Below are positions 1 through 64,000 of a DNA stretch of 64,000 nt, piece after piece; positions within the stretch are counted from its first letter, which is position 1; the number at the start of each line of letters is the position of its first letter. A program made the position numbers and the translations under genes. The DNA is from Bradyrhizobium oligotrophicum S58 (GTDB taxonomy: Bacteria > Pseudomonadota > Alphaproteobacteria > Rhizobiales > Xanthobacteraceae), in assembly GCF_000344805.1 (NCBI RefSeq), contig NC_020453.1, forward strand, positions 6,047,001 to 6,111,000, given 5' to 3'. The notes under the pieces were generated by a model. The model was not told the DNA's origin, searched no databases, and saw nothing but the letters and a program-made list of their open reading frames with translations.

Positions 1-619
1 GCGGCAGCCAGCTGACGAATACGTCGTCCCTGGTTCCGCCAAGGGCCTCCTCTATCGCGATCTCATTGGCGACGAGGTTTCGGTGGGTGACGCAGACTCC
101 CTTCGGCTGCGAGGTCGAGCCCGACGTATATTGGAGAAACGCGATCGCATCGCCCTTCAAATCCGGCTCGCGCCAGGACGCTGCTGCATCGACCCGCAAC
201 GCGTCGACCGCGACGATATGCGCGACGGTCCGGCCGAGAGAGGCTGCTATGCTGTCACGAAGCCGCGCCTGAGTGAGAATGAACCGTGGCGACGCGTCGC
301 GCAGAATGCCTTCGAGGCGGCTGGTGTAGCGCTCCTTGCCAGCTTCCGGCGGATAGGCAGGCACCGCGATGACACCAGCATAGAGGCAGGCGTAGAACGC
401 GACGGCATAGTCCGGCCCGTTCGGCAACAGGAGAACGGCACGTTCGCCTTCACCTGCAAGCTCCTGCAAATGGGCCGCGAGCGCGCGAATGCGCTGATCC
501 AGAGCGGCGAACGTCAGTTCCTCCGCGACGTCATCGCCTTCGATGAAGCGCAGCGCCACATGGTCCGCACGCAGGACTGCATGCTCGCGGAGGCGTTCGA
601 CCAGAGTTTCTATCCGCAT
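1..619 (-). CDS. Fatty-acyl-AMP ligase (FAAL-type adenylation domain), 3' end outside window
   Basis: An AMP-forming acyl ligase that would activate a fatty acid as acyl-AMP and pass it to a carrier protein, probably as the loading module of a nonribosomal peptide or hybrid synthetase. The 206 visible residues hold the N-terminal half: the FAAL-like stretch LLPNGPDYAVAFYACLYAG (about residues 64-82) followed by AVPAYPP, and the A3 core TSGSTSQPKG (165-174). I start it at the ATG at 619, 52 bases after the hydroxylase stop. Its Shine-Dalgarno is weak and the frame stays open further upstream, so the start is not certain. It is the last visible gene of the run MbtH, thioesterase, hydroxylase, ligase. 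Whether condensation domains are fused downstream cannot be seen. Confidence 0.85.
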   Translation of the reverse strand, partial: MRIETLVERLREHAVLRADHVALRFIEGDDVAEELTFAALDQRIRALAAHLQELAGEGERAVLLLPNGPDYAVAFYACLYAGVIAVPAYPPEAGKERYTSRLEGILRDASPRFILTQARLRDSIAASLGRTVAHIVAVDALRVDAAASWREPDLKGDAIAFLQYTSGSTSQPKGVCVTHRNLVANEIAIEEALGGTRDDVFVSWLP

Positions 620-671
620 CTTCTCAGGTACCCGATAAGCAGCGTGGCGTTCGATCGGCGGGAGGGTCGGC

Positions 672-1634
672 TCAGTGCAACCGATGGGCTTGCGCCATCG
701 CGACGATCACCCTGCGCGGTCCCTTGAACGGCTCGCGCGCATGCGCCGTCAGCATGTTGTCGAGCATCACGACGTCGCCGGCCTGCCAGGGAAAAATGAT
801 CTTGTGCCGGTCGAGCACGCCGCGCACCGTGGCCAGCGTCTCGTCGTCGATCGGCGAACCGTCGCCATAGAAGGCATTGCGCGGCAGCTCGAGCGGATCG
901 CCGACGATATCGAGCAGGCTCTCGCGCAACTCCGGTGCGAGGCTGGAGACATGAAAGAGGTGCGCCTGGTTGAACCACACCGCATCCCCGGTGACAGGGT
1001 GGACCGCGATGCCCTGGCAGACCTGCCGCGTGCGCAGCTCGTCGCCATCCTTCCATTCACAGATGATCGAATGGGCAGCGCAATAGGCCTCGACCTCGGC
1101 CTTCGATTCCGTGCCGAACACCTGCCTCCAATCGACATCGAGGCCGCTGCCGTAGTTACGGACATACATGACACCCCGCTCGGCGAAACGATTGCGAATC
1201 GCGGTGGGCATGTCGCGGTGGATGAGCCTGCTGTCGGCGATGGGCGTCTCGCCGCCCTGCTGGGCAGGCTGCTGGCAGTAGAACCAGATCTTCATCGGCC
1301 AGTCGCGCGTATAGGCCTGCTCGTTGTGGAGCGGGATGCTCTGGTGCGGCGGATATTCGGTCGATGTGTAGACACCGGAGCTGACCTGCGACCGTGGTGT
1401 CGAACCGAATTCGTATGCGAGCAACGGATGGCCGAAGCTAGCAGCAAAGCTCCTGAACGCCTCCGCTCCGTCGAGATGGAAGTCACGGAAGAGAATTCCG
1501 CCGCACGCATAGAGCTGACGCTCGATCATGTCGCGGACCTCATTGACGGCCTCCATGAGCGGCTGCTGCTTACGACCAGCCCGCAAAAGGAACGGCAGAG
1601 CTTCTTCATCTATCTTAGGTTGTGACATGAGCAT
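672..1634 (-). CDS. TauD/TfdA-family Fe(II)/2-oxoglutarate dioxygenase (SyrP/clavaminate synthase-like)
   Basis: A 320-residue non-haem iron oxygenase. The family couples 2-oxoglutarate decarboxylation to hydroxylation; SyrP-like members beside NRPS genes beta-hydroxylate a carrier-bound amino acid, often aspartate. The iron site is visible as H103-x-E105 in LHNEQAYT (HxE is usual in this branch) and the distal H298 in TAHAREPF, followed by the arginine pair 307-308 that would bind 2-oxoglutarate. The start at 1634 has a GAGGAG ribosome site five bases upstream; a second ATG lies two codons in. It sits between a type II thioesterase and the acyl ligase, which supports a role in tailoring a nonribosomal peptide. 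The exact substrate is inference. Confidence 0.85.
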   Translation of the reverse strand: MLMSQPKIDEEALPFLLRAGRKQQPLMEAVNEVRDMIERQLYACGGILFRDFHLDGAEAFRSFAASFGHPLLAYEFGSTPRSQVSSGVYTSTEYPPHQSIPLHNEQAYTRDWPMKIWFYCQQPAQQGGETPIADSRLIHRDMPTAIRNRFAERGVMYVRNYGSGLDVDWRQVFGTESKAEVEAYCAAHSIICEWKDGDELRTRQVCQGIAVHPVTGDAVWFNQAHLFHVSSLAPELRESLLDIVGDPLELPRNAFYGDGSPIDDETLATVRGVLDRHKIIFPWQAGDVVMLDNMLTAHAREPFKGPRRVIVAMAQAHRLH

Positions 1635-1714
1635 GATGTCTCCTCACCCTTCGTCGAATTCAGCATCAAATTCTCTTCGCCAGCCAATCCGGGCCGGCCA
1701 TCAGCGCACGATAC

Positions 1715-2452
1715 TCAGCGCCCCTCGCATGCGACCTCAAGCCTGGGCAATGCCTGACGCGCCAGCGCTGCGGCCACGAGGTTCAACAGATCTGCCTGCC
1801 GTGTGTGAATGAAGAAATGATCCCCCGGCAGCATGTCGAGCCCAAACACTGCCGACGTCTCCGCCCGCCAGGCCTTCAACGCCTCCGGACGCGTCTCGTC
1901 CTGGTCGCCGCCGAATACGTGAAGCGGACAGGGCAACGGCTGACGGCGCTGATAGACGTAGTTCCCACACATCAGGAAATCCGCCCGCAGGATCGGCAAC
2001 GCGCCGCGCATGATCTCGGTACTTTCCAACGCCTCTTGCGGCGTGCCTTTCAGCCTCAGAAGCTCGTCGCGCAACGCGTCGTCGCCGAGCGGCTCCTTCC
2101 ATCGGCTGCCGTCACGCATAGCCGGCGCTTCCGTTCCCGACACGAACAGCATCTGCGGCCTCGGCGCACCAAGTGCAAGCAGCCGGTGCGCGAGTTCGAA
2201 GGCGATCAGGCCACCGAGACTATGGCCGAACAGAGCATAGGGCGCCGCCAACGGCGCACCGATCAGTTCGGAAGCAAGCTGGCCGGCCAATGCGATCGGA
2301 TCCGTCTGCAACGGCTCGTCCATCCGCACGCCGCGTCCGGGCCATTCCAGCGGGACGACATCGATCCAGGACGGAAGATGTCTCCTCCAGCGCGCATACA
2401 CCATGGCGCTGCCGCCGGCATAAGGCAGACAGATGAGCCGCATTGTCGCCAA
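1715..2452 (-). CDS. Type II (editing) thioesterase, alpha/beta hydrolase
   Basis: A stand-alone thioesterase of 245 residues of the kind that removes stalled or wrong acyl groups from carrier domains of NRPS/PKS assembly lines. The nucleophile elbow GHSLGG (S78), an acidic residue in GGDQDE (D183 or D185) and H212 in GDHFF form the expected triad. The N-terminal LICLPYAGGSA stretch is typical of this GrsT/RifR group. It begins 10 bases after the MbtH-like gene and ends 80 bases before the dioxygenase start, so it is probably co-transcribed with both. Length and motifs match the family closely. Confidence 0.92.
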   Translation of the reverse strand: MATMRLICLPYAGGSAMVYARWRRHLPSWIDVVPLEWPGRGVRMDEPLQTDPIALAGQLASELIGAPLAAPYALFGHSLGGLIAFELAHRLLALGAPRPQMLFVSGTEAPAMRDGSRWKEPLGDDALRDELLRLKGTPQEALESTEIMRGALPILRADFLMCGNYVYQRRQPLPCPLHVFGGDQDETRPEALKAWRAETSAVFGLDMLPGDHFFIHTRQADLLNLVAAALARQALPRLEVACEGR

Positions 2453-2462
2453 CTCCTTCGCG

Positions 2463-2693
2463 TCAGGACTCGGCCGATGCCGACGCGTTCTCCTGCATGA
2501 ATTTGCGAAGCGAGAGCGGCCGCATGTCGGTCCACACCTGCTCGATATGGTCCAGACATTCCTTCTTGTTTCCCGTCACGCCAACAGCCGTCCACCCGCC
2601 TGGAATTTCCTTGAACGTCGGCCAAATCGAATATTGTTCTTCATGATTCATGACGACGGTGAAAGTGACGTCATCTCTGTCGAAGACCATCAT
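2463..2693 (-). CDS. MbtH-like protein
   Basis: A 76-residue MbtH-family protein, a small partner that binds and activates or stabilises NRPS adenylation domains. The family hallmarks are all present: [10 protein letters not shown] near residue 17, IPGGWTAVG, then [18 protein letters not shown]. It is the first gene of the minus-strand run toward the acyl ligase and implies that a true NRPS adenylation domain lies past the left edge. Two adjacent ATG codons (2693 and 2690) are possible starts. The presence of MbtH next to a siderophore receptor is the best evidence in the window for a siderophore synthetase. Confidence 0.95.
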
Positions 2694-3053
2694 GAGCGGC
2701 TACTCCTACTAACAATCGACGGCGATGAACTACGAGTAATGCAGTTGATAATGACAGTCAAAGTGATACCGCCGATCAGAGTTTTTAATCTCTCCAAGGT
2801 GACGCGGCGGTGACGACTCAACATCAGGATGCATCAGCGACAAGCCGATGATTCATCGAATCAGACGGCTTTGGTCTCGGGGATCGAGACGGAGCTACGC
2901 TGTTCTGACGCGCCCCGATGCGATCGATAAGCGGGTCGTACACCGGCAATTTTCATCGCATTGAAACAAGCTCGCTCCGCGTCGGTCAAACTAACAAGGC
3001 CGCCGCACCTCTGCCGTGCGGCGGCCCCATCGCTGTCACTAAGTATCGACGTT
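2694..3053. other. Intergenic, likely promoter region of the MbtH-led operon
   Basis: About 360 bases between the receptor stop and the MbtH start, more AT-rich than the neighbours close to 2700-2800. No protein gene is convincing. A partly palindromic stretch GATAATGACAGTCA at 2747-2760 resembles half of a Fur-type iron box and also fits TGA-N9-TCA if read from 2746. This is suggestive only. The operon could also be read through from the receptor, which is on the same strand. Confidence 0.4.
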
Positions 3054-5375
3054 TCAGAAATTGAACGTCGTCGACATCAGATAGGTCCGTGGCGCGCCCA
3101 GGGTGATCACGCCGCTATAGGCGGACGCCCAGTATGCCTTGTTGAAGACATTCTCGACGCTGGCGCGAACGACGATGGGTTTTCCGTTCCAGGGCGAGGT
3201 GAATGTGTAACGCGCCCCGAGATCAACGCGCGTCCAGTCCGGCAAGGAGAGCTTGTTAGCCGTATCGACATATTGTTCACCGGTGTAGACGACACGTCCG
3301 GTCAGGGTCAGATCCCTCACGAATGGCGTATCCCATTCTGCACCGAGATTCACGGTCAGCTCGGGCACGCCGACCGCACGTTTGCCGTCATTCGCCGTCC
3401 CCGTCTTCTCCTGAACACCGTGGATATAGGCAACACCACCGAGCAACCGGAGGGTCGGCGTCAACTCGCCGAACACGTTGAACTCGGCGCCAGTGTTTCG
3501 CTGCAGACCATTCATGACCTGAGTCAGCTGTCCAACGGTTCCCGTCGTAATGACGCTCGGCTTCGTGATGTCGAAGGCGCTAACCGTCGTCGTGATGCGG
3601 CCGAAATCAACCTTGATGCCGGTTTCGACTTGCTTGGTCTGCCCCGGCGCGAACACCGCGCCTGTGTTGGTATAGCCGGTAGGAACAACGACCGGAGTCT
3701 GCAGGCCCTCGATATAGTTGGCATAGAGCGAGACATGCTCGACCGGCTTGACGACAACGGTGTAGGCCGGTGTCCAGACCGACGTATCCGCAAACGGACG
3801 GCTGACACCGTTGGGAAGATAGTTCGCCAACTCGGTGCCTGCGGTCTGCCGGCGCACACCGACCGTGAGCTGCACCCGCTCGTTCAGGATCGACATCGTG
3901 TCCGAGACGCCGACGCTCCAGAGGTTGGCGCCGACGCGCTGACTTCCGGAGAGGGTCGGGAAACCCGGCAACGCGACATTCGTGGGCTCGGTGTACAGGT
4001 TCCACGAAATTGGCGCGCTGGTCGTCAAATTCTGACTGTAGGTTCGATCGGTGATGGAGTAGCCGACATTTGCCACATGCTTGACCGGTCCCGTATCCGC
4101 GGTGGCGCGAAAGCCCGCTTCGCCCGCGTACGTCGTGTAGGTCTCGCTTCCCGTGCCTGGATTCTGGACGGCGATGGCACCCGCATTGGAATTAAGGATC
4201 GGCGACGGATACCGGTAATTGATGTTGCTGTCGTGATAGCCGAACGATGCGTAGGCGGTGATCTTGTCGTTCAGATCCACTTCGCCTTTGATCGTCGAAT
4301 AGAAGTCCGTGGGCACGTAATACGCCCAGGGAACCTGGAAGTTGGTGCCTGCCGCTGGTGGCGCCGGAATGCTGGTGACGGTCGCGGTGTTGACGCCGAA
4401 GAACCGCAGCGGCGGCGTCAGATTATCGGCCTGATAGCCGACATCGGCATCGATACGGACGTTCTCGCCATGATAGTCGACGGCGAGATGGGCGTTGCCG
4501 AGTTCGTCGTGCTGCCGGTTCCAAGGCGTGTCGCCGTTCGAATAGCCACCGTTGAAGCGAACGCCCCACTCCTTGTGCTCGCCAAAACGACGGCTGACGT
4601 CCATCTGCTCGCCGAATTGCGACTTCGAGGCGTAGGTCGTCGTGAGTTGCGTGATGTCCCTGTCCGGCGCGTGCTTGGTGACGAGATTGACGCTGCCGCC
4701 GACAGCGCCGCCGCTCGACGCGCCGGTGCCGCCCACCGTCATGCCGTTGAGAAGAGCTCCCGGCCCCTTCAGCAGCTCGACCCGCTCGATGAAATTCGCA
4801 GACGTCGAATAGTATGGCGCAATGCCGGCCAGCCCGTTCAAGGCGTAGTCGCCGCTGTCATATTGGAAGCCGCGGATGAAGAGGCTGTCGGCACCGCCGC
4901 CGGCGGCCTGCACTGTACGCACCGAGGGATCGTTGATCAACACGTCGCGGATCGTGCGCGCCTGCTGGTTCTGCATCAACTGCGACGTGAAGTTCGTCTG
5001 GTTGAACGGCGTGTTCATCACGCTGCGATTACCGAGCAGGCCGAGCCCGCCGCCGCTTGCGACCTGGCCGCCGGCATAGGGCGACGGAGGCGCGCCGATG
5101 GTGCCCGTCGAGGGCGTCATATAAGGAACGGGCGCTCTGGGGGGCAGATTGCGGGTGGCGACGCGGCGCTGCTGGGCGGCGCGCGTCGACGTCGCCTGGG
5201 TTCTCTGCGCGGTCTGCCGGGCTCTCGGCTTCGGCGCGTCGACCGTCACATCGGGAAGCTTGGTCTGCGCGAAGGCTTGCTGAACACCCCCGATGTTCAA
5301 CGTGAGCGCCAATGTGCTCACAACACCCAATGTAATTGTCAACCTGACGTCTTTATCCGTAACGCGAGAAACCAT
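3054..5375 (-). CDS. TonB-dependent siderophore receptor
   Basis: A 773-residue outer-membrane receptor. It would bind a ferric siderophore and import it with energy from TonB-ExbB-ExbD. A signal peptide ends near the AFAQ at residues 34-37. A proline and arginine-rich linker follows, including PDVTVDAP, which resembles a TonB box. The plug domain holds TIRDVLINDPSVRT and the conserved RVELLKGPGALLNG, and a long beta-barrel ends in a terminal aromatic residue (TTFNF), as outer-membrane insertion needs. Barrel strands such as RVDLGARYTF and VENVFNKAYW are typical of the FhuA/FpvA group. It lies 360 bases upstream of the MbtH operon, so it may import the product made there. Confidence 0.94.
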   Translation of the reverse strand: MVSRVTDKDVRLTITLGVVSTLALTLNIGGVQQAFAQTKLPDVTVDAPKPRARQTAQRTQATSTRAAQQRRVATRNLPPRAPVPYMTPSTGTIGAPPSPYAGGQVASGGGLGLLGNRSVMNTPFNQTNFTSQLMQNQQARTIRDVLINDPSVRTVQAAGGGADSLFIRGFQYDSGDYALNGLAGIAPYYSTSANFIERVELLKGPGALLNGMTVGGTGASSGGAVGGSVNLVTKHAPDRDITQLTTTYASKSQFGEQMDVSRRFGEHKEWGVRFNGGYSNGDTPWNRQHDELGNAHLAVDYHGENVRIDADVGYQADNLTPPLRFFGVNTATVTSIPAPPAAGTNFQVPWAYYVPTDFYSTIKGEVDLNDKITAYASFGYHDSNINYRYPSPILNSNAGAIAVQNPGTGSETYTTYAGEAGFRATADTGPVKHVANVGYSITDRTYSQNLTTSAPISWNLYTEPTNVALPGFPTLSGSQRVGANLWSVGVSDTMSILNERVQLTVGVRRQTAGTELANYLPNGVSRPFADTSVWTPAYTVVVKPVEHVSLYANYIEGLQTPVVVPTGYTNTGAVFAPGQTKQVETGIKVDFGRITTTVSAFDITKPSVITTGTVGQLTQVMNGLQRNTGAEFNVFGELTPTLRLLGGVAYIHGVQEKTGTANDGKRAVGVPELTVNLGAEWDTPFVRDLTLTGRVVYTGEQYVDTANKLSLPDWTRVDLGARYTFTSPWNGKPIVVRASVENVFNKAYWASAYSGVITLGAPRTYLMSTTFNF

Positions 5376-6038
5376 CCTGACACCCCGATCATTCCAAGTT
5401 CAATCTTGGTCCGACGGTGCTCCTAACACACAGGTATTTGAGGATGGCGCCACGCGACGTAGAACCCGTCTAACGAGCGACGGCTTTTTCGCCGCGTGTA
5501 GCTCAACGGATTGTCGCTGCTATGAGATTTTTTGTGCGGGCGTTCTTCGAATCCTTCCAAAGAAGCGCACGTCTCGCATGCGCCGCGGTGAATGGCGCAT
5601 CCGCTTCACGGTAATAGAGACAGGTGACGCAACTCACAAACGTCAATCGGCACGATCCGATTGAACGCGCATCACCGCACAATACATACGCGTCTATCAC
5701 TCTGCCACTTTTGAATCAATCTTTGCTTGTAGCGATGCCGCAAATCTGCCCGCAGGCGCTCCGATCGGAGTCGCAACGACGGCGCATGTATCTGATTGTT
5801 GCTGTCGGCGACGACGCGGCGAAGCCGATTCGATTCCGGCGCCACGTTCGAAGCCCATGCGGCAGCGTGCCAAGGGGCAACCGCCGATGGACATCGATGA
5901 TCGATGTTGAAAGACGTATTCGTCAGATCCGATGAAGGAGTCCGCGGTGCGACAGAATTGCGCAGCGCAGACGCCCCGGCGACTGAGCATCAAAACCGAG
6001 GAAATAGACTATCGCTGCCAAACGAGCGGCGTGGCGCC
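5376..6038. other. Intergenic region upstream of the siderophore receptor
   Basis: About 660 bases between the small membrane protein gene and the receptor, both on the minus strand. Several short open frames exist on each strand, but none has a good ribosome site, a plausible composition or a recognisable domain. The part nearest the receptor is AT-richer than the flanks and presumably carries its promoter. I see no clear operator or terminator. Confidence 0.5.
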
Positions 6039-6305
6039 TCAGCTCGCCGCCTCGCCTGCGTCGGCGTGGGCCACGCCCGGCGCCACCTTTGAGCCGATGT
6101 TCCATCTCGCGCCGTAGATCAGCGCGAGCAGAATCGGAACAGAGAGCCCGAGCCAGCACAGGCCATCCCAAACACCGTCACCGAACAGTCCGAACGTCAG
6201 CCCGGCGGCGGCGACGAGGCCGATCAGCAGCGGCGCGCGAAACACCTGCCATGTCGAGAGTTGCGCGATGCGCGCCGACGGCGCGGAGGGGGGCGAAGAG
6301 CTCAT
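6039..6305 (-). CDS. Small membrane protein coupled to the PepSY protein
   Basis: An 88-residue protein with two predicted membrane segments: APLLIGLVAAAGLTFGLFG near residues 20-38 and LCWLGLSVPILLALIYGA soon after. The ATG at 6305 overlaps the PepSY stop as ATGA, so translation is probably coupled. Small membrane proteins of this size often accompany PepSY-type siderophore reductases, but I cannot assign this one to a named family. A longer reading from 6401 runs inside the PepSY gene and is unlikely. A role in ferric siderophore handling at the inner membrane is inferred from context only. Confidence 0.75.
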   Translation of the reverse strand: MSSSPPSAPSARIAQLSTWQVFRAPLLIGLVAAAGLTFGLFGDGVWDGLCWLGLSVPILLALIYGARWNIGSKVAPGVAHADAGEAAS

Positions 6306-7432
6306 GGCGACACCACCGCCGGCGCCGCCGGTGCAACGACGATCGGCGACTTTCGCCTGCTGCCCCATCGCTTCGCGACCCACAGGTACAAGCCGCTGCA
6401 CAGCACGACGATGGTGATCATATCGAGCAGCGCCCAGATGATCTTCAGCGGGAGTCCGCCATAGTCACCGAAGTGCAGCGGCCGAGACACTTGCAGCGCG
6501 CGCAGATACCAGGACACTTCCGGCGCCACCACCTTGGCGCTGTCCTGGGCATCGATCAGCACCGGCTGAAACATGCGCGCGGTGAACGGCGTCCGCCCCT
6601 TGGTCCAGACGATCACGTGCTGCGGGCTGCCGAACCGCGCGGTGGTCGGCATGGTGACGCTTGCCACAAAGCGATCAGGAAACGCCGTGCGGACGGCATC
6701 GACCGCGGCTTCGACGGATTTCGCCTCGGCCAGCGGTTTGCCTTGATAGGGAGCGAGCAGCGCCGGCATCGTCTGCGCGCGCCAGAGATCAAACAGCGGC
6801 ACGGCCAGCGTGTTGATGGTGCCGGTCAGGCCGACCGCGAGCGCCCAGCTCACCGTGACGATGCCGAGCAGATTGTGCATGTCGAGCCATTTGAGGCGCG
6901 CCGAGCGATCCCGCACGGTTCCGAACTGGAGCCGGCGCATGAAGGGCCAATAGACGACGATTCCCGAGACGATGGACGCGGCGAACACCAGTCCCATCAG
7001 GCCGAGAAAGAGCTCGCCGGGCAGGCCGGTGAACATGTCGCGGTGGATGCGCAGGATGACGTCCATCACATCCTGGCGCGGCGCCTCCTCGCCGAGAACG
7101 GCACCGGTGCGGGCATCCACCGTCAGGCGATGAAACTGCCCCGGCACCGGGATCGCCGTCGGCGACATCGCGACCACCACCAGCGGCTCCGCCTCCTTGA
7201 ACATCGCGAACATCACGTGCTGTTCGGGCAGTTGCTGCCTGGCCGACGCGATCAGCCGGTCGAGCGGCAGAACGGGCGTGCCCGGCGGCATCGAAGGTGC
7301 GGAGATTTCGTCCTCGAAATAATGATTGATCTCGTCATGGAAGATCAGCGGCAGCCCCGTCAAACACAGCATCAGCAGAAAGATCATGCTGATCAGCGAC
7401 GTCCACGTATGAACCTGAACCCACAGACGCAT
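6302..7432 (-). CDS. PepSY-associated transmembrane protein (putative siderophore reductase)
   Basis: A 376-residue inner-membrane protein of the PepSY-TM family. It opens with RLWVQVHTWTSLISMIFLLM, the usual first helix carrying a conserved histidine, and has further membrane segments near FLGLMGLVFAASIVSGIVVY, a histidine in LDMHNLLG, and a last helix close to the C-terminus (IIWALLDMITIVVLCSGLYL). Family members such as FoxB help reduce ferric siderophores taken up through the matching TonB receptor. Its place upstream of a siderophore receptor fits that. The paired histidines could bind haem, which is inference. The gene is followed directly by the overlapping small membrane protein gene. 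Confidence 0.88.
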   Translation of the reverse strand: MRLWVQVHTWTSLISMIFLLMLCLTGLPLIFHDEINHYFEDEISAPSMPPGTPVLPLDRLIASARQQLPEQHVMFAMFKEAEPLVVVAMSPTAIPVPGQFHRLTVDARTGAVLGEEAPRQDVMDVILRIHRDMFTGLPGELFLGLMGLVFAASIVSGIVVYWPFMRRLQFGTVRDRSARLKWLDMHNLLGIVTVSWALAVGLTGTINTLAVPLFDLWRAQTMPALLAPYQGKPLAEAKSVEAAVDAVRTAFPDRFVASVTMPTTARFGSPQHVIVWTKGRTPFTARMFQPVLIDAQDSAKVVAPEVSWYLRALQVSRPLHFGDYGGLPLKIIWALLDMITIVVLCSGLYLWVAKRWGSRRKSPIVVAPAAPAVVSP

Positions 7433-8092
7433 TGCGCTTCAACCCACCTTGCTTCACCACGACCGCGACGCGCAACCCACGCGCCGAACAGATACGTTCG
7501 ACATGACCATCCAAGAGATCGGCGCCTTGGCTGGCCACGAAGCGCATCGCAAACCGTCATTGAACTCGATACACCCAGAAACGATTAGACAAAGAGAACG
7601 GCGCGCACGATGGGCGCATGCAGCTCATCCCACTCTGGCGCGCCGACGATGGCGTCGACAGATGTCAAAACAACAAGGACTTCCGCCGCCGAAAAACAAT
7701 CGAGAGCCGGCATCATGCTGAGCATCTCGGACTGCATCAATCCAATTCGCGGACGGTGCTGCTGGAATTGCTTTAAGGTAGAGCGCGAAATGTGGCTTGC
7801 CCCACCGGTGACGCGCTCGCAACTTGAGCTTTGCGTGTTTGGAGTGGGGCATAATCCCGGACGCCGCGTGCAGGACGGGAACCGCAGCACGACGAAAGAT
7901 GGGCGGCTTCTGCGCGCCAATGTTCAGACTACTCGCCTCGGTCCTGGTCGAACGTCGACCATAACTCTGTGATGATGGTCTGCGAGACGGCCTCGTGATC
8001 GCGCGAAATGCTTCGCGCTGCATGGCGATGACGATCAACGCGTGCATGAGCCTTGGCTCGACCAGCATCATCTTGGCGTGGCGGTGCAGGCA
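7433..8092. other. Intergenic, no supported gene
   Basis: About 660 bases with short open frames on both strands that overlap and resemble nothing I know. The minus-strand frame ending at 7585 has a hydrophobic C-terminal part and is the least implausible, but it lacks a convincing start. The right-hand end leads into a decayed ketosynthase gene, so this may be degraded DNA. Confidence 0.4.
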
Positions 8093-8497
8093 ATGGGGCG
8101 AACGGCCACCGTGATTGCATCGGGCATCGGCGGCTTTCCGGCCATCGTCGAGGCGGTTCGCACCACCGATAAGCGCGGCGTGAGGCACCTTTCGCCATTC
8201 ACCGTGCCGTCCTTCCTCGCAAATCTCGCGGCCGGCCATGTCTCGATCCGCTACGGCTTCAAGGGGCCGATCGGGACACCGGTCACCGCCTGCGCCGCGC
8301 GCGTGCAGGCGATCGGCGATGCGGCACGCCTCATTCGCACTGGAGAAGCCGACGTTGCGGTTTGCGGCGGCTCGGAAGCCTGTATCGATCTGGTGAGCCT
8401 TGGCGGCTTCGCCGCGGACGCCGATCCTATGCTCCCGCGTGAAGGCGGCGCAATAATCGGCTCAAGCAGGGGAACCGTGTCCTACGGACCGCGTTAA
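8093..8497 (+). pseudogene. Internal fragment of a 3-oxoacyl-ACP synthase (FabF/KAS II-like)
   Basis: About 110 codons clearly match the middle of a KAS II enzyme: ASGIGGFPAIVEAV, then SPFTVPSFLANLAAG, then the active-site cysteine region PVTACAARVQAIGDAARLI and ADVAVCGGSEACID. An intact enzyme has more than 400 residues. Here the N-terminal third is missing and the match stops after SLGGFAA, followed by 25 unrelated codons and a stop. The neighbouring histidine motifs are absent, so it cannot be an active condensing enzyme. It is most simply a remnant of a deleted gene. A strong hairpin follows the stop. Confidence 0.8.
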
Positions 8498-8504
8498 CTC
8501 CATA

Positions 8505-8529
8505 ACGGAGTGGTGTAGCGCCACTCCGT
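8505..8529 (+). terminator. Rho-independent terminator-like hairpin
   Basis: A perfect 9-bp stem (ACGGAGTGG at 8505-8513 pairing with 8521-8529) with a 7-base loop is followed by ATTTT. It sits just after the stop of the ketosynthase remnant and before the next gene, on the plus strand. The short T run makes it moderate rather than strong. Confidence 0.65.
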
Positions 8530-8574
8530 ATTTTCCAGACGAATCATCGGCCGACTAGAGGCAAAGGAAGGGCC

Positions 8575-9054
8575 ATGCGCGCCTTGATCCTAGCATTGTC
8601 CATCCTGGCAATCGTCGACAGCACGTACGTTGCCAACGCCGGTATGAGCAGCACACCTCGTGAAACGTCGGCGCCCGCCGATCCGGTGATCGCCACCAAC
8701 GAAGCGACGCAGGAGACCGAAGATCAGATCGGCCTCACCAGGACGAAACGTCGTGAAGTGCAACGCGGGCTAACCAGGCTCGGGTTCGACACCAAGGTCA
8801 ACGGGAAGTTCGACGAGAAGACTCGCGCCGTCATCACGCGGTGGCAGCAGGAGAACGGCTATCCCACGACCGGCTTCCTAAACACGGCCCAGCACAAGGT
8901 ACTGGCGGACGCCGCAACGGAGGCTGGCAAATCTGACCATCAAGCGCGTCGTCACGCTGGAGGGCGTGCTCGCTCTTCGCGTGGTGGCGGTGGCCCAATC
9001 GGCGCGATCGGCGGCGCGATGCACAGCGTCGTGGGCGGATTATTCCGGAGGTGA
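8575..9054 (+). CDS. Secreted peptidoglycan-binding-domain protein
   Basis: A 159-residue protein with an N-terminal signal peptide (cleavage near VANAG, residue 22) and one PG_binding_1 domain at about residues 55-105: RREVQRGLTRLGFDTKVNG, then TRAVITRWQQENGYPTTGFL. That pattern of a repeated helix and a D/N-G-x-F-D motif is typical of the fold. The C-terminal 50 residues are rich in Gly, Arg and Ser and end in a glycine-rich tail. The start is set by AGGAAGG ten bases upstream. The protein probably acts in the periplasm on cell-wall structures; no catalytic domain is attached. Confidence 0.88.
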   Translation: MRALILALSILAIVDSTYVANAGMSSTPRETSAPADPVIATNEATQETEDQIGLTRTKRREVQRGLTRLGFDTKVNGKFDEKTRAVITRWQQENGYPTTGFLNTAQHKVLADAATEAGKSDHQARRHAGGRARSSRGGGGPIGAIGGAMHSVVGGLFRR

Positions 9055-9161
9055 CTCGGGATCATAACCAGCGCCCGAGGCGAGGCGTGGAACCGTCCCG
9101 AACTCCGCGGCATTGATGCCCAACAAGCCAACAACCGCCCTCAGCAAAATGAGAAGTGATC

Positions 9162-9410
9162 ATGAGCCACGAACCGGCGCTCCCGCCGTTCCTCTATGAG
9201 GGGCTCTACCCTGCCCAGGAGAAGAAATCCGCCATCGCTGCCTTTGCAGGTGTCGTAGCGCAGGCTGCGAAACAGGTGCGCAACGCCGTGGAGTTCGGAC
9301 GCAAGCCGGGAATGCCGCTCAGCGTCCTCAGCAACGTCGCCCGCGAGGCGCCGCTTGCTTCTCTGTTGATCGCGTTCCTTTTGGGCGCCGCAATAGCACG
9401 GCGCAGGTAA
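9162..9410 (+). CDS. Small C-terminally membrane-anchored protein (ElaB/DUF883-like in layout)
   Basis: An 82-residue protein with a helical body and one C-terminal membrane segment APLASLLIAFLLGAAIA ending in basic residues RRR. That layout resembles ElaB/YqjD-type inner-membrane-anchored proteins, but the body has no clear sequence match. The ATG at 9162 has GAGAAG five bases upstream; a GTG at 9156 is less likely. It lies 107 bases after the peptidoglycan-binding protein in the same direction. Function unknown. Confidence 0.7.
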   Translation: MSHEPALPPFLYEGLYPAQEKKSAIAAFAGVVAQAAKQVRNAVEFGRKPGMPLSVLSNVAREAPLASLLIAFLLGAAIARRR

Positions 9411-9701
9411 ACGCCGCCGGACATCGGACCTTCCCGGGGGGCTCAACCAGATAGCTCTACGTGGCGCTGCCTTGCCGCGAATGACTACCCGAATACGCCG
9501 GGGCAAGCGAGGCGTACAACCAAACGACGATCTCGACCGCGAGAGCTCTTCTAATTCGCCTTGAAAGCGGACCTTCCGCGCCGCACCGCCCTGTTCGGAA
9601 ATCAGACCTCGCGCCGCGCTATGAGCGGAGATCAGCCACGGACCGACGGCGAACGTTGAAGCCCGTGGCCTTTGACCTTGTCTCTGTCCGTGCGTCTCGG
9701 C

Positions 9702-10586
9702 CTAGAAGTAGCCGGGCTGGCTGATGTCGGCGATCAAGCCAATCCCAACCGGCTTCCAGCCCAACAATTGCTGCGTCAAGGCGCTGGACGCCGGCATGTC
9801 CAAACCGGCGAACATCGCCAGCGGTCCGTAAAAATCACCCGCCTCTTCTTTCGGGATCGAAACGACCGGCACGTTCAAAGCGCGACCGATCACTTCGATG
9901 ACCTGGCGCATGGGCACGCCCTCTTCACCGACGGCGTGATAGACCCCGTCTGCCGCACCTGTCTCCAACGCCAGCCGGTACAAGCGGGCGACGTCCTGCC
10001 TGTGCGCCGCAGCCCAGCGCTCGGCGCCTTCGCCGACATAGGCGGCGGCGCCTTTCTTGCGCGCCAGTTCGACCAGGTAGGAGATCAAGCCGGCCTTTCC
10101 GGCAGCACCGTGAACCTGCGGCAGGCGTATCGCCATCGCGCGTACCCCGCGCTTGGCGTAGGCCAGGCCGGCCTGCTCGGACACCCGCGGGACATGGGGA
10201 CTGGAATCGCGCCGCATATCCTCGGTGACCACGACGTTTGAGGCAACGAGACCCGTTCCCGATGTGACGATAAAAGGCTTGTTTGTGCCGACCAGCACGT
10301 CGCCCATGGCCTCGATGGCAGCCTTGTCGATCGCACCATTCTCCGCGAATCGTGCAAAATCATGGATGAAGGCGAGATGGATCACGCCGTCCGCATAGCT
10401 TGCACCGCGCTTCAGGCTGTCGAGATCCTGCAGCGAGCCCCGATGAACCTCCGCGCCCAGTTGTTCGAGCGTCCGAACGTTGTCCTCGGAGCGCGCGAGG
10501 CCGACAACCTGATGCCCGTTTGCGATGAGTTCTCTGGTGGTTTCGACGCCGATGAATCCGGCGGCGCCGGTGACGAAGACGCGCAT
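9702..10586 (-). CDS. SDR-family NAD(P)-dependent oxidoreductase (extended/atypical)
   Basis: A 294-residue Rossmann protein. The nucleotide-binding motif TGAAGFIG is at residues 6-13, and a RLPQVHG motif follows the central part as in sugar-nucleotide epimerase-like SDRs. The canonical catalytic YxxxK is not apparent; the expected place reads SEQAGLAYAKR, as in many members of this group that act as reductases of unknown substrate. The ATG at 10586 is chosen over one 21 bases upstream because AGGGAG lies nine bases before it. It is transcribed away from an XRE regulator gene with about 90 bases between them, so that regulator probably controls it. Confidence 0.88.
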   Translation of the reverse strand: MRVFVTGAAGFIGVETTRELIANGHQVVGLARSEDNVRTLEQLGAEVHRGSLQDLDSLKRGASYADGVIHLAFIHDFARFAENGAIDKAAIEAMGDVLVGTNKPFIVTSGTGLVASNVVVTEDMRRDSSPHVPRVSEQAGLAYAKRGVRAMAIRLPQVHGAAGKAGLISYLVELARKKGAAAYVGEGAERWAAAHRQDVARLYRLALETGAADGVYHAVGEEGVPMRQVIEVIGRALNVPVVSIPKEEAGDFYGPLAMFAGLDMPASSALTQQLLGWKPVGIGLIADISQPGYF

Positions 10587-10654
10587 GATGGGCAACTCCC
10601 TGTTCAAGATGACGGGATATTGCTAAGCTCCTCATTCGGGTAAAGTAGTGAGAT

Positions 10655-10668
10655 TATACAGGTATAAG
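10655..10668. promoter_or_regulatory. Palindrome between SDR and regulator genes, candidate operator
   Basis: TTATAC-AG-GTATAA, a perfect 6-bp inverted repeat with a 2-base centre, lies in the roughly 90-base space between two divergent genes, just before the regulator start. A HTH dimer could bind it and repress both directions. It also resembles a -10 hexamer, so the two roles may overlap. Supported only by position and symmetry. Confidence 0.45.
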
Positions 10669-10678
10669 CGCTAACAGG

Positions 10679-11587
10679 ATGACGGCCGCAAACCCGCTTG
10701 GGGCTTATCTGAGGGATCGCCGCGCCAAACTCGATCCGACGGCGTTTGGCTTGCCGCTGAAGCGACGGCGAACGCCGGGACTTCGGCGCGAGGAAGTGGC
10801 GCAACGCGCGAATGTGAGCGCCACCTGGTACACATGGCTTGAGCAAGGGCGCGGCGGTTCGCCCTCCGCCGATGTGCTGGATCGCATCGCCCGCGCCATG
10901 ATGCTGACCGACGTCGAGCGCGAACATCTGTTCCTGCTCGGCCTGGGTCGGCCTCCTGAAGTCCGTTATCACGCGCCCGAAGGCATCTCACCCCGCCTGC
11001 AGCGCGTGCTCGACATCCTGGAATGCAGCCCCGCTTTCATCCGCACGGCGACATGGGATGTGATCGCCTGGAACAGCGCTGCGGCGGCGGTCCTCACCGA
11101 CTACAGCGCGCTGCCGGATGGGCAGCGCAATGTCCTGCGCCTGATTTTCCGCGACAGCCGCGTAAGGGCCGCGCAGCCGAAGTGGCAAAGCGTCGCGCGC
11201 TACGTCGTGGCCTCCTTCCGCGCCGATGTCGCGCGCGCAGGCGCGGCCCGCAACGTGCAATCCCTGGTCGATGAGCTCTGTGCGACAAGCCCTGAGTTCG
11301 CAACCATGTGGCGCGACAACGATGTGCAAGGCCATGGCGACAACGTGAAGGTTCTGCACCATCCCATTGCCGGACCGCTCTCGATGGAATTCTCGGCTTT
11401 CGCCGTCGATGGGCGGCCCGACCTCAACATGGTGATCTACAATCCTGCGACGCCCGCGGATGCGGACAAGATCCGCGCGCTGCTGAAGCCCTCTGCCGAA
11501 GCCGGCACGAGCAGCCCCGATGCGGCCTGCCACAGCCGTAACGAAACCTCTGCGGTATGTTGGCGGGCGGAAGAAAAGATTCCATAG
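10679..11587 (+). CDS. XRE-family regulator with MmyB-like ligand-binding domain
   Basis: A 302-residue regulator. The N-terminal helix-turn-helix spans about residues 5-70 and includes TPGLRREEVAQRANVSATWY and WLEQGRGGSPSADVLDRIA, a hallmark of this large family. The rest matches the MmyB-like ligand-binding domain, with PAFIRTATWDVIAWNSAAAA and, further on, HHPIAGPLSMEFSAF. Members usually repress a neighbouring dehydrogenase or reductase and are released by a small ligand. The divergent SDR gene is therefore the likely target. The last 35 residues are polar and probably disordered. Confidence 0.92.
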   Translation: MTAANPLGAYLRDRRAKLDPTAFGLPLKRRRTPGLRREEVAQRANVSATWYTWLEQGRGGSPSADVLDRIARAMMLTDVEREHLFLLGLGRPPEVRYHAPEGISPRLQRVLDILECSPAFIRTATWDVIAWNSAAAAVLTDYSALPDGQRNVLRLIFRDSRVRAAQPKWQSVARYVVASFRADVARAGAARNVQSLVDELCATSPEFATMWRDNDVQGHGDNVKVLHHPIAGPLSMEFSAFAVDGRPDLNMVIYNPATPADADKIRALLKPSAEAGTSSPDAACHSRNETSAVCWRAEEKIP

Positions 11588-11775
11588 GCGACGCAACATC
11601 CGCTTTGGGTCCAAGCGGTCCGATGCTGGCATCCTGCTTCAGTTCAGGTTTGGGATCGGTCCGGACATCCAGCCTGGGGCTTGGCGGGCCGTGCTGTCCT
11701 GCACGCCGACGAGGTCGTCTCGCTCAAGATCTCTGATACCGACAACCACCGCATGATAATCCGCGTCGAGCAGGC

Positions 11776-13152
11776 TCACCGCTGCTCACGATCGGACAAG
11801 GCTTCGGCCCATGCCTGTCGATAGGCATGCAGGCCTTCGACCGCTCGCGATTGCACGGCCGTCAATCGCGGCGCTTGACGCGGTGCCGGCCATGTCGCGA
11901 GCAGGGCAGCGCCGCGCGCGGTTCCGGCAGCGTCCGTGCTCGCAAACACCGGCTGCGTTGGGCGCAGCGCCGCGAGAAGCATGGCGTAGCAGGGATTGGC
12001 GGCGAAACTGCCTTCGACGATGAGGTCGCCGCCGGCAGCACCGAGGCGCGTCAGCATCAAATCGCTCATCAGCGCGACATAGAGCGTCGCCAGAGCCGCC
12101 CGGTCGGCAGGCGCGATCTCGCCGAGAATTTCCCCCCGATACGAGGCGAACGGGCCACCTCCACCCTGCCCGGCAAAGCTCGGGAGCGCCATGGCGCCCG
12201 ATGCGATCACGCGCGCGAGCGAAGCCTGGTCCGGATTGGCGTGCGCGCCGGCGAGTGCAGCATATTCACGCCCGCCCATGAAACGTCCGGTTGGGACGGG
12301 ACGTCCCTCGACGTCGACATTGACCAACGTGTCGTCGACAGGATCGAGGCCATCCGGGCTCAGACCAGGGGCCATCAGGATCACCCAGGTGCCGGTCGAC
12401 AGCAGCGTGAACGGCTGCCGGCGTGAACCCAGATGCGGCAGCAACGAAGCGTTCGAGTCATGCACCCCGCAGAGCACGTCGATGTCATCGGCCAGTCCCG
12501 TCGCGGCGGCGAGATCCGGCTTGATCGGAGCGAGACGCCGATAGGCCGGCTGCAGCGGCGGCATCAACCGGCTCACATCGAGCGCCGAGACCGCGCTGGA
12601 AAACCGGCTATGCAACGGCTCCCACAAATCGGAATGTGCACCGATCGACGTCACCTCGGCCGCCGCGACACCCGACAAGCGCCACGCCCAATATTGCGGA
12701 TAGGCAAGAAGATATTTGGCCCGAGCGAACGGCTCGGCGAAGTGGCGCTGCTGCCAGGCCAATTGCCGGGCGATGTTCTGCCCGGCGGGCAAGGCCGGCG
12801 AGAACGTTTCGGAGAAGGGTGGCCGCAGCGGCGCATAAAGCGGCTCGATTTCCTCGACGTCGGCGAATTCGTAATCCATCACCGGCAGCACCAGGCCGTC
12901 GTCGTCGATCAACGCGGCCGCGCAGCCATGGGTCGTTGGAACGATCGTCGCGATCGGGCCGGCCCTGTTGGCATCCGCCAGCGCGCCGAGCAGGAATGCC
13001 CAGATCTGCTCAACATCCGCATGTGGGTAAGGCGGCCCGGGCACCACGCGGTTGGGCATCGCGCGCTCCCACACGAGCGCGCCGTCAGAGCCGAAGGTCG
13101 CGACCTTCACATTGGTCTTGCCGATGTCGAGGACCGCGGTGACGCCACGCAT
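11776..13152 (-). CDS. rhaK: FGGY-family carbohydrate kinase, rhamnulokinase of the rhizobial RhaK type
   Basis: A 458-residue sugar kinase. It would phosphorylate L-rhamnulose with ATP to L-rhamnulose 1-phosphate, the second step of rhamnose breakdown. The first phosphate-binding loop VLDIGKTNVKV is at the N-terminus and the second nucleotide site LLSTGTWVILM is near the middle; GVHDSNASLLPHLG carries the likely catalytic aspartate. The ATG at 13152 is preferred because the upstream alternative (a GTG at 13188) lies in a hairpin stem. The assignment to rhamnulose rather than fuculose rests on the operon: ABC transporter upstream and rhaD-rhaI divergent. In Rhizobium leguminosarum RhaK is also needed for rhamnose transport. 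Confidence 0.87.
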   Translation of the reverse strand: MRGVTAVLDIGKTNVKVATFGSDGALVWERAMPNRVVPGPPYPHADVEQIWAFLLGALADANRAGPIATIVPTTHGCAAALIDDDGLVLPVMDYEFADVEEIEPLYAPLRPPFSETFSPALPAGQNIARQLAWQQRHFAEPFARAKYLLAYPQYWAWRLSGVAAAEVTSIGAHSDLWEPLHSRFSSAVSALDVSRLMPPLQPAYRRLAPIKPDLAAATGLADDIDVLCGVHDSNASLLPHLGSRRQPFTLLSTGTWVILMAPGLSPDGLDPVDDTLVNVDVEGRPVPTGRFMGGREYAALAGAHANPDQASLARVIASGAMALPSFAGQGGGGPFASYRGEILGEIAPADRAALATLYVALMSDLMLTRLGAAGGDLIVEGSFAANPCYAMLLAALRPTQPVFASTDAAGTARGAALLATWPAPRQAPRLTAVQSRAVEGLHAYRQAWAEALSDREQR

Positions 13153-13188
13153 GCTGTCCGCCCTCGTGTCTATTACGCGCAAAGCCAC

Positions 13189-13215
13189 GCCGGCCTCCCG
13201 TCACGAGAGGCCGGC
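13189..13215 (-). terminator. Intercistronic hairpin after rhaS
   Basis: A perfect 9-bp GC-rich stem (GCCGGCCTC with its complement, 13189-13197 and 13207-13215) and a 9-base loop lie 11 bases after the rhaS stop and before rhaK. There is no T run. Such hairpins after binding-protein genes often protect the upstream mRNA or weaken read-through, so kinase levels would be lower than binding-protein levels. That role is inference. Confidence 0.5.
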
Positions 13216-13226
13216 GCGAGGTACGA

Positions 13227-14360
13227 TCAGAAATCGAAGTCCTTGATGTTGTCCTTGGTAAAGATGAACGGCGATCCCAAGAGGATTTCGCTGCCGTTGA
13301 TGACATTGAGCTTGCCGAGCTTGCCGGCCTCGACCGAGGTCGCACCGGGCTTGAGCTTGCCGTCGACCACCGCACGCATCACATAGGTCGCGGCGTAGCC
13401 GAGATCGACCGGATTCCACAGCACGACGGACTTGACGCAGCCTGCATTGACATAGGGCTTCATCGCATTCGGCGTGGCCAGGCCGACGACGGCGACCTTG
13501 CCGCACAGGCGCGCCTTGGTCACGGCTTCGGCCGAAGCAGGCGTCGCAACCGACGTCATGCCGAACAGGCCCGCGAGCTTGTCACCATATTTGTTGATCA
13601 ACGTGGTCGCCTGGTTGAGCGAGAGCACGTTGTCCTCCTGCGCCTCCACCGTCTCCAGCCATTTCAGCTTGGGATGGCATTTGGCGGCGTAGGCCGACAT
13701 TTCAGCGATCCAGCGCGCCTGGTTGGGCGTGGTGAAGGTGCTGGTGACGATGGCAAATCCCTTGTCTTCGCCGGCTTCCTTGGCCATCGCGTCGATCATC
13801 GCCTTGGCGATGCCGTTGAACTCGGCCTGGTTGACGAACCACTCGCGCGCATCGGGCTGCGCATTGGCGTCGTAGCCGACGACGTGGATGCCCTTTGACA
13901 GCGCCTTCTTGAGGACAGGGGCGATCGCGACCGGATCATTGGCGGCGAACAGGACGCCGTCGACGCCGCGGGTGATGTAGTTGTCGATGAACTTGATCTG
14001 CTCGTCGATCTTGGCCTCAGTGGGTCCGTCGGTGGTCACCTTGACGTTGCCGAGCTCCTTGGCGGCGTCCTGCATGCCCTTGGTGGTGGCGTTGAAGTAG
14101 CCGATCCCGATCAGCTTGGGCACGTCGACCAGAGTGATCGGCTTGCCGGCCTTGTCGGCTGCGCCGGTGACCTTGCCGCCATCATAGGGCTTGGCCGCTG
14201 CGGCCGCGGCCGGACTGGCGTCGCAGGACAGCGGGCTGGTCGGAAGATCGTCGGCTCCGTCCCATTTGTCCGCGGCAGAAGCGGAGCCGCTCGCCATCGC
14301 CGCGCCGAGGATCAGCAGCGCGGCCGTCTTCATCCTACGATGTCTGATGGTCGTCTTCAT
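13227..14360 (-). CDS. rhaS: Sugar ABC transporter substrate-binding protein (rhamnose)
   Basis: A 377-residue periplasmic binding protein of the ribose/rhamnose class (Peripla_BP_4). A signal peptide ends at SASA-AD around residue 29. Domain I includes ITLVDVPKLIGIGYFNATTK and domain II includes FAIVTSTFTTPNQARWIAEM. It captures the sugar and hands it to the two permeases encoded just upstream. Start chosen at 14360 with GGAGG five bases upstream rather than 14399. It follows rhaQ after a 43-base gap. In R. leguminosarum the binding-protein gene follows the regulator gene; here it follows the permeases, so the order differs. Confidence 0.9.
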   Translation of the reverse strand: MKTTIRHRRMKTAALLILGAAMASGSASAADKWDGADDLPTSPLSCDASPAAAAAAKPYDGGKVTGAADKAGKPITLVDVPKLIGIGYFNATTKGMQDAAKELGNVKVTTDGPTEAKIDEQIKFIDNYITRGVDGVLFAANDPVAIAPVLKKALSKGIHVVGYDANAQPDAREWFVNQAEFNGIAKAMIDAMAKEAGEDKGFAIVTSTFTTPNQARWIAEMSAYAAKCHPKLKWLETVEAQEDNVLSLNQATTLINKYGDKLAGLFGMTSVATPASAEAVTKARLCGKVAVVGLATPNAMKPYVNAGCVKSVVLWNPVDLGYAATYVMRAVVDGKLKPGATSVEAGKLGKLNVINGSEILLGSPFIFTKDNIKDFDF

Positions 14361-14403
14361 CTTGACCTCCCTACAATGCCGCTTCTTGCGGCTTATCACC
14401 CCA

Positions 14404-15384
14404 TCAGCTCGCGACCTCGCGACGTCCGTGGAGAGAGCTTGCGATCAGCGTCGATGCGATCAGGACCGCACCGATGACGATGATGGTGGCGTCACCCTTG
14501 ACCCCGGTCAGCGCCAGCCCGTTCTTCAACAGCTGGATCATGACGAGGCCGATGACCGTTCCCCAGATCGTCCCTACTCCGCCGAAAATACTGGTGCCGC
14601 CGAGGACCACGGCGGCGATGACATCGAGCTCGTAGCCGGTCCCCATGTCCGAACGCGTCGTGGTCACGCGCGACACCAGAACCCAGGCCGACACGCCCGC
14701 GGCCAGGCCCGACAGCGTGTAGATGATCAGCTTCGTCCGATCGACCGGCAGTCCGGAAAACCTTGCAGCGGTCTCGTTGTGGCCGATCGCATAGAGCGTA
14801 CGGCCGAAGGTGGTGCGGTCCAGGACGATGCCGGCCGCGACGATGCCGGCCAGCAGAATCCAGAGCTGCATGGGAACGCCCAGCCATTCCCCCTGGCCTA
14901 AGAAGAAGAACCATTCGGGATAATTGCGCACCGAGCGCGCCTGACTGATGCCTTCAGCCAACCCGCGATACAGCGCCAGCGTGGCGATGGTCATGATCAG
15001 CGGCGGCACCCGGACACGGGTGATCATCAATCCGTTGACGAAGCCGGCCACGCCGCCGACGCCGACGGCAAAGACGACGGCCAGCGGCAAGGGAAAGCCG
15101 AGATTCTTCCAGGAATAGCCGAGGATGATCGCGCAGAGCCCGACGATCGATCCGACTGAGAGATCGATGCCGCCGGTGATGATGATGAACGTCATCGGCA
15201 GCGCGAGCAAACCGACCTCCGTCATCAGGCGGCCCTGGTTCAGAAGATTGTCGATCGTCAGAAAGTTCTCGTTGAACACGCAGAGGATTGCCAGCGCGAC
15301 GGCGAGGATCGCCGCCAGCAACGTCTCGTGGCGAATGAGCCAGCGCGGCGCCGATGATCGGATTTCGGTTGCGAGCACCGCCAT
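14404..15384 (-). CDS. rhaQ: Sugar ABC transporter permease (rhamnose)
   Basis: A 326-residue inner-membrane permease of the BPD_transp_2 (RbsC/XylH) family with eight or more hydrophobic segments, for example PMTFIIITGGIDLSVGSIVG near residue 70, the family signature. The loop GHNETAARFSGLPVDRTK and VLGGTSIFGGVGTIWGT are also typical. It pairs with RhaP to form the rhamnose channel powered by RhaT. The start at 15384 lies five bases after the rhaP stop with a GGGGGGA ribosome site; the frame is open far upstream inside rhaP, which should be ignored. Which of the two permeases is P or Q is by gene order. Confidence 0.9.
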   Translation of the reverse strand: MAVLATEIRSSAPRWLIRHETLLAAILAVALAILCVFNENFLTIDNLLNQGRLMTEVGLLALPMTFIIITGGIDLSVGSIVGLCAIILGYSWKNLGFPLPLAVVFAVGVGGVAGFVNGLMITRVRVPPLIMTIATLALYRGLAEGISQARSVRNYPEWFFFLGQGEWLGVPMQLWILLAGIVAAGIVLDRTTFGRTLYAIGHNETAARFSGLPVDRTKLIIYTLSGLAAGVSAWVLVSRVTTTRSDMGTGYELDVIAAVVLGGTSIFGGVGTIWGTVIGLVMIQLLKNGLALTGVKGDATIIVIGAVLIASTLIASSLHGRREVAS

Positions 15385-15389
15385 GGCGA

Positions 15390-16379
15390 CTATCCCCCCA
15401 CCTGACGGCGCCGCCGCCGCAGGATGTCGGCGATGACCGTGACCAGGATCAGCCCGCCCTGCACCGCGTGGATCCAGTACGGCGAGACATTGATGAACAC
15501 CAGCGCGCTGGCGATCTCGGCAATCAGGATCGTCGCCAGGGTCGATCCAATGACGGTGCCGACACCGCCCAGGATGCTGACGCCGCCGACCACCGCAGCC
15601 GTGATCACCGTCAGTTCCAGATTCGGCGGCACGGTCGACTGGATCACCTTGAGCTGGGTCGCGAACAACAGCGTCGCGATCCCTGCGAACAACCCGTGCA
15701 GCGCGAACACCATCAGAACGGTGCGTCGGGGCGATACGCCGCACAGCCGCGCGGCTTCGGCATTGCCGCCGGTGGCATAGATCGCGCGTCCGCTGGCCGA
15801 GTAGCGCATCCACAGCGCGGCCAGGATCGTCGCGGTGACCATGATCAGCACCGGCATCGGCAGCAGCCCGAACAACTCGATATCGGCGAGATGGAAGGCC
15901 TGCGGCAGGTCGGTGATCCATCGGCCGCCGGTGACGCTGATCAGGCCGCCCTTGAGGATGGACAGCATCCCGAGCGTCACGACGATCGAGGGAATTCGAA
16001 GATAGGCGACGACGGCGCCCTGCAACGCCATGACGAGGACGCCGACCACGAGCGGCGTGAGCCAGACCAAGACCATCGGTACTCCCGCGACGGCGAGAGA
16101 TCCGCTGATCGTAGCGAGAACACCGATGAGGGAGCCAACCGAAATATCGATGTTGCCTGATACGATCACCAGGGACATGCCGATCGCCGCGACCGCGACA
16201 TAGGCATTGCCGAGCACGATGTCGGTCAGATTCCGCGTTGCCAGAAAGCGCGGATTATAGAGGCCGACCAGCACCGCGATGAGAACGATCGCGAACGACA
16301 GCAGCGCTTCCTGCGAGGCGAGCCAGCGCAGCGCGCGGCCGTCCCCGGATTGTGCCGGTGAGATCGCAAGCGTGCTCAT
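15390..16379 (-). CDS. rhaP: Sugar ABC transporter permease (rhamnose)
   Basis: A 329-residue permease of the same family as the next gene. It has [20 protein letters not shown], the variant of the conserved glycine-aspartate motif, and [20 protein letters not shown] near the C-terminus. The first gene base overlaps the rhaT stop as ATGA (16376-16379), so expression is coupled to the ATPase. RhaP and RhaQ differ enough to be a heterodimeric channel rather than a recent duplicate. The C-terminus is strongly basic (RRRRRQ), consistent with a cytoplasmic end. Confidence 0.9.
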
Positions 16380-17932
16380 GCCGCCCTCCCCGCATCAGCG
16401 CCCTGGCTTCCCATCATCGCGGCACCGACCGCTTCAGGTGTGGCGTCCGCGCGCGCAAACTCTGCGGCCAGTCGGCCTTCACGCATCACCAGCACGCGGT
16501 CGCTCATGCCGAGCACCTCCGGCAGCTCGCTGGAGATCATCAGGATGGCGAGGCCCTGCGCGGCGAGCTGACACATCAGGCGGTGGATCTCGGCTTTGGC
16601 GCCGACATCGATGCCACGCGTGGGCTCATCGAGGATGAGCAGCTTCGGCTCGTTGGCGAGCCACTTGCCGAGCACGATCTTCTGCTGATTGCCTCCGGAC
16701 AAGCGGCCGACCACCTGCTCGACCGAACCTGTCCTGACGCGGAAGCGGTTGACGCCGGCCTCGGCCATGCGCGCTTCCGCTGCGGAGTCGATGAAGCCGA
16801 ACCGCGCCACCCTGCCGAGACTGGCGAGAGAAAAATTCTCACGCACGGTCATGGGGCGGACAAGGCCCTGCATCGCGCGGTCTTCAGGCACATAGGCAAT
16901 GCCGAGCGCCCGTGCGGCGGCGGGCGATCGGATCTCAACCGATCGCCCGGAGATCAGGATCTGGCCGGACTCCGCCGGCGTCGCGCCAAAGATCGTCTGC
17001 GCCAGCTCGCTCCGTCCGGAGCCGACGAGGCCGGCAAGGCCGACGATCTCGCCGGCGCGCACGGTGAGGCTGATGCCCTTGGTCAGGGGACGCCGCACCA
17101 GATCGCGCACTTCCAGCACCGGCGCGCCGATCGGCACGTCGACCTTGGGAAACAGGCTTTCGATCTGCCGGCCGACCATCATCTGCACCAGCTCCGCCGA
17201 CGAGGTCTCCGCCACCTTGCGGGTGCCGACATGGGCGCCGTCGCGCAGCACCGTCACCCGGTCGGCAAGCTGGAAGATCTCGTCCATGCGGTGGCTGATA
17301 TAGATGATGCCGACGCCGCGTGATTTCAGCCGTCGCACCAGATCGAACAGCCGCGTCACGTCGTATTCGGTCAACGCGGCCGTCGGCTCGTCCATGATCA
17401 GCAGCCTCGCATCCTGCGACAGCGCGCGCAGGATCTCGACGCGCTGGCGATTGCCGACGCTGAGCGAGCCGACGATCCGCCCGGGCGTGAGGTCGGTGAT
17501 CTCTAGCGAGGCCAGCAGCGCCTCGGTCCTGGCCGCCATCGCCTTCCAGTCCAGCCATCCGCCACGGCGACGCGGCGCGTGTCCCATGAAGACGTTTTCG
17601 GCGACCGAGAGATCGCGGAACAACAGCAGTTCCTGATAGATCGTCGCGATGCCGGCGCGGCGCGCATCATCCGGAGACAGGAAGCGAAACGGCTGTCCGT
17701 CGACATTGATGGTGCCGGCGTCGGGCTGATAGACCCCGGAGATGATCTTGATCAGGGTGGACTTGCCGGCGCCGTTCTCACCGAGCAGCGCATGGACTTC
17801 GCCCGGCGCGACCTCGAACGAGACGTTGGACAGCGCACGGACGCCGGGGAAGAATTTCTCGATGCCCGACACGGCCAGCAGCGGTGGCGTCGCGCCGTCC
17901 TCTTGCACAACAGCGCTGCCTGCGTCGCTCAT
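16376..17932 (-). CDS. rhaT: Sugar ABC transporter ATP-binding protein, two fused ATPase domains (rhamnose)
   Basis: A 518-residue protein with two ABC domains, as in RbsA/MglA. The first has a Walker [10 protein letters not shown] (about residue 54), the ABC signature [11 protein letters not shown] and Walker B LLIMDEP. The second has a degenerate Walker [11 protein letters not shown], signature [15 protein letters not shown] and Walker B LLILDEP. Family knowledge says the first domain does most of the ATP hydrolysis. It overlaps rhaR upstream and rhaP downstream by four bases each, a tightly coupled operon. This gene is the sugar-transport RhaT of rhizobia, not the E. coli proton symporter of the same name. 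Confidence 0.92.
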
Positions 17933-18741
17933 GCGGCCACCACCTCGTCAGGCGCATCAGACGCAATCATCACCTCGACGCCGGCGTCACTGAGCATGTC
18001 GAGCGCGTGCTTCGGCGCTTCTGCGTCCGTGATGAGGGTCGATATCCGTGACAGCGGGCAAACCACGAGGCTGCCGCGCGGCGTGAATTTGGAGCTGTCC
18101 GCCAGCACGACCAGTCTGTCGGCGCGCTTCATCAGCTTGGTCTCGGCGCGCGCGATCAAGGGATCGCCTTCGATGACGCCGAGCGGGCCGATCGAGATCG
18201 CGCTCATGAACATGCGCGAGGCTGAATAGTGCTGGATCGCATCTTCTTCGAAGGGCGACACGATCAGCTTCTGATCGCGGTAGACCTCGCCGCCGGGCAA
18301 TGCGACCCGGCAACTCGACTCGTGGATCAAGGTCTCGGCCAGCGGATAGGAATTGGTGAGAACCTTGAGACGGCGCTCGCGCAGGAATTCGCCCATCTGA
18401 AACGTGGTGGTGCCGCCATTGATGATGATGGCGTCGCCGTCGCTGCACAGCGCCACCGCAGCGCGCGCGATCGCGCGCTTGGCCGCGACGTTGAGCGTCT
18501 TGCTGATCTCGAAGGAGCGGGTCGCCAGCGCCGGCGCGTCGCCTGCCGCTGTCGGCGGACCGGGCATCGCCTCCAATCCGCCGCGCACCCGGATCGCGGC
18601 GCCCATCTCGGCGAGCCGCGCAAAATCGCGCCTCGCGGAAGCCTCGGACGCACCGGTGGCACGACAGACATCGGCAATACGAACCAGCGGCTGCTGCTTC
18701 AGCATTGCCTTGATTAGTTGCCAGCGCTCGCGTTCGTGCAC
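17929..18741 (-). CDS. rhaR: DeoR-family transcriptional regulator of the rhamnose genes
   Basis: A 270-residue DeoR-type regulator. The N-terminal winged helix (about residues 1-60) contains PLVRIADVCRATGASEASAR followed by RDFARLAEMGAAIRVRGG. The C-terminal sugar-phosphate sensor domain (DeoRC) has IINGGTTTFQMGEFL and the late motif VLADSSKF. These regulators usually repress until a phosphorylated intermediate binds. It leads the rhaRTPQSK unit and is divergent from rhaD-rhaI, so it probably controls both directions. A 17-bp palindrome between the two units is a likely binding site. Confidence 0.9.
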   Translation of the reverse strand: MHERERWQLIKAMLKQQPLVRIADVCRATGASEASARRDFARLAEMGAAIRVRGGLEAMPGPPTAAGDAPALATRSFEISKTLNVAAKRAIARAAVALCSDGDAIIINGGTTTFQMGEFLRERRLKVLTNSYPLAETLIHESSCRVALPGGEVYRDQKLIVSPFEEDAIQHYSASRMFMSAISIGPLGVIEGDPLIARAETKLMKRADRLVVLADSSKFTPRGSLVVCPLSRISTLITDAEAPKHALDMLSDAGVEVMIASDAPDEVVAA

Positions 18742-18796
18742 GGCCCTGTTTCCTCCCGACGCCCTAGCTAGTCATGAAGTTCGCGTGCGGTCAACG

Positions 18797-18813
18797 TGAA
18801 ACCTCCAGTTTCA
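18797..18813. promoter_or_regulatory. TGAAAC-N5-GTTTCA palindrome, candidate RhaR operator
   Basis: A perfect 6-bp inverted repeat with a five-base spacer lies 55 bases upstream of rhaR and 107 bases upstream of rhaD, in the only gap between the two divergent rha units. Symmetry and position suit a dimeric DeoR-type protein. No binding data; the link to RhaR is inference. Confidence 0.5.
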
Positions 18814-18920
18814 TTCAAGATCAATCACGCTGCACAGCAACATCGATCACACGATGATTGACCATGATCGATTGCGATACTATCGTCCGCGTAATCAGAG
18901 AGATCAGGGAGGAGAGGGTC

Positions 18921-21017
18921 ATGACCAAGGCTGCGGCCGAGCCGCTTCCCGATCTCTGGAATGATGCTCACGCGGCGGAGCTGGATGAGCCGGGGCTGCT
19001 GCTCTACCGCTCCAACCTGCTCGGCAGCGACCTTCGCATCACGAATTTCGGCGGCGGCAATACGTCGGCCAAGCTCGCGATGACCGATCCGTTGACGCAG
19101 CAGCCGGTCGACGTGCTCTGGGTCAAAGGCTCCGGCGGCGACCTGGGATCGATGAAGCGCGACGGCTTCTCCACGCTCTATCTCGACAAGCTGCTCGGCC
19201 TCAAACAGCTCTATCGCGGCGTCGCTCATGAAGACGAGATCGTGGCGCTGTTCAATCACTGCACCTTCAATCTCAACCCGCGCGCGACCTCCATCGACAC
19301 GCCGCTGCACGGCTTCGTGCCGTACCGTCATGTCGATCATGTCCATGCCGACGCCGTCATCGCCATCGCCGCCTGTGCGAACGCAGAGGAGCTGACGAAA
19401 GAAGTGTTCGGCGGCGCGATCGGCTTTCTGCCCTGGCAGCGTCCCGGCTTCGACCTCGGCCTCAAGCTTGGCGCCATGGCGACCGAGCATCCCGAGTATG
19501 TCGGCGTCGTGCTCGGCGGCCATGGCCTGTTCACCTGGGGGCCGACATCGAAGGCGGCCTATCAGACGACGCTGCGCATCATCCAGCAAGCGGCCGACTG
19601 GCTCGCCGCGCACGAAAAGCAGCCCGCCTTCGGCGGCGCCGCCTGCGACGCCGCCACGCCCGATACGCGGCGCAAAATCGCAGCGGCGCTGATGCCGCTG
19701 ATCCGCGGCAAGATCTCGCGCGGCGAGCGCAAGGTCGGGCATTTCACTGATGCGCCCGAGGTGCTCGACTTCGTCAATTCCCGCGCGCTGGATGAACTGG
19801 CGCCGCTCGGGACCTCCTGTCCCGATCATTTCCTGCGCACCAAGATCCGTCCGCTGGTGCTGCCTCATGCCGGCCATGTCGACGACGTCGACAAGATCGC
19901 CAATGCGCTGGACGCGCTGCTCGATGCCTATCGCGCCGACTATTCCGCCTACTATCAGCGCTGCAAGCGGCCGAATTCGCCCGCCATGCGCGATCCCAAT
20001 GCGGTGATCTACCTGGTGCCCGGCGTCGGCATGTTCTCCTTCGCCAAGGACAAGGCGACGGCGCGCATCGCCTCAGAATTCTACATCAATGCCATCAACG
20101 TCATGCGCGGCGCGTCCGGCGTCAGCCGCTATGTCGGCCTGCCGGAACAGGAGGCGTTCGATATCGAGTACTGGCTGCTCGAAGAGGCCAAGCTGCAGCG
20201 CATGCCCCCGCCGAAATCGCTGGCCGGCAGGATTGCCTACATCACCGGTGGCGCCGGCGGGATCGGCGGCGCGACGGCGCTGCGGCTGCTCGACGAAGGC
20301 GCCTGCGTGGTGCTCGCCGACATCGACCAGGAAGCGCTCGACGCGCGCGTGCAGGCGATCGTGCAGCAATTCGGCCGCGACAGCGCGATCGGAATCCGGG
20401 TTGACGTGACCGACGAGGCCAGCGTCATCGCGAGCTTCGAGCACGCCATTCTCACCCATGGCGGCATCGACATCGTGGTCTCCAATGCCGGCATCGCCTC
20501 CGCCGCGCCGATCGAAGACACCAGCCTGGCGCTGTGGCAGAAGAACATGGATGTGCTTGCCACCGGCTATTTCCTGGTGGCGCGCGAGGCCTTCCGGCTG
20601 ATGCAATCGCAGCAATGCGGCGGCGCGATCGTGTTCGTCGCCTCCAAGAACGGCCTCGCCGCTTCGGCCGGCGCGTCGGCTTATTGCGCAGCCAAGGCGT
20701 CGGAGATCCATCTGGCGCGCTGCCTTGCGCTGGAGGGCGCGCCGCATGGCATTCGAGTCAACACCGTCAATCCGGATGCGGTGCTGCGCGGCTCCAAGAT
20801 CTGGGCCGGCGATTGGCGCCGGCAGCGCGCCGCCTCCAACAAGGTGTCGGAGGACGAGCTCGAGGAAGTCTACCGGCAGCGCTCGATGCTGAAGCTCCCT
20901 GTGCTGCCGGAGGACATCGCCGAGGGCGTCTATTTCTTTGCCAGCGATCTCTCGGCTAAGTCGACCGGCAACATCCTCAATGTCGATGCCGGCAACGCCC
21001 AGTCCTTCACGCGGTGA
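18921..21017 (+). CDS. rhaD: Bifunctional rhamnulose-1-phosphate aldolase / L-lactaldehyde dehydrogenase (SDR)
   Basis: A 698-residue fusion. The N-terminal part (to about residue 400) is a class II aldolase of the RhaD/AraD fold with the metal-binding histidines in HVDHVHADA; it would split rhamnulose 1-phosphate to dihydroxyacetone phosphate and L-lactaldehyde. The C-terminal part is a short-chain dehydrogenase with TGGAGGIGG near residue 443 and the catalytic YCAAK near 588, thought to oxidise the lactaldehyde to lactate. The ATG at 18921 has GGGAGGAG upstream; the in-frame ATG at 18858 lacks this. The fused form is characteristic of rhizobial and other alphaproteobacterial rhamnose loci. 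rhaI follows after 24 bases. Confidence 0.93.
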   Translation: MTKAAAEPLPDLWNDAHAAELDEPGLLLYRSNLLGSDLRITNFGGGNTSAKLAMTDPLTQQPVDVLWVKGSGGDLGSMKRDGFSTLYLDKLLGLKQLYRGVAHEDEIVALFNHCTFNLNPRATSIDTPLHGFVPYRHVDHVHADAVIAIAACANAEELTKEVFGGAIGFLPWQRPGFDLGLKLGAMATEHPEYVGVVLGGHGLFTWGPTSKAAYQTTLRIIQQAADWLAAHEKQPAFGGAACDAATPDTRRKIAAALMPLIRGKISRGERKVGHFTDAPEVLDFVNSRALDELAPLGTSCPDHFLRTKIRPLVLPHAGHVDDVDKIANALDALLDAYRADYSAYYQRCKRPNSPAMRDPNAVIYLVPGVGMFSFAKDKATARIASEFYINAINVMRGASGVSRYVGLPEQEAFDIEYWLLEEAKLQRMPPPKSLAGRIAYITGGAGGIGGATALRLLDEGACVVLADIDQEALDARVQAIVQQFGRDSAIGIRVDVTDEASVIASFEHAILTHGGIDIVVSNAGIASAAPIEDTSLALWQKNMDVLATGYFLVAREAFRLMQSQQCGGAIVFVASKNGLAASAGASAYCAAKASEIHLARCLALEGAPHGIRVNTVNPDAVLRGSKIWAGDWRRQRAASNKVSEDELEEVYRQRSMLKLPVLPEDIAEGVYFFASDLSAKSTGNILNVDAGNAQSFTR

Positions 21018-21041
21018 AACGCCGATCCTCGGGAGATGAGC

Positions 21042-22337
21042 ATGACCGGCTTTGTCATCAGCGAGGATTTTCTGCAGAGTGAGAATGCCGCGCGAAGGAC
21101 CGCGCTCGATGAGGATTACGCGGCGTTGTCGCGCGCGCTGGCGCGCCGCGGCATCGACAGCGAGGCGCTGACACGCAAGGTCATGGCTTTTGGCGTCGCC
21201 ATTCCGACCTGGGGCGTCGGCACCGGCGGCACGCGCTTCGCGCGCTTTCCGGGCCCGGGCGAGCCACGCCATCTGTTCGACAAGCTGGAGGATTGCGCCA
21301 CCATCCACCGCCTCTCCCGGGCGACGCCGACGCTGTCGCCGCACTTTCCGTGGGACACGACCAGCGACTACGCCGCCTTGCGCGAGGTCGCCACCGGCTA
21401 CGGCCTCGCCTTCGACGCGGTGAACTCGAATACGTTTCAGGACCTGCCGAACCAGACGCATTCCTACAAGTTCGGCTCGCTCTCCCATGTCGATCGCGCC
21501 GTGCGCGCCCAGGCGATCGCGCACAATGTCGACTGCATCACCGTCGGGCAAAAGCTCGGCTCGAAGGCGCTCACGGTGTGGATCGGAGACGGCTCCAACT
21601 TCGCCGGCCAGTCGAACCTGACCCTGGCGTTCGATCGCTATCTCGAAGCGATGGCCGAGATCTACGCAGTGCTGCCTGCGGATTGGCGGGTGTTCCTCGA
21701 GCACAAGCTGTATGAGCCGGCGTTCTACTCGACGGTGATCTCCGATTGGGGCAGCAGCCTCGCGGCCGCGCAGGAACTCGGGCCGAAGGCGCAATGTCTG
21801 GTCGACCTCGGCCACCACGCGCCCAACGTCAACATCGAGCAGATCGTCGCCCGCCTGATCCGCTTCGGCAAGCTCGGCGGCTTCCACTTCAACGATTCGA
21901 AATATGGCGACGACGATCTCGACGCCGGCTCGGTTGAACCGTTCCGTCTGTTCCTGGTGTTCAACGAGCTGATCGACGCCGAGCTGCGCGGGGCAAAGGG
22001 TTTTGCGCCAGCCTACATGCTCGACCAGTCGCACAACGTCACCGACCCGATCGAGAGCCTGCTGCAATCCGCGATCGAACTGCAGCGCGCCTATGCCCAG
22101 GCGTTGATCGTCGACCGCGTCGGCTTGGCGGCCGCGCAAGCCGCCAACGACGCGCTCGGCGCCCATCTCGAACTCAAACGCGCCTTCACCACCGATGTGT
22201 CGCCGATCCTTGCAATGGCGAGACTGCGCGCCGGCGGCGCCATCGCGCCGATCGAGACCTATCGCGCCTCCGACTATCGCAAGCACAAGACCAGCGAGCG
22301 GCCGCCGGTGGCCGGGACCTCGGCCGGGATCGTATGA
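21042..22337 (+). CDS. rhaI: L-rhamnose isomerase (Pseudomonas stutzeri type)
   Basis: A 431-residue xylose-isomerase-fold enzyme converting L-rhamnose to L-rhamnulose, the first catabolic step. It follows the P. stutzeri L-rhamnose isomerase through its length: WGVGTGGTRFARFPGPGEPR, ALTVWIGDGSNFAGQSN, VFLEHKLYEPAFYSTV, CLVDLGHHAPN and FHFNDSKYGDDDLDAG supply the metal ligands (Glu, Asp, His) and catalytic residues. The second ATG (21042) is chosen because the GGGAG ribosome site touches the first ATG at 21036 but is correctly spaced for the second. It is the last gene of the plus-strand rha unit. Confidence 0.95.
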   Translation: MTGFVISEDFLQSENAARRTALDEDYAALSRALARRGIDSEALTRKVMAFGVAIPTWGVGTGGTRFARFPGPGEPRHLFDKLEDCATIHRLSRATPTLSPHFPWDTTSDYAALREVATGYGLAFDAVNSNTFQDLPNQTHSYKFGSLSHVDRAVRAQAIAHNVDCITVGQKLGSKALTVWIGDGSNFAGQSNLTLAFDRYLEAMAEIYAVLPADWRVFLEHKLYEPAFYSTVISDWGSSLAAAQELGPKAQCLVDLGHHAPNVNIEQIVARLIRFGKLGGFHFNDSKYGDDDLDAGSVEPFRLFLVFNELIDAELRGAKGFAPAYMLDQSHNVTDPIESLLQSAIELQRAYAQALIVDRVGLAAAQAANDALGAHLELKRAFTTDVSPILAMARLRAGGAIAPIETYRASDYRKHKTSERPPVAGTSAGIV

Positions 22338-22414
22338 TGGAAGCAGGCCAGAGCTTTGGATGACGTCTCCGAGATCATCGTCGGATCGGATCAAGCAACA
22401 AGAGCAATTTGGTG

Positions 22415-22597
22415 GTCGATCAGGCCGCGACCTATCGGCACACCGCACAAGGGAAAGGCTACGCCCGGCGCACAGCGCCTCGCATCCTCGCGGCAACACG
22501 CAAAATGCGAGGCCACGTTTTGGCCAACACAACGCAACCAGAATTTCCGAACGCCGCGTCCGGCACGTTTCCGAACAGCAAAATCGTGAAAATATAA
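22415..22597 (+). pseudogene. Decayed 3' end of a tyrosine integrase gene (left copy)
   Basis: The last 60 or so codons of an integrase. TAPRILAATRKMRGHVLANT and the C-terminal SKIVKI match the end of the copy at 39760-40113 nearly codon for codon. Upstream of 22450 the frame shifts: the stretch that should read LSAHRTRE-SYAGYAKR is split between frames, and everything further toward the N-terminus is missing. The stop is followed after 17 bases by the tRNA-Gln fragment, the same arrangement as at the right end. It lies immediately after rhaI. Confidence 0.78.
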
Positions 22598-22614
22598 GAT
22601 ACCGGCTTTGCAAG

Positions 22615-22668
22615 AACCTGGCTGGGGCGGGAGGGATCGAACCTCCGAATGGCGGAATCAAAATCCGC
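22615..22668 (-). repeat. attachment-site repeat: 3' part of tRNA-Gln(UUG)
   Basis: These 54 bases match 40135-40188 with a single mismatch (A for T at the position after CCTCCG). They correspond to the tRNA-Gln T arm, variable region, the 3' anticodon stem and the acceptor 3' strand, including the encoded CCA. The match ends within the anticodon stem, so this is not a functional tRNA. It is the classic sequence left at the far end of an element integrated in a tRNA gene. Confidence 0.88.
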
Positions 22669-22874
22669 GTGGTCCGCTAGATAAGTCGACGCGCATTCAA
22701 GGCTTTCCAATAGCGCCACCCAAACAGACTGACCGACACGAGCCATGGGCGAGACGGCCGTAGCGCCTCAAACAGAAGTCCTTTCCACCCGTCGTCCGGC
22801 CCCCGGGTGGATCTGGTGACGCCAGCCGGGCTGATGCGGCTTCGAGCAGATGCCCGCACATCTGCATCCGGTCG

Positions 22875-24200
22875 TCAGAAGTCGGCGACCTTCGTCCCGC
22901 CACGCCGCGCGAAGCGTTCGGGAGCGTAGGGCTTGGCATCGACGATCGGGGTCGCGGCAGTGGCGAGATCGGCGATGAGGTGACCGGCACCCGGGCCGAT
23001 GCCGAAGCCGTGCCCACTGAACCCCGCGGCGACGATCAGGCCGGGCAGCGCGCCCAGCTCGCCGATCACCGGCACGCCGTCCGGCGTGGAATCGATGTAG
23101 CCCGCCCAGGTCGCCGTGACCTGGCTCCGCTTCAACGCCGGCAGCAGCTCGATTGCGCGCGCATGGGTGAGGCGGATGGTCGCCTGATCCGGCTTCGGAT
23201 CGAGGATGCGGGTGCATTCCATGGGCGTCGGCTCATCGAGCCGCCAGCGACCGAGCGTCTCATGGCCGGCGCGCAGGCCTTCCAGGCCGCCGGGCAGCAG
23301 ATTGCGCCAACGCTTGACGAACATCGGCAGGAACTGCGGCGCGAAGCGCAGTTGCTGCAAGGTCGGATCGACACGCCCGCGTCCGCTGATTGCGAGTGTA
23401 TGGCCACCATCGCCGCGCTTGGTGATCGAAACGCCGGCCGTGTGCAGCGCCGGCGGCAGCGGCGCGTTGGACGGCGACAGGGCGAGCGCTGAGGAACGGA
23501 TGGACGCAATGGGAAGCGCGACGCCGATCTGATGGCAGAACGAGGACGCCCAGGCCCCAGCCGACAGCACGGCCAGCGGCGTGCGGATGGTGCCGCGCTC
23601 GGTGACCACCGCCGACAGCCGGCCAGCGCTGGTCTCGACGCCGCGCACGGCGCACATCTGATGCACCGTGCCGCCCTGCTTCATGATCGCGCGCGCCACG
23701 GCCGGCGCGGCATCGGCGGGGCTGGCGGTGCCGTCGGTCGGCGAGAACACGCCGCCCTTCCAGCTGCGTCCAGTGGCAGCGCCGCGCTCGCTGGCCTGCC
23801 GACTGTCCAGCATATGCGTAGTGATGCCGGCCGTCTTGGCGAATTCGCCCCAGCGCGCCCAGCCGGCGAGCTCCGCATCGTCATTGCTCAGATAGAACAA
23901 GCCACAGCGCGAGAAGCCGGTCGCCTCGCCGCTGTCGCTGGTGAAGCGCTCCCACAGATCGAGGCTGAGGGTCGCCATCGGCAGCTCGCGCGCGTCGCGG
24001 TTCTGCTGCCGGCACCAGCCCCAGTTGCGGCTCGACTGCTCGGCCCCGATCCTCCCCTTTTCGATCAGCGCCACCGCAAGCCCGCGCCGCGCCAAGTAGT
24101 AGGCGGCGAACACCCCGACGATGCCGCCGCCGATGACCACGGCATCTGCGTGCCCGGGCAGCGTTGGCGATGTTTCAACGTGCACCAGCGGGACGGGCAT
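22875..24200 (-). CDS. FAD-dependent amino acid/amine oxidoreductase (DadA-like)
   Basis: A 441-residue DAO-family flavoprotein. The Rossmann motif AVVIGGGIVGVFAAYYLARR starts at about residue 20; the FAD-contact stretch GRIGAEQSSRNWGWCRQQ follows; the C-terminal GYIDSTPDGVPVIGELGALP and AAGFSGHGFGIGPG motifs are those of DadA/GlyOx enzymes. It would oxidise an amino acid or secondary amine to the imine. It is divergent from the Lrp-type gene, with 241 bases between, a layout in which the regulator normally controls the oxidase. The natural substrate is unknown; it is presumably what the adjacent ABC transporter brings in. Confidence 0.88.
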   Translation of the reverse strand: MPVPLVHVETSPTLPGHADAVVIGGGIVGVFAAYYLARRGLAVALIEKGRIGAEQSSRNWGWCRQQNRDARELPMATLSLDLWERFTSDSGEATGFSRCGLFYLSNDDAELAGWARWGEFAKTAGITTHMLDSRQASERGAATGRSWKGGVFSPTDGTASPADAAPAVARAIMKQGGTVHQMCAVRGVETSAGRLSAVVTERGTIRTPLAVLSAGAWASSFCHQIGVALPIASIRSSALALSPSNAPLPPALHTAGVSITKRGDGGHTLAISGRGRVDPTLQQLRFAPQFLPMFVKRWRNLLPGGLEGLRAGHETLGRWRLDEPTPMECTRILDPKPDQATIRLTHARAIELLPALKRSQVTATWAGYIDSTPDGVPVIGELGALPGLIVAAGFSGHGFGIGPGAGHLIADLATAATPIVDAKPYAPERFARRGGTKVADF

Positions 24201-24441
24201 GCGGTCTCTCCGACGTTCGGCAGCATCAGGCTAGAACGGTATCGCGCGCGGGAGACGCCGGATTCGGCAGCCAGGCAGCATTTGATGCTACAAGCCACCA
24301 GGCCTTCGGCGTATTGTTTTGCATTGCCTAAATCAGCCTCATGCGGCCTCATTCTTGCTTTGGCGAAGTTCGTTTGGCACAACGGCAGAATTTTCTGCTG
24401 TAATGTGGACCGGACGCGTCGTCACTCGGGACCCCGGCTTC

Positions 24442-24918
24442 ATGAAGCTCGATCGCATCGACATCAAGATCCTGCACGAACTGCAGAAGAACGGCCGCGT
24501 CACGAATGTGGAGCTCGCCGAGCTGGTCAACCTGTCGCCGAGCCCATGTCTGATGCGGGTGAAGAAGCTGCAGGCGGAAGGCTATATCGAGGGCTATTCG
24601 GCGCAAATCTGCGTCTCGAAGCTCGGCCAGACGCTGACCGTGTTCACCGAGGTCACCCTGAAGAACCATCGCCAGATCGACTTCGCCCGCTTCCTCGCCG
24701 CGGTGGAGAAGATCGACCAAGTGATCGAGTGTCACCTCGTCTCCGGCGGCTACGACTACATGATGAAGTTCGTCACCGCCGGGATCGGCGAGTATCAGAC
24801 CATCATGGAGCGGCTGACCGACATGGACATCGGCATCGAGAAATATTTCAGCTTCGTCGTGCTGAAGTCGCCGATCGTCAAGCCCTATCTGCCACTGACC
24901 AGCCTGTTCGAGATGTAG
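24442..24918 (+). CDS. Lrp/AsnC-family transcriptional regulator
   Basis: A 158-residue feast/famine regulator. The N-terminal helix-turn-helix spans about residues 4-55 (MKLDRIDIKILHELQKNGRV, then LVNLSPSPCLMRVKKLQAEG). The C-terminal RAM domain, which binds amino acids, includes VIECHLVSGGYDYMMKF. Start chosen at 24442 as in homologues that begin MKLDxID; an in-frame ATG at 24403 is possible. It sits between the divergent flavin oxidase and the convergent ABC transporter operon and is the only regulator in the 22.6-40.2 kb segment, so it probably senses the substrate or an amino acid product. Confidence 0.93.
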   Translation: MKLDRIDIKILHELQKNGRVTNVELAELVNLSPSPCLMRVKKLQAEGYIEGYSAQICVSKLGQTLTVFTEVTLKNHRQIDFARFLAAVEKIDQVIECHLVSGGYDYMMKFVTAGIGEYQTIMERLTDMDIGIEKYFSFVVLKSPIVKPYLPLTSLFEM

Positions 24919-24935
24919 GCTTCCGCCGGCGCCTG

Positions 24936-26591
24936 TCAGCGCTGACCATAGGCGCGGACCTGCTCGGGATCCTGGCGCAGATTGTCGAGCCATGCCGGAT
25001 CGAGCTTCGGCACCGAAGATAGCAGCAGCTGCGTGTAGGGATGCTCCGGCTTCGCCATGGCCTCGGGCGTGATCTGCTCGATCTTGCGGCCGCGATACAT
25101 CACGACGATGTCGTCGCAGATCGCCTCGACCACCGACAGATCGTGGCTGATGAAGACATAAGCAAGATCGAGCTCGCGCTGCAACTCCTTGAGCAGATCG
25201 ATGACCGCCGCGGCGACGACGCTGTCGAGCGCCGAGGTGATCTCGTCGCACACGATCAGCTTCGGATCGGCGGCCAGCGCGCGCGCGAAGTTGACGCGCT
25301 GCTTTTGACCGCCGGACAGCTCGGCCGGCCGGCGCAGCCGCAAGCTTCGCGGCAGCTTCACCATGTCGAGCAACTGATCGATGCGGGCGCTTCGCGGCTT
25401 GCGCGACATGTCGTGATAGAATGTCAACGGCCGGGCCAGAATGTCTTCGACCGTATGCGCCGGATTGAGCGCCGTGTCGGCATGCTGGAACACGATCTGC
25501 ACTTGGCGCAGCTGGTCCCGGCTGCGATGTCGCGCGCTGAGCCGGAGCTCGCGCCCGTCGAACACGACGCCTCCCGCAAACGGTGGCAGGATGCCGGCGA
25601 TGGCGCGAGCCAGCGTCGATTTTCCGCACCCAGATTCGCCGATGATGCCGAGATTGCGACCGCGCGCCACGCGCAGGCTGACATTCTCGACAGCCACGAT
25701 CGCAGGCCTGCCGTCCGAGCGCGGCGGACCATAGCCGACCGACACCTCGTGAACCTCGAGCAGCGCCTCGGCTGTGGCCGAAGACGCGTCACGGCGCGGC
25801 TCATGATCCGGCGCGACGGCCGCCAGCAGCTGCCGCGTATAGGGATGCTGCGCGCGGTCGAGAATGTCGGCTGTCATGCCGCTCTCCTGCACCTCGCCAT
25901 TCCTGAGCACGACGATGCGGTCGGCGATCTGGGCGACGACGGCGAGATCATGCGACACGTAGATGCCGGCGATGCGGTGTGCCGATATGACCGATTTGAA
26001 AGCCCGGAGCACCTCGACCTGGGTGGTGACGTCGAGCGCCGTGGTCGGCTCGTCGAAGATGAGCACCTTGGGGCTTGCGATCAGCGCCATCGCGGCGGCG
26101 AGCCGCTGCAGCTGGCCGCCAGACACCTGGTGCGGATAGCGATGTCCTATCGTCTCCGGATTGGGGAGTGACAGCGCGCGAAACAGCGCGACAGCCCTGG
26201 TGCGCGCCTCCTCCAACGGCATCACGGCATGTATGCGTACGACCTCGATCACCTGCTCCATGATCCGGATCGCCGGATTGAACGCCGCGGCCGCGCTCTG
26301 CGGCACATAGGCGATCTTGGCGCCGCGCACGGCCGCCTTGTCCTTCTCAGACAGCGCCACCATGTCGACGCCGTCGAACATGACCGAGCCGCCGACGATC
26401 TTGCAGCCGGCCCGCGCATGGCCCATCAGGCTCATCGCGATGGTGGTCTTGCCGGACCCGCTCTCGCCGATCAGCGCGACGATCTCTCCTTCGACGATGT
26501 CGAGGTCGACGCCCCTGATGATCTCGATCGTGCGGCCAGAATCGGTGGTCGCCTCGACGCGAAGATCGCGGATCTGGACCAGGCTCGTCAT
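24936..26591 (-). CDS. Peptide/nickel-type ABC transporter, fused double ATP-binding protein (DppD-DppF-like)
   Basis: A 551-residue protein with two ABC domains joined in one chain. Domain one carries Walker A GESGSGKTT near residue 41, signature VSGGQLQRLAAAM and Walker B LIFDEP; domain two carries GESGCGKST, signature LSGGQKQRVNFARAL and Walker B IVCDE. In Dpp/Opp systems these are usually separate genes. The ATG shares a base with the preceding permease stop (TAATG), so translation is coupled. It energises import of the ligand bound by the product of the gene at 28481-30088. It ends only 17 bases from the convergent Lrp gene. Confidence 0.93.
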   Translation of the reverse strand: MTSLVQIRDLRVEATTDSGRTIEIIRGVDLDIVEGEIVALIGESGSGKTTIAMSLMGHARAGCKIVGGSVMFDGVDMVALSEKDKAAVRGAKIAYVPQSAAAAFNPAIRIMEQVIEVVRIHAVMPLEEARTRAVALFRALSLPNPETIGHRYPHQVSGGQLQRLAAAMALIASPKVLIFDEPTTALDVTTQVEVLRAFKSVISAHRIAGIYVSHDLAVVAQIADRIVVLRNGEVQESGMTADILDRAQHPYTRQLLAAVAPDHEPRRDASSATAEALLEVHEVSVGYGPPRSDGRPAIVAVENVSLRVARGRNLGIIGESGCGKSTLARAIAGILPPFAGGVVFDGRELRLSARHRSRDQLRQVQIVFQHADTALNPAHTVEDILARPLTFYHDMSRKPRSARIDQLLDMVKLPRSLRLRRPAELSGGQKQRVNFARALAADPKLIVCDEITSALDSVVAAAVIDLLKELQRELDLAYVFISHDLSVVEAICDDIVVMYRGRKIEQITPEAMAKPEHPYTQLLLSSVPKLDPAWLDNLRQDPEQVRAYGQR

Positions 26592-27445
26592 TACAACGCC
26601 TCCCGGTCGCGGATCTTTGTCGGCAAATTGTCGATCAACAGATTCACCGCGATCGTCAGGCTCGCGATCGCCAATGATGGAAAGATCACCGCCGGCGCAG
26701 CGTAGGGCAAACCGCCGATGTTCTCACGCACCAGCGCGCCCCAATCAGCATAAGGCGGCCTCACGCCCAGGCCGAGGAACGACATTCCGGAGAGCAGCAG
26801 CACGATGAACACGAAGCGCAAGCCCAGATCGACCAGCACCGGACCGAGGATGTTGGGCAGGATTTCCGCTCGGATCAGATACAACAAGCTCTCACCGCGG
26901 ATGCGCGCCACCACGACGAAATCCATGGTGTTGATATTGACCGCCAGCGCGCGGGCGAAGCGATAGGCGCCAGGAATATAGATCACGGCCATGGTCACGA
27001 TGAGAACGGGAATCGAGGAGCCGACAGCGGCGACGACGACGAGGCTGAACAGCTTGCTCGGGATAGAGCTGAGCGCATCGAGCAGCCGACTCAGCACCAT
27101 GTCGACGATACCGCCCGTGATCGCGGCGATCATGCCGAGCATGACGCCAGAAGCGCCGGCGATGATCACGGACGCCACGGAAATGCCGAGCGTGTAGCGC
27201 GCGCCCATCAGGATGCGCGAGGTCATGTCGCGGCCGAGATAGTCGGAGCCCAGCCACAGCGCGCGGCTCATCGGACCGAAATAGTCGGTGTCGACGATGT
27301 CGCCGATCGGATGCGGGACGATATAGGGCGCGGCCACCGCAACCGCGATCCAGAACATCACGATCAGCGCACCGGTCACGCCAACCGCATTGATGCGGTA
27401 GCCGATCAGAGACTTGCGGCTGGGAGATGTCGTGGCGCTCGTCAT
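26591..27445 (-). CDS. ABC transporter permease (DppC-like)
   Basis: A 284-residue inner-membrane permease. The first membrane segment (VTGALIVMFWIAVAVAAPYI) is followed by the DppC-type extracytoplasmic motif LGSDYLGRDMTSRILMGAR, and the EAA loop region reads RIRGESLLYLIRAEILPNIL. About six membrane segments. It overlaps the DppB-like gene by four bases (27442-27445) and the ATPase gene by one. It forms a heterodimeric channel with the preceding gene product. Confidence 0.92.
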   Translation of the reverse strand: MTSATTSPSRKSLIGYRINAVGVTGALIVMFWIAVAVAAPYIVPHPIGDIVDTDYFGPMSRALWLGSDYLGRDMTSRILMGARYTLGISVASVIIAGASGVMLGMIAAITGGIVDMVLSRLLDALSSIPSKLFSLVVVAAVGSSIPVLIVTMAVIYIPGAYRFARALAVNINTMDFVVVARIRGESLLYLIRAEILPNILGPVLVDLGLRFVFIVLLLSGMSFLGLGVRPPYADWGALVRENIGGLPYAAPAVIFPSLAIASLTIAVNLLIDNLPTKIRDREAL

Positions 27446-28392
27446 CGCAGCCTCGGATTGGACAGGATGGCGATGATGTCGGCCGTAGTGGTCAGCAGCA
27501 GGAAGCCGAAACAGAAGATGATGGCGCAGCTCTGGATCAGCGGCAGGTCGCGGGTCGAGACCGCATCGACCATCAGCTTGGCGACACCGGGATAGTTGAA
27601 GATGGTCTCGACGATGATGACGCCGCCCAGGAGATAGGACAGTGACAGCGCGACCGCGTTGACAATCGGCCCGAGCGCATTAGGCAGCGCGTGACGCAGC
27701 ACGACCCGGCCGCGCGAGGCGCCCTTCAGCAGCGCCATTTCGACGTAAGGCGTGTTCAGCGTTTCGACCACAGCCGCCCGGCTCATCCGGATCATCTGCG
27801 CCGAGATCACGATGGTGAGCGTGACGACCGGCATGGCATAGGCACGGGCGAAATCATAGGCGGTGCGGATCTCGCTGGTGAAGGACACGGCAGGAAGCCA
27901 GTTGAGATAGACCGCGAACAGCAGCACTGCGAGCGTCGCGATCATGAACTCCGGCACCGACACGACGCCAATGATCGCGATGGTGAGACAGCGGTCATAC
28001 AAGGTGTTGCGCAGCATCGCCGCGGTGATGCCGAGCGTCAGCGCCAGCGGCACCGCAATGATCGCGGTGAGGCCGGCGAGCTTGAGGGTGTTGACGAGGC
28101 GCCCGGCGATCAGCTTCGCCACCGGCATGTTGTTGGCATAGGAGAGTCCGAGATCGCCATGCGCTACGCCGGCGAGCCAGCGCAGGAAGCGAAAGATCGC
28201 GGGATCGTCGAGGTGCATCGCCTTGCGCAGGCCCTCGACCGCCTCCGGCGTCGCCGCCTGCCCAAGCAGGATCGTGGCAGTATCGCCGGGCAGCATGGCG
28301 GTGGCGAAGAAGACGGCGAATGAAACAATGATCGCGGTGACCAGCGCGATGGCCAGCCGGGACAGGACGAGTGATGCGATCCGATGTTTCAA
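27442..28392 (-). CDS. ABC transporter permease (DppB-like)
   Basis: A 316-residue permease with the DppB layout: an N-terminal helix (LAIALVTAIIVSFAVFFATA), the motif MLPGDTATILLGQAATPEAV, LGLSYANNMPVAKLIAGRL and the C-terminal LLGGVIIVETIFNYPGVAKL region with an EAA-type loop (LLKGASRGRVVLRHALPNAL). Begins 88 bases after the binding-protein gene and is followed without a gap by the second permease. The four genes form a complete importer. Confidence 0.92.
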   Translation of the reverse strand: MKHRIASLVLSRLAIALVTAIIVSFAVFFATAMLPGDTATILLGQAATPEAVEGLRKAMHLDDPAIFRFLRWLAGVAHGDLGLSYANNMPVAKLIAGRLVNTLKLAGLTAIIAVPLALTLGITAAMLRNTLYDRCLTIAIIGVVSVPEFMIATLAVLLFAVYLNWLPAVSFTSEIRTAYDFARAYAMPVVTLTIVISAQMIRMSRAAVVETLNTPYVEMALLKGASRGRVVLRHALPNALGPIVNAVALSLSYLLGGVIIVETIFNYPGVAKLMVDAVSTRDLPLIQSCAIIFCFGFLLLTTTADIIAILSNPRLR

Positions 28393-28480
28393 ACTGTGCG
28401 CCCGCGAGCCTGATCAGAGGATGATGGTCGTAGCCGCAGCGCCGGTCTCACTGACAGGCGCTACCCGCCTCCGACGGCAT

Positions 28481-30088
28481 TCACGAATCGAGCCAGACAT
28501 ATTCAGCGAAGGCATAACCCATCATGCCGCCGAGCGGGCTCGGCTCCAAGCCTTTCAGCTTGGACGAGGTGGCATCGATGTTGGAGATGTAGGCCGGAAC
28601 GATGGTGCCCGCCTCCTCCGCGATCATCACCTGCATCTCGGCATACATCTGCTTACGCTTGGCCTGGTCGAGCAGGCCGCGCGCCTCAAGCATCATCTTG
28701 TCGAACTTCTCGGACTTGTAGCGGCTCTCGTTCCAGGGCGCCTCGGAGGCGTAGAGCAGCGAGAACAGGATGTCCGGCGTCGGGCGCGGATTGATGTTGC
28801 CGAAATGGACCGGTGCCTTCAGCCAGTAATTGTCCCAATAGCCGTCCGACGGAACGCGCTGCACGTCCAGCGTCAGGCCGATCGCGGCCGCCGAGGCCTG
28901 GATCACCATGGCCATCTCGATCGCGGAATTAGCGGCCTCGGAGGTCACCACCGGAATCGAGGTGCCGAGCACACCGGCCTTCTGGAACAGCGACTTCGCC
29001 TTGTCCGGATCGAACGGCTTCGGCTTGAGGTCGGAGTTGTGGAAAAAGTTCGCCGGGGACACCGGCTGGTCGTTGCCGACGACGCCGAAGCCGCGCAGCA
29101 CCGATTTGACGATCTGCTCGCGGTTCACCAGGTGCTTCATGCCGTCGATGAAGTCCTTCTTGTTGCCCGGCGCCATGTCGAGGCGGATGTTGAGGTCGGT
29201 GTAGTTCCCGGTCGTCGACTTCGACAGCGCGATCCCCTCCTTCCCCTCGATCAGCCGGAGCGAGCGCGGATTGATACTGGCCGCCAGCTGGATGTCGCCG
29301 GACAGCAGCGCGTTGACGCGCGCATTCTCCTCGGTGATCGCGATGAACTCGATCTGGTCTAGGTAAGGGCCATCCTTGAAATAGTTCTTGTTGCGCATCC
29401 CGATCGAGCGGACGCCGGGCTCGAACGCTTCGCGGACGAAGGCGCCGGTGCCGTTGCCCTGGGAGAAATCGGTGGTGCCGTCGGCGACGATCATGAAGTG
29501 ATGCAGCGCGAGGATCATCGGCAGGTCGGCGTTCGGGCTCGCCAGGGTGATCTCGACGGTGGTCTTGTCGACTGCCTTGAAGCCGGTCATCTGCGCCGCG
29601 ATCTTGGCGACCTTGGAGCCGGTGGCCTTGTCCAGATGTCGCTTCAGCGAGAACACGACGTCATCGGCTGTCAGCGGCTTGCCGTCGTGGAAGGTGACGC
29701 CTTTCTTTAGCTTCACGGTCCAGGTCTGCGCGTCCTGGGACTCGATCGACTCCGCAAGTTCCATCTGCGCCGCGCCGCTCTTGTCCAGCGTCGTCAGCCG
29801 ATTGTAGAACGAGCAGCACCGCACGTAATCGGTCGAGAACGACGCCTTGGCCGGATCGAGCGTATCGGCCGTCGAGGTCGACCAGCCCGCGGCCTTGATC
29901 GCGCCGCCCTTCTTCGGGGAGGCCGCGAATGCGCGCTCGGCGCGACCGAGGATGGTGCTGCCGGCAGCGAGCGCGGCGCCATTGGCAACCATCATCTTCA
30001 GGAGATCCCGGCGTGACGCGCCGCGCCGGATCGCCGCCTCGACCCGCCCATCATCATCAGCCGTCCAGTTGGTGATCTCGTGGCTCAT
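28481..30088 (-). CDS. ABC transporter substrate-binding protein, family 5, Tat-exported
   Basis: A 535-residue periplasmic binding protein (SBP_bac_5) of a peptide/opine/nickel-type importer. The N-terminus has a twin-arginine motif, SRRDLLKMM, then a hydrophobic stretch ending in AFAASPKK, so it is likely exported folded through Tat. The SBP_bac_5 core includes TVKLKKGVTFHDGKPLTADD and VFSLKRHLDKATG. The binding specificity cannot be read from sequence. Together with the oxidases, aminotransferase and Lrp regulator nearby, an amino compound or small peptide is likely. It leads the transporter operon and has about 50 bases to the HAD gene upstream. Confidence 0.93.
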   Translation of the reverse strand: MSHEITNWTADDDGRVEAAIRRGASRRDLLKMMVANGAALAAGSTILGRAERAFAASPKKGGAIKAAGWSTSTADTLDPAKASFSTDYVRCCSFYNRLTTLDKSGAAQMELAESIESQDAQTWTVKLKKGVTFHDGKPLTADDVVFSLKRHLDKATGSKVAKIAAQMTGFKAVDKTTVEITLASPNADLPMILALHHFMIVADGTTDFSQGNGTGAFVREAFEPGVRSIGMRNKNYFKDGPYLDQIEFIAITEENARVNALLSGDIQLAASINPRSLRLIEGKEGIALSKSTTGNYTDLNIRLDMAPGNKKDFIDGMKHLVNREQIVKSVLRGFGVVGNDQPVSPANFFHNSDLKPKPFDPDKAKSLFQKAGVLGTSIPVVTSEAANSAIEMAMVIQASAAAIGLTLDVQRVPSDGYWDNYWLKAPVHFGNINPRPTPDILFSLLYASEAPWNESRYKSEKFDKMMLEARGLLDQAKRKQMYAEMQVMIAEEAGTIVPAYISNIDATSSKLKGLEPSPLGGMMGYAFAEYVWLDS

Positions 30089-30139
30089 GTCATCCGTCCC
30101 CTGTTCGCGATCCGGCAGAATGAAGTCGTCAGTGGCTCG

Positions 30140-30859
30140 TCATGTCGCAGGAACGTGGTTTACCGCGTCGGCCAGTTCGGCCATCGAATGGAAGTGGAAA
30201 TCAGGCTTGGTGAACGAAGCGGGCTCAATCGTGCCGCCATAGCCCTGCTTGTCGTGGCGCCGCTCGATCCAGCAATTGGTGATGCCGAGCTGACGGGAGA
30301 TGCCGATGTCGTGGTACTGGCTCTGAGCGACGTGCAGGATCTCAGACCTGCTGCCGCCGTCACGTTCGACGAACTCGAACACCTGCGTGAAGAAGGCCGG
30401 ATCCGGCTTCTCCGCCCCGGTATCGTCGACCGTGAAGGTCGCATAGAACGGCGAGCCGAGTTCGCGCTCGAAATGATCCAGCGCCCAGCGCCGCGCATTG
30501 GTCATCGCGATCAGCTTGTAGCGCCTGGCGAGGCGAGCCATCGCCGCGGCGCTGTCGGGAAAGGCTTTCCAACGCGCGGCTGAATCGCGGAAACGTTCGC
30601 CGAGCGCGGCCTGCCTGGGCAGGCCGAGTGGCGGCGCGATGATGTCATAGACTCGGACGAGATCATCGGGAAAGCGATCGGCATCGGCGGCATAGCGTGC
30701 AGCGCGGTAGAGGCTGAGCGCCTGCTCGCCGTCGATCGCCGTGCTCGCTTCCGCCGCGATCTCGCCGAGGCTCGTGATGATCCCGCCCTCGAAGTCGATC
30801 AGCGTGCCGACCACGTCGAATGTCAGGTATCTGAATTGGGCGAGATCGAGCTTGGTCAT
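30140..30859 (-). CDS. HAD-superfamily hydrolase, haloacid dehalogenase type II-like
   Basis: A 239-residue HAD hydrolase. The nucleophile motif FDVVGTLIDFEGG is near residue 14, motif II is IAMTNA, the conserved lysine lies in GAEKPDPAFF, and motif III is in AQSQYHDIGISRQLG. The fold and length match type II haloacid dehalogenases, but the serine-serine-asparagine of true 2-haloacid dehalogenases is replaced (AQSQYHD), so a phosphatase or another hydrolase is equally likely. It is just upstream of the binding-protein gene in the same direction, so it is probably part of that operon. Confidence 0.85.
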   Translation of the reverse strand: MTKLDLAQFRYLTFDVVGTLIDFEGGIITSLGEIAAEASTAIDGEQALSLYRAARYAADADRFPDDLVRVYDIIAPPLGLPRQAALGERFRDSAARWKAFPDSAAAMARLARRYKLIAMTNARRWALDHFERELGSPFYATFTVDDTGAEKPDPAFFTQVFEFVERDGGSRSEILHVAQSQYHDIGISRQLGITNCWIERRHDKQGYGGTIEPASFTKPDFHFHSMAELADAVNHVPAT

Positions 30860-31014
30860 TCTTTGAGGCCTTCCTCGTCGTCGATCCTAGTGTGAAGCCG
30901 GGTTCCGGCGAAAACGTCCGAATTACCGGGACCCGACGGCAGAAAATTGCGAATAGGAGCAGGTGTCGACATATCGGCGTTGCTGCACACGCAGCGATCT
31001 GCTCCTGCCCGCTT

Positions 31015-32391
31015 TCACGCCATGGCCTGGCGAACGTCCGGGTCCGCCAGGGTCTGGTCGAGCGTCCGCGCGGTCCGCTCGATGATGTCGTCGATCTCGA
31101 TTTCGCTGCAGCACAGCGGCGGGGCGTAGCCGAGCACTCCCGTCGGGAAGGCGCGGATGACGAGACCGTTGGCCCAGGCGCGATCGAAGATACGGCGCGA
31201 CGGCTCGGCGCTGGCCGGCAGCGGCGTCTTCTTCTCCTTGTCGGTCACGAGCTCGATCGCCGCCAGCAGGCCGCGGCCGCGGACCTCGCCGACCAGCGGA
31301 TGATCCTGCAGCGCACGCAGGCCAGCCATCAGCCGGGCGCCGGCGCGTCGGCCGTTCTCGAGGAGGCCATTCTCATAGAGATCCAGCACGGCAAGGCCGA
31401 CGGCGGCGCTCACCGGGTGCGCCGAATAGGTATAGCCATGCCCTACGGCGGAGGCGCCGGCGCCATCGGCAATGACGCCATAGACGTGATCGGACATCAG
31501 CACCGCGCCCATCGGGACGTAGCCCGAGGTCAGGCCCTTGGCCACTGTCATCAGGTCCGGGACGATGTCGTCGTCAGTACATGCGAACAGCGGACCGGTG
31601 CGGCCGAAGCCGGTGATCACCTCGTCGGCGACGAACAGGATGCCGTACTGCCGGCAGCGCTCGCGCATCGCCTTCATCCAGCCATCGGGCGGCACCAGCA
31701 CGCCGCCGGAGCCCTGGATCGGCTCGGCATAGAACGCCGCCACCCGCTCGGGACCACCGACCTCGGCGATCTTGGCCTGGAGCGCCGCGAGCGACGCCGC
31801 GATGATCGCCTCGGGATCGCTGCCGACCGGGTTGCGGTAGGGATAATGCGACGGAATCTTGTGCTGCCAGTTGAGGGGCACGCCAAAGTTGGCGTGGAAG
31901 GCGGGCAGCGCCGTGAGGCCTGCGCCGACCGTCGAGGAGCCATGATAGCCCTGCTGCAGGGTGATGAACTGATCACGCTGCGGCTGGCCCCTCGCGTGCC
32001 AATAATAGTGAATGAAGCGCACCGTGCTGTCGACCGCGTCCGAGCCACCCAGCGTGAAATAGACATGGTTGAGATCGCCCGGCGCACGCTCGGCCAGCGC
32101 AGCCGCCAACCGAATTGCGGGCTCCGAAGCAAGGCTGAAATAGCCGGTGGCATAAGGCAGCTGGCGCATCTGGCGCGCCGCCGCCTCGACGATGCTCTCG
32201 TGGCCATAGCCGGCGTTGACGCACCACAGGCCGGCGAAGCCGTCGACCAGATGATGACCGGAGGCATCGGTGACGATCGCTCCCTTGGCCGACGCGAGGA
32301 CCCGCGCGCCCGCGGCCTCGTGTCCGCGATAGGAGGCGACCGGATGCACCAGGTGGGCGCGATCGAGTTCGATGAGCGAGTTGCTGAGCAT
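31015..32391 (-). CDS. Class III pyridoxal-phosphate aminotransferase
   Basis: A 458-residue omega-aminotransferase-type enzyme that would move an amino group from a terminal or beta-position amine to a keto acid. Recognisable parts: HHLVDGFAGLWCVNAGYGH near residue 45, YHGSSTVGAG, the PLP-binding GILFVADEVITGFGRTG and the Schiff-base lysine in TVAKGLTSGYVPMGAV. ATG at 32391 with GGAG at good spacing; the frame is open further upstream but only inside the neighbouring gene. It starts 13 bases after the GNAT gene stop. Fits a pathway in which an imported amine is transaminated and the aldehyde or keto product is reduced or oxidised by neighbours. Confidence 0.92.
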   Translation of the reverse strand: MLSNSLIELDRAHLVHPVASYRGHEAAGARVLASAKGAIVTDASGHHLVDGFAGLWCVNAGYGHESIVEAAARQMRQLPYATGYFSLASEPAIRLAAALAERAPGDLNHVYFTLGGSDAVDSTVRFIHYYWHARGQPQRDQFITLQQGYHGSSTVGAGLTALPAFHANFGVPLNWQHKIPSHYPYRNPVGSDPEAIIAASLAALQAKIAEVGGPERVAAFYAEPIQGSGGVLVPPDGWMKAMRERCRQYGILFVADEVITGFGRTGPLFACTDDDIVPDLMTVAKGLTSGYVPMGAVLMSDHVYGVIADGAGASAVGHGYTYSAHPVSAAVGLAVLDLYENGLLENGRRAGARLMAGLRALQDHPLVGEVRGRGLLAAIELVTDKEKKTPLPASAEPSRRIFDRAWANGLVIRAFPTGVLGYAPPLCCSEIEIDDIIERTARTLDQTLADPDVRQAMA

Positions 32392-32404
32392 GATGATCTC
32401 CGGT

Positions 32405-33256
32405 TCAGCCGAACGCCTGGCTGGCCAAGGCAAATAAAGTCGGGGAGCGGCGCCTCGTGTCGGCAGCGGCCGGCCTGTGCATGACGATGCCGCCACCGAC
32501 GTGATCGAGGCCCAGGCTCGTCAGCCACGGCGCAAGCCCGCTGTCGATGCCGGTATCGACGCGGATGAATTCGCCCACGCGCCCGGCGAGACATTGCGCG
32601 ATCAGCGCCTTCGCGTCGTCGATGTTGAAAGCGACAACGGGGCCGATCACGAGACCACGGCCGAAGCGGCGCTGCCCGGCGAAACCTGCCGCCCGGCCCT
32701 GCCGCTCCAGCACCGCGAACGCGCCGACGGATGCGATATGGGCGATCAGCTCGCGGCGATCCGCACCGAAGGCAGCGATGTCGAGCGCGATGATGACGGC
32801 GATGTCAGCGGGCGTGGCAGCACGCATGGCCTCATGCGGCGCGACAGCTTCCGCGAGATGCCCCTGATGCTGCGCGATCTCGCCGTGGCGACGGAAGCCG
32901 AGCTTCTCATACAAAGGCAGTCCATCTTCTGTCGCGACGAGCTGCAGCCGGCGGCCGCCGGCGAGCGTCGTCGCCTGCTGCATCAGACGCCGGCCCAGCC
33001 CCCGGCCCCGCTCGGCCGCATCGACGATGACCATGTTGATGGTGCCGGCATCGTCGCCATAAGGCGTCATGAGCACGGTGCCGATGACGCGGCCGTCGGC
33101 GGCGAGAGCGACGCAGCCTTTGCTCAACGCGAGCGCCATCTGCCAGTCCTCGCGGCGATGCGGCCAGTCCGCCTGTTGCGACAGCTGCGTCGCAGCCTCC
33201 AAGTGATCCCCGCTGAAAGCGACGAGGCTCGCGGCGTCGGACATCATGTCATGCAC
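32405..33256 (-). CDS. GNAT-family N-acetyltransferase with a second GNAT-like C-terminal domain
   Basis: A 283-residue protein. The first half is a typical GNAT acetyl-CoA domain (INMVIVDAAERGRGLGRRLM, with the Q/RxxGxG/A loop). The second half, from about residue 140, is a GNAT-like domain of the kind found with YitH-type proteins (RFGRGLVIGPVVAFNIDDAK). It ends in SQAFG. A diverged paralogue with the same architecture and the same ending lies at 36519-37415. The operon with the aminotransferase suggests acetylation of the imported amine or its product; the substrate is unknown. Confidence 0.87.
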   Translation of the reverse strand: MHDMMSDAASLVAFSGDHLEAATQLSQQADWPHRREDWQMALALSKGCVALAADGRVIGTVLMTPYGDDAGTINMVIVDAAERGRGLGRRLMQQATTLAGGRRLQLVATEDGLPLYEKLGFRRHGEIAQHQGHLAEAVAPHEAMRAATPADIAVIIALDIAAFGADRRELIAHIASVGAFAVLERQGRAAGFAGQRRFGRGLVIGPVVAFNIDDAKALIAQCLAGRVGEFIRVDTGIDSGLAPWLTSLGLDHVGGGIVMHRPAAADTRRRSPTLFALASQAFG

Positions 33257-33416
33257 TCCGGTTTCAGCAGGAGTCTGGGCGAGCCGCGCCCGGCAGATCG
33301 TCTGAAGGTCATGACGCCGGCGATATCTTCAGCCGCCGAACCGGGGCAAAGCCGCATCTTATGCTGGCCTACCGGCCTATCATCTGAGGCCGAGACCACG
33401 ACCGGCATGAGGACCC

Positions 33417-34085
33417 ATGAGCCGCTTTCGTTCGAAATACGTGACCTTCGACTGCTACGGCACGCTGACCAATTTCGAGATGGCGGAAGCCGCGCGCGAT
33501 CTCTACAGCGCGACGCTCTCCGAGCCGGCGATGACGGAGTTCGTGAAGGTCTTCTCCGCCTACCGCCTCGACGAGGTCCTCGGCGCGTGGAAGCCCTATG
33601 CCGAGGTCGTCAGCAACGCACTGGCGCGCAGCTGCCGCAGGATCGGCATCGCCTTCAAGCCCGAAGATGCCGAGATGGTGTATCAGCGCGTGCCGACCTG
33701 GGGTCCGCATCCCGATGTGCCGGCGGGCCTCGCCAAGGTGGCGAAGGAGATTCCGCTGGTCATTCTCTCCAACGCCATGAACGTGCAGATCCCCTCGAAC
33801 GTCGCCAAGCTCGGCGCGCCGTTCCATGCCGTGTTCACCGCCGAGCAGGCGCAGTCCTACAAGCCGCGGATGCGCGGCTTCGAATACATGTTCGACATGC
33901 TCGGCTGCGGCCCGGAGGACATCACGCACTGCTCCTCGTCGTTCCGCTACGATCTGATGACGGCGCACGACCTCGGCATCAAGAGCAAGGTCTGGGTCAA
34001 TCGCGGCCATGAGCCGGCGAATCCGTATTACGGCTACACCGAGATCAAGGATATCTCCGGGCTGCCCGGCGTGTTCGGTCTCTGA
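33417..34085 (+). CDS. HAD-superfamily hydrolase, haloacid dehalogenase type II-like
   Basis: A 222-residue HAD enzyme with TFDCYGTLTNFE (nucleophile aspartate near residue 11), motif II ILSNAMN, a lysine in QSYKPRMRGFEYM and motif III CSSSFRYDLMTAHDLG. In characterised L-2-haloacid dehalogenases the last motif is SSNAWD; the asparagine is absent here, so dehalogenation is doubtful. It is the second HAD gene of the segment and only distantly similar to the one at 30140-30859. It is followed after 14 bases by the PuuB-like oxidase, so the two are co-transcribed. Confidence 0.87.
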   Translation: MSRFRSKYVTFDCYGTLTNFEMAEAARDLYSATLSEPAMTEFVKVFSAYRLDEVLGAWKPYAEVVSNALARSCRRIGIAFKPEDAEMVYQRVPTWGPHPDVPAGLAKVAKEIPLVILSNAMNVQIPSNVAKLGAPFHAVFTAEQAQSYKPRMRGFEYMFDMLGCGPEDITHCSSSFRYDLMTAHDLGIKSKVWVNRGHEPANPYYGYTEIKDISGLPGVFGL

Positions 34086-34099
34086 GCAGAGTGCCCGCG

Positions 34100-35374
34100 A
34101 TGAAGTATGTCTCCTACTGGCGCGACACCGCGACCGCCTTTGCCGGCGGTCACACCGGGCCCGTGGAGGGGCACTACGACGTCGCGGTGATCGGCGGCGG
34201 CTTCACGGGACTCGGCGCCGCGCTGCAGCTCGCCAAGGCCGGCGCCAAGGTGATCGTGCTCGAAGCGGATCAGGTCGGCTCCGGCGCGTCGGGGCGCAAT
34301 GGCGGGCACCTCAATAACGGGCTCGCCCACAGCTATCCGGCCGCCAAGGCCGAGCTCGGCACTGCGCGCGCGATCGCGCTCTACAAGGCGTTCGACGACT
34401 CGATCGACACGCTGGAGCGGCTGATCGCCGAGGAGAGCATCGCCTGCGATTTCCGCCGCTCAGGCAAGCTCAAGCTGGCTTCCAAGCCAGCCCACTTCGA
34501 TTCGATCGCGAAGAACTTCGAAGCGATTCATCGCGAGGTCGACCCGGAGACAGCCCTGCTCTCGCCGGCCGAGCTGAGGTCCGAGATCGGCTCACCCTTC
34601 CATGGCGGCATGCTGTTCAAGAAGAGCGGGATGATGCACATGGGCCGCTTCGCCGCCGGGCTTGCCACGGCCGCGAGCCGCCACGGCGCCGTCATCGTCG
34701 AGCAGGCCGCGGTGACCGAGCGGGTGCAGGACGCCAAGGGCTTCCGCCTCACCACCGCCAAGGGCACGGTGAGCGCCGAGCAGGTGCTGCTCGCCACCGG
34801 CGCCTACACACCGTCGAGCTTCAGCTACTTCCGCCGCCGCATCATTGCCGTCGGCAGCTTCATCATCGCGACGCGGCCGCTGACGGAGGCCGAGGCGGCG
34901 TCGGTGCTGCCGGGCCATCGCACCTATGTCAATTCGATGAACATCGGCAACTACTTCCGCCTGTCGCCGGACAACCGCCTGATCTTCGGCGGCCGCGCAC
35001 GCTTCTCGGCGACATCGGATCAGCAGTCCGACGCCAGGAGCGGCGCGATCCTGCGCGCCGCGATGGAGCAGATGTTCCCGCAGCTATCAGGCATCGCCAT
35101 CGACTATTGCTGGGGCGGCCTGGTCGACATGACCGCCGACCGCTATCCGCGCGCCGGGCGCCAGGACGGGCTGTGGTACGCGATAGGCTATTCGGGCCAC
35201 GGCGCGCAGCTCTCGACCCATCTCGGCATGATCATGGCCGATGCGATGCTCGGCCGGCCGGACCGGAATCCGATGAAGGACGCCGGCTGGCCGGTCGTGC
35301 CCGGCCATTACGGCAAGCCGTGGTTCCTGCCGTTCGTCGGCGCCTACTACAAGACCATGGACTGGATCCGCTGA
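34100..35374 (+). CDS. FAD-dependent oxidoreductase, PuuB/OrdL-like
   Basis: A 424-residue DAO-family flavoprotein close in layout to gamma-glutamylputrescine oxidase. The Rossmann motif VAVIGGGFTGLGAALQLAK is at about residue 28, followed by the group signature GSGASGRNGGHLNNG; MGRFAAGLA and the C-terminal WGGLVDMTADRYPRAGRQDG and YSGHGAQLSTHLG complete the fold. ATG at 34100; a GTG three codons upstream is possible. It would oxidise an amine to an aldehyde plus ammonia, with hydrogen peroxide. Acts alongside the DadA-like enzyme at 22875 but is not a close copy. Confidence 0.9.
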   Translation: MKYVSYWRDTATAFAGGHTGPVEGHYDVAVIGGGFTGLGAALQLAKAGAKVIVLEADQVGSGASGRNGGHLNNGLAHSYPAAKAELGTARAIALYKAFDDSIDTLERLIAEESIACDFRRSGKLKLASKPAHFDSIAKNFEAIHREVDPETALLSPAELRSEIGSPFHGGMLFKKSGMMHMGRFAAGLATAASRHGAVIVEQAAVTERVQDAKGFRLTTAKGTVSAEQVLLATGAYTPSSFSYFRRRIIAVGSFIIATRPLTEAEAASVLPGHRTYVNSMNIGNYFRLSPDNRLIFGGRARFSATSDQQSDARSGAILRAAMEQMFPQLSGIAIDYCWGGLVDMTADRYPRAGRQDGLWYAIGYSGHGAQLSTHLGMIMADAMLGRPDRNPMKDAGWPVVPGHYGKPWFLPFVGAYYKTMDWIR

Positions 35375-35392
35375 GCCGTGACGCGCCGGCGA

Positions 35393-36325
35393 TCAGTAGC
35401 CCCGGCTGCGGTCGACGAGGCCGACAGGATCGAGCCCGGCGCGATGCCGCTTGATGTTGTCGGCCACCGCCAGCGCCGCCGAGTCCGGCTGCGTGACGCT
35501 GGCGACATGCGGCGTGATCAGCACGCGCGGATGCCGCCACAACGCGTGGCCGGCCGGCAGCGGCTCCGGATCAGTGACATCGAGCACGGCCCCCGAGAGA
35601 TGCCCGCTGTCGAGCGCCGCGAGCAGCGCCGCCTGGTCGAGCTGCGCGCCTCGGCCGGTCTGCACCAGCGCGGCGCCCTGCGGCAGCCTGGCGAGCAGCT
35701 CGGCATTCAGCAGCCCGCGCGTCTCGTCCGTCAGAGGCAGCAGGCAGACCAGGATGTCGGTGGCCGCCAGCATTCGATCGAGACCGTCGGCACCATGATG
35801 CGTCGTCACGCCGGCGATATCGCGCGGGCTGCGGCTCCAGCCGGACAACGGAAAGCCGAACGGCTTCAGCCGCTCCAGCACCGCCTGCCCGAGCAGGCCG
35901 AGGCCGAGCACGCCGATGCGCCGCGCGTGCGCCTGCGGCTGCGCGACCGCGCGCCACAGCTGCTGCCGCTGCTGATCGAGATAGACCGGCCAGTTCCGAT
36001 GCAGCGCCAGCACCGCCAGCGCGACATATTCCTGCATCATCCTGATGATGCCGTCCTCCACCATGCGGACGATCTTGACCTCTGCGGGGACAGAGGCCGC
36101 ATTGAACTGATCGATGCCGGCGCCGATCGAGAACAGGATCTCCAGATTGCGGTAGAGGCTCAGATTCGGCGGCACCAGCCAGGTGATCATGTAGCTGACG
36201 GCAGCGGGATCGACCCTGGCGGGATCGATCTCGAACGGCAGGTCCGGCAGCTCGCGCGCCAGCACCTCGCGAAAGATCGCGCCGCGCCTTGCATCCGAGT
36301 TGAAAAGAAAGGTCATGACGGTCAT
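35393..36325 (-). CDS. D-2-hydroxyacid dehydrogenase (glyoxylate/hydroxypyruvate reductase type)
   Basis: A 310-residue NAD(P)-dependent dehydrogenase of the GhrA type. The dinucleotide loop [17 protein letters not shown] is at about residue 138, the catalytic arginine lies in [10 protein letters not shown], the glutamate in [11 protein letters not shown] and the histidine in [10 protein letters not shown]. It would reduce a 2-oxoacid such as glyoxylate to the 2-hydroxyacid. It is convergent with the oxidase gene (18 bases apart). An ATG three codons into the frame is an alternative start. In the segment it could reduce the 2-oxoacid released by the aminotransferase; that is inference. Confidence 0.9.
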
Positions 36326-36518
36326 CCCAGGCGGAGGGGCCGATCGTCATGTCCGAGCCTCGTCCCGCAGCCGTCATGCTAATCGCGCCGGGAACGTATT
36401 CCATGCCGAATGCGGATGAGGATTGAGTGGAATGTTGCGCGGATCTGTCCGAAAAATAGGCATGAGGACGTCCGGCGCCGCCTTGCGGCCGCTTGCGGCA
36501 ACCGACAGGAAGACGAGC

Positions 36519-37415
36519 ATGGATGATCCTAGCGTCGAATCGCGCGCCGTCGACGTGTTCGAGATGCGCCTCGCCGACATCGGCACGGTCGATGTCGCGC
36601 AGCTCGTGGCGCTGTCGGTGTCGGTGCGCTGGCCGCATAGGGCCGAGGACTGGCGGCTGATGCTCAGCCTGGGCCGCGGCGTCGTGGCTCTCGACGAGAT
36701 CGGCCGCATCTGCGGATCGGCGATGTGGTTTCCCTACGCCGACAGCTTCGCAGCCGTCGGCATGGTCATCACCTCGCCCCGCCTGCAGGCGCTCGGCACC
36801 GGCCATTGGCTGATGACGCGCGTGATCGCGGCCTGCGGCGAGCGCAGCCTGCGCCTGAACGCGACTCACGCCGCCTACCGGCTGTACCGGTCACTCGACT
36901 TCAAGCGGGAGAAGACGCTGTACCAATGTCAGGGACGCGCCAACGGCGCCGCCGCGGCCGCGGTCGACCGCAGCGACGTCCGGCAACTGAGCGAGCGCGA
37001 TCTATCCCTGCTCATCGAAGCCGATGCGCACGCCTATGGCGCGGCGAGGGCCGAGCTGATCACGGCCTTGTTCCGGCAATCGACCGGCACCGGCCTGCTG
37101 CGATCCGGGCGGCTCGCCGCCTTCGCGCTGTGCCGGCGGTTCGGACGCGGCCACGTCATCGGACCGGTGGTGGCCGCATCCGATGCAGATGCGATCGCAG
37201 TGGTCGCCCCCCACGTCGCCGCCCATGCGCGCCAGTTCCTGCGGATCGACACCCACAGCGAAGGCGACGCCTTCCGCGCCTTCATCGCCAGCGCCGGCCT
37301 CGCCCTGTACGACACGGTCACGACGATGTCCCTGCGCCGCGGCGTCAACGACCCCGGCCCGCGCGCCGCCGACACGCCCATGAGCTACGCCGTGGTCAGC
37401 CAGGCCTTCGGCTAG
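36519..37415 (+). CDS. GNAT-family N-acetyltransferase, paralogue of the gene at 32405-33256
   Basis: A 298-residue two-domain GNAT protein. It shares with the other copy the stretch WPHRAEDWRLML (WPHRREDWQMAL there), RFGRGHVIGPVVA and the terminal SQAFG, so the two descend from one gene. The acetyl-CoA loop is weaker here (SPRLQALGTGHWLM), so acetyl-CoA binding may be altered. ATG at 36519 with AGGAAG seven bases upstream; the frame is open earlier but without a ribosome site. It is divergent from the dehydrogenase gene. Function unknown. Confidence 0.85.
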   Translation: MDDPSVESRAVDVFEMRLADIGTVDVAQLVALSVSVRWPHRAEDWRLMLSLGRGVVALDEIGRICGSAMWFPYADSFAAVGMVITSPRLQALGTGHWLMTRVIAACGERSLRLNATHAAYRLYRSLDFKREKTLYQCQGRANGAAAAAVDRSDVRQLSERDLSLLIEADAHAYGAARAELITALFRQSTGTGLLRSGRLAAFALCRRFGRGHVIGPVVAASDADAIAVVAPHVAAHARQFLRIDTHSEGDAFRAFIASAGLALYDTVTTMSLRRGVNDPGPRAADTPMSYAVVSQAFG

Positions 37416-37949
37416 CAGACGCCGGTGCCGCGCCGCGGACCTGCGCACGGCCCCGCTGCCCTCGCAGGCCCTTTGGCCGCGCGCACCCCGGCGCACGTGA
37501 TGCGCCTCCCGACCGTTGATGAGAAGCCAATTACAGCTTCGCCGCTCTCCGCTCTACCCGCGAAGCGGTGATCGCAATTCCGCCACTTCTCCTTGCCGAC
37601 ACCGTCGCTGAGGTCGGCAATTGCTCCGGCCGGGACGGCGACAAGTTCGAGCGCTTCGGACTACCCCCCTCCGTGCGGCCCTGGTCCGCGCCCCCTTGAT
37701 CAAGGAATGTTTCTGCAATCTTGAATGTCGCGTGACAGATACCAGCATGGTCCTGCGGTACAATCTCTTCGTTCTCGAGGTCGCGCGCGCGTGGATCGAT
37801 CCCGCCCAGAAACAACCCAATACGCTTCACCACCATGGATACGGCTCCTTCACCGTCGATGGTGCTACGCTCAAGCTGAAGTCGAAGAAGAGATAAACGC
37901 GACCCACGACGGCGATTGACTGACGCGCCTCTGCTGCGGAAGCAACATT
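37416..37949. other. Intergenic, one doubtful small open frame
   Basis: About 530 bases. A 101-codon minus-strand frame, 37531-37836, has AAGGAG eight bases before its ATG, but its product matches nothing I know and an overlapping plus-strand frame at 37621-37896 is equally open. I do not call either a gene. The base composition falls toward the right, ahead of the AT-richer end of the island. Confidence 0.4.
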
Positions 37950-38141
37950 TCAGCGATACCAGCAGTGACCGTGCCGGCAGACGCGACGGTGGGGATATAT
38001 CCAATGCGGACCCCAGCAGGAGCGATACCAATGATAGCCAGTCTCGCCCACACGATAGCAGCCCGCCCTAGCGCTTGTTGGTGCCATGGCGCCTAACACC
38101 ACGATCCCCGCGATGGCGACAAACAACGCTACTTTCTGCAT
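37950..38141 (-). CDS. Small secreted protein rich in Cys, His, Tyr and Trp
   Basis: A 63-residue protein. A clear signal peptide (KVALFVAIAGIVVLGAM, cleavage near ARAG) is followed by about 37 residues with three cysteines and many aromatic and histidine residues (CWGPHWIYPHRRVCRHGHCW). The ATG at 38141 has GAGGAG seven bases upstream. Rhizobial genomes carry many such short exported proteins without known role. The Cys/His content could bind metal; this is inference. Confidence 0.7.
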   Translation of the reverse strand: MQKVALFVAIAGIVVLGAMAPTSARAGCYRVGETGYHWYRSCWGPHWIYPHRRVCRHGHCWYR

Positions 38142-38363
38142 TGTATTCTCCTCGAACAGCCTGAAAGCCACATATTTGTGTCAATCGACCGTGTCGTGCA
38201 CGTTGACGTAGATCAACGCACAGGAAAGCTTTGTCGGTCGTAATTGGCAAGATCACTATCCGGTCGCGCAGCGCCGCCGAGTGAAGAGGTGACCTATTTC
38301 AGCCGAATGGGACTTGGCCGTAGGACGTAGGCCAGAGGACCACGGCACGCACAAGGCGCGCGG

Positions 38364-39449
38364 ATGCTGAGACCGAAATATCTCGTTCCAGAAGAGAGAC
38401 AGCTCTTGCTTCGCTTCTGGCAAAGCGCATCTGGATATTGGCGCGGGCCATCAGCCTGGGGGGCATGGCTCCTGGTCATTGGACTGATCGCTAATGTCGT
38501 TCTGCAGCTTCTAACACAATATGCACTGAATTTTTGGAATCGAGATTTCTTCGACGCGGTCGGTCGGAAGGATCAAGCGGAGCTCGTGTCTCAGTCGATC
38601 CGGTTCGTGCCGCTCGCGGCGGCGAGCATCGCACTGACTGCGTCCTCAGTATGGGGGCGCATGACCTTGCAACGATCATGGCGCGCGTGGCTCAGTAACC
38701 AACTTTATGACTTCTGGCTCCAGAATGACCGCCACACCATACTCGGCCTCGTTGCCGGCGACCACGATGCACCCGAGTATCGCATCGCGGAAGACGGCAA
38801 GATTGCAACCGATCTGCCCGTCGATCTCGTGATTGGCCTCCTTCAATCGCTGCTCACGATCGCGACATTCATTGGAGTGCTCTGGTCGGTCGGGGATAGC
38901 CTTACGATCGATATCGGCGAATCCGTCCTGACGATTCCCGGCCACCTCGTCCTTGCGGTTATTTCGTATTCAGCGCTGCTCGCGGCCGGCATTTGGCTGA
39001 CTGCCGGTAAACTGACCCGGGTTATCGAGGAAAACAAGCGCGTGGAAGCTGAGCTGCGAGCAATCGGAACTCATGTGCGGGAGACCGGCAAGGCGAAGAA
39101 TTCGCTCGGCGCTACAACGGATGGACGGCATGCCGTGGGCGCAGCGTTGAAGGCGGTGATTGGCGTCTGGCGCATCTATTGCTGGCAACTGATGCGAATG
39201 ACGCTGGTTACTTACTCCGGCCTCCTCGTCACTCCCGTGATCGGCCTTCTGCTATGTCTCCCAAAATATCTCGCCGACACCATGACGCTCGGCGAAGTGC
39301 TCCAGGCGTCGACTGCGTTCGTTGTCGTACAATCTGCGTTCAACTGGTTCACAGACAACTACGCCAAATTGGCCGAATGGGCTGCTTCCGCCAATCGGGT
39401 TGCTTCGCTCCTGCTTGCATTGGACCAAATTGGCCCGCCTCGCCAATGA
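38364..39449 (+). CDS. SbmA/BacA/YddA-type transporter membrane domain, ATPase domain missing
   Basis: A 361-residue membrane protein of the ABC_membrane_2 / SbmA-BacA-like family. It has several membrane segments (WLLVIGLIANVVLQLLTQYA at the start, then HLVLAVISYSALLAAGIWLT) and the family features LNFWNRDFFDAV, SNQLYDFWLQND and FNWFTDNYAKLAEWAASANR, the last of which is normally followed by the ATPase in YddA-like proteins. Here the frame ends 14 codons later and no Walker motif follows. It may be a natural half-size protein, as BacA/SbmA are, or an ABC gene cut by the island end. The region is AT-richer than its neighbours. Confidence 0.78.
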   Translation: MLRPKYLVPEERQLLLRFWQSASGYWRGPSAWGAWLLVIGLIANVVLQLLTQYALNFWNRDFFDAVGRKDQAELVSQSIRFVPLAAASIALTASSVWGRMTLQRSWRAWLSNQLYDFWLQNDRHTILGLVAGDHDAPEYRIAEDGKIATDLPVDLVIGLLQSLLTIATFIGVLWSVGDSLTIDIGESVLTIPGHLVLAVISYSALLAAGIWLTAGKLTRVIEENKRVEAELRAIGTHVRETGKAKNSLGATTDGRHAVGAALKAVIGVWRIYCWQLMRMTLVTYSGLLVTPVIGLLLCLPKYLADTMTLGEVLQASTAFVVVQSAFNWFTDNYAKLAEWAASANRVASLLLALDQIGPPRQ

Positions 39450-39759
39450 GCGATGATGATGAGACGAGATCTTGGCGGATTTAATTGTCGTCGATCGGGT
39501 GGGCTTAGGGCCGGCCGACGCGCTCGAGTTGGCGCACGCCCGCCTCCTGGTCGGCCAAGCTCTGCTGCTGCGCGACGGCTGCAGTCGCAAGACTCCGATC
39601 TTCCCGGACTGCTCGATCGGCACAATCCGGATCTGGTCGAGCTTCTCGGCAATCTGGACCATGGATGGGATGCGCGATTGGCGATCGAGAAATCCGATCC
39701 GCAAAAGGATGGTCGTCGGGATGCTACCCACATCCCGCACGCGTTTACGCATGATAAAC

Positions 39760-40113
39760 GATATGTCCGTCCCGGCGCCAAGACTGTCAGCAAGCCCTAC
39801 TCGTTCTCCGGCATGCAGAAGATCGTTCAACGGATGCCGAAGGAAATTGGTCTGCCCGTCACGTTCACACTCGACGCCTGCCGGCATGGCGGGATGACCG
39901 ACTTGAGGAAGCCGAACTTACCGAGGGACAGGGCCGCGCCCTGTCGGCACACCGCACGAGGGAAAGCTACGCCGGCTATGCCAAGCGCCCAGCTCCGCGC
40001 ATTCTTGCGGCCACACGCAAACGACGAGCTCACGTCTTGGCGAACACAATGCAAACAGAGCTTCAGAATGCGGCGTCTGGCGAGTTTCAGAACAACAAAA
40101 TCGTGAAAATGTA
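39760..40113 (+). pseudogene. Decayed 3' end of a tyrosine integrase gene (right copy)
   Basis: The C-terminal part of a tyrosine recombinase in two frames. The first reads KPYSFSGMQKIVQRMPKEIG and FTLDACRHGGMTDL, which holds the conserved HxxR-type region; after a one-base loss near 39904 the second frame reads LSAHRTRESYAGYAKR, with the likely catalytic tyrosine, then the basic tail ending NKIVKM. The N-terminal two thirds are absent, since the DNA before about 39760 encodes no recognisable integrase. It ends 25 bases from the tRNA-Gln gene, the usual place for an integrase in a tRNA-targeted element. Confidence 0.85.
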
Positions 40114-40134
40114 AGATCCTGAAAGCACGTCAGA

Positions 40135-40188
40135 AACCTGGCTGGGGCGGGAGGGATCGAACCTCCGTATGGCGGAATCAAAATCCGC
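40135..40188 (-). repeat. attachment-site repeat within tRNA-Gln, right copy
   Basis: The 54-base direct repeat of 22615-22668 with one mismatch. It covers the 3' part of the intact tRNA-Gln gene and four bases beyond. The two copies are in the same orientation, 17.5 kb apart, as expected for attL and attR of an integrated element. Confidence 0.88.
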
Positions 40189-40213
40189 TGCCTTACCGCT
40201 TGGCTACGCCCCA
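40139..40213 (-). tRNA. tRNA-Gln (anticodon UUG)
   Basis: A 75-base gene. The acceptor stem TGGGGCG pairs with CGCCCCA, followed by G and an encoded CCA. The anticodon stem GCGGA/TCCGC encloses the loop TTTTGAT, giving anticodon TTG (UUG). The T arm has the normal GGTTCGATCC core, with the T-loop TTCGATC. It appears complete and functional, and serves as the integration target of the element to its left. Confidence 0.97.
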
Positions 40214-40502
40214 TCAGGCCGATCGGGATCGCGACGGGCCGAGGGCCCCTGCCGATTCCGCATCCGTCCGGAGGTCTATAGAGCACGCCCTCCCATTTCA
40301 ACCGCTGCGCCGCAGGAATTTTCCCAGCCCGTCCGCCGATCCGCCGCCCCGGCGAATTCGTCAATCCGAGCAGGCATTTATCCCGCCCGGCCGGGGCCGC
40401 CGCGGCAGCCTGCCGCGGAAACACCCGAAAAAGTTGAGGCCCGGCCGGTTTCATGGGATGACGGCGACCAAACCGGCAAATTCGAGCCTCTGAGGAAACG
40501 CC

Positions 40503-42281
40503 ATGACCTATCGCGCCCCGCTCAACGACATGCTGCTCGCCCTCAACCATGGCGCCGGGCTGAAGGCGGCGGTCGAGGCCGGCCATTACGGCGATTTCGA
40601 TCCCGACATCACCACGGCCGTGCTCGAGGAGGCCGGCAAGTTCGCCTCTGACGTGCTGGCGCCGCTCAACCAGGTCGGCGACAGGAACGGCGTCAAGCTC
40701 GCGGACAAGAAGGTGACCACCGCACCGGGCTGGCCCGATGCCTACAAGCGCTGGACCGAGGCCGGGTGGAACGCGGTGTCCGGCCCCGAGGCGCATGGCG
40801 GCCAGGGCCTGCCGCTCGCCATCAACGCCGCCTGCACCGAGATCTGGAGCGCCTCCAACGTCGCCTTCGGCCTGTGCCCGCTGCTGACCTTGTCGGCGAT
40901 CGAGGCGCTCGACGCCCATGGCAGCGACGAACTGAAAGACATCTATCTCGGCAAGCTGATCTCCGGCCAATGGACCGGCACCATGCAGCTGACCGAGCCG
41001 CAGGCCGGCTCCGACGTCGGTGCTCTCAGAACCCGCGCCGAGCGCGCCGCCGACGGCAGCTACCGCATCACCGGCAGCAAGATCTTCATCACCTATGGCG
41101 ACCACGACATGACCGACAACATCGTGCATTTCGTGCTCGCGCGGCTGCCGGATGCGCCAGCCGGCACCAAGGGCATCTCTCTCTTTTTGATCCCCAAATT
41201 CCTCGTCAATGCCGACGGCTCGCTCGGCGCCCGCAACGACATCTATGCCAGCGGCATCGAGCACAAGCTCGGCATGCACGCCTCGCCGACCTGCACCATG
41301 ACCATGGGCGACGACGGCGGCGCCATCGGCTATCTCATCGGCGAAGAGAATGCCGGCATGCGCTGCATGTTCACGATGATGAACCAGGCCCGGCTCGGCG
41401 TCGGCCTCGAAGGCGTCGGGGTCGCCGATCGCGCCTATCAGCAGGCGCTGGCCTACGCGCAAGACCGCAAGCAGGGCCGCGCCGTCGGCAGCAAAGGCAC
41501 CGGCTCGGACCCGATCATCGCCCATCCCGACGTCAAGCGCATGCTGATGCAGATGCGCGTCCTCACTGCCGCCTCGCGCTCGATCTGCTACGCCACCGCC
41601 GTCGCGCTCGACGTGTCCGTCCGCGCCAAGGATGCAGGCGTGCGCGCTGAGGCCGCCGCGCGCGGCGCGCTGCTGACGCCGATCGCAAAAGCGTTCTCCA
41701 CCGACATCGGCAACGAGGTCGCCTATCTCGGCGTCCAGATCCATGGCGGCATGGGCTTCATCGAGGAGACCGGCGCCGCGCAGCATTATCGCGACGCCCG
41801 CATCACCGCGATCTACGAAGGCACCAACGGCATCCAGGCGATCGACCTCGTCACGCGCAAGCTGGGCGCCAATGGCGGCGCCTCGGTGTTCAAGCTGCTC
41901 GACGAGCTGACCGAGATCGTCCGCCGCGTCGAGGCCTCGAACGATCCGGCGTTCGGCACCACCGGCGCCAAGCTGCGCGACGCGCTGGGTGCGCTCGACC
42001 GTTCCAGCCGCTGGCTGCTGGAAAAGCTCGGCACCGCGCCGAACGACGCGCTCGCCGGCGCGACGCCATACTTGCGCCTGTTCGGCTCCGCGCTCGGCGG
42101 CTGCATGCTCGCCAACGAGGCGCTGGCCGCGCGCAGCGAGAACGAGACGGAGGGCGCACGTCACGTGGCGCTGGCCCGCTTCTTCGCCGAGACCTTTGCG
42201 GTGCAGGCACCGTCGCTGGAAAAGACCGTCACCGACGGCGCCGACGCCGTGCTCGCCGCGGATGCCGTGCTGGTGGCGTGA
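40503..42281 (+). CDS. Acyl-CoA dehydrogenase, DmdC-like large form
   Basis: A 592-residue flavoprotein oxidising an acyl-CoA to the 2-enoyl-CoA and passing electrons to ETF. The FAD/substrate signature TGTMQLTEPQAGSDVGALR is near residue 160; the second signature VQIHGGMGFIEETGAAQHYR and the catalytic glutamate in IYEGTNGIQAIDLVTRKL follow. The extended C-terminal domain and length near 590 are those of the group that includes 3-methylmercaptopropionyl-CoA dehydrogenase and many long-chain enzymes. The substrate cannot be told. It lies just outside the island, 289 bases from the tRNA gene. Confidence 0.93.
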   Translation: MTYRAPLNDMLLALNHGAGLKAAVEAGHYGDFDPDITTAVLEEAGKFASDVLAPLNQVGDRNGVKLADKKVTTAPGWPDAYKRWTEAGWNAVSGPEAHGGQGLPLAINAACTEIWSASNVAFGLCPLLTLSAIEALDAHGSDELKDIYLGKLISGQWTGTMQLTEPQAGSDVGALRTRAERAADGSYRITGSKIFITYGDHDMTDNIVHFVLARLPDAPAGTKGISLFLIPKFLVNADGSLGARNDIYASGIEHKLGMHASPTCTMTMGDDGGAIGYLIGEENAGMRCMFTMMNQARLGVGLEGVGVADRAYQQALAYAQDRKQGRAVGSKGTGSDPIIAHPDVKRMLMQMRVLTAASRSICYATAVALDVSVRAKDAGVRAEAAARGALLTPIAKAFSTDIGNEVAYLGVQIHGGMGFIEETGAAQHYRDARITAIYEGTNGIQAIDLVTRKLGANGGASVFKLLDELTEIVRRVEASNDPAFGTTGAKLRDALGALDRSSRWLLEKLGTAPNDALAGATPYLRLFGSALGGCMLANEALAARSENETEGARHVALARFFAETFAVQAPSLEKTVTDGADAVLAADAVLVA

Positions 42282-43098
42282 GGGGCACGTCTTGGTTGGC
42301 ATCGCGAGACTCTGACCTCGTACCGCGGCTGATCGCCGGGCTCCCACCCTCCCCTGGAGGGAGAGGGTCGCGTCACGAGGCGCGAAGCGACACGTGAGGC
42401 GGGGTGGGGTGATCTCTCCGCGGGCACAGACGTTCGCGGAGAGATCACCCCACCCCGCTCGCCCGCTGCGCGCGCGATCGACCCTGCCCCTCCAGGGAAG
42501 GGTGATATCCGGGCTCGCCACTTCATTTGATCCATATTCCAAGACAGCGGCTTACGGCAGATTGGAAATGAGCACCCGCGATCTCGCGGCGCATTCCGCG
42601 CCCGAGCCATGCTCTCAAGTTCCGCCCTCTCCAGATGGAGGGCGCGAGGAAGGCCGGACCTCGGCTGAGGCCCGTGGCCCGCCTGCAGAAAAAAAGCAGG
42701 CGGCAGTCACCACAGGTACAGCCGGACAGACCCGGCCCTCCCCGCGCGATGGTTTTAACAGGCTATAGCGCGCTCTTCCTGGTGCACCGGGCTTTCTGGC
42801 CACCATGTCGCGCAATGCGCTTTTCGCGCATTACGCTGGATACTAGCATCGGAGTATCAGAACCACACGCCTTCACCGTCCGCGAGCAGCCGTTCGTCCG
42901 TGCTATCAGCACTGCGCCCGCCCGCGTCCACCGCATCCCGCTGCCAACGTCCGTGACGACCGCGAACCGTCCCCTACCGTGCAACGGGATGGGCGGATCC
43001 TAATGCTGATTTGGCGAATCCGTCAAGGTATTTATGTTTTTCAGAATCTCTTGACAGGATATCGTGACAACTCATCGATTTGCCCGACGGGTGACCAC
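42282..43098. other. Intergenic region holding a long palindromic repeat
   Basis: About 820 bases between the acyl-CoA dehydrogenase and the convergent PhyH gene. The left part is the palindrome at 42346-42513. The right part (42520-43098) has short overlapping open frames on both strands without motifs. Part of 42980-43080 is AT-rich. No RNA gene is recognised. Confidence 0.5.
42346..42513. repeat. Long intergenic palindrome
   Basis: A perfect 24-bp inverted repeat (42399-42422 and 42435-42458) around a 12-base centre forms the core. Outer arms, CCCTGGAGGG-type on the left and CCTCCAGGG-type on the right, extend the symmetry over about 170 bases with mismatches. Sequences built this way are repeated through Bradyrhizobium-type genomes. 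Transcribed, it would form a very stable hairpin in either direction and could end transcription of the flanking convergent genes. Confidence 0.75.
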
Positions 43099-43791
43099 TC
43101 ACACCCCCAACCATGCCAACCCGCCCGGCAATTCAGCCGCCGCAAAATCCACCTGCAGCACGCGGCGGTGGCCGGGCTGCTTGGATGGCTCGGAGGCGTG
43201 CAGGATCGGCGTCGCATAGAGCCAGATGTCGCCGGGCTCGGCGTGGCACACCGCCGTGCCGCAGCGCGCGACCACCTTGGGCACGTCGGCTTCGGCGATG
43301 CGGCCGAGGCGGTGTGAGCCGGGGGCGATCAGCAGCGGGGCGTTACCGCCGGGCACGGCGTCGAGATGCACGCGCAGGGTCACCATCCGCGCAAGCACCT
43401 CATAGGGCGGCGCGACGTGCTGCAGGCCGGCCTTGGTGGTCCAGGGACCGAAGCCCGCGACCTCGATGCGCTCGCGGACGACGATGGTGCGGTCCTGATG
43501 CCATGGCACGGCCCAGTTCGCGGCGGCCGTCTTGTCGAAATAGACCGCGCGCACCGGGCGCGCGGCTTCGCCGAGCGCTGCGGCCGCGGCGCGGCCGACC
43601 GGACCGGCGCTCGCCAGGAACGGCGCCAGCGCAACGACACCGTGCAGACGTATGCCGGCCTCCTCCGGCGCATGGCCGGACAGTGCGTCTTCCAGTCCGT
43701 GCAGAGCGGGCGCGTCGAGCGCCGCCGCCATGTGCAGCGCGCCGGATTCGGTGAATTGTGTTCGTTGCCGGGGAGAGAGAGTGAGGGTCAT
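43099..43791 (-). CDS. Phytanoyl-CoA dioxygenase family protein (PhyH)
   Basis: A 230-residue Fe(II)/2-oxoglutarate dioxygenase. The metal ligands are visible in PWHQDRTIVV (H-x-D) and the distal histidine in ILHASEPSKQ; the arginine that binds 2-oxoglutarate lies in GHRRVLQVDFA. Substrate unknown: bacterial PhyH proteins act on many small molecules. Shorter than mammalian PhyH but normal for the bacterial group. The N-terminal part and the DNA just upstream recur in decayed form at 47200-47434, so this locus was partly duplicated. It is divergent from the flavoprotein oxidase gene. Confidence 0.87.
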   Translation of the reverse strand: MTLTLSPRQRTQFTESGALHMAAALDAPALHGLEDALSGHAPEEAGIRLHGVVALAPFLASAGPVGRAAAAALGEAARPVRAVYFDKTAAANWAVPWHQDRTIVVRERIEVAGFGPWTTKAGLQHVAPPYEVLARMVTLRVHLDAVPGGNAPLLIAPGSHRLGRIAEADVPKVVARCGTAVCHAEPGDIWLYATPILHASEPSKQPGHRRVLQVDFAAAELPGGLAWLGV

Positions 43792-44049
43792 GCGGAGGGA
43801 AGATTAGAGCGCGAGGTCGGAGATTGGCAATCAGGACAGCAGCGCTTGACGAGGTCCGGCGCTGGCGAACCGATATGCCCCGGAAGCCGCCGGCCATCAG
43901 CCGGGAGCATCGATTGTATCGAGACAAAAACTCAATCAAAGATTGACGACAAGACGAGGAGTTGCTTCCCTGCCCCGCCGTTCCGGTACGCACCACGCAA
44001 GCGATGCGACGGAAGAGCACTCGGCAGGCGAGGCAGGAGGGAGGCGGCC

Positions 44050-45747
44050 ATGGAAGCCCACGGACTGTTGAAGCGGCGGACGGCGGCCGGCGGATCGATC
44101 GCCAGCCTGCTTGCATCGACGGGGCGACCGGCGGCACAGGCAAAGTCCGAATTCGTTGCTGCGGCGGGCGCTGCCGCCGGTGCCGATCTGCTGGTGCTGG
44201 AGCCGGACAGTCCGCAATTCGCCGGGCTCACGCAGGGGTTCAACCGGCGCTGGCTGGCGCCGAACTGCGTGGTGATCTTCGTCCCGCTGACCGAGCAAGG
44301 CGCACAGATCGCACTGGCCAAGGCCATCGGCTTCGGTCCCGGCCATGTCCGCGTGCGCGGCGGCGGCCACTGCTACGAGGATTTCGTTTTCAGCGAGCAG
44401 ACGCTGGCGCTCATCGATGTCAGCCTGCTCGACGAGATCGGCTTCGACTCACAACAGGGGGTCTATTATGCCCAGAGCGGCGGCACCAATTGGGACCTCT
44501 ACCGGCGGCTCTATTGGCACTACGGGCTCACTCTGCCGGCTGGCTCCTGCTACTCCGTAGGCCTCGGCGGTCACATCTGCGGCGGCGGCTACGGCCTGCT
44601 GTCGCGCGAATTCGGCCTGACCGTCGACTGGCTGAGCGGCGTCCACGTCGTGACGGTCGACCGCAACCGCAACACGCTGTTCAAGCGCGTCAATCGGCAG
44701 AGCGCGCCGGGGCCGGACCAGAACCTGTTCTGGGCGCATACCGGTGGCGGCGGGGGAAATTTCGGCCTGATCACGCGCTATGAGTTCGCCACGCTGCCGA
44801 AGGCGCCGCAGCGCGCCGAGATCTACACCATGAGCTGGAGCTGGGCCGACACCATCGTGCCGCAAGGCGGCAAGGCCTATCTCAAGCAGATCATCGAGAG
44901 CTTCGAAGCCCTGACCCGGACCCTGCCGCCGTCGGCCTTCGCGCTGCTGAAGCTCGCGCACGAGGCGGCCGGCGCCGTTTCGCTGGTCGTCCAATACGCC
45001 TATGACGGCGCGCCGGGATCGTCGACGATCCCGGGATCGTCGACGATCCTGCCTTTGCTGGAAGCCACGCTGAACCAGTTCGGCATCTACGCGGCCGCGA
45101 CCCCACATCGCGGCGCGCTGATCGGTCATCCCATCTATCTCGCCAATCCCATCCCCTATCAGGATCTGACCTGGTTCGAGGCGGTCCAGACCCTCAACGG
45201 GTCCGGCCCGAACCAGAAGGGCAAGTACAAGTCGGCCTATATGCGCAAGGACTTTCCCGATGATCAGATCGCAACCATCTACCGCTATCTGAGGCTCTAT
45301 CCGACCGAAGCCGACGGCGAGCCGATCGACATGTCGCAATCGCTGCTGCAGGTCGACAGCTACGGCGGCAAGATCAATACCGTCCCCCCGCAGGCCACCG
45401 CCGTGTGGCAGCGCAGCTCGTTGTTCAAGCTGCAGTACCAGACCTATTGGCAGGACGTGGAGAGCGGCCCCAGCCCGAACGGCGAAGCGCATATCCGCTG
45501 GATCGGCGACTTCTATCGCGACATGTACGCCGCCTATGGCGGCGTGCCCGACCCGGCGAAGGACCCGTCGAACAATGTCGACGGCTGCTACATCAACTAT
45601 CCCGACACGGACCTCAACCAATATGGCGGTCGCGAGGGAGCGCTCAGACTCTATTACGGCGGCAACCTGCAGCGTCTGACCCAGGCGAAGGCGGAGTGGG
45701 ACCCGCTCGACTATTTCCAGAACGACCAGTCGATCATCGCAGCGTGA
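44050..45747 (+). CDS. FAD-linked oxidase with BBE domain (bicovalent flavin type)
   Basis: A 565-residue berberine-bridge-type flavoprotein. The FAD-binding half has RVRGGGHCYED (histidine for 8-alpha linkage) and GLGGHICGGGYGLLSREFGL (cysteine for 6-S linkage), so flavin is probably held by two covalent bonds. The C-terminal BBE region includes NYPDTDLNQYG and the ending LYYGGNLQRLTQAKAEWDP. Enzymes of this kind oxidise alcohols, sugars or amines with oxygen. ATG at 44050 with GGAGGGAGG; the N-terminus is Ala-rich with a weak RRTAAGG motif and no convincing signal peptide. An in-frame repeat of six codons is present (see findings). Confidence 0.9.
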   Translation: MEAHGLLKRRTAAGGSIASLLASTGRPAAQAKSEFVAAAGAAAGADLLVLEPDSPQFAGLTQGFNRRWLAPNCVVIFVPLTEQGAQIALAKAIGFGPGHVRVRGGGHCYEDFVFSEQTLALIDVSLLDEIGFDSQQGVYYAQSGGTNWDLYRRLYWHYGLTLPAGSCYSVGLGGHICGGGYGLLSREFGLTVDWLSGVHVVTVDRNRNTLFKRVNRQSAPGPDQNLFWAHTGGGGGNFGLITRYEFATLPKAPQRAEIYTMSWSWADTIVPQGGKAYLKQIIESFEALTRTLPPSAFALLKLAHEAAGAVSLVVQYAYDGAPGSSTIPGSSTILPLLEATLNQFGIYAAATPHRGALIGHPIYLANPIPYQDLTWFEAVQTLNGSGPNQKGKYKSAYMRKDFPDDQIATIYRYLRLYPTEADGEPIDMSQSLLQVDSYGGKINTVPPQATAVWQRSSLFKLQYQTYWQDVESGPSPNGEAHIRWIGDFYRDMYAAYGGVPDPAKDPSNNVDGCYINYPDTDLNQYGGREGALRLYYGGNLQRLTQAKAEWDPLDYFQNDQSIIAA

Positions 45748-45967
45748 CGGCGAGCGCGGCCGGTTCTGCCGCGGGGACTCGCGACGGCAGACGTTGGCGA
45801 CCGCCAAGCCGGGCGTCACATCCACTCGACTCACCGCCGCCGTCCTTGACTTCGGCAGTCGGTCCAGCCAGTTCTATCTGCACCCGGTTCCGCCTCCATC
45901 TCGCGAAGGCACCGGCAAGGCTCTGCATAGTTCATTGTTTTTCAACATAGTCATTCGGAGAACGAAT

Positions 45968-46261
45968 ATGAAATCATTCGTCGCGACGCTGTTTGCCACC
46001 GCCTTGATGCTGTCGTCCGCACCGGCCTCGGCCGTCGTTCTCGATCTCTCCACCATGAGCTGCAAGCAGTTCATCGACGGCGGCGAAGACGAGATCAGGA
46101 TGGTGCTGACCTGGATGGATGGCTGGTACAAGGGCGACCAGGACGAGGCCATCATCGACACCGACGTGTTCGTCGAGAACGCCAAGAAGTTCGGCAAGTA
46201 CTGCGCCGAGCATCCGACGGTCAGCATCGTCACCGCCGCGGAAAAGATCCTCGGCAAGTAG
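45968..46261 (+). CDS. HdeA/HdeB-family acid-stress periplasmic protein
   Basis: A 97-residue exported protein. Signal peptide MKSFVATLFATALMLSSAPA ends near ASA at residues 20-22. The mature part matches HdeA: LDLSTMSCKQFIDGGEDEIR, VLTWMDGWYKG and GKYCAEHP, with two cysteines that form the family disulfide. HdeA proteins unfold at low pH and keep other periplasmic proteins soluble. It follows the oxidase gene by 220 bases on the same strand but seems to have its own ribosome site (GGAG eight bases before the ATG). Confidence 0.88.
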   Translation: MKSFVATLFATALMLSSAPASAVVLDLSTMSCKQFIDGGEDEIRMVLTWMDGWYKGDQDEAIIDTDVFVENAKKFGKYCAEHPTVSIVTAAEKILGK

Positions 46262-46901
46262 GCCTTGGTGGATTGTCCAAAGCGTAGGGCGGGTTAGCGT
46301 TAGCGTAACCCGCCGAGCTTTCGCGAATGGGATGGTAGGCGCTCGCTCGCCCGCAGCGTTCCATGGATGATAGACAACGGCGGATTACGCCAACGCCAAT
46401 CCGCCCTACTCGCCAAGCGACTGAAGCAACAAGGTCAGCAATGCGCGATCAGACGCCTGATGCGCTTCGGCGGAGCCCATGCCAATTGTCACACTCGAGA
46501 ATCAAACCGGAATAGTGATCAAAATTGAACAGCCAGGCCCTCTCGGAATGGCTCCTGTAGGGACCGACGGCATAGCCGACCTGTGGCGTCCAATAGATAC
46601 GGCTTCAGCGCGTGACCCGCGTTGAGGCCGTATTTGGCTCCTTTTTCCCCGCCCCTCCCGCTGTCCAGCGGTAGCGCAGTCAGCGTCGCCGTCATCTGTT
46701 CGCGCCGGCCGGTGAGTTGTTTTGCGTTCGACTCTGATAGGCGCAGAACTCTGAATATGCTGATCCACACCTCGTTCGCACCGGCCCCGAGGTCCTCTTT
46801 GCAGGCAACGCGTGATCTCCGACTGCATAGTCCAACTAAAGAATTGAACGATATCCGGTCGGCTTGCGTTAGGGTGCGGCACACCCAGACCGGAGGGTCA
46901 A
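46262..46901. other. Intergenic region with a dispersed palindromic repeat
   Basis: About 640 bases without a supported gene. 46284-46410 is an imperfect inverted repeat. The rest has open frames on the minus strand (for example ending at 46519) whose products look like chance translations. The last 40 bases carry CGGAGGG, the ribosome site of the next gene. Confidence 0.5.
46284..46410. repeat. Dispersed intergenic repeat (GTAGGGCGGG...CCGCCCTACT)
   Basis: Ends pair as TAGGGCGG with CCGCCCTA; the inside contains a second short hairpin, GGGTTAGCGTTAGCGTAACCC. This layout is a familiar intergenic repeat of Bradyrhizobium-like genomes. No coding role. Confidence 0.65.
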
Positions 46902-47156
46902 ATGTTCTTCTATCCCTGGTTTCCAGCGCTGATGTTGGCAATGGAGTCGGGCAATGTCATCAACTACAGACTAGCCAAAATTGCCTATGGCGGACCATCG
47001 GCTGCCGCCGAAGCGAGGATGATGATCGGCGAAAAAATCGACGCAGCACTGAAGGCCGGCTCGATCTTGTTCGGAGGAGGCAGCTCAGCGCAGGTGATCT
47101 CATTCTATAGGGAGCAAGTCGCCGAGAATGCCTCTCGTTTGGGCTCGAAGAGCTGA
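46902..47156 (+). CDS. Small conserved-looking hypothetical protein
   Basis: An 84-residue protein starting MFFYPWFPALMLAMESGNVI, then RLAKIAYGGPSAAAEARMMI, then EKIDAALKAGSILFGGGSSA. The pattern of an aromatic start, MES-N-V and a helical EARxMxxEKxDAA stretch recurs in a family of short Bradyrhizobium-type proteins of unknown role (recalled, not searched). Ribosome site CGGAGGG lies before the ATG. The first part could be a weak membrane helix. It lies next to the decayed PhyH fragment. Confidence 0.68.
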   Translation: MFFYPWFPALMLAMESGNVINYRLAKIAYGGPSAAAEARMMIGEKIDAALKAGSILFGGGSSAQVISFYREQVAENASRLGSKS

Positions 47157-47199
47157 TCGGAATACGGATATTGCGTACCGACCCGGTTAACGGAACGTA

Positions 47200-47392
47200 T
47201 CTGGCCGATGCCGGGGGAGCCATTGGCCGCATTCTTCGCCGCAAGTCGTTGCAAGCGCGTTCCGGCCTGTTCAGGCGCGTGGCGGTCGAGCGCGGTGTAG
47301 AGATCGCTTGGCGCCGCTGGCGCTGCGGCGATGTGCAAAGCGCCGGCTTCGGCAAATTGTGATCTTTGCTGAGGGCAGAGCGTGAGCGTTAT
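47200..47392 (-). pseudogene. Decayed N-terminal fragment of the PhyH-family gene
   Basis: About 60 codons match the N-terminus of the intact gene at 43099-43791: TLTLCPQQRSQFAEAGALHI here against TLTLSPRQRTQFTESGALHM there, then HAPEQAGTRLQ against HAPEEAGIRLH. The start codon is ATA instead of ATG, the homology stops before any metal ligand, and the frame runs on into unrelated sequence. The 40 bases before the start also match the intact gene's upstream region, so promoter and gene were copied together. It cannot encode a working enzyme. Confidence 0.82.
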
Positions 47393-47536
47393 GCACGCGG
47401 GAAGATTGGAGCGCGGCGACTGAGCTTGGCAATCGCTCTCGGCTTTCACCGCGTCATTCCGGCACGCACGAAGACGCCGCACAGCGAAGCTGTGGCGCCG
47501 GGACGCGAGCCCGGAGGAGGTTTGAGTGGCCCGGTC

Positions 47537-47551
47537 TTAACCCTGCGTTAA
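47537..47551. promoter_or_regulatory. CtrA-type site TTAA-N7-TTAA
   Basis: A perfect match to the alphaproteobacterial CtrA consensus TTAA-N7-TTAA, ending 129 bases before the ATG of the Ser/Thr-rich protein gene. A similar site lies at the same distance before the paralogue at 51612. CtrA controls cell-cycle, motility and surface genes in this class. Binding is inferred from sequence only. Confidence 0.55.
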
Positions 47552-47679
47552 GGCAGCGGCGCTTGGACATACTCAGACGCAATTCGCTACGCCCGCTCCG
47601 ACCGGCATCTGCGTTGAAGAAGCGAGCCGAGCGCCAGCTTGCGCACGGCCTTTCCGTCTCTTCTTCACGCGAGAGTCCC

Positions 47680-48048
47680 ATGTCGATCAGCTCCGTCAGC
47701 ACGCCCATCGCGAGCGCCACGACCCAGGCCACCACGGCCGCATCATCCACCTCGTCCACGTCGCAGACATCATCATCGTCGGCCACGAGCTCGGCGAGCA
47801 GCACGTCGGAGAGCTCCTCCGGCGGCGGCAGCTCCTCGTCGGGCAAGACCGTGGTCAGCGATGTCTCGATCACGCTCGATGGCGTCACCACGACGACGAT
47901 CACCTATTCCGACGGCTCGACCGAGGTGACCAAGACCGCCGCCAGCTCGGACGGTAGCAGCAAAGGCGCGCAGACCTACAACGCGCAAGGCGCGACCGGC
48001 ACCTCGGCGAGCAGCACGGCTGCGTCGACCCAGGGAGCGACGGCCTGA
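47680..48048 (+). CDS. Ser/Thr-rich low-complexity protein with a VSIT-TTTTYSDG core
   Basis: A 122-residue protein: over half Ser, Thr and Ala, with a run SSTSQTSSSSATSSASSTSE, a Gly/Ser hinge and then DVSITLDGVTTTTITYSDGS followed by TEVTKTA. No signal peptide or membrane segment. The core recurs in the 94-residue protein at 51612-51896 (KVSITVAGEIITTTTYSDGT), and the C-terminal QTYNAQGATG pairs with QTYTARGTLS. The ATG at 47680 has GAGAG nearby; a longer frame from 47563 is less likely. Role unknown; it may be exported by a signal-less route. The CtrA-type site upstream hints at cell-cycle control. Confidence 0.75.
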   Translation: MSISSVSTPIASATTQATTAASSTSSTSQTSSSSATSSASSTSESSSGGGSSSSGKTVVSDVSITLDGVTTTTITYSDGSTEVTKTAASSDGSSKGAQTYNAQGATGTSASSTAASTQGATA

Positions 48049-48341
48049 GAGCCCACCCCGATCGCGTGTCCCGTCCTGCAAGATGCGCGTCGCGCTGAAC
48101 GACGGCGTGACGCGCACCCGTGACTGCCGCATTGCGAACGCGCGAGTTCCAACCGAGGAACCTTGCGCGCATCGCATCAGGCCGGCGACACCGCAACGGC
48201 GCGCGCGACGGCCCTTGCCCTGCAGTGACGCCGCGAAGCAACAGTCCGATCGAGATGTCATCACGGTCGCATTGTTAATTTGCGTGGCCGATCCGAGTCA
48301 GCGCTGTTGGCAGGATCATCTGCTGACGGGGGAGGATGTCG

Positions 48342-48599
48342 ATGTTGCGGGGTGTAATCGGCGCGGCGCTGCTGATGCTGGCGATGGGTTCCGAGCTGCA
48401 GGCGGCCAACGACGCAGGCGCGGAGACGCGGATGTCGTGCTCGGAAGTCCGCTACTACGTCGAGAAATATACCGCCGAGGTCGCCGAGATGTATGCGCGC
48501 AGCCGCGGCGCAACCGAGGCCCAGATCAGCCGCGCGCGGCGGTGCCTGACGCCCATCCACTTCCGCCGGGCGGAGCGGTGGCGGAGCTACACGGAGTAG
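48342..48599 (+). CDS. Small secreted protein of unknown function
   Basis: An 85-residue protein with a signal peptide (RGVIGAALLMLAMGSELQAA) and a charged helical mature part containing two cysteines (MSCSEVRYYVEKY and ARRCLTP). The second ATG, 48342, is chosen: GGGGGAGG touches the first ATG at 48336 but is six bases from the second. The spacing of the cysteines would allow one disulfide in the periplasm. No family recognised. Confidence 0.75.
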   Translation: MLRGVIGAALLMLAMGSELQAANDAGAETRMSCSEVRYYVEKYTAEVAEMYARSRGATEAQISRARRCLTPIHFRRAERWRSYTE

Positions 48600-48696
48600 G
48601 CGCCGGACGCGATTGAAGCGCTCCTCTTCGCATCAGAGTTTGATGGCGCGAATCCCGCCGTTGGATTGTGGCACCGCGGACGCCCCGGCTTTGCTC

Positions 48697-48795
48697 GTCA
48701 TACCCCGCGCAGGCGGGGTATCCAGTACGCCGCAGCCTCTCGGCCGATCACTGCTGTTCCGGAGTACTGAATCGCCCACCTCCGCGGGCGATGAC
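48697..48795. repeat. Dispersed palindromic repeat (GTCAT...CCAGTAC / GTACTG...GATGAC)
   Basis: An imperfect inverted repeat: GTCATACCCCGC...TCCAGTAC on the left pairs with GTACTGAATCGCCC...GGGCGATGAC on the right. It belongs to the most common intergenic repeat type of Bradyrhizobium and related genomes. It lies between two convergent genes and may act as a bidirectional terminator. Confidence 0.7.
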
Positions 48796-48871
48796 AGTTG
48801 AGTTTGTCGCGCGACACGTCTGCTTCAAGGCAGTCTGCATCGCGCGATGCGCCTAGCGGACGTCCCTCGTC

Positions 48872-50140
48872 TCATGCCTGCTCGATCGCGGCCGGCATCT
48901 TGGCGACCGACATCAAGGAGCGCGCGACCTGGTTGAGGAGCTGGTCGGCGTTCTCCTCCTCGGCCAGCGACTTCGACAGCAGCGCGACGACGGCGCTGTG
49001 GCGGAGCTGGGAGGCGAGATTGCGGGCGGTGGTGTAGCCTGACATCTCGTAATGCTCGACGCGCTGCGCGGCACCAATCAAAGCCAGGTCGGCGGCGGCA
49101 TCCTCCTTGTCCTCGCCTTGCGTCATGATCTCCTGGCCTTCCTCGACCAGGCCCATCATGCCCTTGCAGGGTTTGGCGCGCGGCGTCTTGCCGAGCAGAT
49201 CGAAGCATTCGTTGATGCGCTCGATCTGCGCCTCGGTCTCGACCAGATGCTGCTCGAACAATTCGCGCAGCTGGTCGAAACGGGCGGCCTCCGCCATCTT
49301 CGGCAGCGCCTTGGTGAGCTGCTTCTCGGCATGAAGAATGTCGCGCAGCTCCTCGATCAGGAGATCGCCGAGGCCCGCCTCGTCGACCGGCGGCGAGCTC
49401 TCGGTGACGATCGCATTGGCCGCGCCGTTCTCGGCGGCCTGAATCGCCGGCGAGTCCGTGAACACCCAGTCGCCGCCCTCGTTCCACGGGCCGCGGGTGT
49501 CGATCTCGCCGTGATCGCCCGATCCGGTGGAGTCATTGAAGAACTGATCGACCAGTCCAGGGGTGGGCGCGATGCGGCCGATGCTGAAGGCCGGCTTGTT
49601 CATGCTCTCCAGCGCCAGCGCGAACGCCTTCATGTGGGTGATCTCGCGCGTCATCAGGAACTGCAGCGCGTCCTTGGTGCCGGCATCGTCGGTGAAATTG
49701 ATCAGCCGTTCATAGACGATCTTGGCACGCGCTTCGGCCGCGATGTTGCTGCGCAGGTCGACGTCGAGCTCGCCGGTGATCTTGAGATAATCGGCGGTCC
49801 ACGGATTGCCCTGCGAGTTGAACAGGTTCACGCCGCCACCGCCGCAGATCGCGATCAACGGATCGGCCTCGGCGGCCTCGCGGTCGAACTTCGCCGGCTT
49901 CAGGTGCATGCGCGCGAGCGTGCCGACCACCTCGAGATGGCTGAGCTCCTCGGTGCCGATGTCCATCAACAGATCCTTGCGATCAGGATCCTCGCAGTTG
50001 AGGCCCTGGATCGAGTACTGCATGGCGGCCGCGAGCTCGCCATTGGCGCCGCCGAACTGCTCGAGCAGCATGTTGCCGAAGCGCGGATCGGGCTCGTCGA
50101 CGCGAACGGTGAACATCAGCTTCTTGACGTGGTGATACAT
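48872..50140 (-). CDS. Manganese catalase fused to a DUF892 (YciF-like) ferritin-like domain
   Basis: A 422-residue fusion. Residues 1 to about 230 are a manganese (non-haem) catalase: glutamates and histidines that would bind two Mn ions are in LLEQFGGANGELAAAMQYS, GTEELSHLEVVGTLA, AEARAKIVYERLI and REITHMKAFALAL. Residues from about 255 form a DUF892 domain, starting DLLIEELRDILHAEKQLTKA and continuing FEQHLVETEAQIERINECF and ENADQLLNQVA. Mn catalases break down hydrogen peroxide; YciF-type proteins are stress-linked with a ferritin-like fold and possible di-metal site. The ATG at 50140 is chosen over 50173 because homologues start near MYHHVKKL. It probably acts in oxidative or desiccation stress. 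Confidence 0.9.
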   Translation of the reverse strand: MYHHVKKLMFTVRVDEPDPRFGNMLLEQFGGANGELAAAMQYSIQGLNCEDPDRKDLLMDIGTEELSHLEVVGTLARMHLKPAKFDREAAEADPLIAICGGGGVNLFNSQGNPWTADYLKITGELDVDLRSNIAAEARAKIVYERLINFTDDAGTKDALQFLMTREITHMKAFALALESMNKPAFSIGRIAPTPGLVDQFFNDSTGSGDHGEIDTRGPWNEGGDWVFTDSPAIQAAENGAANAIVTESSPPVDEAGLGDLLIEELRDILHAEKQLTKALPKMAEAARFDQLRELFEQHLVETEAQIERINECFDLLGKTPRAKPCKGMMGLVEEGQEIMTQGEDKEDAAADLALIGAAQRVEHYEMSGYTTARNLASQLRHSAVVALLSKSLAEEENADQLLNQVARSLMSVAKMPAAIEQA

Positions 50141-50497
50141 GGGAGGCCTCGGACATTGGGGGACGCAGCTCAAGTCCGAACGGCCGGAGGTACAGGGTTG
50201 TTCCTCCTGCTGATGCGAAACATCGCCGGTCGTGCGGACCAGAGCCGCGGCGTGCCGGACCGCCCTCGCCCGCCTCTCATATGCACGCTGAGTCTCGCAT
50301 GATAGGTCCCGCCGCGGCGGATGGTGTCATCGGCGCTTAGCGGGCCGGTGCGAGGAGCTTTGCGCGAGGAACTTGTTGAGATCAGCGCTCCCGGCGCGCC
50401 CGGCCCGGATTACCGCTGGACAACCTGTTGGCAGCTGAGCAACTGCCTCTTGCTAAGCTTTTACCTGCTCGCCTAAGCTGTTCCACTGGAGAGTGAG
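50141..50497. other. Divergent intergenic region
   Basis: About 360 bases between the catalase fusion and the divergent hypothetical pair. It should hold both promoters. The stretch 50340-50470 includes several GAGGAGC- and GAGGAAC-like repeats but no symmetric operator I can support. Confidence 0.4.
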
Positions 50498-50998
50498 ATG
50501 TTGATGCGAACACCCGCCAGGGAGAAGCCAGGACTCGGCGAGCGCCTCCGCCGGGTCATCGAGCGACTCCGCGACCACGCATCCACGTTCACGCCGTCGT
50601 CGCTGGGCGGAGCCGCAGCACGCAATCCCTCCTATCATGTCGTCGACGAAGAGTTCGATGACAGCAACATGGAGGTGGCGCTGGCGGCGCTCATCGACTC
50701 CATCGAGCGGCCGGCGAAGACGGCGCCGGCGCGCTTCCCGAGCCTCGCGCGCGTGACCGCATCACGCCAGGCGCCGCACATCCCGGTCTACGAACGGCCG
50801 CCCTATTTCGATCTCGAGCCGCGGCAATTCGAAGTCGAGCCGCGGCGGACGCCACACGATGAGCCGGCCGAGCGGATCGTGCCCGAGGACGAGCTGTCGG
50901 AGTTGCGGAAGGATCTCATGAGCGCGATCTCGGCGCGGCTCGGATCGCCCGACGACCATCTGGCGACGATCAGGACTCTGCTGAGGTCCGTGAAGTAA
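50498..50998 (+). CDS. Hypothetical protein, Pro/Arg/Glu-rich, first of a coupled pair
   Basis: A 166-residue soluble protein. The N-terminus is basic (REKPGLGERLRRVIERLRDH), the middle has SYHVVDEEFDDSNMEVALAA, and the C-terminus is a helix with ELSELRKDLMSAISARLG. No signal peptide. Its stop shares a base with the next start (TAATG at 50996-51000), so the two are translated together and probably interact. No family recognised. The ribosome site GGAGAGTGAG is strong. Confidence 0.72.
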   Translation: MLMRTPAREKPGLGERLRRVIERLRDHASTFTPSSLGGAAARNPSYHVVDEEFDDSNMEVALAALIDSIERPAKTAPARFPSLARVTASRQAPHIPVYERPPYFDLEPRQFEVEPRRTPHDEPAERIVPEDELSELRKDLMSAISARLGSPDDHLATIRTLLRSVK

Positions 50999-51375
50999 TG
51001 TGGGGCCGCAGCAACATCGGCAAGACCGTCGAGGAGCTGACGGACCATCTGCGGCTCGTCGATCATGTGCGCGCGCTGCAGGAAGGCCAGAAGGAGATCG
51101 CCGAGGCGATCAGGGCGGTCAACCATCGCCTGACCTCGATGGAGGCCGAGTTCAGGACGCTGAAGGCCGAGACCCAGCGCGACGCGTTGCGCGAGGTGCA
51201 GCACGCGGTGACCGCGGTCCAGGGCTCGGTCCATGACGAGCTGACACGGATGGCGACGCGGCTCGTGGTGCTGGAGCAGGCGCTGCGGCGCGAGGCCGTG
51301 CGTCCCCCGGCACCGCCGGCCGGCAACCCGCGCGGCGTTGCGCAGCCACCGCTGCGCTCCGACGGCACCAAGTAG
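50998..51375 (+). CDS. Predicted coiled-coil protein, second of a coupled pair
   Basis: A 125-residue protein, almost wholly helical from residue 8 to 95, with heptad-like spacing (LVDHVRALQEGQKEIAEAIR, then VNHRLTSMEAEFRTLKAE) and a proline-rich tail. It overlaps the stop of the previous gene. The length and shape suggest a structural or scaffold protein. No known domain; the partner is likely the preceding gene product. Confidence 0.72.
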   Translation: MWGRSNIGKTVEELTDHLRLVDHVRALQEGQKEIAEAIRAVNHRLTSMEAEFRTLKAETQRDALREVQHAVTAVQGSVHDELTRMATRLVVLEQALRREAVRPPAPPAGNPRGVAQPPLRSDGTK

Positions 51376-51467
51376 CCGGCGGACTTGCGGTTGATCGGGC
51401 GCGCCAAGACCGGCCGCGCCCCACGCGCGTCAGCCATGCAGAACACGCAAACGTTGCGAGACCGTCG

Positions 51468-51482
51468 TTGACACATCGTTAA
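51468..51482. promoter_or_regulatory. CtrA-like site TTGA-N7-TTAA
   Basis: Matches the CtrA consensus with one change in the left half (TTGA for TTAA). It ends 130 bases before the ATG of the VSIT-core paralogue, nearly the same distance as the perfect site before the gene at 47680. The left half is also part of TTGACA, a -35-like hexamer, so the sequence may be read in two ways. Confidence 0.4.
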
Positions 51483-51611
51483 CCCGTCGGCGCGAGCCTC
51501 GCGGCGGACCTCACGCACGAGGCCAAAGGCGACGACAGTCCCGTCGCAGGGTGCGGACGTCAGCACCGGATCCGCAGCCCGCATCGGCCTCACATCCGAG
51601 CGAGGCGAGCC

Positions 51612-51896
51612 ATGCCCATCAATGCCATCGGCTCCGTCACCACGACTTCGGCGGCCCCCGCGGCGACCGCCCTCGCGCGCGCGGGATCGCGCTCCGCGGT
51701 CAGCACGGCCGGCGTGCCCACGGCGAGCAGGATCGTGATCAGCAAGGTCTCGATCACGGTTGCCGGCGAGATCATCACCACGACAACCTATTCGGACGGC
51801 ACAACCGGGGTGACGGTCTCCACAGCACCGCCGAGCACGGGGCTGCAGACCTACACCGCCCGGGGAACTCTCAGCGGCGGGCGCATCGCCGCGTGA
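51612..51896 (+). CDS. Ser/Thr/Ala-rich small protein, paralogue of the gene at 47680
   Basis: A 94-residue protein without signal peptide. The N-terminal half is Ala/Ser/Thr-rich; the core KVSITVAGEIITTTTYSDGT and the following GVTVSTA, QTYTARGT correspond to the same parts of the 122-residue protein 3.9 kb to the left. The ATG follows GAGGCGAGCC. It lacks the long serine run of the paralogue. Role unknown; the shared core may be a beta-rich motif. Confidence 0.75.
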   Translation: MPINAIGSVTTTSAAPAATALARAGSRSAVSTAGVPTASRIVISKVSITVAGEIITTTTYSDGTTGVTVSTAPPSTGLQTYTARGTLSGGRIAA

Positions 51897-51925
51897 GACG
51901 GCGCGCTTGGCGTCGCCGGCGGCGT

Positions 51926-52765
51926 TCAGCGCAGCCTGGCCGCGCGGCTCGCGATGTCGATGACGACGCTGCCGGTCTTGGCGTAATCCTTCGGCACCGA
52001 GCCCTCGCCCGCCGCCGGCTCGCGCATGTCCTCCGCATCCTTATTCGGCTTCGGAAAGCCTTTGCCACAGGCTGTCTCGATCGTCTCGCGGTCGGCATAG
52101 CTCACGCCCGCAACGACCGTTCCGGGGCTCGGCCCGACCGCGAGCTTCGACAGATCGAAATATTTCAGCTGCTCAGAGCAGCGGACGAAGTTGGTCAGAT
52201 AGGCGCTGGTCGTGTCTTCGGCCTGCAGCAGAACGTCGTAGGACAAATTGAAGGACCCGTCGCTGCCGCTGTCGAAGACGATGCGCGCCACGCTGCTCTC
52301 GATCACCCCCTGCCCCATCCACCCGGTCAGGCAGACGAGCACGTCCTGCGCGCCGACCCGCGCGCCGATCACGCATTCGCTCACGTCCACGCCTGGCTGG
52401 AAGCCGAGAAATTTGTAGGCGCGGCCAGCCTTCTCGAACACGGCGACGCCGCCGAAATTGGTGACGTGCGGCTCGCAGCCGCTGCCATAGCTCACCAGCA
52501 GCAGGGGATTGCCTGCGGCCAGGAACCGTCCCTGCTGCCGCCCCGGCTGCAGGGTGACGTCACAGCGGCCCTGCTCCGCGGGATAGGATCTGGCGTCCTT
52601 GCAGGTCGAACCGGCGATCGCCTTGGGCGCGCAGAACAGCGACAGCAGCGCGCGATCGGTGGTGGCGGTGCTGGCAGCGTCGGCCGGACCCGGAAGGGCA
52701 CTGCAGAGCAACAACGACACCAGCACCAAAAGACATTTCGTCATCGAATTCGCCTTGCGAGACAT
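51926..52765 (-). CDS. Secreted hypothetical protein
   Basis: A 279-residue exported protein. The signal peptide (TKCLLVLVSLLLCSALPGPA, cleavage near DAAS) is clear; the mature part is beta-rich with eight or so cysteines (for example FCAPKAIAGSTCKD, YGSGCEPH, VSECVIGA, VLVCLTGW, VRCSEQL), so disulfides are likely. Start set at 52765 (MSRKANSMTK); an ATG seven codons later is as plausible. No domain recognised. It is divergent from the enoyl-CoA hydratase gene. Confidence 0.72.
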   Translation of the reverse strand: MSRKANSMTKCLLVLVSLLLCSALPGPADAASTATTDRALLSLFCAPKAIAGSTCKDARSYPAEQGRCDVTLQPGRQQGRFLAAGNPLLLVSYGSGCEPHVTNFGGVAVFEKAGRAYKFLGFQPGVDVSECVIGARVGAQDVLVCLTGWMGQGVIESSVARIVFDSGSDGSFNLSYDVLLQAEDTTSAYLTNFVRCSEQLKYFDLSKLAVGPSPGTVVAGVSYADRETIETACGKGFPKPNKDAEDMREPAAGEGSVPKDYAKTGSVVIDIASRAARLR

Positions 52766-52981
52766 CACGCTTCGCGCCGGACGATATCCGATGCCAATGC
52801 TGTTGCAAATCCGCCCTAAACCACCGCGAGCATTGGCCTGCGACCACATGCGCGGCTACATCGCTCGGCAATGGCCGCTTCCGGCCTTGGCGCGACCTGC
52901 GGATGATGTAGGCTGCGATGAGCGATACGACTCGACGACAGCAGCGACATCGCCGCCACCGGCGCATACGATGAGGGGCCC

Positions 52982-53746
52982 ATGACCGACCATCTGATCG
53001 TCACCGACGAAAGCGAGACCCGGACGATCAAGCTCCGGCGGCCGGAGAAGAAGAACGCGATCACCCAGGCCATGTATCTCGGCATGAGCGATGCGATCGA
53101 CACGGCGCAGAACAATCCGCTGGTGCGATGCATCATCATCACCGGCGGCTCCGGCGTGTTCACCGCCGGCAACGACCTCGAGGATTTCCTGCATGCGGGC
53201 AGCGCCGGCGATGACGCCGTGCGCACCTCGGCCGCAACCAAATTCCTGTATTCGCTGGCCCACAACGTCAAGCCGATCATCGCCGCGGTCGACGGCGTCG
53301 CCATCGGCATCGGCACCACGATGCTGTTTCATTGCGACTATGTGCTGGCCTCGACGACCGCGACCTTCGCCACGCCCTTCATCCATCTCGGCCTGGTGCC
53401 GGAGGGCGCCTCGAGCCTGCTGATGCCGCGGACAATGGGCTATCAGCGGGCGTTCGCGATGCTGGTGATGGGCCGCACGATGACGGCGGCGGACGCGCAG
53501 ATCGCCGGCTTCGTCAACACGGTGGTGGCGCCGGGCCATACCGAGGTCGAGGCGCACAAGGTGGCGCGCGATATCTGCCGGCTGCCGGCCGAGGCGGTGG
53601 CGATCGGGCGCAAGCTGATCCGCACCGCGCCGGACGAATTGACCCGCCGCATCGACCAGGAGGCCTATCTGTTCGCCGAGCGCATGACCTCGGAAGAGGC
53701 TGTCAGCGCCTTCAAAGCGTTCCTGTCGCGCAAGAAGAAGAAATGA
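52982..53746 (+). CDS. Enoyl-CoA hydratase/isomerase family protein
   Basis: A 254-residue crotonase-fold enzyme that would hydrate or isomerise an enoyl-CoA. The oxyanion-hole motifs IITGGSGVFTAGNDLEDFL near residue 60 and DGVAIGIGTTMLFHCDYVLA near 105 are intact, and the glutamate of LVPEGASSLLMPR occupies the general-acid/base position. The ending KKKK is basic. The gene is followed after 30 bases by the sarcosine-oxidase-like gene, so both are probably co-transcribed, though no shared pathway is evident. Confidence 0.92.
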   Translation: MTDHLIVTDESETRTIKLRRPEKKNAITQAMYLGMSDAIDTAQNNPLVRCIIITGGSGVFTAGNDLEDFLHAGSAGDDAVRTSAATKFLYSLAHNVKPIIAAVDGVAIGIGTTMLFHCDYVLASTTATFATPFIHLGLVPEGASSLLMPRTMGYQRAFAMLVMGRTMTAADAQIAGFVNTVVAPGHTEVEAHKVARDICRLPAEAVAIGRKLIRTAPDELTRRIDQEAYLFAERMTSEEAVSAFKAFLSRKKKK

Positions 53747-53776
53747 GCGGAGCCGTCGCGAAGGTGCGGAGCCGGC

Positions 53777-54970
53777 ATGTCGCAGTTTGATGTGATCGTG
53801 ATCGGCTGCGGCGCGGTCGGCAGCGCCGCCGTGCTGCATCTCGCCAAGGCCGGGCGCCGCGTGCTCGGCATCGACCGCTTCCAGCCGCCACATAGATTCG
53901 GCTCGACCCATGGCGAGACCCGCATCACCCGTGCGGCGATCGGCGAAGGCGTCGACTACACGCCGCTGGCGCAGCGCTCGCACGCGATCTGGCGTGAGCT
54001 GGAGCGCGAGACCGGCGCGCGGCTGTTCGCGCAATGCGGCTGCCTGTTCATCCCGAGCCGGGATGGCGGCGAGGTGCATGGCGTCAGCAGCGCGCAGTTC
54101 TTCGCCAACATCGAGACCGCGGCGCGGCTGCACGGCGTCGACGGCGAGACCCTCTCATCGGAGCGGCTGCGCGCCGACTATCCGGCCTTCGCCACCACGG
54201 CGGGCGATCGCGCCTTCCTCGATCGCGAGGGCGGCTATCTCCTGGTCGAGGACTGCGTCCGCGCCGAGCTTGCGGTGGCCGCGCGCCATGGCGCTACGCT
54301 TCTGGCCGGCCGGCGGGTCACATCGTTCCGCCGCGCCGCGGACGGACTCACGGTGACCATGGACGACGGCACGACAGCGAGCGCGACGGCGCTGATCGTC
54401 ACCACAGGACCATGGATCACCGAGCTGATCGCGCCCCTGCGCCGCCGCGTCCACGTCACGCGCCAGGTGCTGTACTGGTTCGAACTCCTCTCGCATCCGG
54501 AGCGCTTCGGCCCCGATACGCCGGTGTTCATCTGGGACGTCACCGGCCGCGAGCGCGCCGCGTCCGACATCTACGGCTTTCCCTGGCTCGGCTCGCCGGA
54601 TAACGGCGTGAAGATCGCCAACGAGGTCATGACAGGCGCGGCCGATCCGGATCACGTCACCCGCGAGGTCACGGCGGAGGAAGTCGCCGCGACCTACGAG
54701 ACCTACGTCCACCCGTTCCTGCCGGATCTCGGCCCGCGCTGCCTGCGCAGCGAGGTCTGTCTCTACACCAATGCCAGCGGCGGCCGCTTCATCATCGATC
54801 GCGATCCCGGCGATGCCGACGTGATCTACGCCTCGGCCTGTTCCGGTCACGGCTTCAAGCATTCGCCGGCGGTCGGCGAAGCGCTGGCGGCGATGGCGCA
54901 GGGCGAGACGCCCCGCGTCGATCTCTCCGACTTCACGCTGGGCCGGCTGCCAGCAGCCGGCCCGGCATAG
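53777..54970 (+). CDS. Monomeric sarcosine oxidase / N-methyltryptophan oxidase family flavoprotein
   Basis: A 397-residue amine oxidase. The Rossmann motif VIVIGCGAVGSAAVLHLAKA is at the start, followed by DRFQPPHRFGSTHGETRITR as in SoxA/SolA. The conserved cysteine for covalent 8-alpha-S-cysteinyl-FAD is in YASACSGHGFKHSPAVGE. It would oxidatively demethylate an N-methyl amino acid, releasing formaldehyde and hydrogen peroxide. Convergent with the beta-lactamase gene, stop to stop separated by 11 bases. Confidence 0.92.
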   Translation: MSQFDVIVIGCGAVGSAAVLHLAKAGRRVLGIDRFQPPHRFGSTHGETRITRAAIGEGVDYTPLAQRSHAIWRELERETGARLFAQCGCLFIPSRDGGEVHGVSSAQFFANIETAARLHGVDGETLSSERLRADYPAFATTAGDRAFLDREGGYLLVEDCVRAELAVAARHGATLLAGRRVTSFRRAADGLTVTMDDGTTASATALIVTTGPWITELIAPLRRRVHVTRQVLYWFELLSHPERFGPDTPVFIWDVTGRERAASDIYGFPWLGSPDNGVKIANEVMTGAADPDHVTREVTAEEVAATYETYVHPFLPDLGPRCLRSEVCLYTNASGGRFIIDRDPGDADVIYASACSGHGFKHSPAVGEALAAMAQGETPRVDLSDFTLGRLPAAGPA

Positions 54971-54981
54971 CATGCGCGCAA

Positions 54982-55869
54982 CTACTTGCCGGACTGCAGC
55001 GCCGCGGTCTGCTTGGCCAGGCCCTCGTTGAACTGCGTCTCGAGCTTGTCGAGATAGGTGTTGAACTCGCCGGGGTTGACGAACGGGTTCGGCGCGCCCT
55101 CGGCGATCTTGGCCCGCTTGCCGGCCATGTCGTACATCTCCGGATGCGGCGCCAGCAGGATGTCGGGATGCGCCGTCTTGGCCCAGGCATAGGTCTTCCT
55201 GTAGTCGTCGACGATGCCCGGATAGGTCGGCCGGCCCACCAACTGGTTGAGGGCGACGGTGGCGCTGCAGAAGAAGATCAGGCTGCGGGTGGCGCCGCCA
55301 TCCTTCACGTCAGTGGTCCAGCTGGTGCAGCCCGGCGAGTGGCCGGGCGTCTCATGTGCCGTCAAGGTGACGCCGCCAAGCGTGACCGTGTCGCCCTCGT
55401 GCACGGCGCGATCGACCTTGACCGGCGGGAAGCCGAGATGGCGCTCCTCCTCGCGGCCCGGATAGAAGCCGCCTTCGAGCAGCGGCACGTCCTTGGCGCC
55501 CGCCACCATCTGGGCGCCGGTCTCCTGCTTGATCTGCGCGAGGCCGCCGGTGTGGTCGATATGGGCATGGGTGTTGAGGATGACCTTGATGTCGGCGACC
55601 TTGAAGCCGAGCTTGCCGATGCTGGCCTCGATCTGCGCGGTCGATTCCGGCATCACGGTGTCGATCAGGATATGGCCCTGCGGCGTCGTGATGAGGTAGG
55701 AGGCGAGCCCGTTGGTGCCGACATAATAGATGTTGTCGATCACCTTGAACGGCTCGGTCGGCGTATTCCACGCCGCGATCATCTGCTTCATCAGGTCCGG
55801 CAGCGATTGCGCCGCAGCGGAGCCGGCGGCGAGCGACAACGTCGCGGCGAGCAGCAGCATTCTTTTCAT
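54982..55869 (-). CDS. Subclass B3 metallo-beta-lactamase, BJP-1-like
   Basis: A 295-residue exported enzyme, close to BJP-1 of Bradyrhizobium (294 residues) by my recollection of that sequence. The signal peptide ends at AAAQ near residue 21. Zinc ligands: NTHAHIDHTGG (HxHxDH), the later histidine in ETPGHSPGCTSW, and PHPEMY. Also matching are FKVIDNIYYVGTNG and FFCSATVALNQLVG. It would hydrolyse beta-lactams, including carbapenems if like BJP-1. ATG at 55869 with GGGAGG eight bases upstream; the frame stays open far upstream but that part antisense-overlaps the nuclease gene region. It is divergent from the 5'-nucleotidase with 111 bases between. Confidence 0.93.
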   Translation of the reverse strand: MKRMLLLAATLSLAAGSAAAQSLPDLMKQMIAAWNTPTEPFKVIDNIYYVGTNGLASYLITTPQGHILIDTVMPESTAQIEASIGKLGFKVADIKVILNTHAHIDHTGGLAQIKQETGAQMVAGAKDVPLLEGGFYPGREEERHLGFPPVKVDRAVHEGDTVTLGGVTLTAHETPGHSPGCTSWTTDVKDGGATRSLIFFCSATVALNQLVGRPTYPGIVDDYRKTYAWAKTAHPDILLAPHPEMYDMAGKRAKIAEGAPNPFVNPGEFNTYLDKLETQFNEGLAKQTAALQSGK

Positions 55870-55980
55870 CAGGGCCTCCCGATTCCCGGTATTGTTGTTA
55901 TGAAGTGATCTTATGTCATCGCGACGATGGCGAGGCAATCGGGCTTCGTCTCGCCGCCCTGCATCAAACGTGACCCTGCC

Positions 55981-57657
55981 ATGAGCCGCCTCAGCCGCAT
56001 CGCCGTCGCCTGTCTTTTCGCCGGTCTCACGGCAGTGTGTCTCGCCGCCCTGCCCGTTCACGCCGAGGACGAGCCGGTGTCGTTGCGCATCCTCGCCATC
56101 AACGACTTCCACGGCAATCTGAAACCGCCGGCATCGGGCATCCGCGTCACCGATCCCGCCGATCCGACCAAGAGCACCGTGGTCCCTGCCGGCGGCGCCG
56201 CGCAGATGGCAAGCCTGGTCAAGCTGCTCGCCGACGGCCAGCCCAACACGATCTTCGTCGCCGCCGGCGACCTGATCGGCGCCAGCCCATTCCTGTCGGC
56301 GATGTTCCACGACGAGCCGACCATCGAATCGATGTCGCAGATGGGGCTCGCATTGTCGGCGGTCGGCAATCACGAGTTCGACGAGGGCAAGGAGGAGCTG
56401 CTGCGGATGCAGAACGGCGGCTGCCATCCGACCGATGGCTGCCGCGGCCCGCAACCTTTCACCGGCGCCACCTTCCACTATCTCGCCGCCTCGACCTTCC
56501 TCGCCGGCACCGACAAGACGGTGTTTCCGTCCTACGAAATCCGCACCTTCGAGGACATCCCGGTCGCCTTCATCGGGCTGACGTTGAAGGGGACCGCGGG
56601 CATCATCTCGCCGGCGAGCGCGGCCGGGCTCGACTTCCGCAACGAGGCCGAGAGCGTCAACGCGCTGATCCCGGAGCTTAAGGCCAAGGGCGTGCAGGCA
56701 ATCGTCGTGTTGATCCACGAGGGCGGCTGGCCGTCCGGTGGCATGAACGAATGCCCCGGCCTCTCAGGCCCGATCGTCGACATCGTCAAGGATCTCGACA
56801 GCGCGGTCGACATCGTGATCTCCGGCCACACCCATCAGGCCTATGTTTGCACCATCGACAAGCGGCTCGTCACCTCCGGCGACAAGTTCGGCACGCTGGT
56901 GACCGCGATCGACGTCAAGCTCGACCGCTCGACGCGCGACGTGATCAGCGCCACCGCGACCAACATCGTGGTCGACGCCACACTGCCGAAGGACCCGGCG
57001 CAGACCGCGCTGATCGACGCGTATGAGAAGCTCGCCGCGCCGATCGCCAACCAGCCCGCCGGCACCATCACGCAGGTGTTGTCGCGCATGCCCAACATGT
57101 CCGGCGAGAGCGTGCTCGGCGACGTCATCGGCGATGCCCAGCTCGCAGCCACGTCAGCCGCCGCCAAGGGCGGCGCGGTGATCGCGCTGACCAATCCCGG
57201 CGGCATCCGCACCGATCTCGCCCGTCGCGATGACGGCGCCGTCACCTACGCCGACGTGTTCGCGAGCCAGCCGTTCCGCAACCAGCTGGTGACCGTGACC
57301 TTGACGGGCGCCGAGATCAAGGCGGCGCTGGAGCAGCAATGGCTCGATCCGGCGCGGCCACGCATCCTGCAGGTCTCCGATGGCTTCGCCTATGCCTTCG
57401 ATGCGAAACAGCCCGCCGGCGCACGCATCGATCCCGTGACCATGACGCTGAACGGCAAGACGATCGATCCGGCCGCGTCCTATCGCGTGACCATCAACAA
57501 CTATCTCGCGCTCGGCGGCGACGGCTTCACCGCGTTCAAGACCGGCCGCGATCCCATCGTCGGTCCCTATGACGACGAAGCGCTGTTTGCATATCTGAAG
57601 TCCAACAGCCCGCTGGCCCCGCCGCCGCGCGGCCGCATCCTCAACAAGGCGCCATGA
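55981..57657 (+). CDS. Periplasmic bifunctional 5'-nucleotidase / 2',3'-cyclic phosphodiesterase
   Basis: A 558-residue exported metallophosphoesterase. Signal peptide (RIAVACLFAGLTAVCLAALP, then VHAED). The N-terminal metal domain has LAINDFHGNLKPP, SAVGNHEFDEGKEELL and VISGHTHQAYVC; the C-terminal substrate domain has LTNPGGIRTDLAR and the nucleotide-stacking region NNYLALGGDGFTAFKTGRDP. It would release phosphate and nucleosides from nucleotides in the periplasm. The start at 55981 is the codon that gives a normal signal peptide. Confidence 0.93.
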   Translation: MSRLSRIAVACLFAGLTAVCLAALPVHAEDEPVSLRILAINDFHGNLKPPASGIRVTDPADPTKSTVVPAGGAAQMASLVKLLADGQPNTIFVAAGDLIGASPFLSAMFHDEPTIESMSQMGLALSAVGNHEFDEGKEELLRMQNGGCHPTDGCRGPQPFTGATFHYLAASTFLAGTDKTVFPSYEIRTFEDIPVAFIGLTLKGTAGIISPASAAGLDFRNEAESVNALIPELKAKGVQAIVVLIHEGGWPSGGMNECPGLSGPIVDIVKDLDSAVDIVISGHTHQAYVCTIDKRLVTSGDKFGTLVTAIDVKLDRSTRDVISATATNIVVDATLPKDPAQTALIDAYEKLAAPIANQPAGTITQVLSRMPNMSGESVLGDVIGDAQLAATSAAAKGGAVIALTNPGGIRTDLARRDDGAVTYADVFASQPFRNQLVTVTLTGAEIKAALEQQWLDPARPRILQVSDGFAYAFDAKQPAGARIDPVTMTLNGKTIDPAASYRVTINNYLALGGDGFTAFKTGRDPIVGPYDDEALFAYLKSNSPLAPPPRGRILNKAP

Positions 57658-57766
57658 GACCCCGGAATGGCCGGGAAACCGGTCATATCCCGGTCAGGGC
57701 TCTTTCCGAGGCTGCGTTCAGCGCATAGATTGGGCACTCCCGTAACGCGCGAGTGGCAGAGCCCTG

Positions 57767-58696
57767 ATGTCGACGCTGTATCTCTCTCATGAAGCCTGCC
57801 TCGATCACGCCACGCCCTCGGGACACCCCGAGCGCGCCGATCGCTTGCGCGCCGTCGAGGAAGCACTGACCGAGGAACGCTTCGTTCTGCTCGACCGCGA
57901 CGAGGCTCCCGAGGCCGACATCGAGCTGGCCCTGCTCTGCCACAACGAGCACTACGTCACCGAATTGCGCCAGATGGCTCCGACCTCGGGCATCATCTAT
58001 CTCGACGGCGACACCTCGATGTCGCCCGGCACCTGGGAAGCCGTGATGCGCGGCGTCGGCGGCGCCGTGGCCGCGACCGAGTCCGTCATGTCCGGGCGGC
58101 ACAAGAACGCCTTCGTCGCCGTGCGCCCGCCCGGTCACCATGCCGAGATCGCGAAGCCGATGGGCTTCTGCTTCTTCGACAACGTCGCGATCGCGGCCCG
58201 CTATGCCCAGCGCACCTTCGGCATCGAGCGCGCCGCCATCGTCGATTTCGACGTCCACCACGGCAACGGCACCCAGGACATCTTCTGGGCCGACAAGAGC
58301 GTGATGTACTGCTCGACCCACCAGATGCCGCTGTTTCCGGGCACCGGCGCCCGCGGCGAGCGCGGCGAGCACGACACCATCGTCAATGCGCCGCTGGCCT
58401 CCGAGGACGGCAGCCTGGAGTTCCGCTCGGCGTTCGAGAACCTCATCCTGCCGCAGCTGACCAAGTTCAGCCCCGAGCTCGTGATCATCTCGGCCGGCTT
58501 CGACGCCCATTATCGCGATCCGCTGGCGTCGCTGAACCTGCGCGCGGAAGATTTCGGCTGGGTGACCCGGAAGCTGATGGATCTCGCCGACAAAACCGCT
58601 GGCGGCCGCGTTGTCTCCGTGCTGGAAGGCGGCTATGACCTTCAAGGACTTAAAGAATCCGTATCGGCCCATGTTGCGGCGCTGACCGGGGCGTGA
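57767..58696 (+). CDS. Histone-deacetylase-family (HDAC/acetylpolyamine amidohydrolase-like) deacetylase
   Basis: A 309-residue zinc deacetylase. Catalytic and zinc residues are in VRPPGHHAEIAKPMGFCFFD (the paired histidines), IVDFDVHHGNGTQDIF (zinc aspartate and histidine) and ISAGFDAHYRDPLASLNL (zinc aspartate). It removes acetyl groups from small amines, lysine-containing proteins or other acetylated compounds; bacterial members vary in substrate. It is followed 102 bases later by xseB, an arrangement found in many Rhizobiales. Confidence 0.92.
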   Translation: MSTLYLSHEACLDHATPSGHPERADRLRAVEEALTEERFVLLDRDEAPEADIELALLCHNEHYVTELRQMAPTSGIIYLDGDTSMSPGTWEAVMRGVGGAVAATESVMSGRHKNAFVAVRPPGHHAEIAKPMGFCFFDNVAIAARYAQRTFGIERAAIVDFDVHHGNGTQDIFWADKSVMYCSTHQMPLFPGTGARGERGEHDTIVNAPLASEDGSLEFRSAFENLILPQLTKFSPELVIISAGFDAHYRDPLASLNLRAEDFGWVTRKLMDLADKTAGGRVVSVLEGGYDLQGLKESVSAHVAALTGA

Positions 58697-58797
58697 TCCC
58701 CAGGTTCCGGCCGATGCGACCCCGGCAGGGCCTGACAGGGCCGTGAGCGGGGTGTAAAAGCACGGCCCCGGAGTTCAGTGATCTGCAGGGAACCCGC

Positions 58798-59049
58798 ATG
58801 GCGGACAACACCGTAACCGACGTCAAGAAGCTGTCGTTCGAGCGCGCGATCGAGGAGCTGGAATCGATCGTGAAGCGGCTTGAGGACGGCAAGGTGCCGC
58901 TCGAGGAGTCGGTGGCGATCTATGAACGCGGCGAGGCGCTGAAGCGGCGCTGCGAGGAGCTGCTGCGCCAGGCCGAAGCCCGGGTCGAGAAGATCACCAC
59001 CGACGCCAGCGGCCGCGCGACCGGGACCGCGCCGCTCGACGTGCAATAG
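58798..59049 (+). CDS. xseB: Exodeoxyribonuclease VII small subunit
   Basis: An 83-residue subunit. The family pattern is unmistakable: LSFERAIEELESIVKRLEDG, then VPLEESVAIYERGEALKRRC and EELLRQAEARVEKI. It binds XseA and is needed for hydrolysis of single-stranded DNA. The large subunit is not in the window. The neighbouring dxs is usual in alphaproteobacteria, but here more than 1 kb separates them. Confidence 0.96.
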   Translation: MADNTVTDVKKLSFERAIEELESIVKRLEDGKVPLEESVAIYERGEALKRRCEELLRQAEARVEKITTDASGRATGTAPLDVQ

Positions 59050-60144
59050 CCAAGGCTGCCTGCGAACCCGCCTAGCAGGACCCTCGGCCACGCCGGACTC
59101 CTGGTTCGAGAGCCGCCAGATGGCGCGCTTCATTGCGAGGACCCGGGCCCACCCCTGCTCTCCGGCACACAGCCGAAGTTTATTTTCAAACCTGTTGCGC
59201 GGATGGACCGCGGGATAAGACCGCCTGCCAACCATGCAAGCCAGCCGAAATTCGGTGCATTGCCCCCCTTTGAGTCAACGACCAGGCTGCTCGGGTGCCC
59301 CGAAGAGGATTTCGACCCGATACAATCGGGTGTTTGCGGTCTCGGCGGTGAGGTCCGTTAACCTCGTTGCTTGAAGCCCCCCGGGGATCGAATATCCCGT
59401 GCGCGTCCGGGAACCACCGAGGTCGCCAATGCGCTGCCAGGGCTTCGTGCCGATCTGCTTCGGTGAGATCATTCGGCCCGAGCATTACAGCACGTTCCGC
59501 CGGTAGGCCTTCATCGCCCGCTCTCAGCACGTCATGGCCAACCAGCGGCCGCACGCCTATGACTTCTTCATGATCGTCTGCGGAGGCATCCCCTCACGCG
59601 AACGCATGGCTCATCCCGCGCCCGCGTGTGCAATCGCCCGCGGATCGGATCTTGCGCCGCGGCAGAAAGCCTCGAAGGAGCTGGAGTTTCCGGGTCTTTC
59701 CGGGGGTACGGCTGCCGATGAATTGAGCACCGGGAAGGAACCGCAGGCCCGCCTCGAAGGTTAAGCCTGATGGCCGAGCCCCCGTTTGCGGGGCTTGCCA
59801 TCTCGCGCCGGGTTGGCTTTAAGACGCGCTTTGGTGTAGAGCTTCTTGGAACTGTGGGCTTTTGGGGGCGTCCAATCCCTTCCCAAGCCTGGAACTAAAC
59901 GCCTGCAACGGCAAGCGAAACTGACTTGGCTGAACGAATTGGCGACCGTTCGCGACAAACGAGGACGACAAGGCCGCCAAGAGTGACTTACATCACATAG
60001 ATCGATCCGAAACCCGGCTAAGTTCTGGTCTGCGGCTTCGATCCGCGCGGATGTGCCCTTCAAGGTATCGGGTTTCGCCGCACGTTACGATGAACCTCTC
60101 TGACGTCGGCCCTTGAAACCGACCTGCAAAATTGGAATGTCACC
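59050..60144. other. Long intergenic space between xseB and dxs, no supported gene
   Basis: About 1.1 kb. Many short open frames on both strands, none with a ribosome site plus a plausible product. The part 59380-59560 has coding-like composition but mixed frames, so it may be decayed. A short GC hairpin lies at 59778-59798 (AGCCCC with GGGGCT). The 100 bases before dxs must hold its promoter. In related genomes the two genes are usually much closer, so this is probably inserted or degraded DNA. Confidence 0.45.
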
Positions 60145-62070
60145 GTGACCACATTTAGTAAGACGCCGCTTCTCGACACCATCAAGACTCCGGAAGATCT
60201 GCGCCGGCTGAAGGTCGAGCAGGTCCGGCAGGTCGCCGACGAACTGCGCCAGGAGACCATCGACGCGGTCTCGGTGACCGGCGGCCACTTTGGCGCGGGT
60301 CTCGGCGTGGTCGAGCTGACCACCGCGATCCACTACGTGTTCGACACGCCCCGCGATCGCCTGATCTGGGACGTCGGCCACCAGGCCTATCCGCACAAGA
60401 TCCTGACCGGTCGCCGCGACCGCATCCGGACACTCCGCACCGGCGGCGGCCTCTCCGGCTTCACCAAGCGCACCGAGAGCGACTACGATCCGTTTGGCGC
60501 CGCGCACTCCTCCACCTCGATTTCCGCCGGCCTCGGCATGGCCGTCGCCCGTGACCTCGCGGGCGGCAAGAACAACGTGATCGCAGTGATCGGCGACGGC
60601 GCGATGTCCGCCGGCATGGCGTACGAGGCCATGAACAATGCCGGCGCGATGAACTCCCGCCTGATCGTGATCCTCAACGACAACGACATGTCGATCGCCC
60701 CGCCGGTCGGCGCGATGTCGGCCTATCTGTCGCGTCTGTACTCCGGCAAGACCTACCGCACCCTGCGCGATGCCGCGAAGCAGCTCGGCCAGCATCTGCC
60801 GAAGGTGATCGCCAACCGCGCCAGCCGCGTCGAGGAATATTCGCGCGGCTTCATGATGGACGGCGGCACGCTGTTCGAGGAGCTCGGCTTCTATTATGTC
60901 GGCCCGATCGACGGCCATAACCTCGACCATCTGCTCCCGGTGCTGAAGAACGTGCGCGACATGGAGACCGGCCCGATCCTGGTCCACGTCGTGACCCAGA
61001 AGGGAAAGGGCTACTCGCCGGCGGAAGCCGCGGCCGACAAATATCACGCCGTGGCCAAGTTCGACATCGCCACCGGCACCCAGGCCAAGGCCAAGCCGAA
61101 CGCGCCCGCCTATCAGAACGTGTTCGGCCAGAGCCTGGTCAAGGAAGCCGAGAAGGACGACAAGATCGTTGGCATCACCGCCGCGATGCCGTCCGGCACC
61201 GGCATCGACATCTTCGCCAAGGCGTTCCCGAAGCGCACCTTCGACGTCGGCATCGCCGAGCAGCATGCGGTGACCTTCGCCGCCGGTCTTGCCAGCGAAG
61301 GCTACAAGCCGTTCTGCGCGATCTACTCGACCTTCCTGCAGCGCGGCTACGACCAGATCGTGCATGACGTCGCGATCCAGAGCCTGCCGGTGCGCTTCGC
61401 GATCGACCGCGCCGGCCTGGTCGGTGCCGACGGCGCCACCCACGCCGGCTCGTTCGACAACGCCTATCTCGGCTGCCTGCCGAACATGGTGATCATGGCG
61501 GCGTCCGACGAGGCCGAGCTGGTGCACATGGTGGCGACCCAGGTCGCGATCAACGACAAGCCGAGCGCGGTGCGCTATCCGCGCGGCGAAGGCCGCGGCG
61601 TCGAGATGCCGGAATTCGGCGTCGCCTTGCCGATCGGCAAGGGCCGCATGATCCGCCAGGGCAAGCAGGTCGCGTTGCTCTCGTTCGGCACCCGTCTTGC
61701 CGAGTGCGAGAAGGCGGCCGACGAGCTCGCCGCGCACGGCCTGTCCGCCTCGATCGCCGATGCGCGCTTCATGAAGCCGCTCGACGAGGAGCTGGTGATG
61801 AAGCTTGCCCGCGAGCACGACATCCTGATCACGATCGAGGAAGGCTCGATCGGCGGCTTCGGCTCCCATGTCATGCAGTACCTCGCCGACCAGGGCATGC
61901 TCGACGGCGGCCTGAAGATGCGCTCGATGGTGCTGCCGGACGAGTTCCAGGATCACGATACGCCGGCGGCGATGTACGCGCGCGCCGGGCTCGACGCCAA
62001 GGGCATCGTCCGCAAGGTGTTCGAGGCGCTCGGCAAGGACTACAAGGCTGAGGTGGTCAAGCTCGCCTGA
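60145..62070 (+). CDS. dxs: 1-deoxy-D-xylulose-5-phosphate synthase
   Basis: A 641-residue thiamine-diphosphate enzyme making 1-deoxyxylulose 5-phosphate from pyruvate and glyceraldehyde 3-phosphate, the first step of the non-mevalonate isoprenoid pathway. TPP and metal motif: [20 protein letters not shown] with the later [12 protein letters not shown]. Other signatures: [16 protein letters not shown], the catalytic glutamate in [17 protein letters not shown], and [14 protein letters not shown]. The start is a GTG at 60145; no ATG nearby fits. It feeds carotenoids, hopanoids and quinones in this type of organism. Confidence 0.97.
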
Positions 62071-62102
62071 GGCGGGCCTGGCCAGGCCGTCACCGGTGAA
62101 CC

Positions 62103-62660
62103 ATGAAGATTTATCTGGCAGGTCCTGACGTGTTCCTGCCGGATGCTCTTGAGATCGGCCGGCGCAAGGTCGCGATCTGCGCGCGCCACGGCCTGACCGG
62201 CCTCTATCCCCTGGACAATGACGTCGACCTCGCCGCCTCCGATGCCTCGCGCGTGATCTTCCGCGGCAACGAGATGATGATGGACGATGCCGATGCCATC
62301 ATCGCCAATCTCACCCCGTTTCGCGGCCCCGGGGCCGATGCAGGCACCGTCTACGAACTCGGCTACATGGCCGGCCGCAGCAAGCTCTGCCTCGGCTATT
62401 GCAACGATCCCACGCTCTATGCCGATCGCGTGCGGCGCTTCACGTCGGTGGCCGAGCGAGACGGACGCCTGGTCGATGCCGAGGGCCTGACGGTCGAGGA
62501 TTTCAGCCTGCCCGACAATCTGATGATGATCCACGCGCTCGAGCTGCACGGCCATCCGCTGGTGCTGCCGCGCGAGCGGCCGAAGGATGTCTGGCACGAT
62601 CTGGCGGCGTTCGAGATTTGCGTGAAGCTCGCGGCGGAGCGGCTGGGCGCGGAATCGTAG
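62103..62660 (+). CDS. Nucleoside 2-deoxyribosyltransferase family protein
   Basis: A 185-residue protein of the NDT/DUF4406-like fold. The N-terminal KIYLAGPDVFLPDALEIG, then MMDDADAIIANLTPFRGPGA and the nucleophile glutamate in GTVYELGYMAGRSK are the expected motifs. It could move or hydrolyse deoxyribosyl groups in nucleoside salvage. It starts 32 bases after dxs on the same strand and is probably co-transcribed; the metabolic link is unclear. Confidence 0.9.
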   Translation: MKIYLAGPDVFLPDALEIGRRKVAICARHGLTGLYPLDNDVDLAASDASRVIFRGNEMMMDDADAIIANLTPFRGPGADAGTVYELGYMAGRSKLCLGYCNDPTLYADRVRRFTSVAERDGRLVDAEGLTVEDFSLPDNLMMIHALELHGHPLVLPRERPKDVWHDLAAFEICVKLAAERLGAES

Positions 62661-62857
62661 GGTGTGCAAAGCGACGCCGACAGGCGACGCGTGCCCACCG
62701 TCTCATCCGCGTGTTCATCATCGACATGGTGGGCACGGCGCGTCAATTGCGATACGACCTTGCGGAACCACCGGTGCACGCGCCTTTGCCCAGCCTACGC
62801 ATCGCGCGTCGACGCACCATCCTGGCCACAAACTCAAATGTCGTCCCTGCGAACGCA

Positions 62858-62941
62858 GGGACCCATAACCACAGGACGTTGTGTTGGGCAGACTCGGAGT
62901 TACCATCTTCCTACAAACTACGTCCTGTGGTTATGGGTCCC
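62858..62941. repeat. Perfect 21-bp inverted repeat
   Basis: 62858-62878 is the exact reverse complement of 62921-62941, with 42 bases between. It opens with a GGGACCCATAACC arm and forms a long stem. It directly adjoins the hairpin at 62937-62985. Both parts resemble dispersed intergenic repeats of this genus. Confidence 0.8.
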
Positions 62942-62985
62942 GGGCAAGCACCGGCGCGCTTCGCGCGCCGGTGCTTGCCCGGGAC
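62937..62985. repeat. 23-bp perfect hairpin with TTC loop
   Basis: Bases 62937-62959 pair without mismatch with 62963-62985 around a three-base TTC loop. The arm includes GGGCAAGCACCGGCGCGC. Extremely stable as RNA or cruciform. No T run follows, so it is not a classic terminator. Confidence 0.85.
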
Positions 62986-63043
62986 GACACCGAATTTGGC
63001 GTACGACCTTCACAACCCATGACAACTCATCACGCCGCAACAC

Positions 63044-63781
63044 ATGTCCCCTCCCCGCAAACGCGCTGATGTCCTCCTGGTCGAACGCGGCCTGTTCGAG
63101 AGCCGTGCGCGGGCGCAGGCGGCGATCGAGGCTGGCCTGGTGTTCGCCAACGACAAGCTCGTCGCGAAGGCTTCGGAAGGCATTCCGGCCGACGCCGTGC
63201 TGCAGGCCGAGCCAGCGCATCCCTGGGTCTCGCGCGGGGGCGTGAAGCTTGCGGCGGCGCTGGAGCACTACGGCATCGAGGTCGAAGACCACGTGTGCCT
63301 CGATGTCGGCGCCTCCACCGGCGGCTTCACCGAGGTGCTGCTGGCGAATGGCGCGGCCGTGGTGTTCGCGGTCGATGTCGGCCGTGATCAGTTGCACCCA
63401 TCGCTGCGCGATCATCCGAAGATCGTCTCGATGGAGCAGACCGATATCCGCAGCTATGACGGCAAGCGCCTGCCGCAGCGGCCTGACATCGTCGTGATCG
63501 ACTGCAGCTTCATCTCGCTGAAACAGGTGCTGCCCGTTGCATTGTCGCTGGCGGCATCGCCGATGAGCCTGCTGGCGCTGGTCAAGCCGCAATTCGAGGC
63601 CAAGGGCGCGCACGGCAAGGGCGGCATTATCAAGGACACGGCCGTGCATGAGGCCGTCTGTGCCGACATCGCCGTCTTTGCGGCCTCGCTCGGCTGCAGC
63701 GACGTCGAGATCTTTCCGTCATCGATCAAGGGCGGCGACGGCAACGCCGAATTCTTCCTGGGAGCGCGCCGCCATGGTTGA
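63044..63781 (+). CDS. tlyA: TlyA-family rRNA (cytidine-2'-O)-methyltransferase
   Basis: A 245-residue protein with an S4 RNA-binding domain at the N-terminus ([20 protein letters not shown], then [10 protein letters not shown]) and a SAM-dependent FtsJ-like methyltransferase domain ([20 protein letters not shown], then [14 protein letters not shown]). Characterised members 2'-O-methylate 16S and 23S rRNA. Its last eight bases overlap the next gene start, so the two are coupled. It lies downstream of dxs as in most Rhizobiales. Confidence 0.94.
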
Positions 63782-64000
63782 ACGTCTGATCATCGACCAT
63801 GTCGGCCATCGCGGCGACGGCGTCTCGCTGGCATCTGGCGAAGCGCTCTACGTGCCCTACACGCTGGCGGGCGAGACCGTCGAAACCGCCGCCATTCCCG
63901 GCCATCCCGACCGCCGCAAGCTGCTCGCGGTGGAGACGGCGAGCCGTGAGCGGATCGCGCCGTTCTGTCCGCATTTCGGCGTCTGCGGCGGCTGCGCGAT
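63774..64000 (+). CDS. TrmA/RlmD-family RNA methyltransferase, 3' end outside window
   Basis: The first 75 codons of a TrmA-type RNA (uracil-5-)methyltransferase. The N-terminal [20 protein letters not shown] and [11 protein letters not shown] form a TRAM-like domain; [17 protein letters not shown] is the start of the iron-sulfur cysteine cluster (CxxxxxCxxC). The ATG at 63774 overlaps the tlyA stop by eight bases. Full type (RlmD or RlmC) cannot be fixed from the part seen. Confidence 0.88.

What the first reader, a model, noticed from the sequence alone, without database searches (positions are those of the whole stretch)
22415..40213. tRNA-Gln-targeted island bounded by tRNA 3'-end repeats, with integrase remnants at both ends
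A 54-base direct repeat of the tRNA-Gln(UUG) 3' part (22615-22668 and 40135-40188, one mismatch) flanks 17.5 kb. Each copy is preceded by the decayed 3' end of the same tyrosine integrase (22415-22597 and 39760-40113). One integrase remnant next to the full tRNA is the usual island layout. The second remnant, lying outside the left repeat, implies a tandem insertion: another element once integrated in the same tRNA and its far end may lie further left, perhaps beyond rhaI. The cargo is a complete uptake and catabolism set, now probably fixed because both integrases are dead.
Basis: partly seen in the sequence, partly recalled or inferred. Interest (0 to 1): 0.72.

Follow-up and report, generated by a model that had tools for sequence, protein, structure and literature searches.

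The report
Two decayed islands stacked at tRNA-Gln
In this soil Bradyrhizobium two related mobile DNA elements appear to have landed one after the other in the same tRNA gene and then lost their integrases; relatives use the same spot for other inserts, so this is a clear but ordinary example of a known way bacterial genomes grow.

Summary
A 54-bp copy of the 3' part of tRNA-Gln(UUG) lies at 22615-22668 and in the intact tRNA (40139-40213, minus strand), 53 of 54 identical; a 25-base core occurs twice in the 8.26-Mb genome (by length B. oligotrophicum S58). Each copy follows a dead C-terminal piece of one tyrosine-recombinase family. The pieces are 78% identical, and the right one is 92% identical to a piece in BTAi1, so they come from two related elements: tandem insertion is supported. 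Seven clade strains share a tRNA-side anchor and a left anchor (ending at window 7.5-7.9 kb); between them lie 22-176 kb. S58 shares almost nothing there, but 6 of 21 strain pairs share 9-16 kb, so the left part is partly old flank lost piecemeal. New DNA in S58 thus spans about 9.4-40.1 kb; that an outer element reaches beyond rhaI is compatible, not proved. No third repeat and no empty site was found. The catabolic cargo (22.87-37.41 kb) is not proper to this island: in sister strains it sits at another site, which is empty in S58. Verdict: tandem accretion of decayed, CIME-like elements at a hotspot; a new member of a known kind.

The parts
40139..40213 (-). intact tRNA-Gln(UUG), target gene; the right repeat is 40135-40188
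   Evidence: ARAGORN; alignment
22615..22668 (-). partial tRNA-Gln copy (3' part): left repeat, inner attachment site between the two elements
39705..40114 (+). right integrase remnant: C-terminal part of a tyrosine recombinase pointing at the tRNA, frame changed at 39902-39920
   Evidence: 118 of 121 family proteins hit it by tblastn; left limit; 92% (305 of 331) to the BTAi1 inner remnant
22421..22597 (+). left integrase remnant of the same family, shorter, with an 8-base gap relative to the right one
   Evidence: 116 of 121 family proteins hit it; 78% to the right remnant
22669..40134 (.). inner element, 17.5 kb between the repeats, CIME-like: two repeats, no working integrase
22873..37413 (.). 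catabolic cargo cluster: two DAO-type oxidases, SBP_bac_5-type ABC transporter, aminotransferase, HAD hydrolases, GNATs, 2-hydroxyacid dehydrogenase; at other addresses in sister strains
38364..39449 (+). SbmA/BacA-like ABC membrane protein ORF in the low-GC stretch beside the right remnant
   Evidence: Pfam, composition
9423..22614 (.). outer element or its remains: S58-specific DNA left of the left repeat
   Evidence: no match of 500 bp or more in six other clade strains end to end nor in the fetched stretches of A19 and G256
11797..22351 (.). rhamnose block: kinase, ABC transporter, DeoR regulator, rhaD-type aldolase/dehydrogenase, isomerase; the same block elsewhere in G091, G051, G078
9084..9422 (.). 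probable scrap of old flank, 77% to SRS-191 about 11.5 kb inside its block
1..7869 (.). left anchor: conserved flank with TonB receptor (3054-5375 -) and PepSY-TM protein (6302-7432 -)
40503..42281 (+). right anchor: acyl-CoA dehydrogenase
   Evidence: match in 144 of 146 genus genomes

Best explanation
The tRNA-Gln(UUG) gene is an attachment site. An integrative element of this tyrosine-recombinase family inserted in its 3' end and decayed; what is left of it lies left of 22.6 kb and ends in the left integrase remnant. A second, related element then inserted in the restored tRNA 3' end, which left the inner repeat (22615-22668) between the two. Its own integrase decayed too, leaving a 17.5-kb CIME-like segment. 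Shown: the repeats, two distinct remnants in the same orientation and spacing, intact relatives of the integrase at the same tRNA in other genomes, inner tRNA copies in ORS278 and BTAi1, strongly variable content between conserved anchors. Inferred: the order of events, that the rhamnose block came with the outer element, and that nothing moves now. The left side was also reshaped by loss of old flank. The catabolic cargo is a passenger whose address differs within the clade; how it moved is unknown.
For: Repeats and their uniqueness. Two remnants of one family, 78% identical, while the right one is 92% identical to a remnant beside an inner tRNA copy in BTAi1. The intact protein lies beside tRNA-Gln in G027 (pointing at it), G103 and G038, with remnants in G014, G126 and G120, and its predicted fold matches lambda Int, Tn1549 Int and XerA. 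Anchor to anchor: S58 32 kb, SSBR45G 24, SRS-191 48, B. aeschynomenes 28, ORS285 22, ORS278 132, BTAi1 176; inner tRNA copies in S58, ORS278 and BTAi1. In 16 of 16 genomes for which one search printed extra copies on the tRNA's own contig and strand, all these copies lie on the tRNA's 3' side, within 103 kb. Two or more copies in 54 of 146 genus genomes (hand count).
Against: No third repeat. No empty site seen. The content between the anchors is not wholly strain-specific: 6 of 21 strain pairs share 9-16 kb, so part of the variation is loss of old flank, and the left edge in S58 may be a deletion edge. Most tRNA-Gln surroundings lack this integrase: intact in 3 and remnant in 3 of the 49 other genomes whose tRNA-Gln loci were held (my count of loci; some only 1.5 kb each side). 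Four of the seven clade strains have no inner copy. Partial copies also lie far away or on the other strand in several genomes. The cargo sits elsewhere in sister strains.
Confidence: 0.83

Rival explanations
1. One insertion only: the left remnant with the left repeat is a later duplication or gene conversion of the right end, so there was no second element.
For: Both ends have the same order, integrase C-terminus then tRNA 3' part, at nearly the same spacing; no far repeat of an outer element exists.
Against: The remnants differ at 22% of bases while the right one is 92% identical to a BTAi1 remnant; if those two are orthologous, left and right parted before S58 and BTAi1 did.
Confidence: 0.07
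2. The site itself is an old attachment site with integrase debris, but the rhamnose block and the cargo arrived by another route (block exchange or relocation), not with these integrases.
For: Both blocks occur elsewhere in relatives. The cargo's divergence from sister strains (86-89%) matches flanking DNA (87-90%). Old flank was lost piecemeal in the clade (inferred).
Against: It leaves open why both blocks fill the stretches next to the inner repeat (rhamnose block to 22351, cargo from 22873). It is compatible with accretion at the site and differs only on the cargo.
Confidence: 0.3
3. A single large ICE of the tRNA-Gln symICE type shrank by internal deletion to these pieces.
For: A tRNA-Gln symICE of about 0.68 Mb is reported in Bradyrhizobium (PMC9174649, passages).
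Against: Two distinct integrase ends and an inner repeat need at least two insertions; no conjugation family was among the Pfam hits of the ORFs scanned, though not every ORF was scanned.
Confidence: 0.05

Closest known systems
CIME / tandem accretion of integrative elements (review PMC5704250, passages seen)
   Same: att repeats kept, integrase lost, a second element integrated next to the first at the restored end of the target gene
   Different: the outermost repeat is missing here; both remnants are of one integrase family; excision or cis-mobilisation was not shown
Tandem ssrA genomic islands of Dehalococcoides (PMC3146451, passages seen)
   Same: several islands downstream of one RNA gene, bounded by its partial repeats, some without integration genes
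   Different: tmRNA instead of tRNA-Gln, a 20-bp repeat, other cargo; here only two elements, both with dead integrases
Bradyrhizobium symICE of the tRNA-Gln type (PMC9174649, passages seen)
   Same: genus and target tRNA
   Different: about 0.68 Mb with symbiosis genes; whether it uses this integrase family or this tRNA-Gln gene was not tested
Photosynthesis gene cluster of B. cosmicum bounded by a tRNA and its partial copy (PMC7656271, passages seen)
   Same: partial tRNA duplication bounding a metabolic block in the same genus
   Different: the passages seen do not say which tRNA; integrase remnants were not described in them

Membership tests
tRNA-targeted genomic island | direct repeats made of the tRNA 3' part at both ends | tested here: met
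tRNA-targeted genomic island | integrase gene next to the attachment site | tested here: met
   present as remnants at both repeats; intact relatives beside tRNA-Gln in G027, G038, G103
tRNA-targeted genomic island | site differently occupied in relatives | tested here: met
   some strain pairs share 9-16 kb, S58 shares no piece of 500 bp or more with six strains
tRNA-targeted genomic island | empty site in a relative | tested here: not met
   none among the six other clade strains compared end to end
CIME | retains attL and attR but lacks integration genes | tested here: met
   repeats 53 of 54; only the right remnant found as family match in the genome; activity of the sites not testable here
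CIME | lacks transfer genes | tested here: inconclusive
   none among Pfam hits of scanned ORFs; not all ORFs scanned
CIME | can be mobilised in cis by a neighbour | not testable with these tools
   needs an excision or conjugation assay
tandem accretion | inner att copy between two elements, each with its own integrase end | tested here: met
tandem accretion | outermost att copy at the far end | tested here: not met
   no third copy
symICE / ICE | type IV secretion, relaxase and symbiosis genes | tested here: inconclusive
   none among Pfam hits of scanned ORFs
tyrosine recombinase | fold and C-terminal catalytic region | tested here: met
   Foldseek best hit 1z1g E 4.8e-8, 25 hits at E <= 0.001, on a moderate model; invariant DACRHGG, H and Y in 46 members; catalytic roles recalled, not assayed

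The most novel reading that the evidence does not exclude
The catabolic cluster is an old clade passenger that changes chromosomal address while diverging at the normal rate: at tRNA-Gln in S58, between two genes of another locus in B. aeschynomenes and (without its last 2 kb) SRS-191, a site empty in S58, and with yet other flanks in SSBR45G. Homology to S58 starts at the same stop codon (22873-22875) in all four other strains, with no shared terminal sequence noticed. tRNA-Gln arrays would then act as docking sites for old clade genes rather than as gates for foreign ones.
Probability: 0.35. Interest if true: 0.45.

Novelty: new member of a known kind. Interest (0 to 1): 0.3.

Why it matters
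It shows one tRNA gene as a long-lived docking site in Bradyrhizobium, with 22 to 176 kb between the same anchors in close relatives, and gives integrase fossils that help to order insertions. It also warns that genes between att repeats need not have been delivered by that integrase. The integrase family is hardly seen by Pfam and not by PHROGs or NCBIfam in the members tested, so scans by family may miss such islands.

Tried and rejected
A third repeat: none. An empty tRNA-Gln site: none seen. I first read the tRNA mismatch (T at 40164, where the left copy and nearly all places printed have A) as a mark of an element-borne tRNA end; the BTAi1 inner copy also has A, so a point change in S58 is as likely, and I dropped it. 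I first wrote that the content between the anchors differs in every strain; one search shows 6 of 21 pairs sharing 9-16 kb, mostly in the left part, and I mended this and lowered confidence from 0.86 to 0.83 (single-insertion rival from 0.06 to 0.07, rival on the cargo's route from 0.25 to 0.30). I first gave 80% and 91% for the remnants; these spans held part of the repeat, and without it the figures are 78% and 92%. The ketoacyl-synthase fragment at 8094-8415 as old left flank: within 3-11 kb of tRNA-Gln in G054, G087, G118 and G085 but far from it in others, so undecided. A left flank shared by the whole genus: shared only within subgroups of the genomes compared. A19: no tRNA-Gln within 162 kb; G256: none on the fetched 58 kb up to the contig end; STM3809 (G187 by my reading): contig of 8 kb. 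These three are left out of the seven-strain comparison. ORFs beside the tRNA in the other clade strains were printed but not identified.

For one search I used only the extra copies printed on the same contig and strand as the tRNA. Dropped: copies on other contigs or the other strand, some of them megabases away (G004, G007, G010, G022, G037, G038, G039, G042, G047, G051, G060, G073, G074, G083, G084, G091, G099, G109, G112, G114, G125, G128, G138, and single or paired copies of G070, G116, G123, G133). The list was cut off, so places of some genomes with two or more copies (for example G017, G019, G054, G087, G103) were not seen.
Full report
What was checked. The 54-bp repeat of the tRNA-Gln 3' part is real (22615-22668 and 40135-40188, one mismatch). 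Only the right copy is a tRNA. The genome, 8,264,165 bp in one piece, shows these two copies and no other at up to 3 mismatches of a 25-base or a 45-base pattern. By length it is Bradyrhizobium oligotrophicum S58 (Table 1 of PMC11035471, passage seen); this rests on the length only. BTAi1, ORS278, ORS285 and A19 were named the same way (chromosome lengths against that table; for BTAi1 the table's total less its plasmid). B. aeschynomenes 83002, SRS-191 and SSBR45G are named by the record titles.

The integrase pieces. Left of each repeat lies the C-terminal end of a protein whose intact form, about 410-430 aa, stands beside tRNA-Gln in G027 and, at 94-95%, in G038 and G103, with remnants in G014, G126 and G120. 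That makes 3 intact and 3 remnant cases among the 49 other genomes whose tRNA-Gln surroundings were held then (my count of the loci), many with only 1.5 kb on each side; in the rest this family was not found. A search gave 1781 relatives among 7996 scored candidates; of the 120 listed, none has a precomputed Pfam domain and the only name given is 'hypothetical protein'. Pfam finds nothing in the G027 protein at E 0.1 and a weak Phage_integrase match in 3 of 46 aligned members (best 0.0033); PHROGs finds nothing in it at 0.001 and NCBIfam nothing in two members at 1. The AlphaFold model is moderate (pLDDT 73, pTM 0.53), yet its best PDB matches are lambda integrase, Tn1549 integrase and XerA, and more weakly Cre. 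So 'tyrosine integrase' is right. In S58 the right remnant covers roughly the last quarter to third with one change of frame, the left one the last 46-58 residues. A genome-wide search with the G027 protein found only the right remnant; it missed the short left one, so it would find an intact gene but not every scrap.

Two elements, not one. Without the repeat, the two S58 remnants are identical at 146 of 186 aligned bases (78%). A third remnant, beside an inner 47-base tRNA-Gln copy in BTAi1, is identical to the right S58 remnant at 305 of 331 (92%) and to the left at 151 of 186 (81%). In the alignment BTAi1 and S58 differ in their small gaps. If the BTAi1 and right S58 pieces are orthologous, the left and right remnants parted before S58 and BTAi1 did, which speaks against a recent copy of one end onto the other.

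The region in relatives. An acyl-CoA dehydrogenase gene, the right neighbour here, matches in 144 of 146 genus genomes, and 144 of 146 match the tRNA-Gln query; where I compared positions by eye they are neighbours, usually within 0.6 kb (3.4 kb in G131); this was not computed. On the other side, S58, SSBR45G, SRS-191, 83002, ORS285, ORS278 and BTAi1 share a flank that begins at window 7460-7869 and runs left. Between the anchors they hold 32, 24, 48, 28, 22, 132 and 176 kb. S58 shares no piece of 500 bp or more with the other six (at most 850 bp in all, with BTAi1). The others are not all different: ORS285-ORS278, ORS285-SRS-191, ORS278-BTAi1, ORS278-SRS-191, ORS278-SSBR45G and SRS-191-83002 share 9-16 kb, 6 of 21 pairs. 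ORS278 holds several of these pieces in a row within 34 kb of the left anchor, the others one or two each. I read this as an old flank (or older inserts) lost piecemeal. A 339-bp match at 9084-9422 to SRS-191, at the junction of two such pieces, is probably a scrap of it in S58. So new DNA in S58 begins at about 9.4 kb, and that edge may be a deletion edge rather than the end of an element; this would also explain the missing third repeat. ORS278 and BTAi1 each have an inner tRNA copy, about 57 and 77 kb from the left anchor, and share 86 bp around its end at 92%; the other four strains have none.

In the genus, 54 of 146 genomes have two or more copies of the 45-base pattern, 15 have three or more, 7 none (hand count); some may be second tRNA genes. 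In the 16 genomes with printed extra copies on the tRNA's contig and strand, all lie on its 3' side within 103 kb, up to three in a row (G052 at 21, 32 and 41 kb). Copies on other contigs, the other strand or far away exist as well and were not used.

What the inserts carry. Outer segment: a rhamnose block (11797-22351). Its 3.5-kb end matches in 16 of 146 genus genomes, S58 included; in the six others where it and tRNA-Gln lie on one large contig (G009, G017, G047, G061, G078, G129) they are more than 600 kb apart. The whole block is present at about 80-84% in G091, G051 (in two pieces) and G078, with no tRNA in those 20-kb stretches. Inner segment: a catabolic cluster at 22873-37413, then low-GC debris with an SbmA/BacA-like ORF.

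The cargo's address. The cluster's binding protein is 96% identical in four clade strains (best 80 of 148 loci; records near the window's genome may be left out there). In 83002 and SRS-191 it stands at one locus whose two sides are joined in S58 with 52-73 bp between (S58 3247865 and 3247918); in 83002 a further 3.5 kb with a tRNA-Gly is there too, and the SRS-191 copy lacks window 35379-37413. In SSBR45G the flanks match neither. DNA identity of the cargo between S58 and sisters (86-89%) is that of the flanking DNA at that locus (87-90%), so it is probably old in the clade and not a recent import. I saw no shared terminal sequence by eye. How it moves is not known.

Literature. A tRNA-Gln symICE of about 0.68 Mb is named in PMC9174649 (passages); PMC9239051 describes tRNA-associated symICEs in the genus (passages; it does not contain the term tRNA-Gln). 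Tandem accretion with decayed CIMEs is described in PMC5704250 and for Dehalococcoides ssrA islands in PMC3146451 (passages). Photosynthesis clusters bounded by a tRNA and its partial copy are reported in B. cosmicum (PMC7656271, passages). PMC3899966 was seen in passages, none of which treats this locus. I saw no paper on this S58 locus in five searches, which does not show that none exists.

Verdict. Tandem insertion is supported and the site is a docking site used by many genus members. The reach of the outer element, the cargo's link to this integrase and its present immobility remain unproven. The thing is a good example of a known kind.

Noticed in passing
L052:16700-18004 (G027), P0002 and relatives: Tyrosine recombinase family with at least 1781 relatives; PHROGs and NCBIfam gave no match and Pfam a weak one in 3 of 46 members tested; listed names are only 'hypothetical protein'.
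   Followed up: partly
BTAi1 G160:C1 about 2583000-2760000; ORS278 G186:C1 about 2313000-2447000: Very large tRNA-Gln arrays (176 and 132 kb) with one inner tRNA copy each; contents not annotated.
   Followed up: partly
tRNA-Gln blocks of ORS278, ORS285, SRS-191, SSBR45G, 83002, BTAi1: Pieces of 9-16 kb shared by 6 of 21 strain pairs near the left anchor, in a row in ORS278, suggest an old flank or old inserts lost piecemeal.
   Followed up: partly
G065:C10 76154-76683 and G000:C1 3232348-3232882: A tRNA-Gly(CCC) stretch lies on opposite sides of the same 14.8-kb block in B. aeschynomenes and S58, next to the cargo in the former; possible rearrangement at a second tRNA.
   Followed up: no
window 40164: S58's functional tRNA-Gln differs by one base from nearly all copies printed, by my reading in the variable loop; G109 has the same base.
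   Followed up: partly
window 38364-39449: SbmA/BacA-like ABC membrane ORF of 361 aa beside the right remnant; similar 1-kb pieces lie elsewhere in many genus genomes.
   Followed up: no
window -31000 to 7432 (L040, L041 and window): Left anchor: TonB receptor and PepSY-TM genes, then regularly repeated 1-3 kb segments further left, perhaps modular synthetase genes of a siderophore cluster (a guess, not tested).
   Followed up: no
window 8094-8415: Fragment of a ketoacyl synthase, 79-92% identical to DNA in many genus genomes, in four of them near tRNA-Gln.
   Followed up: partly
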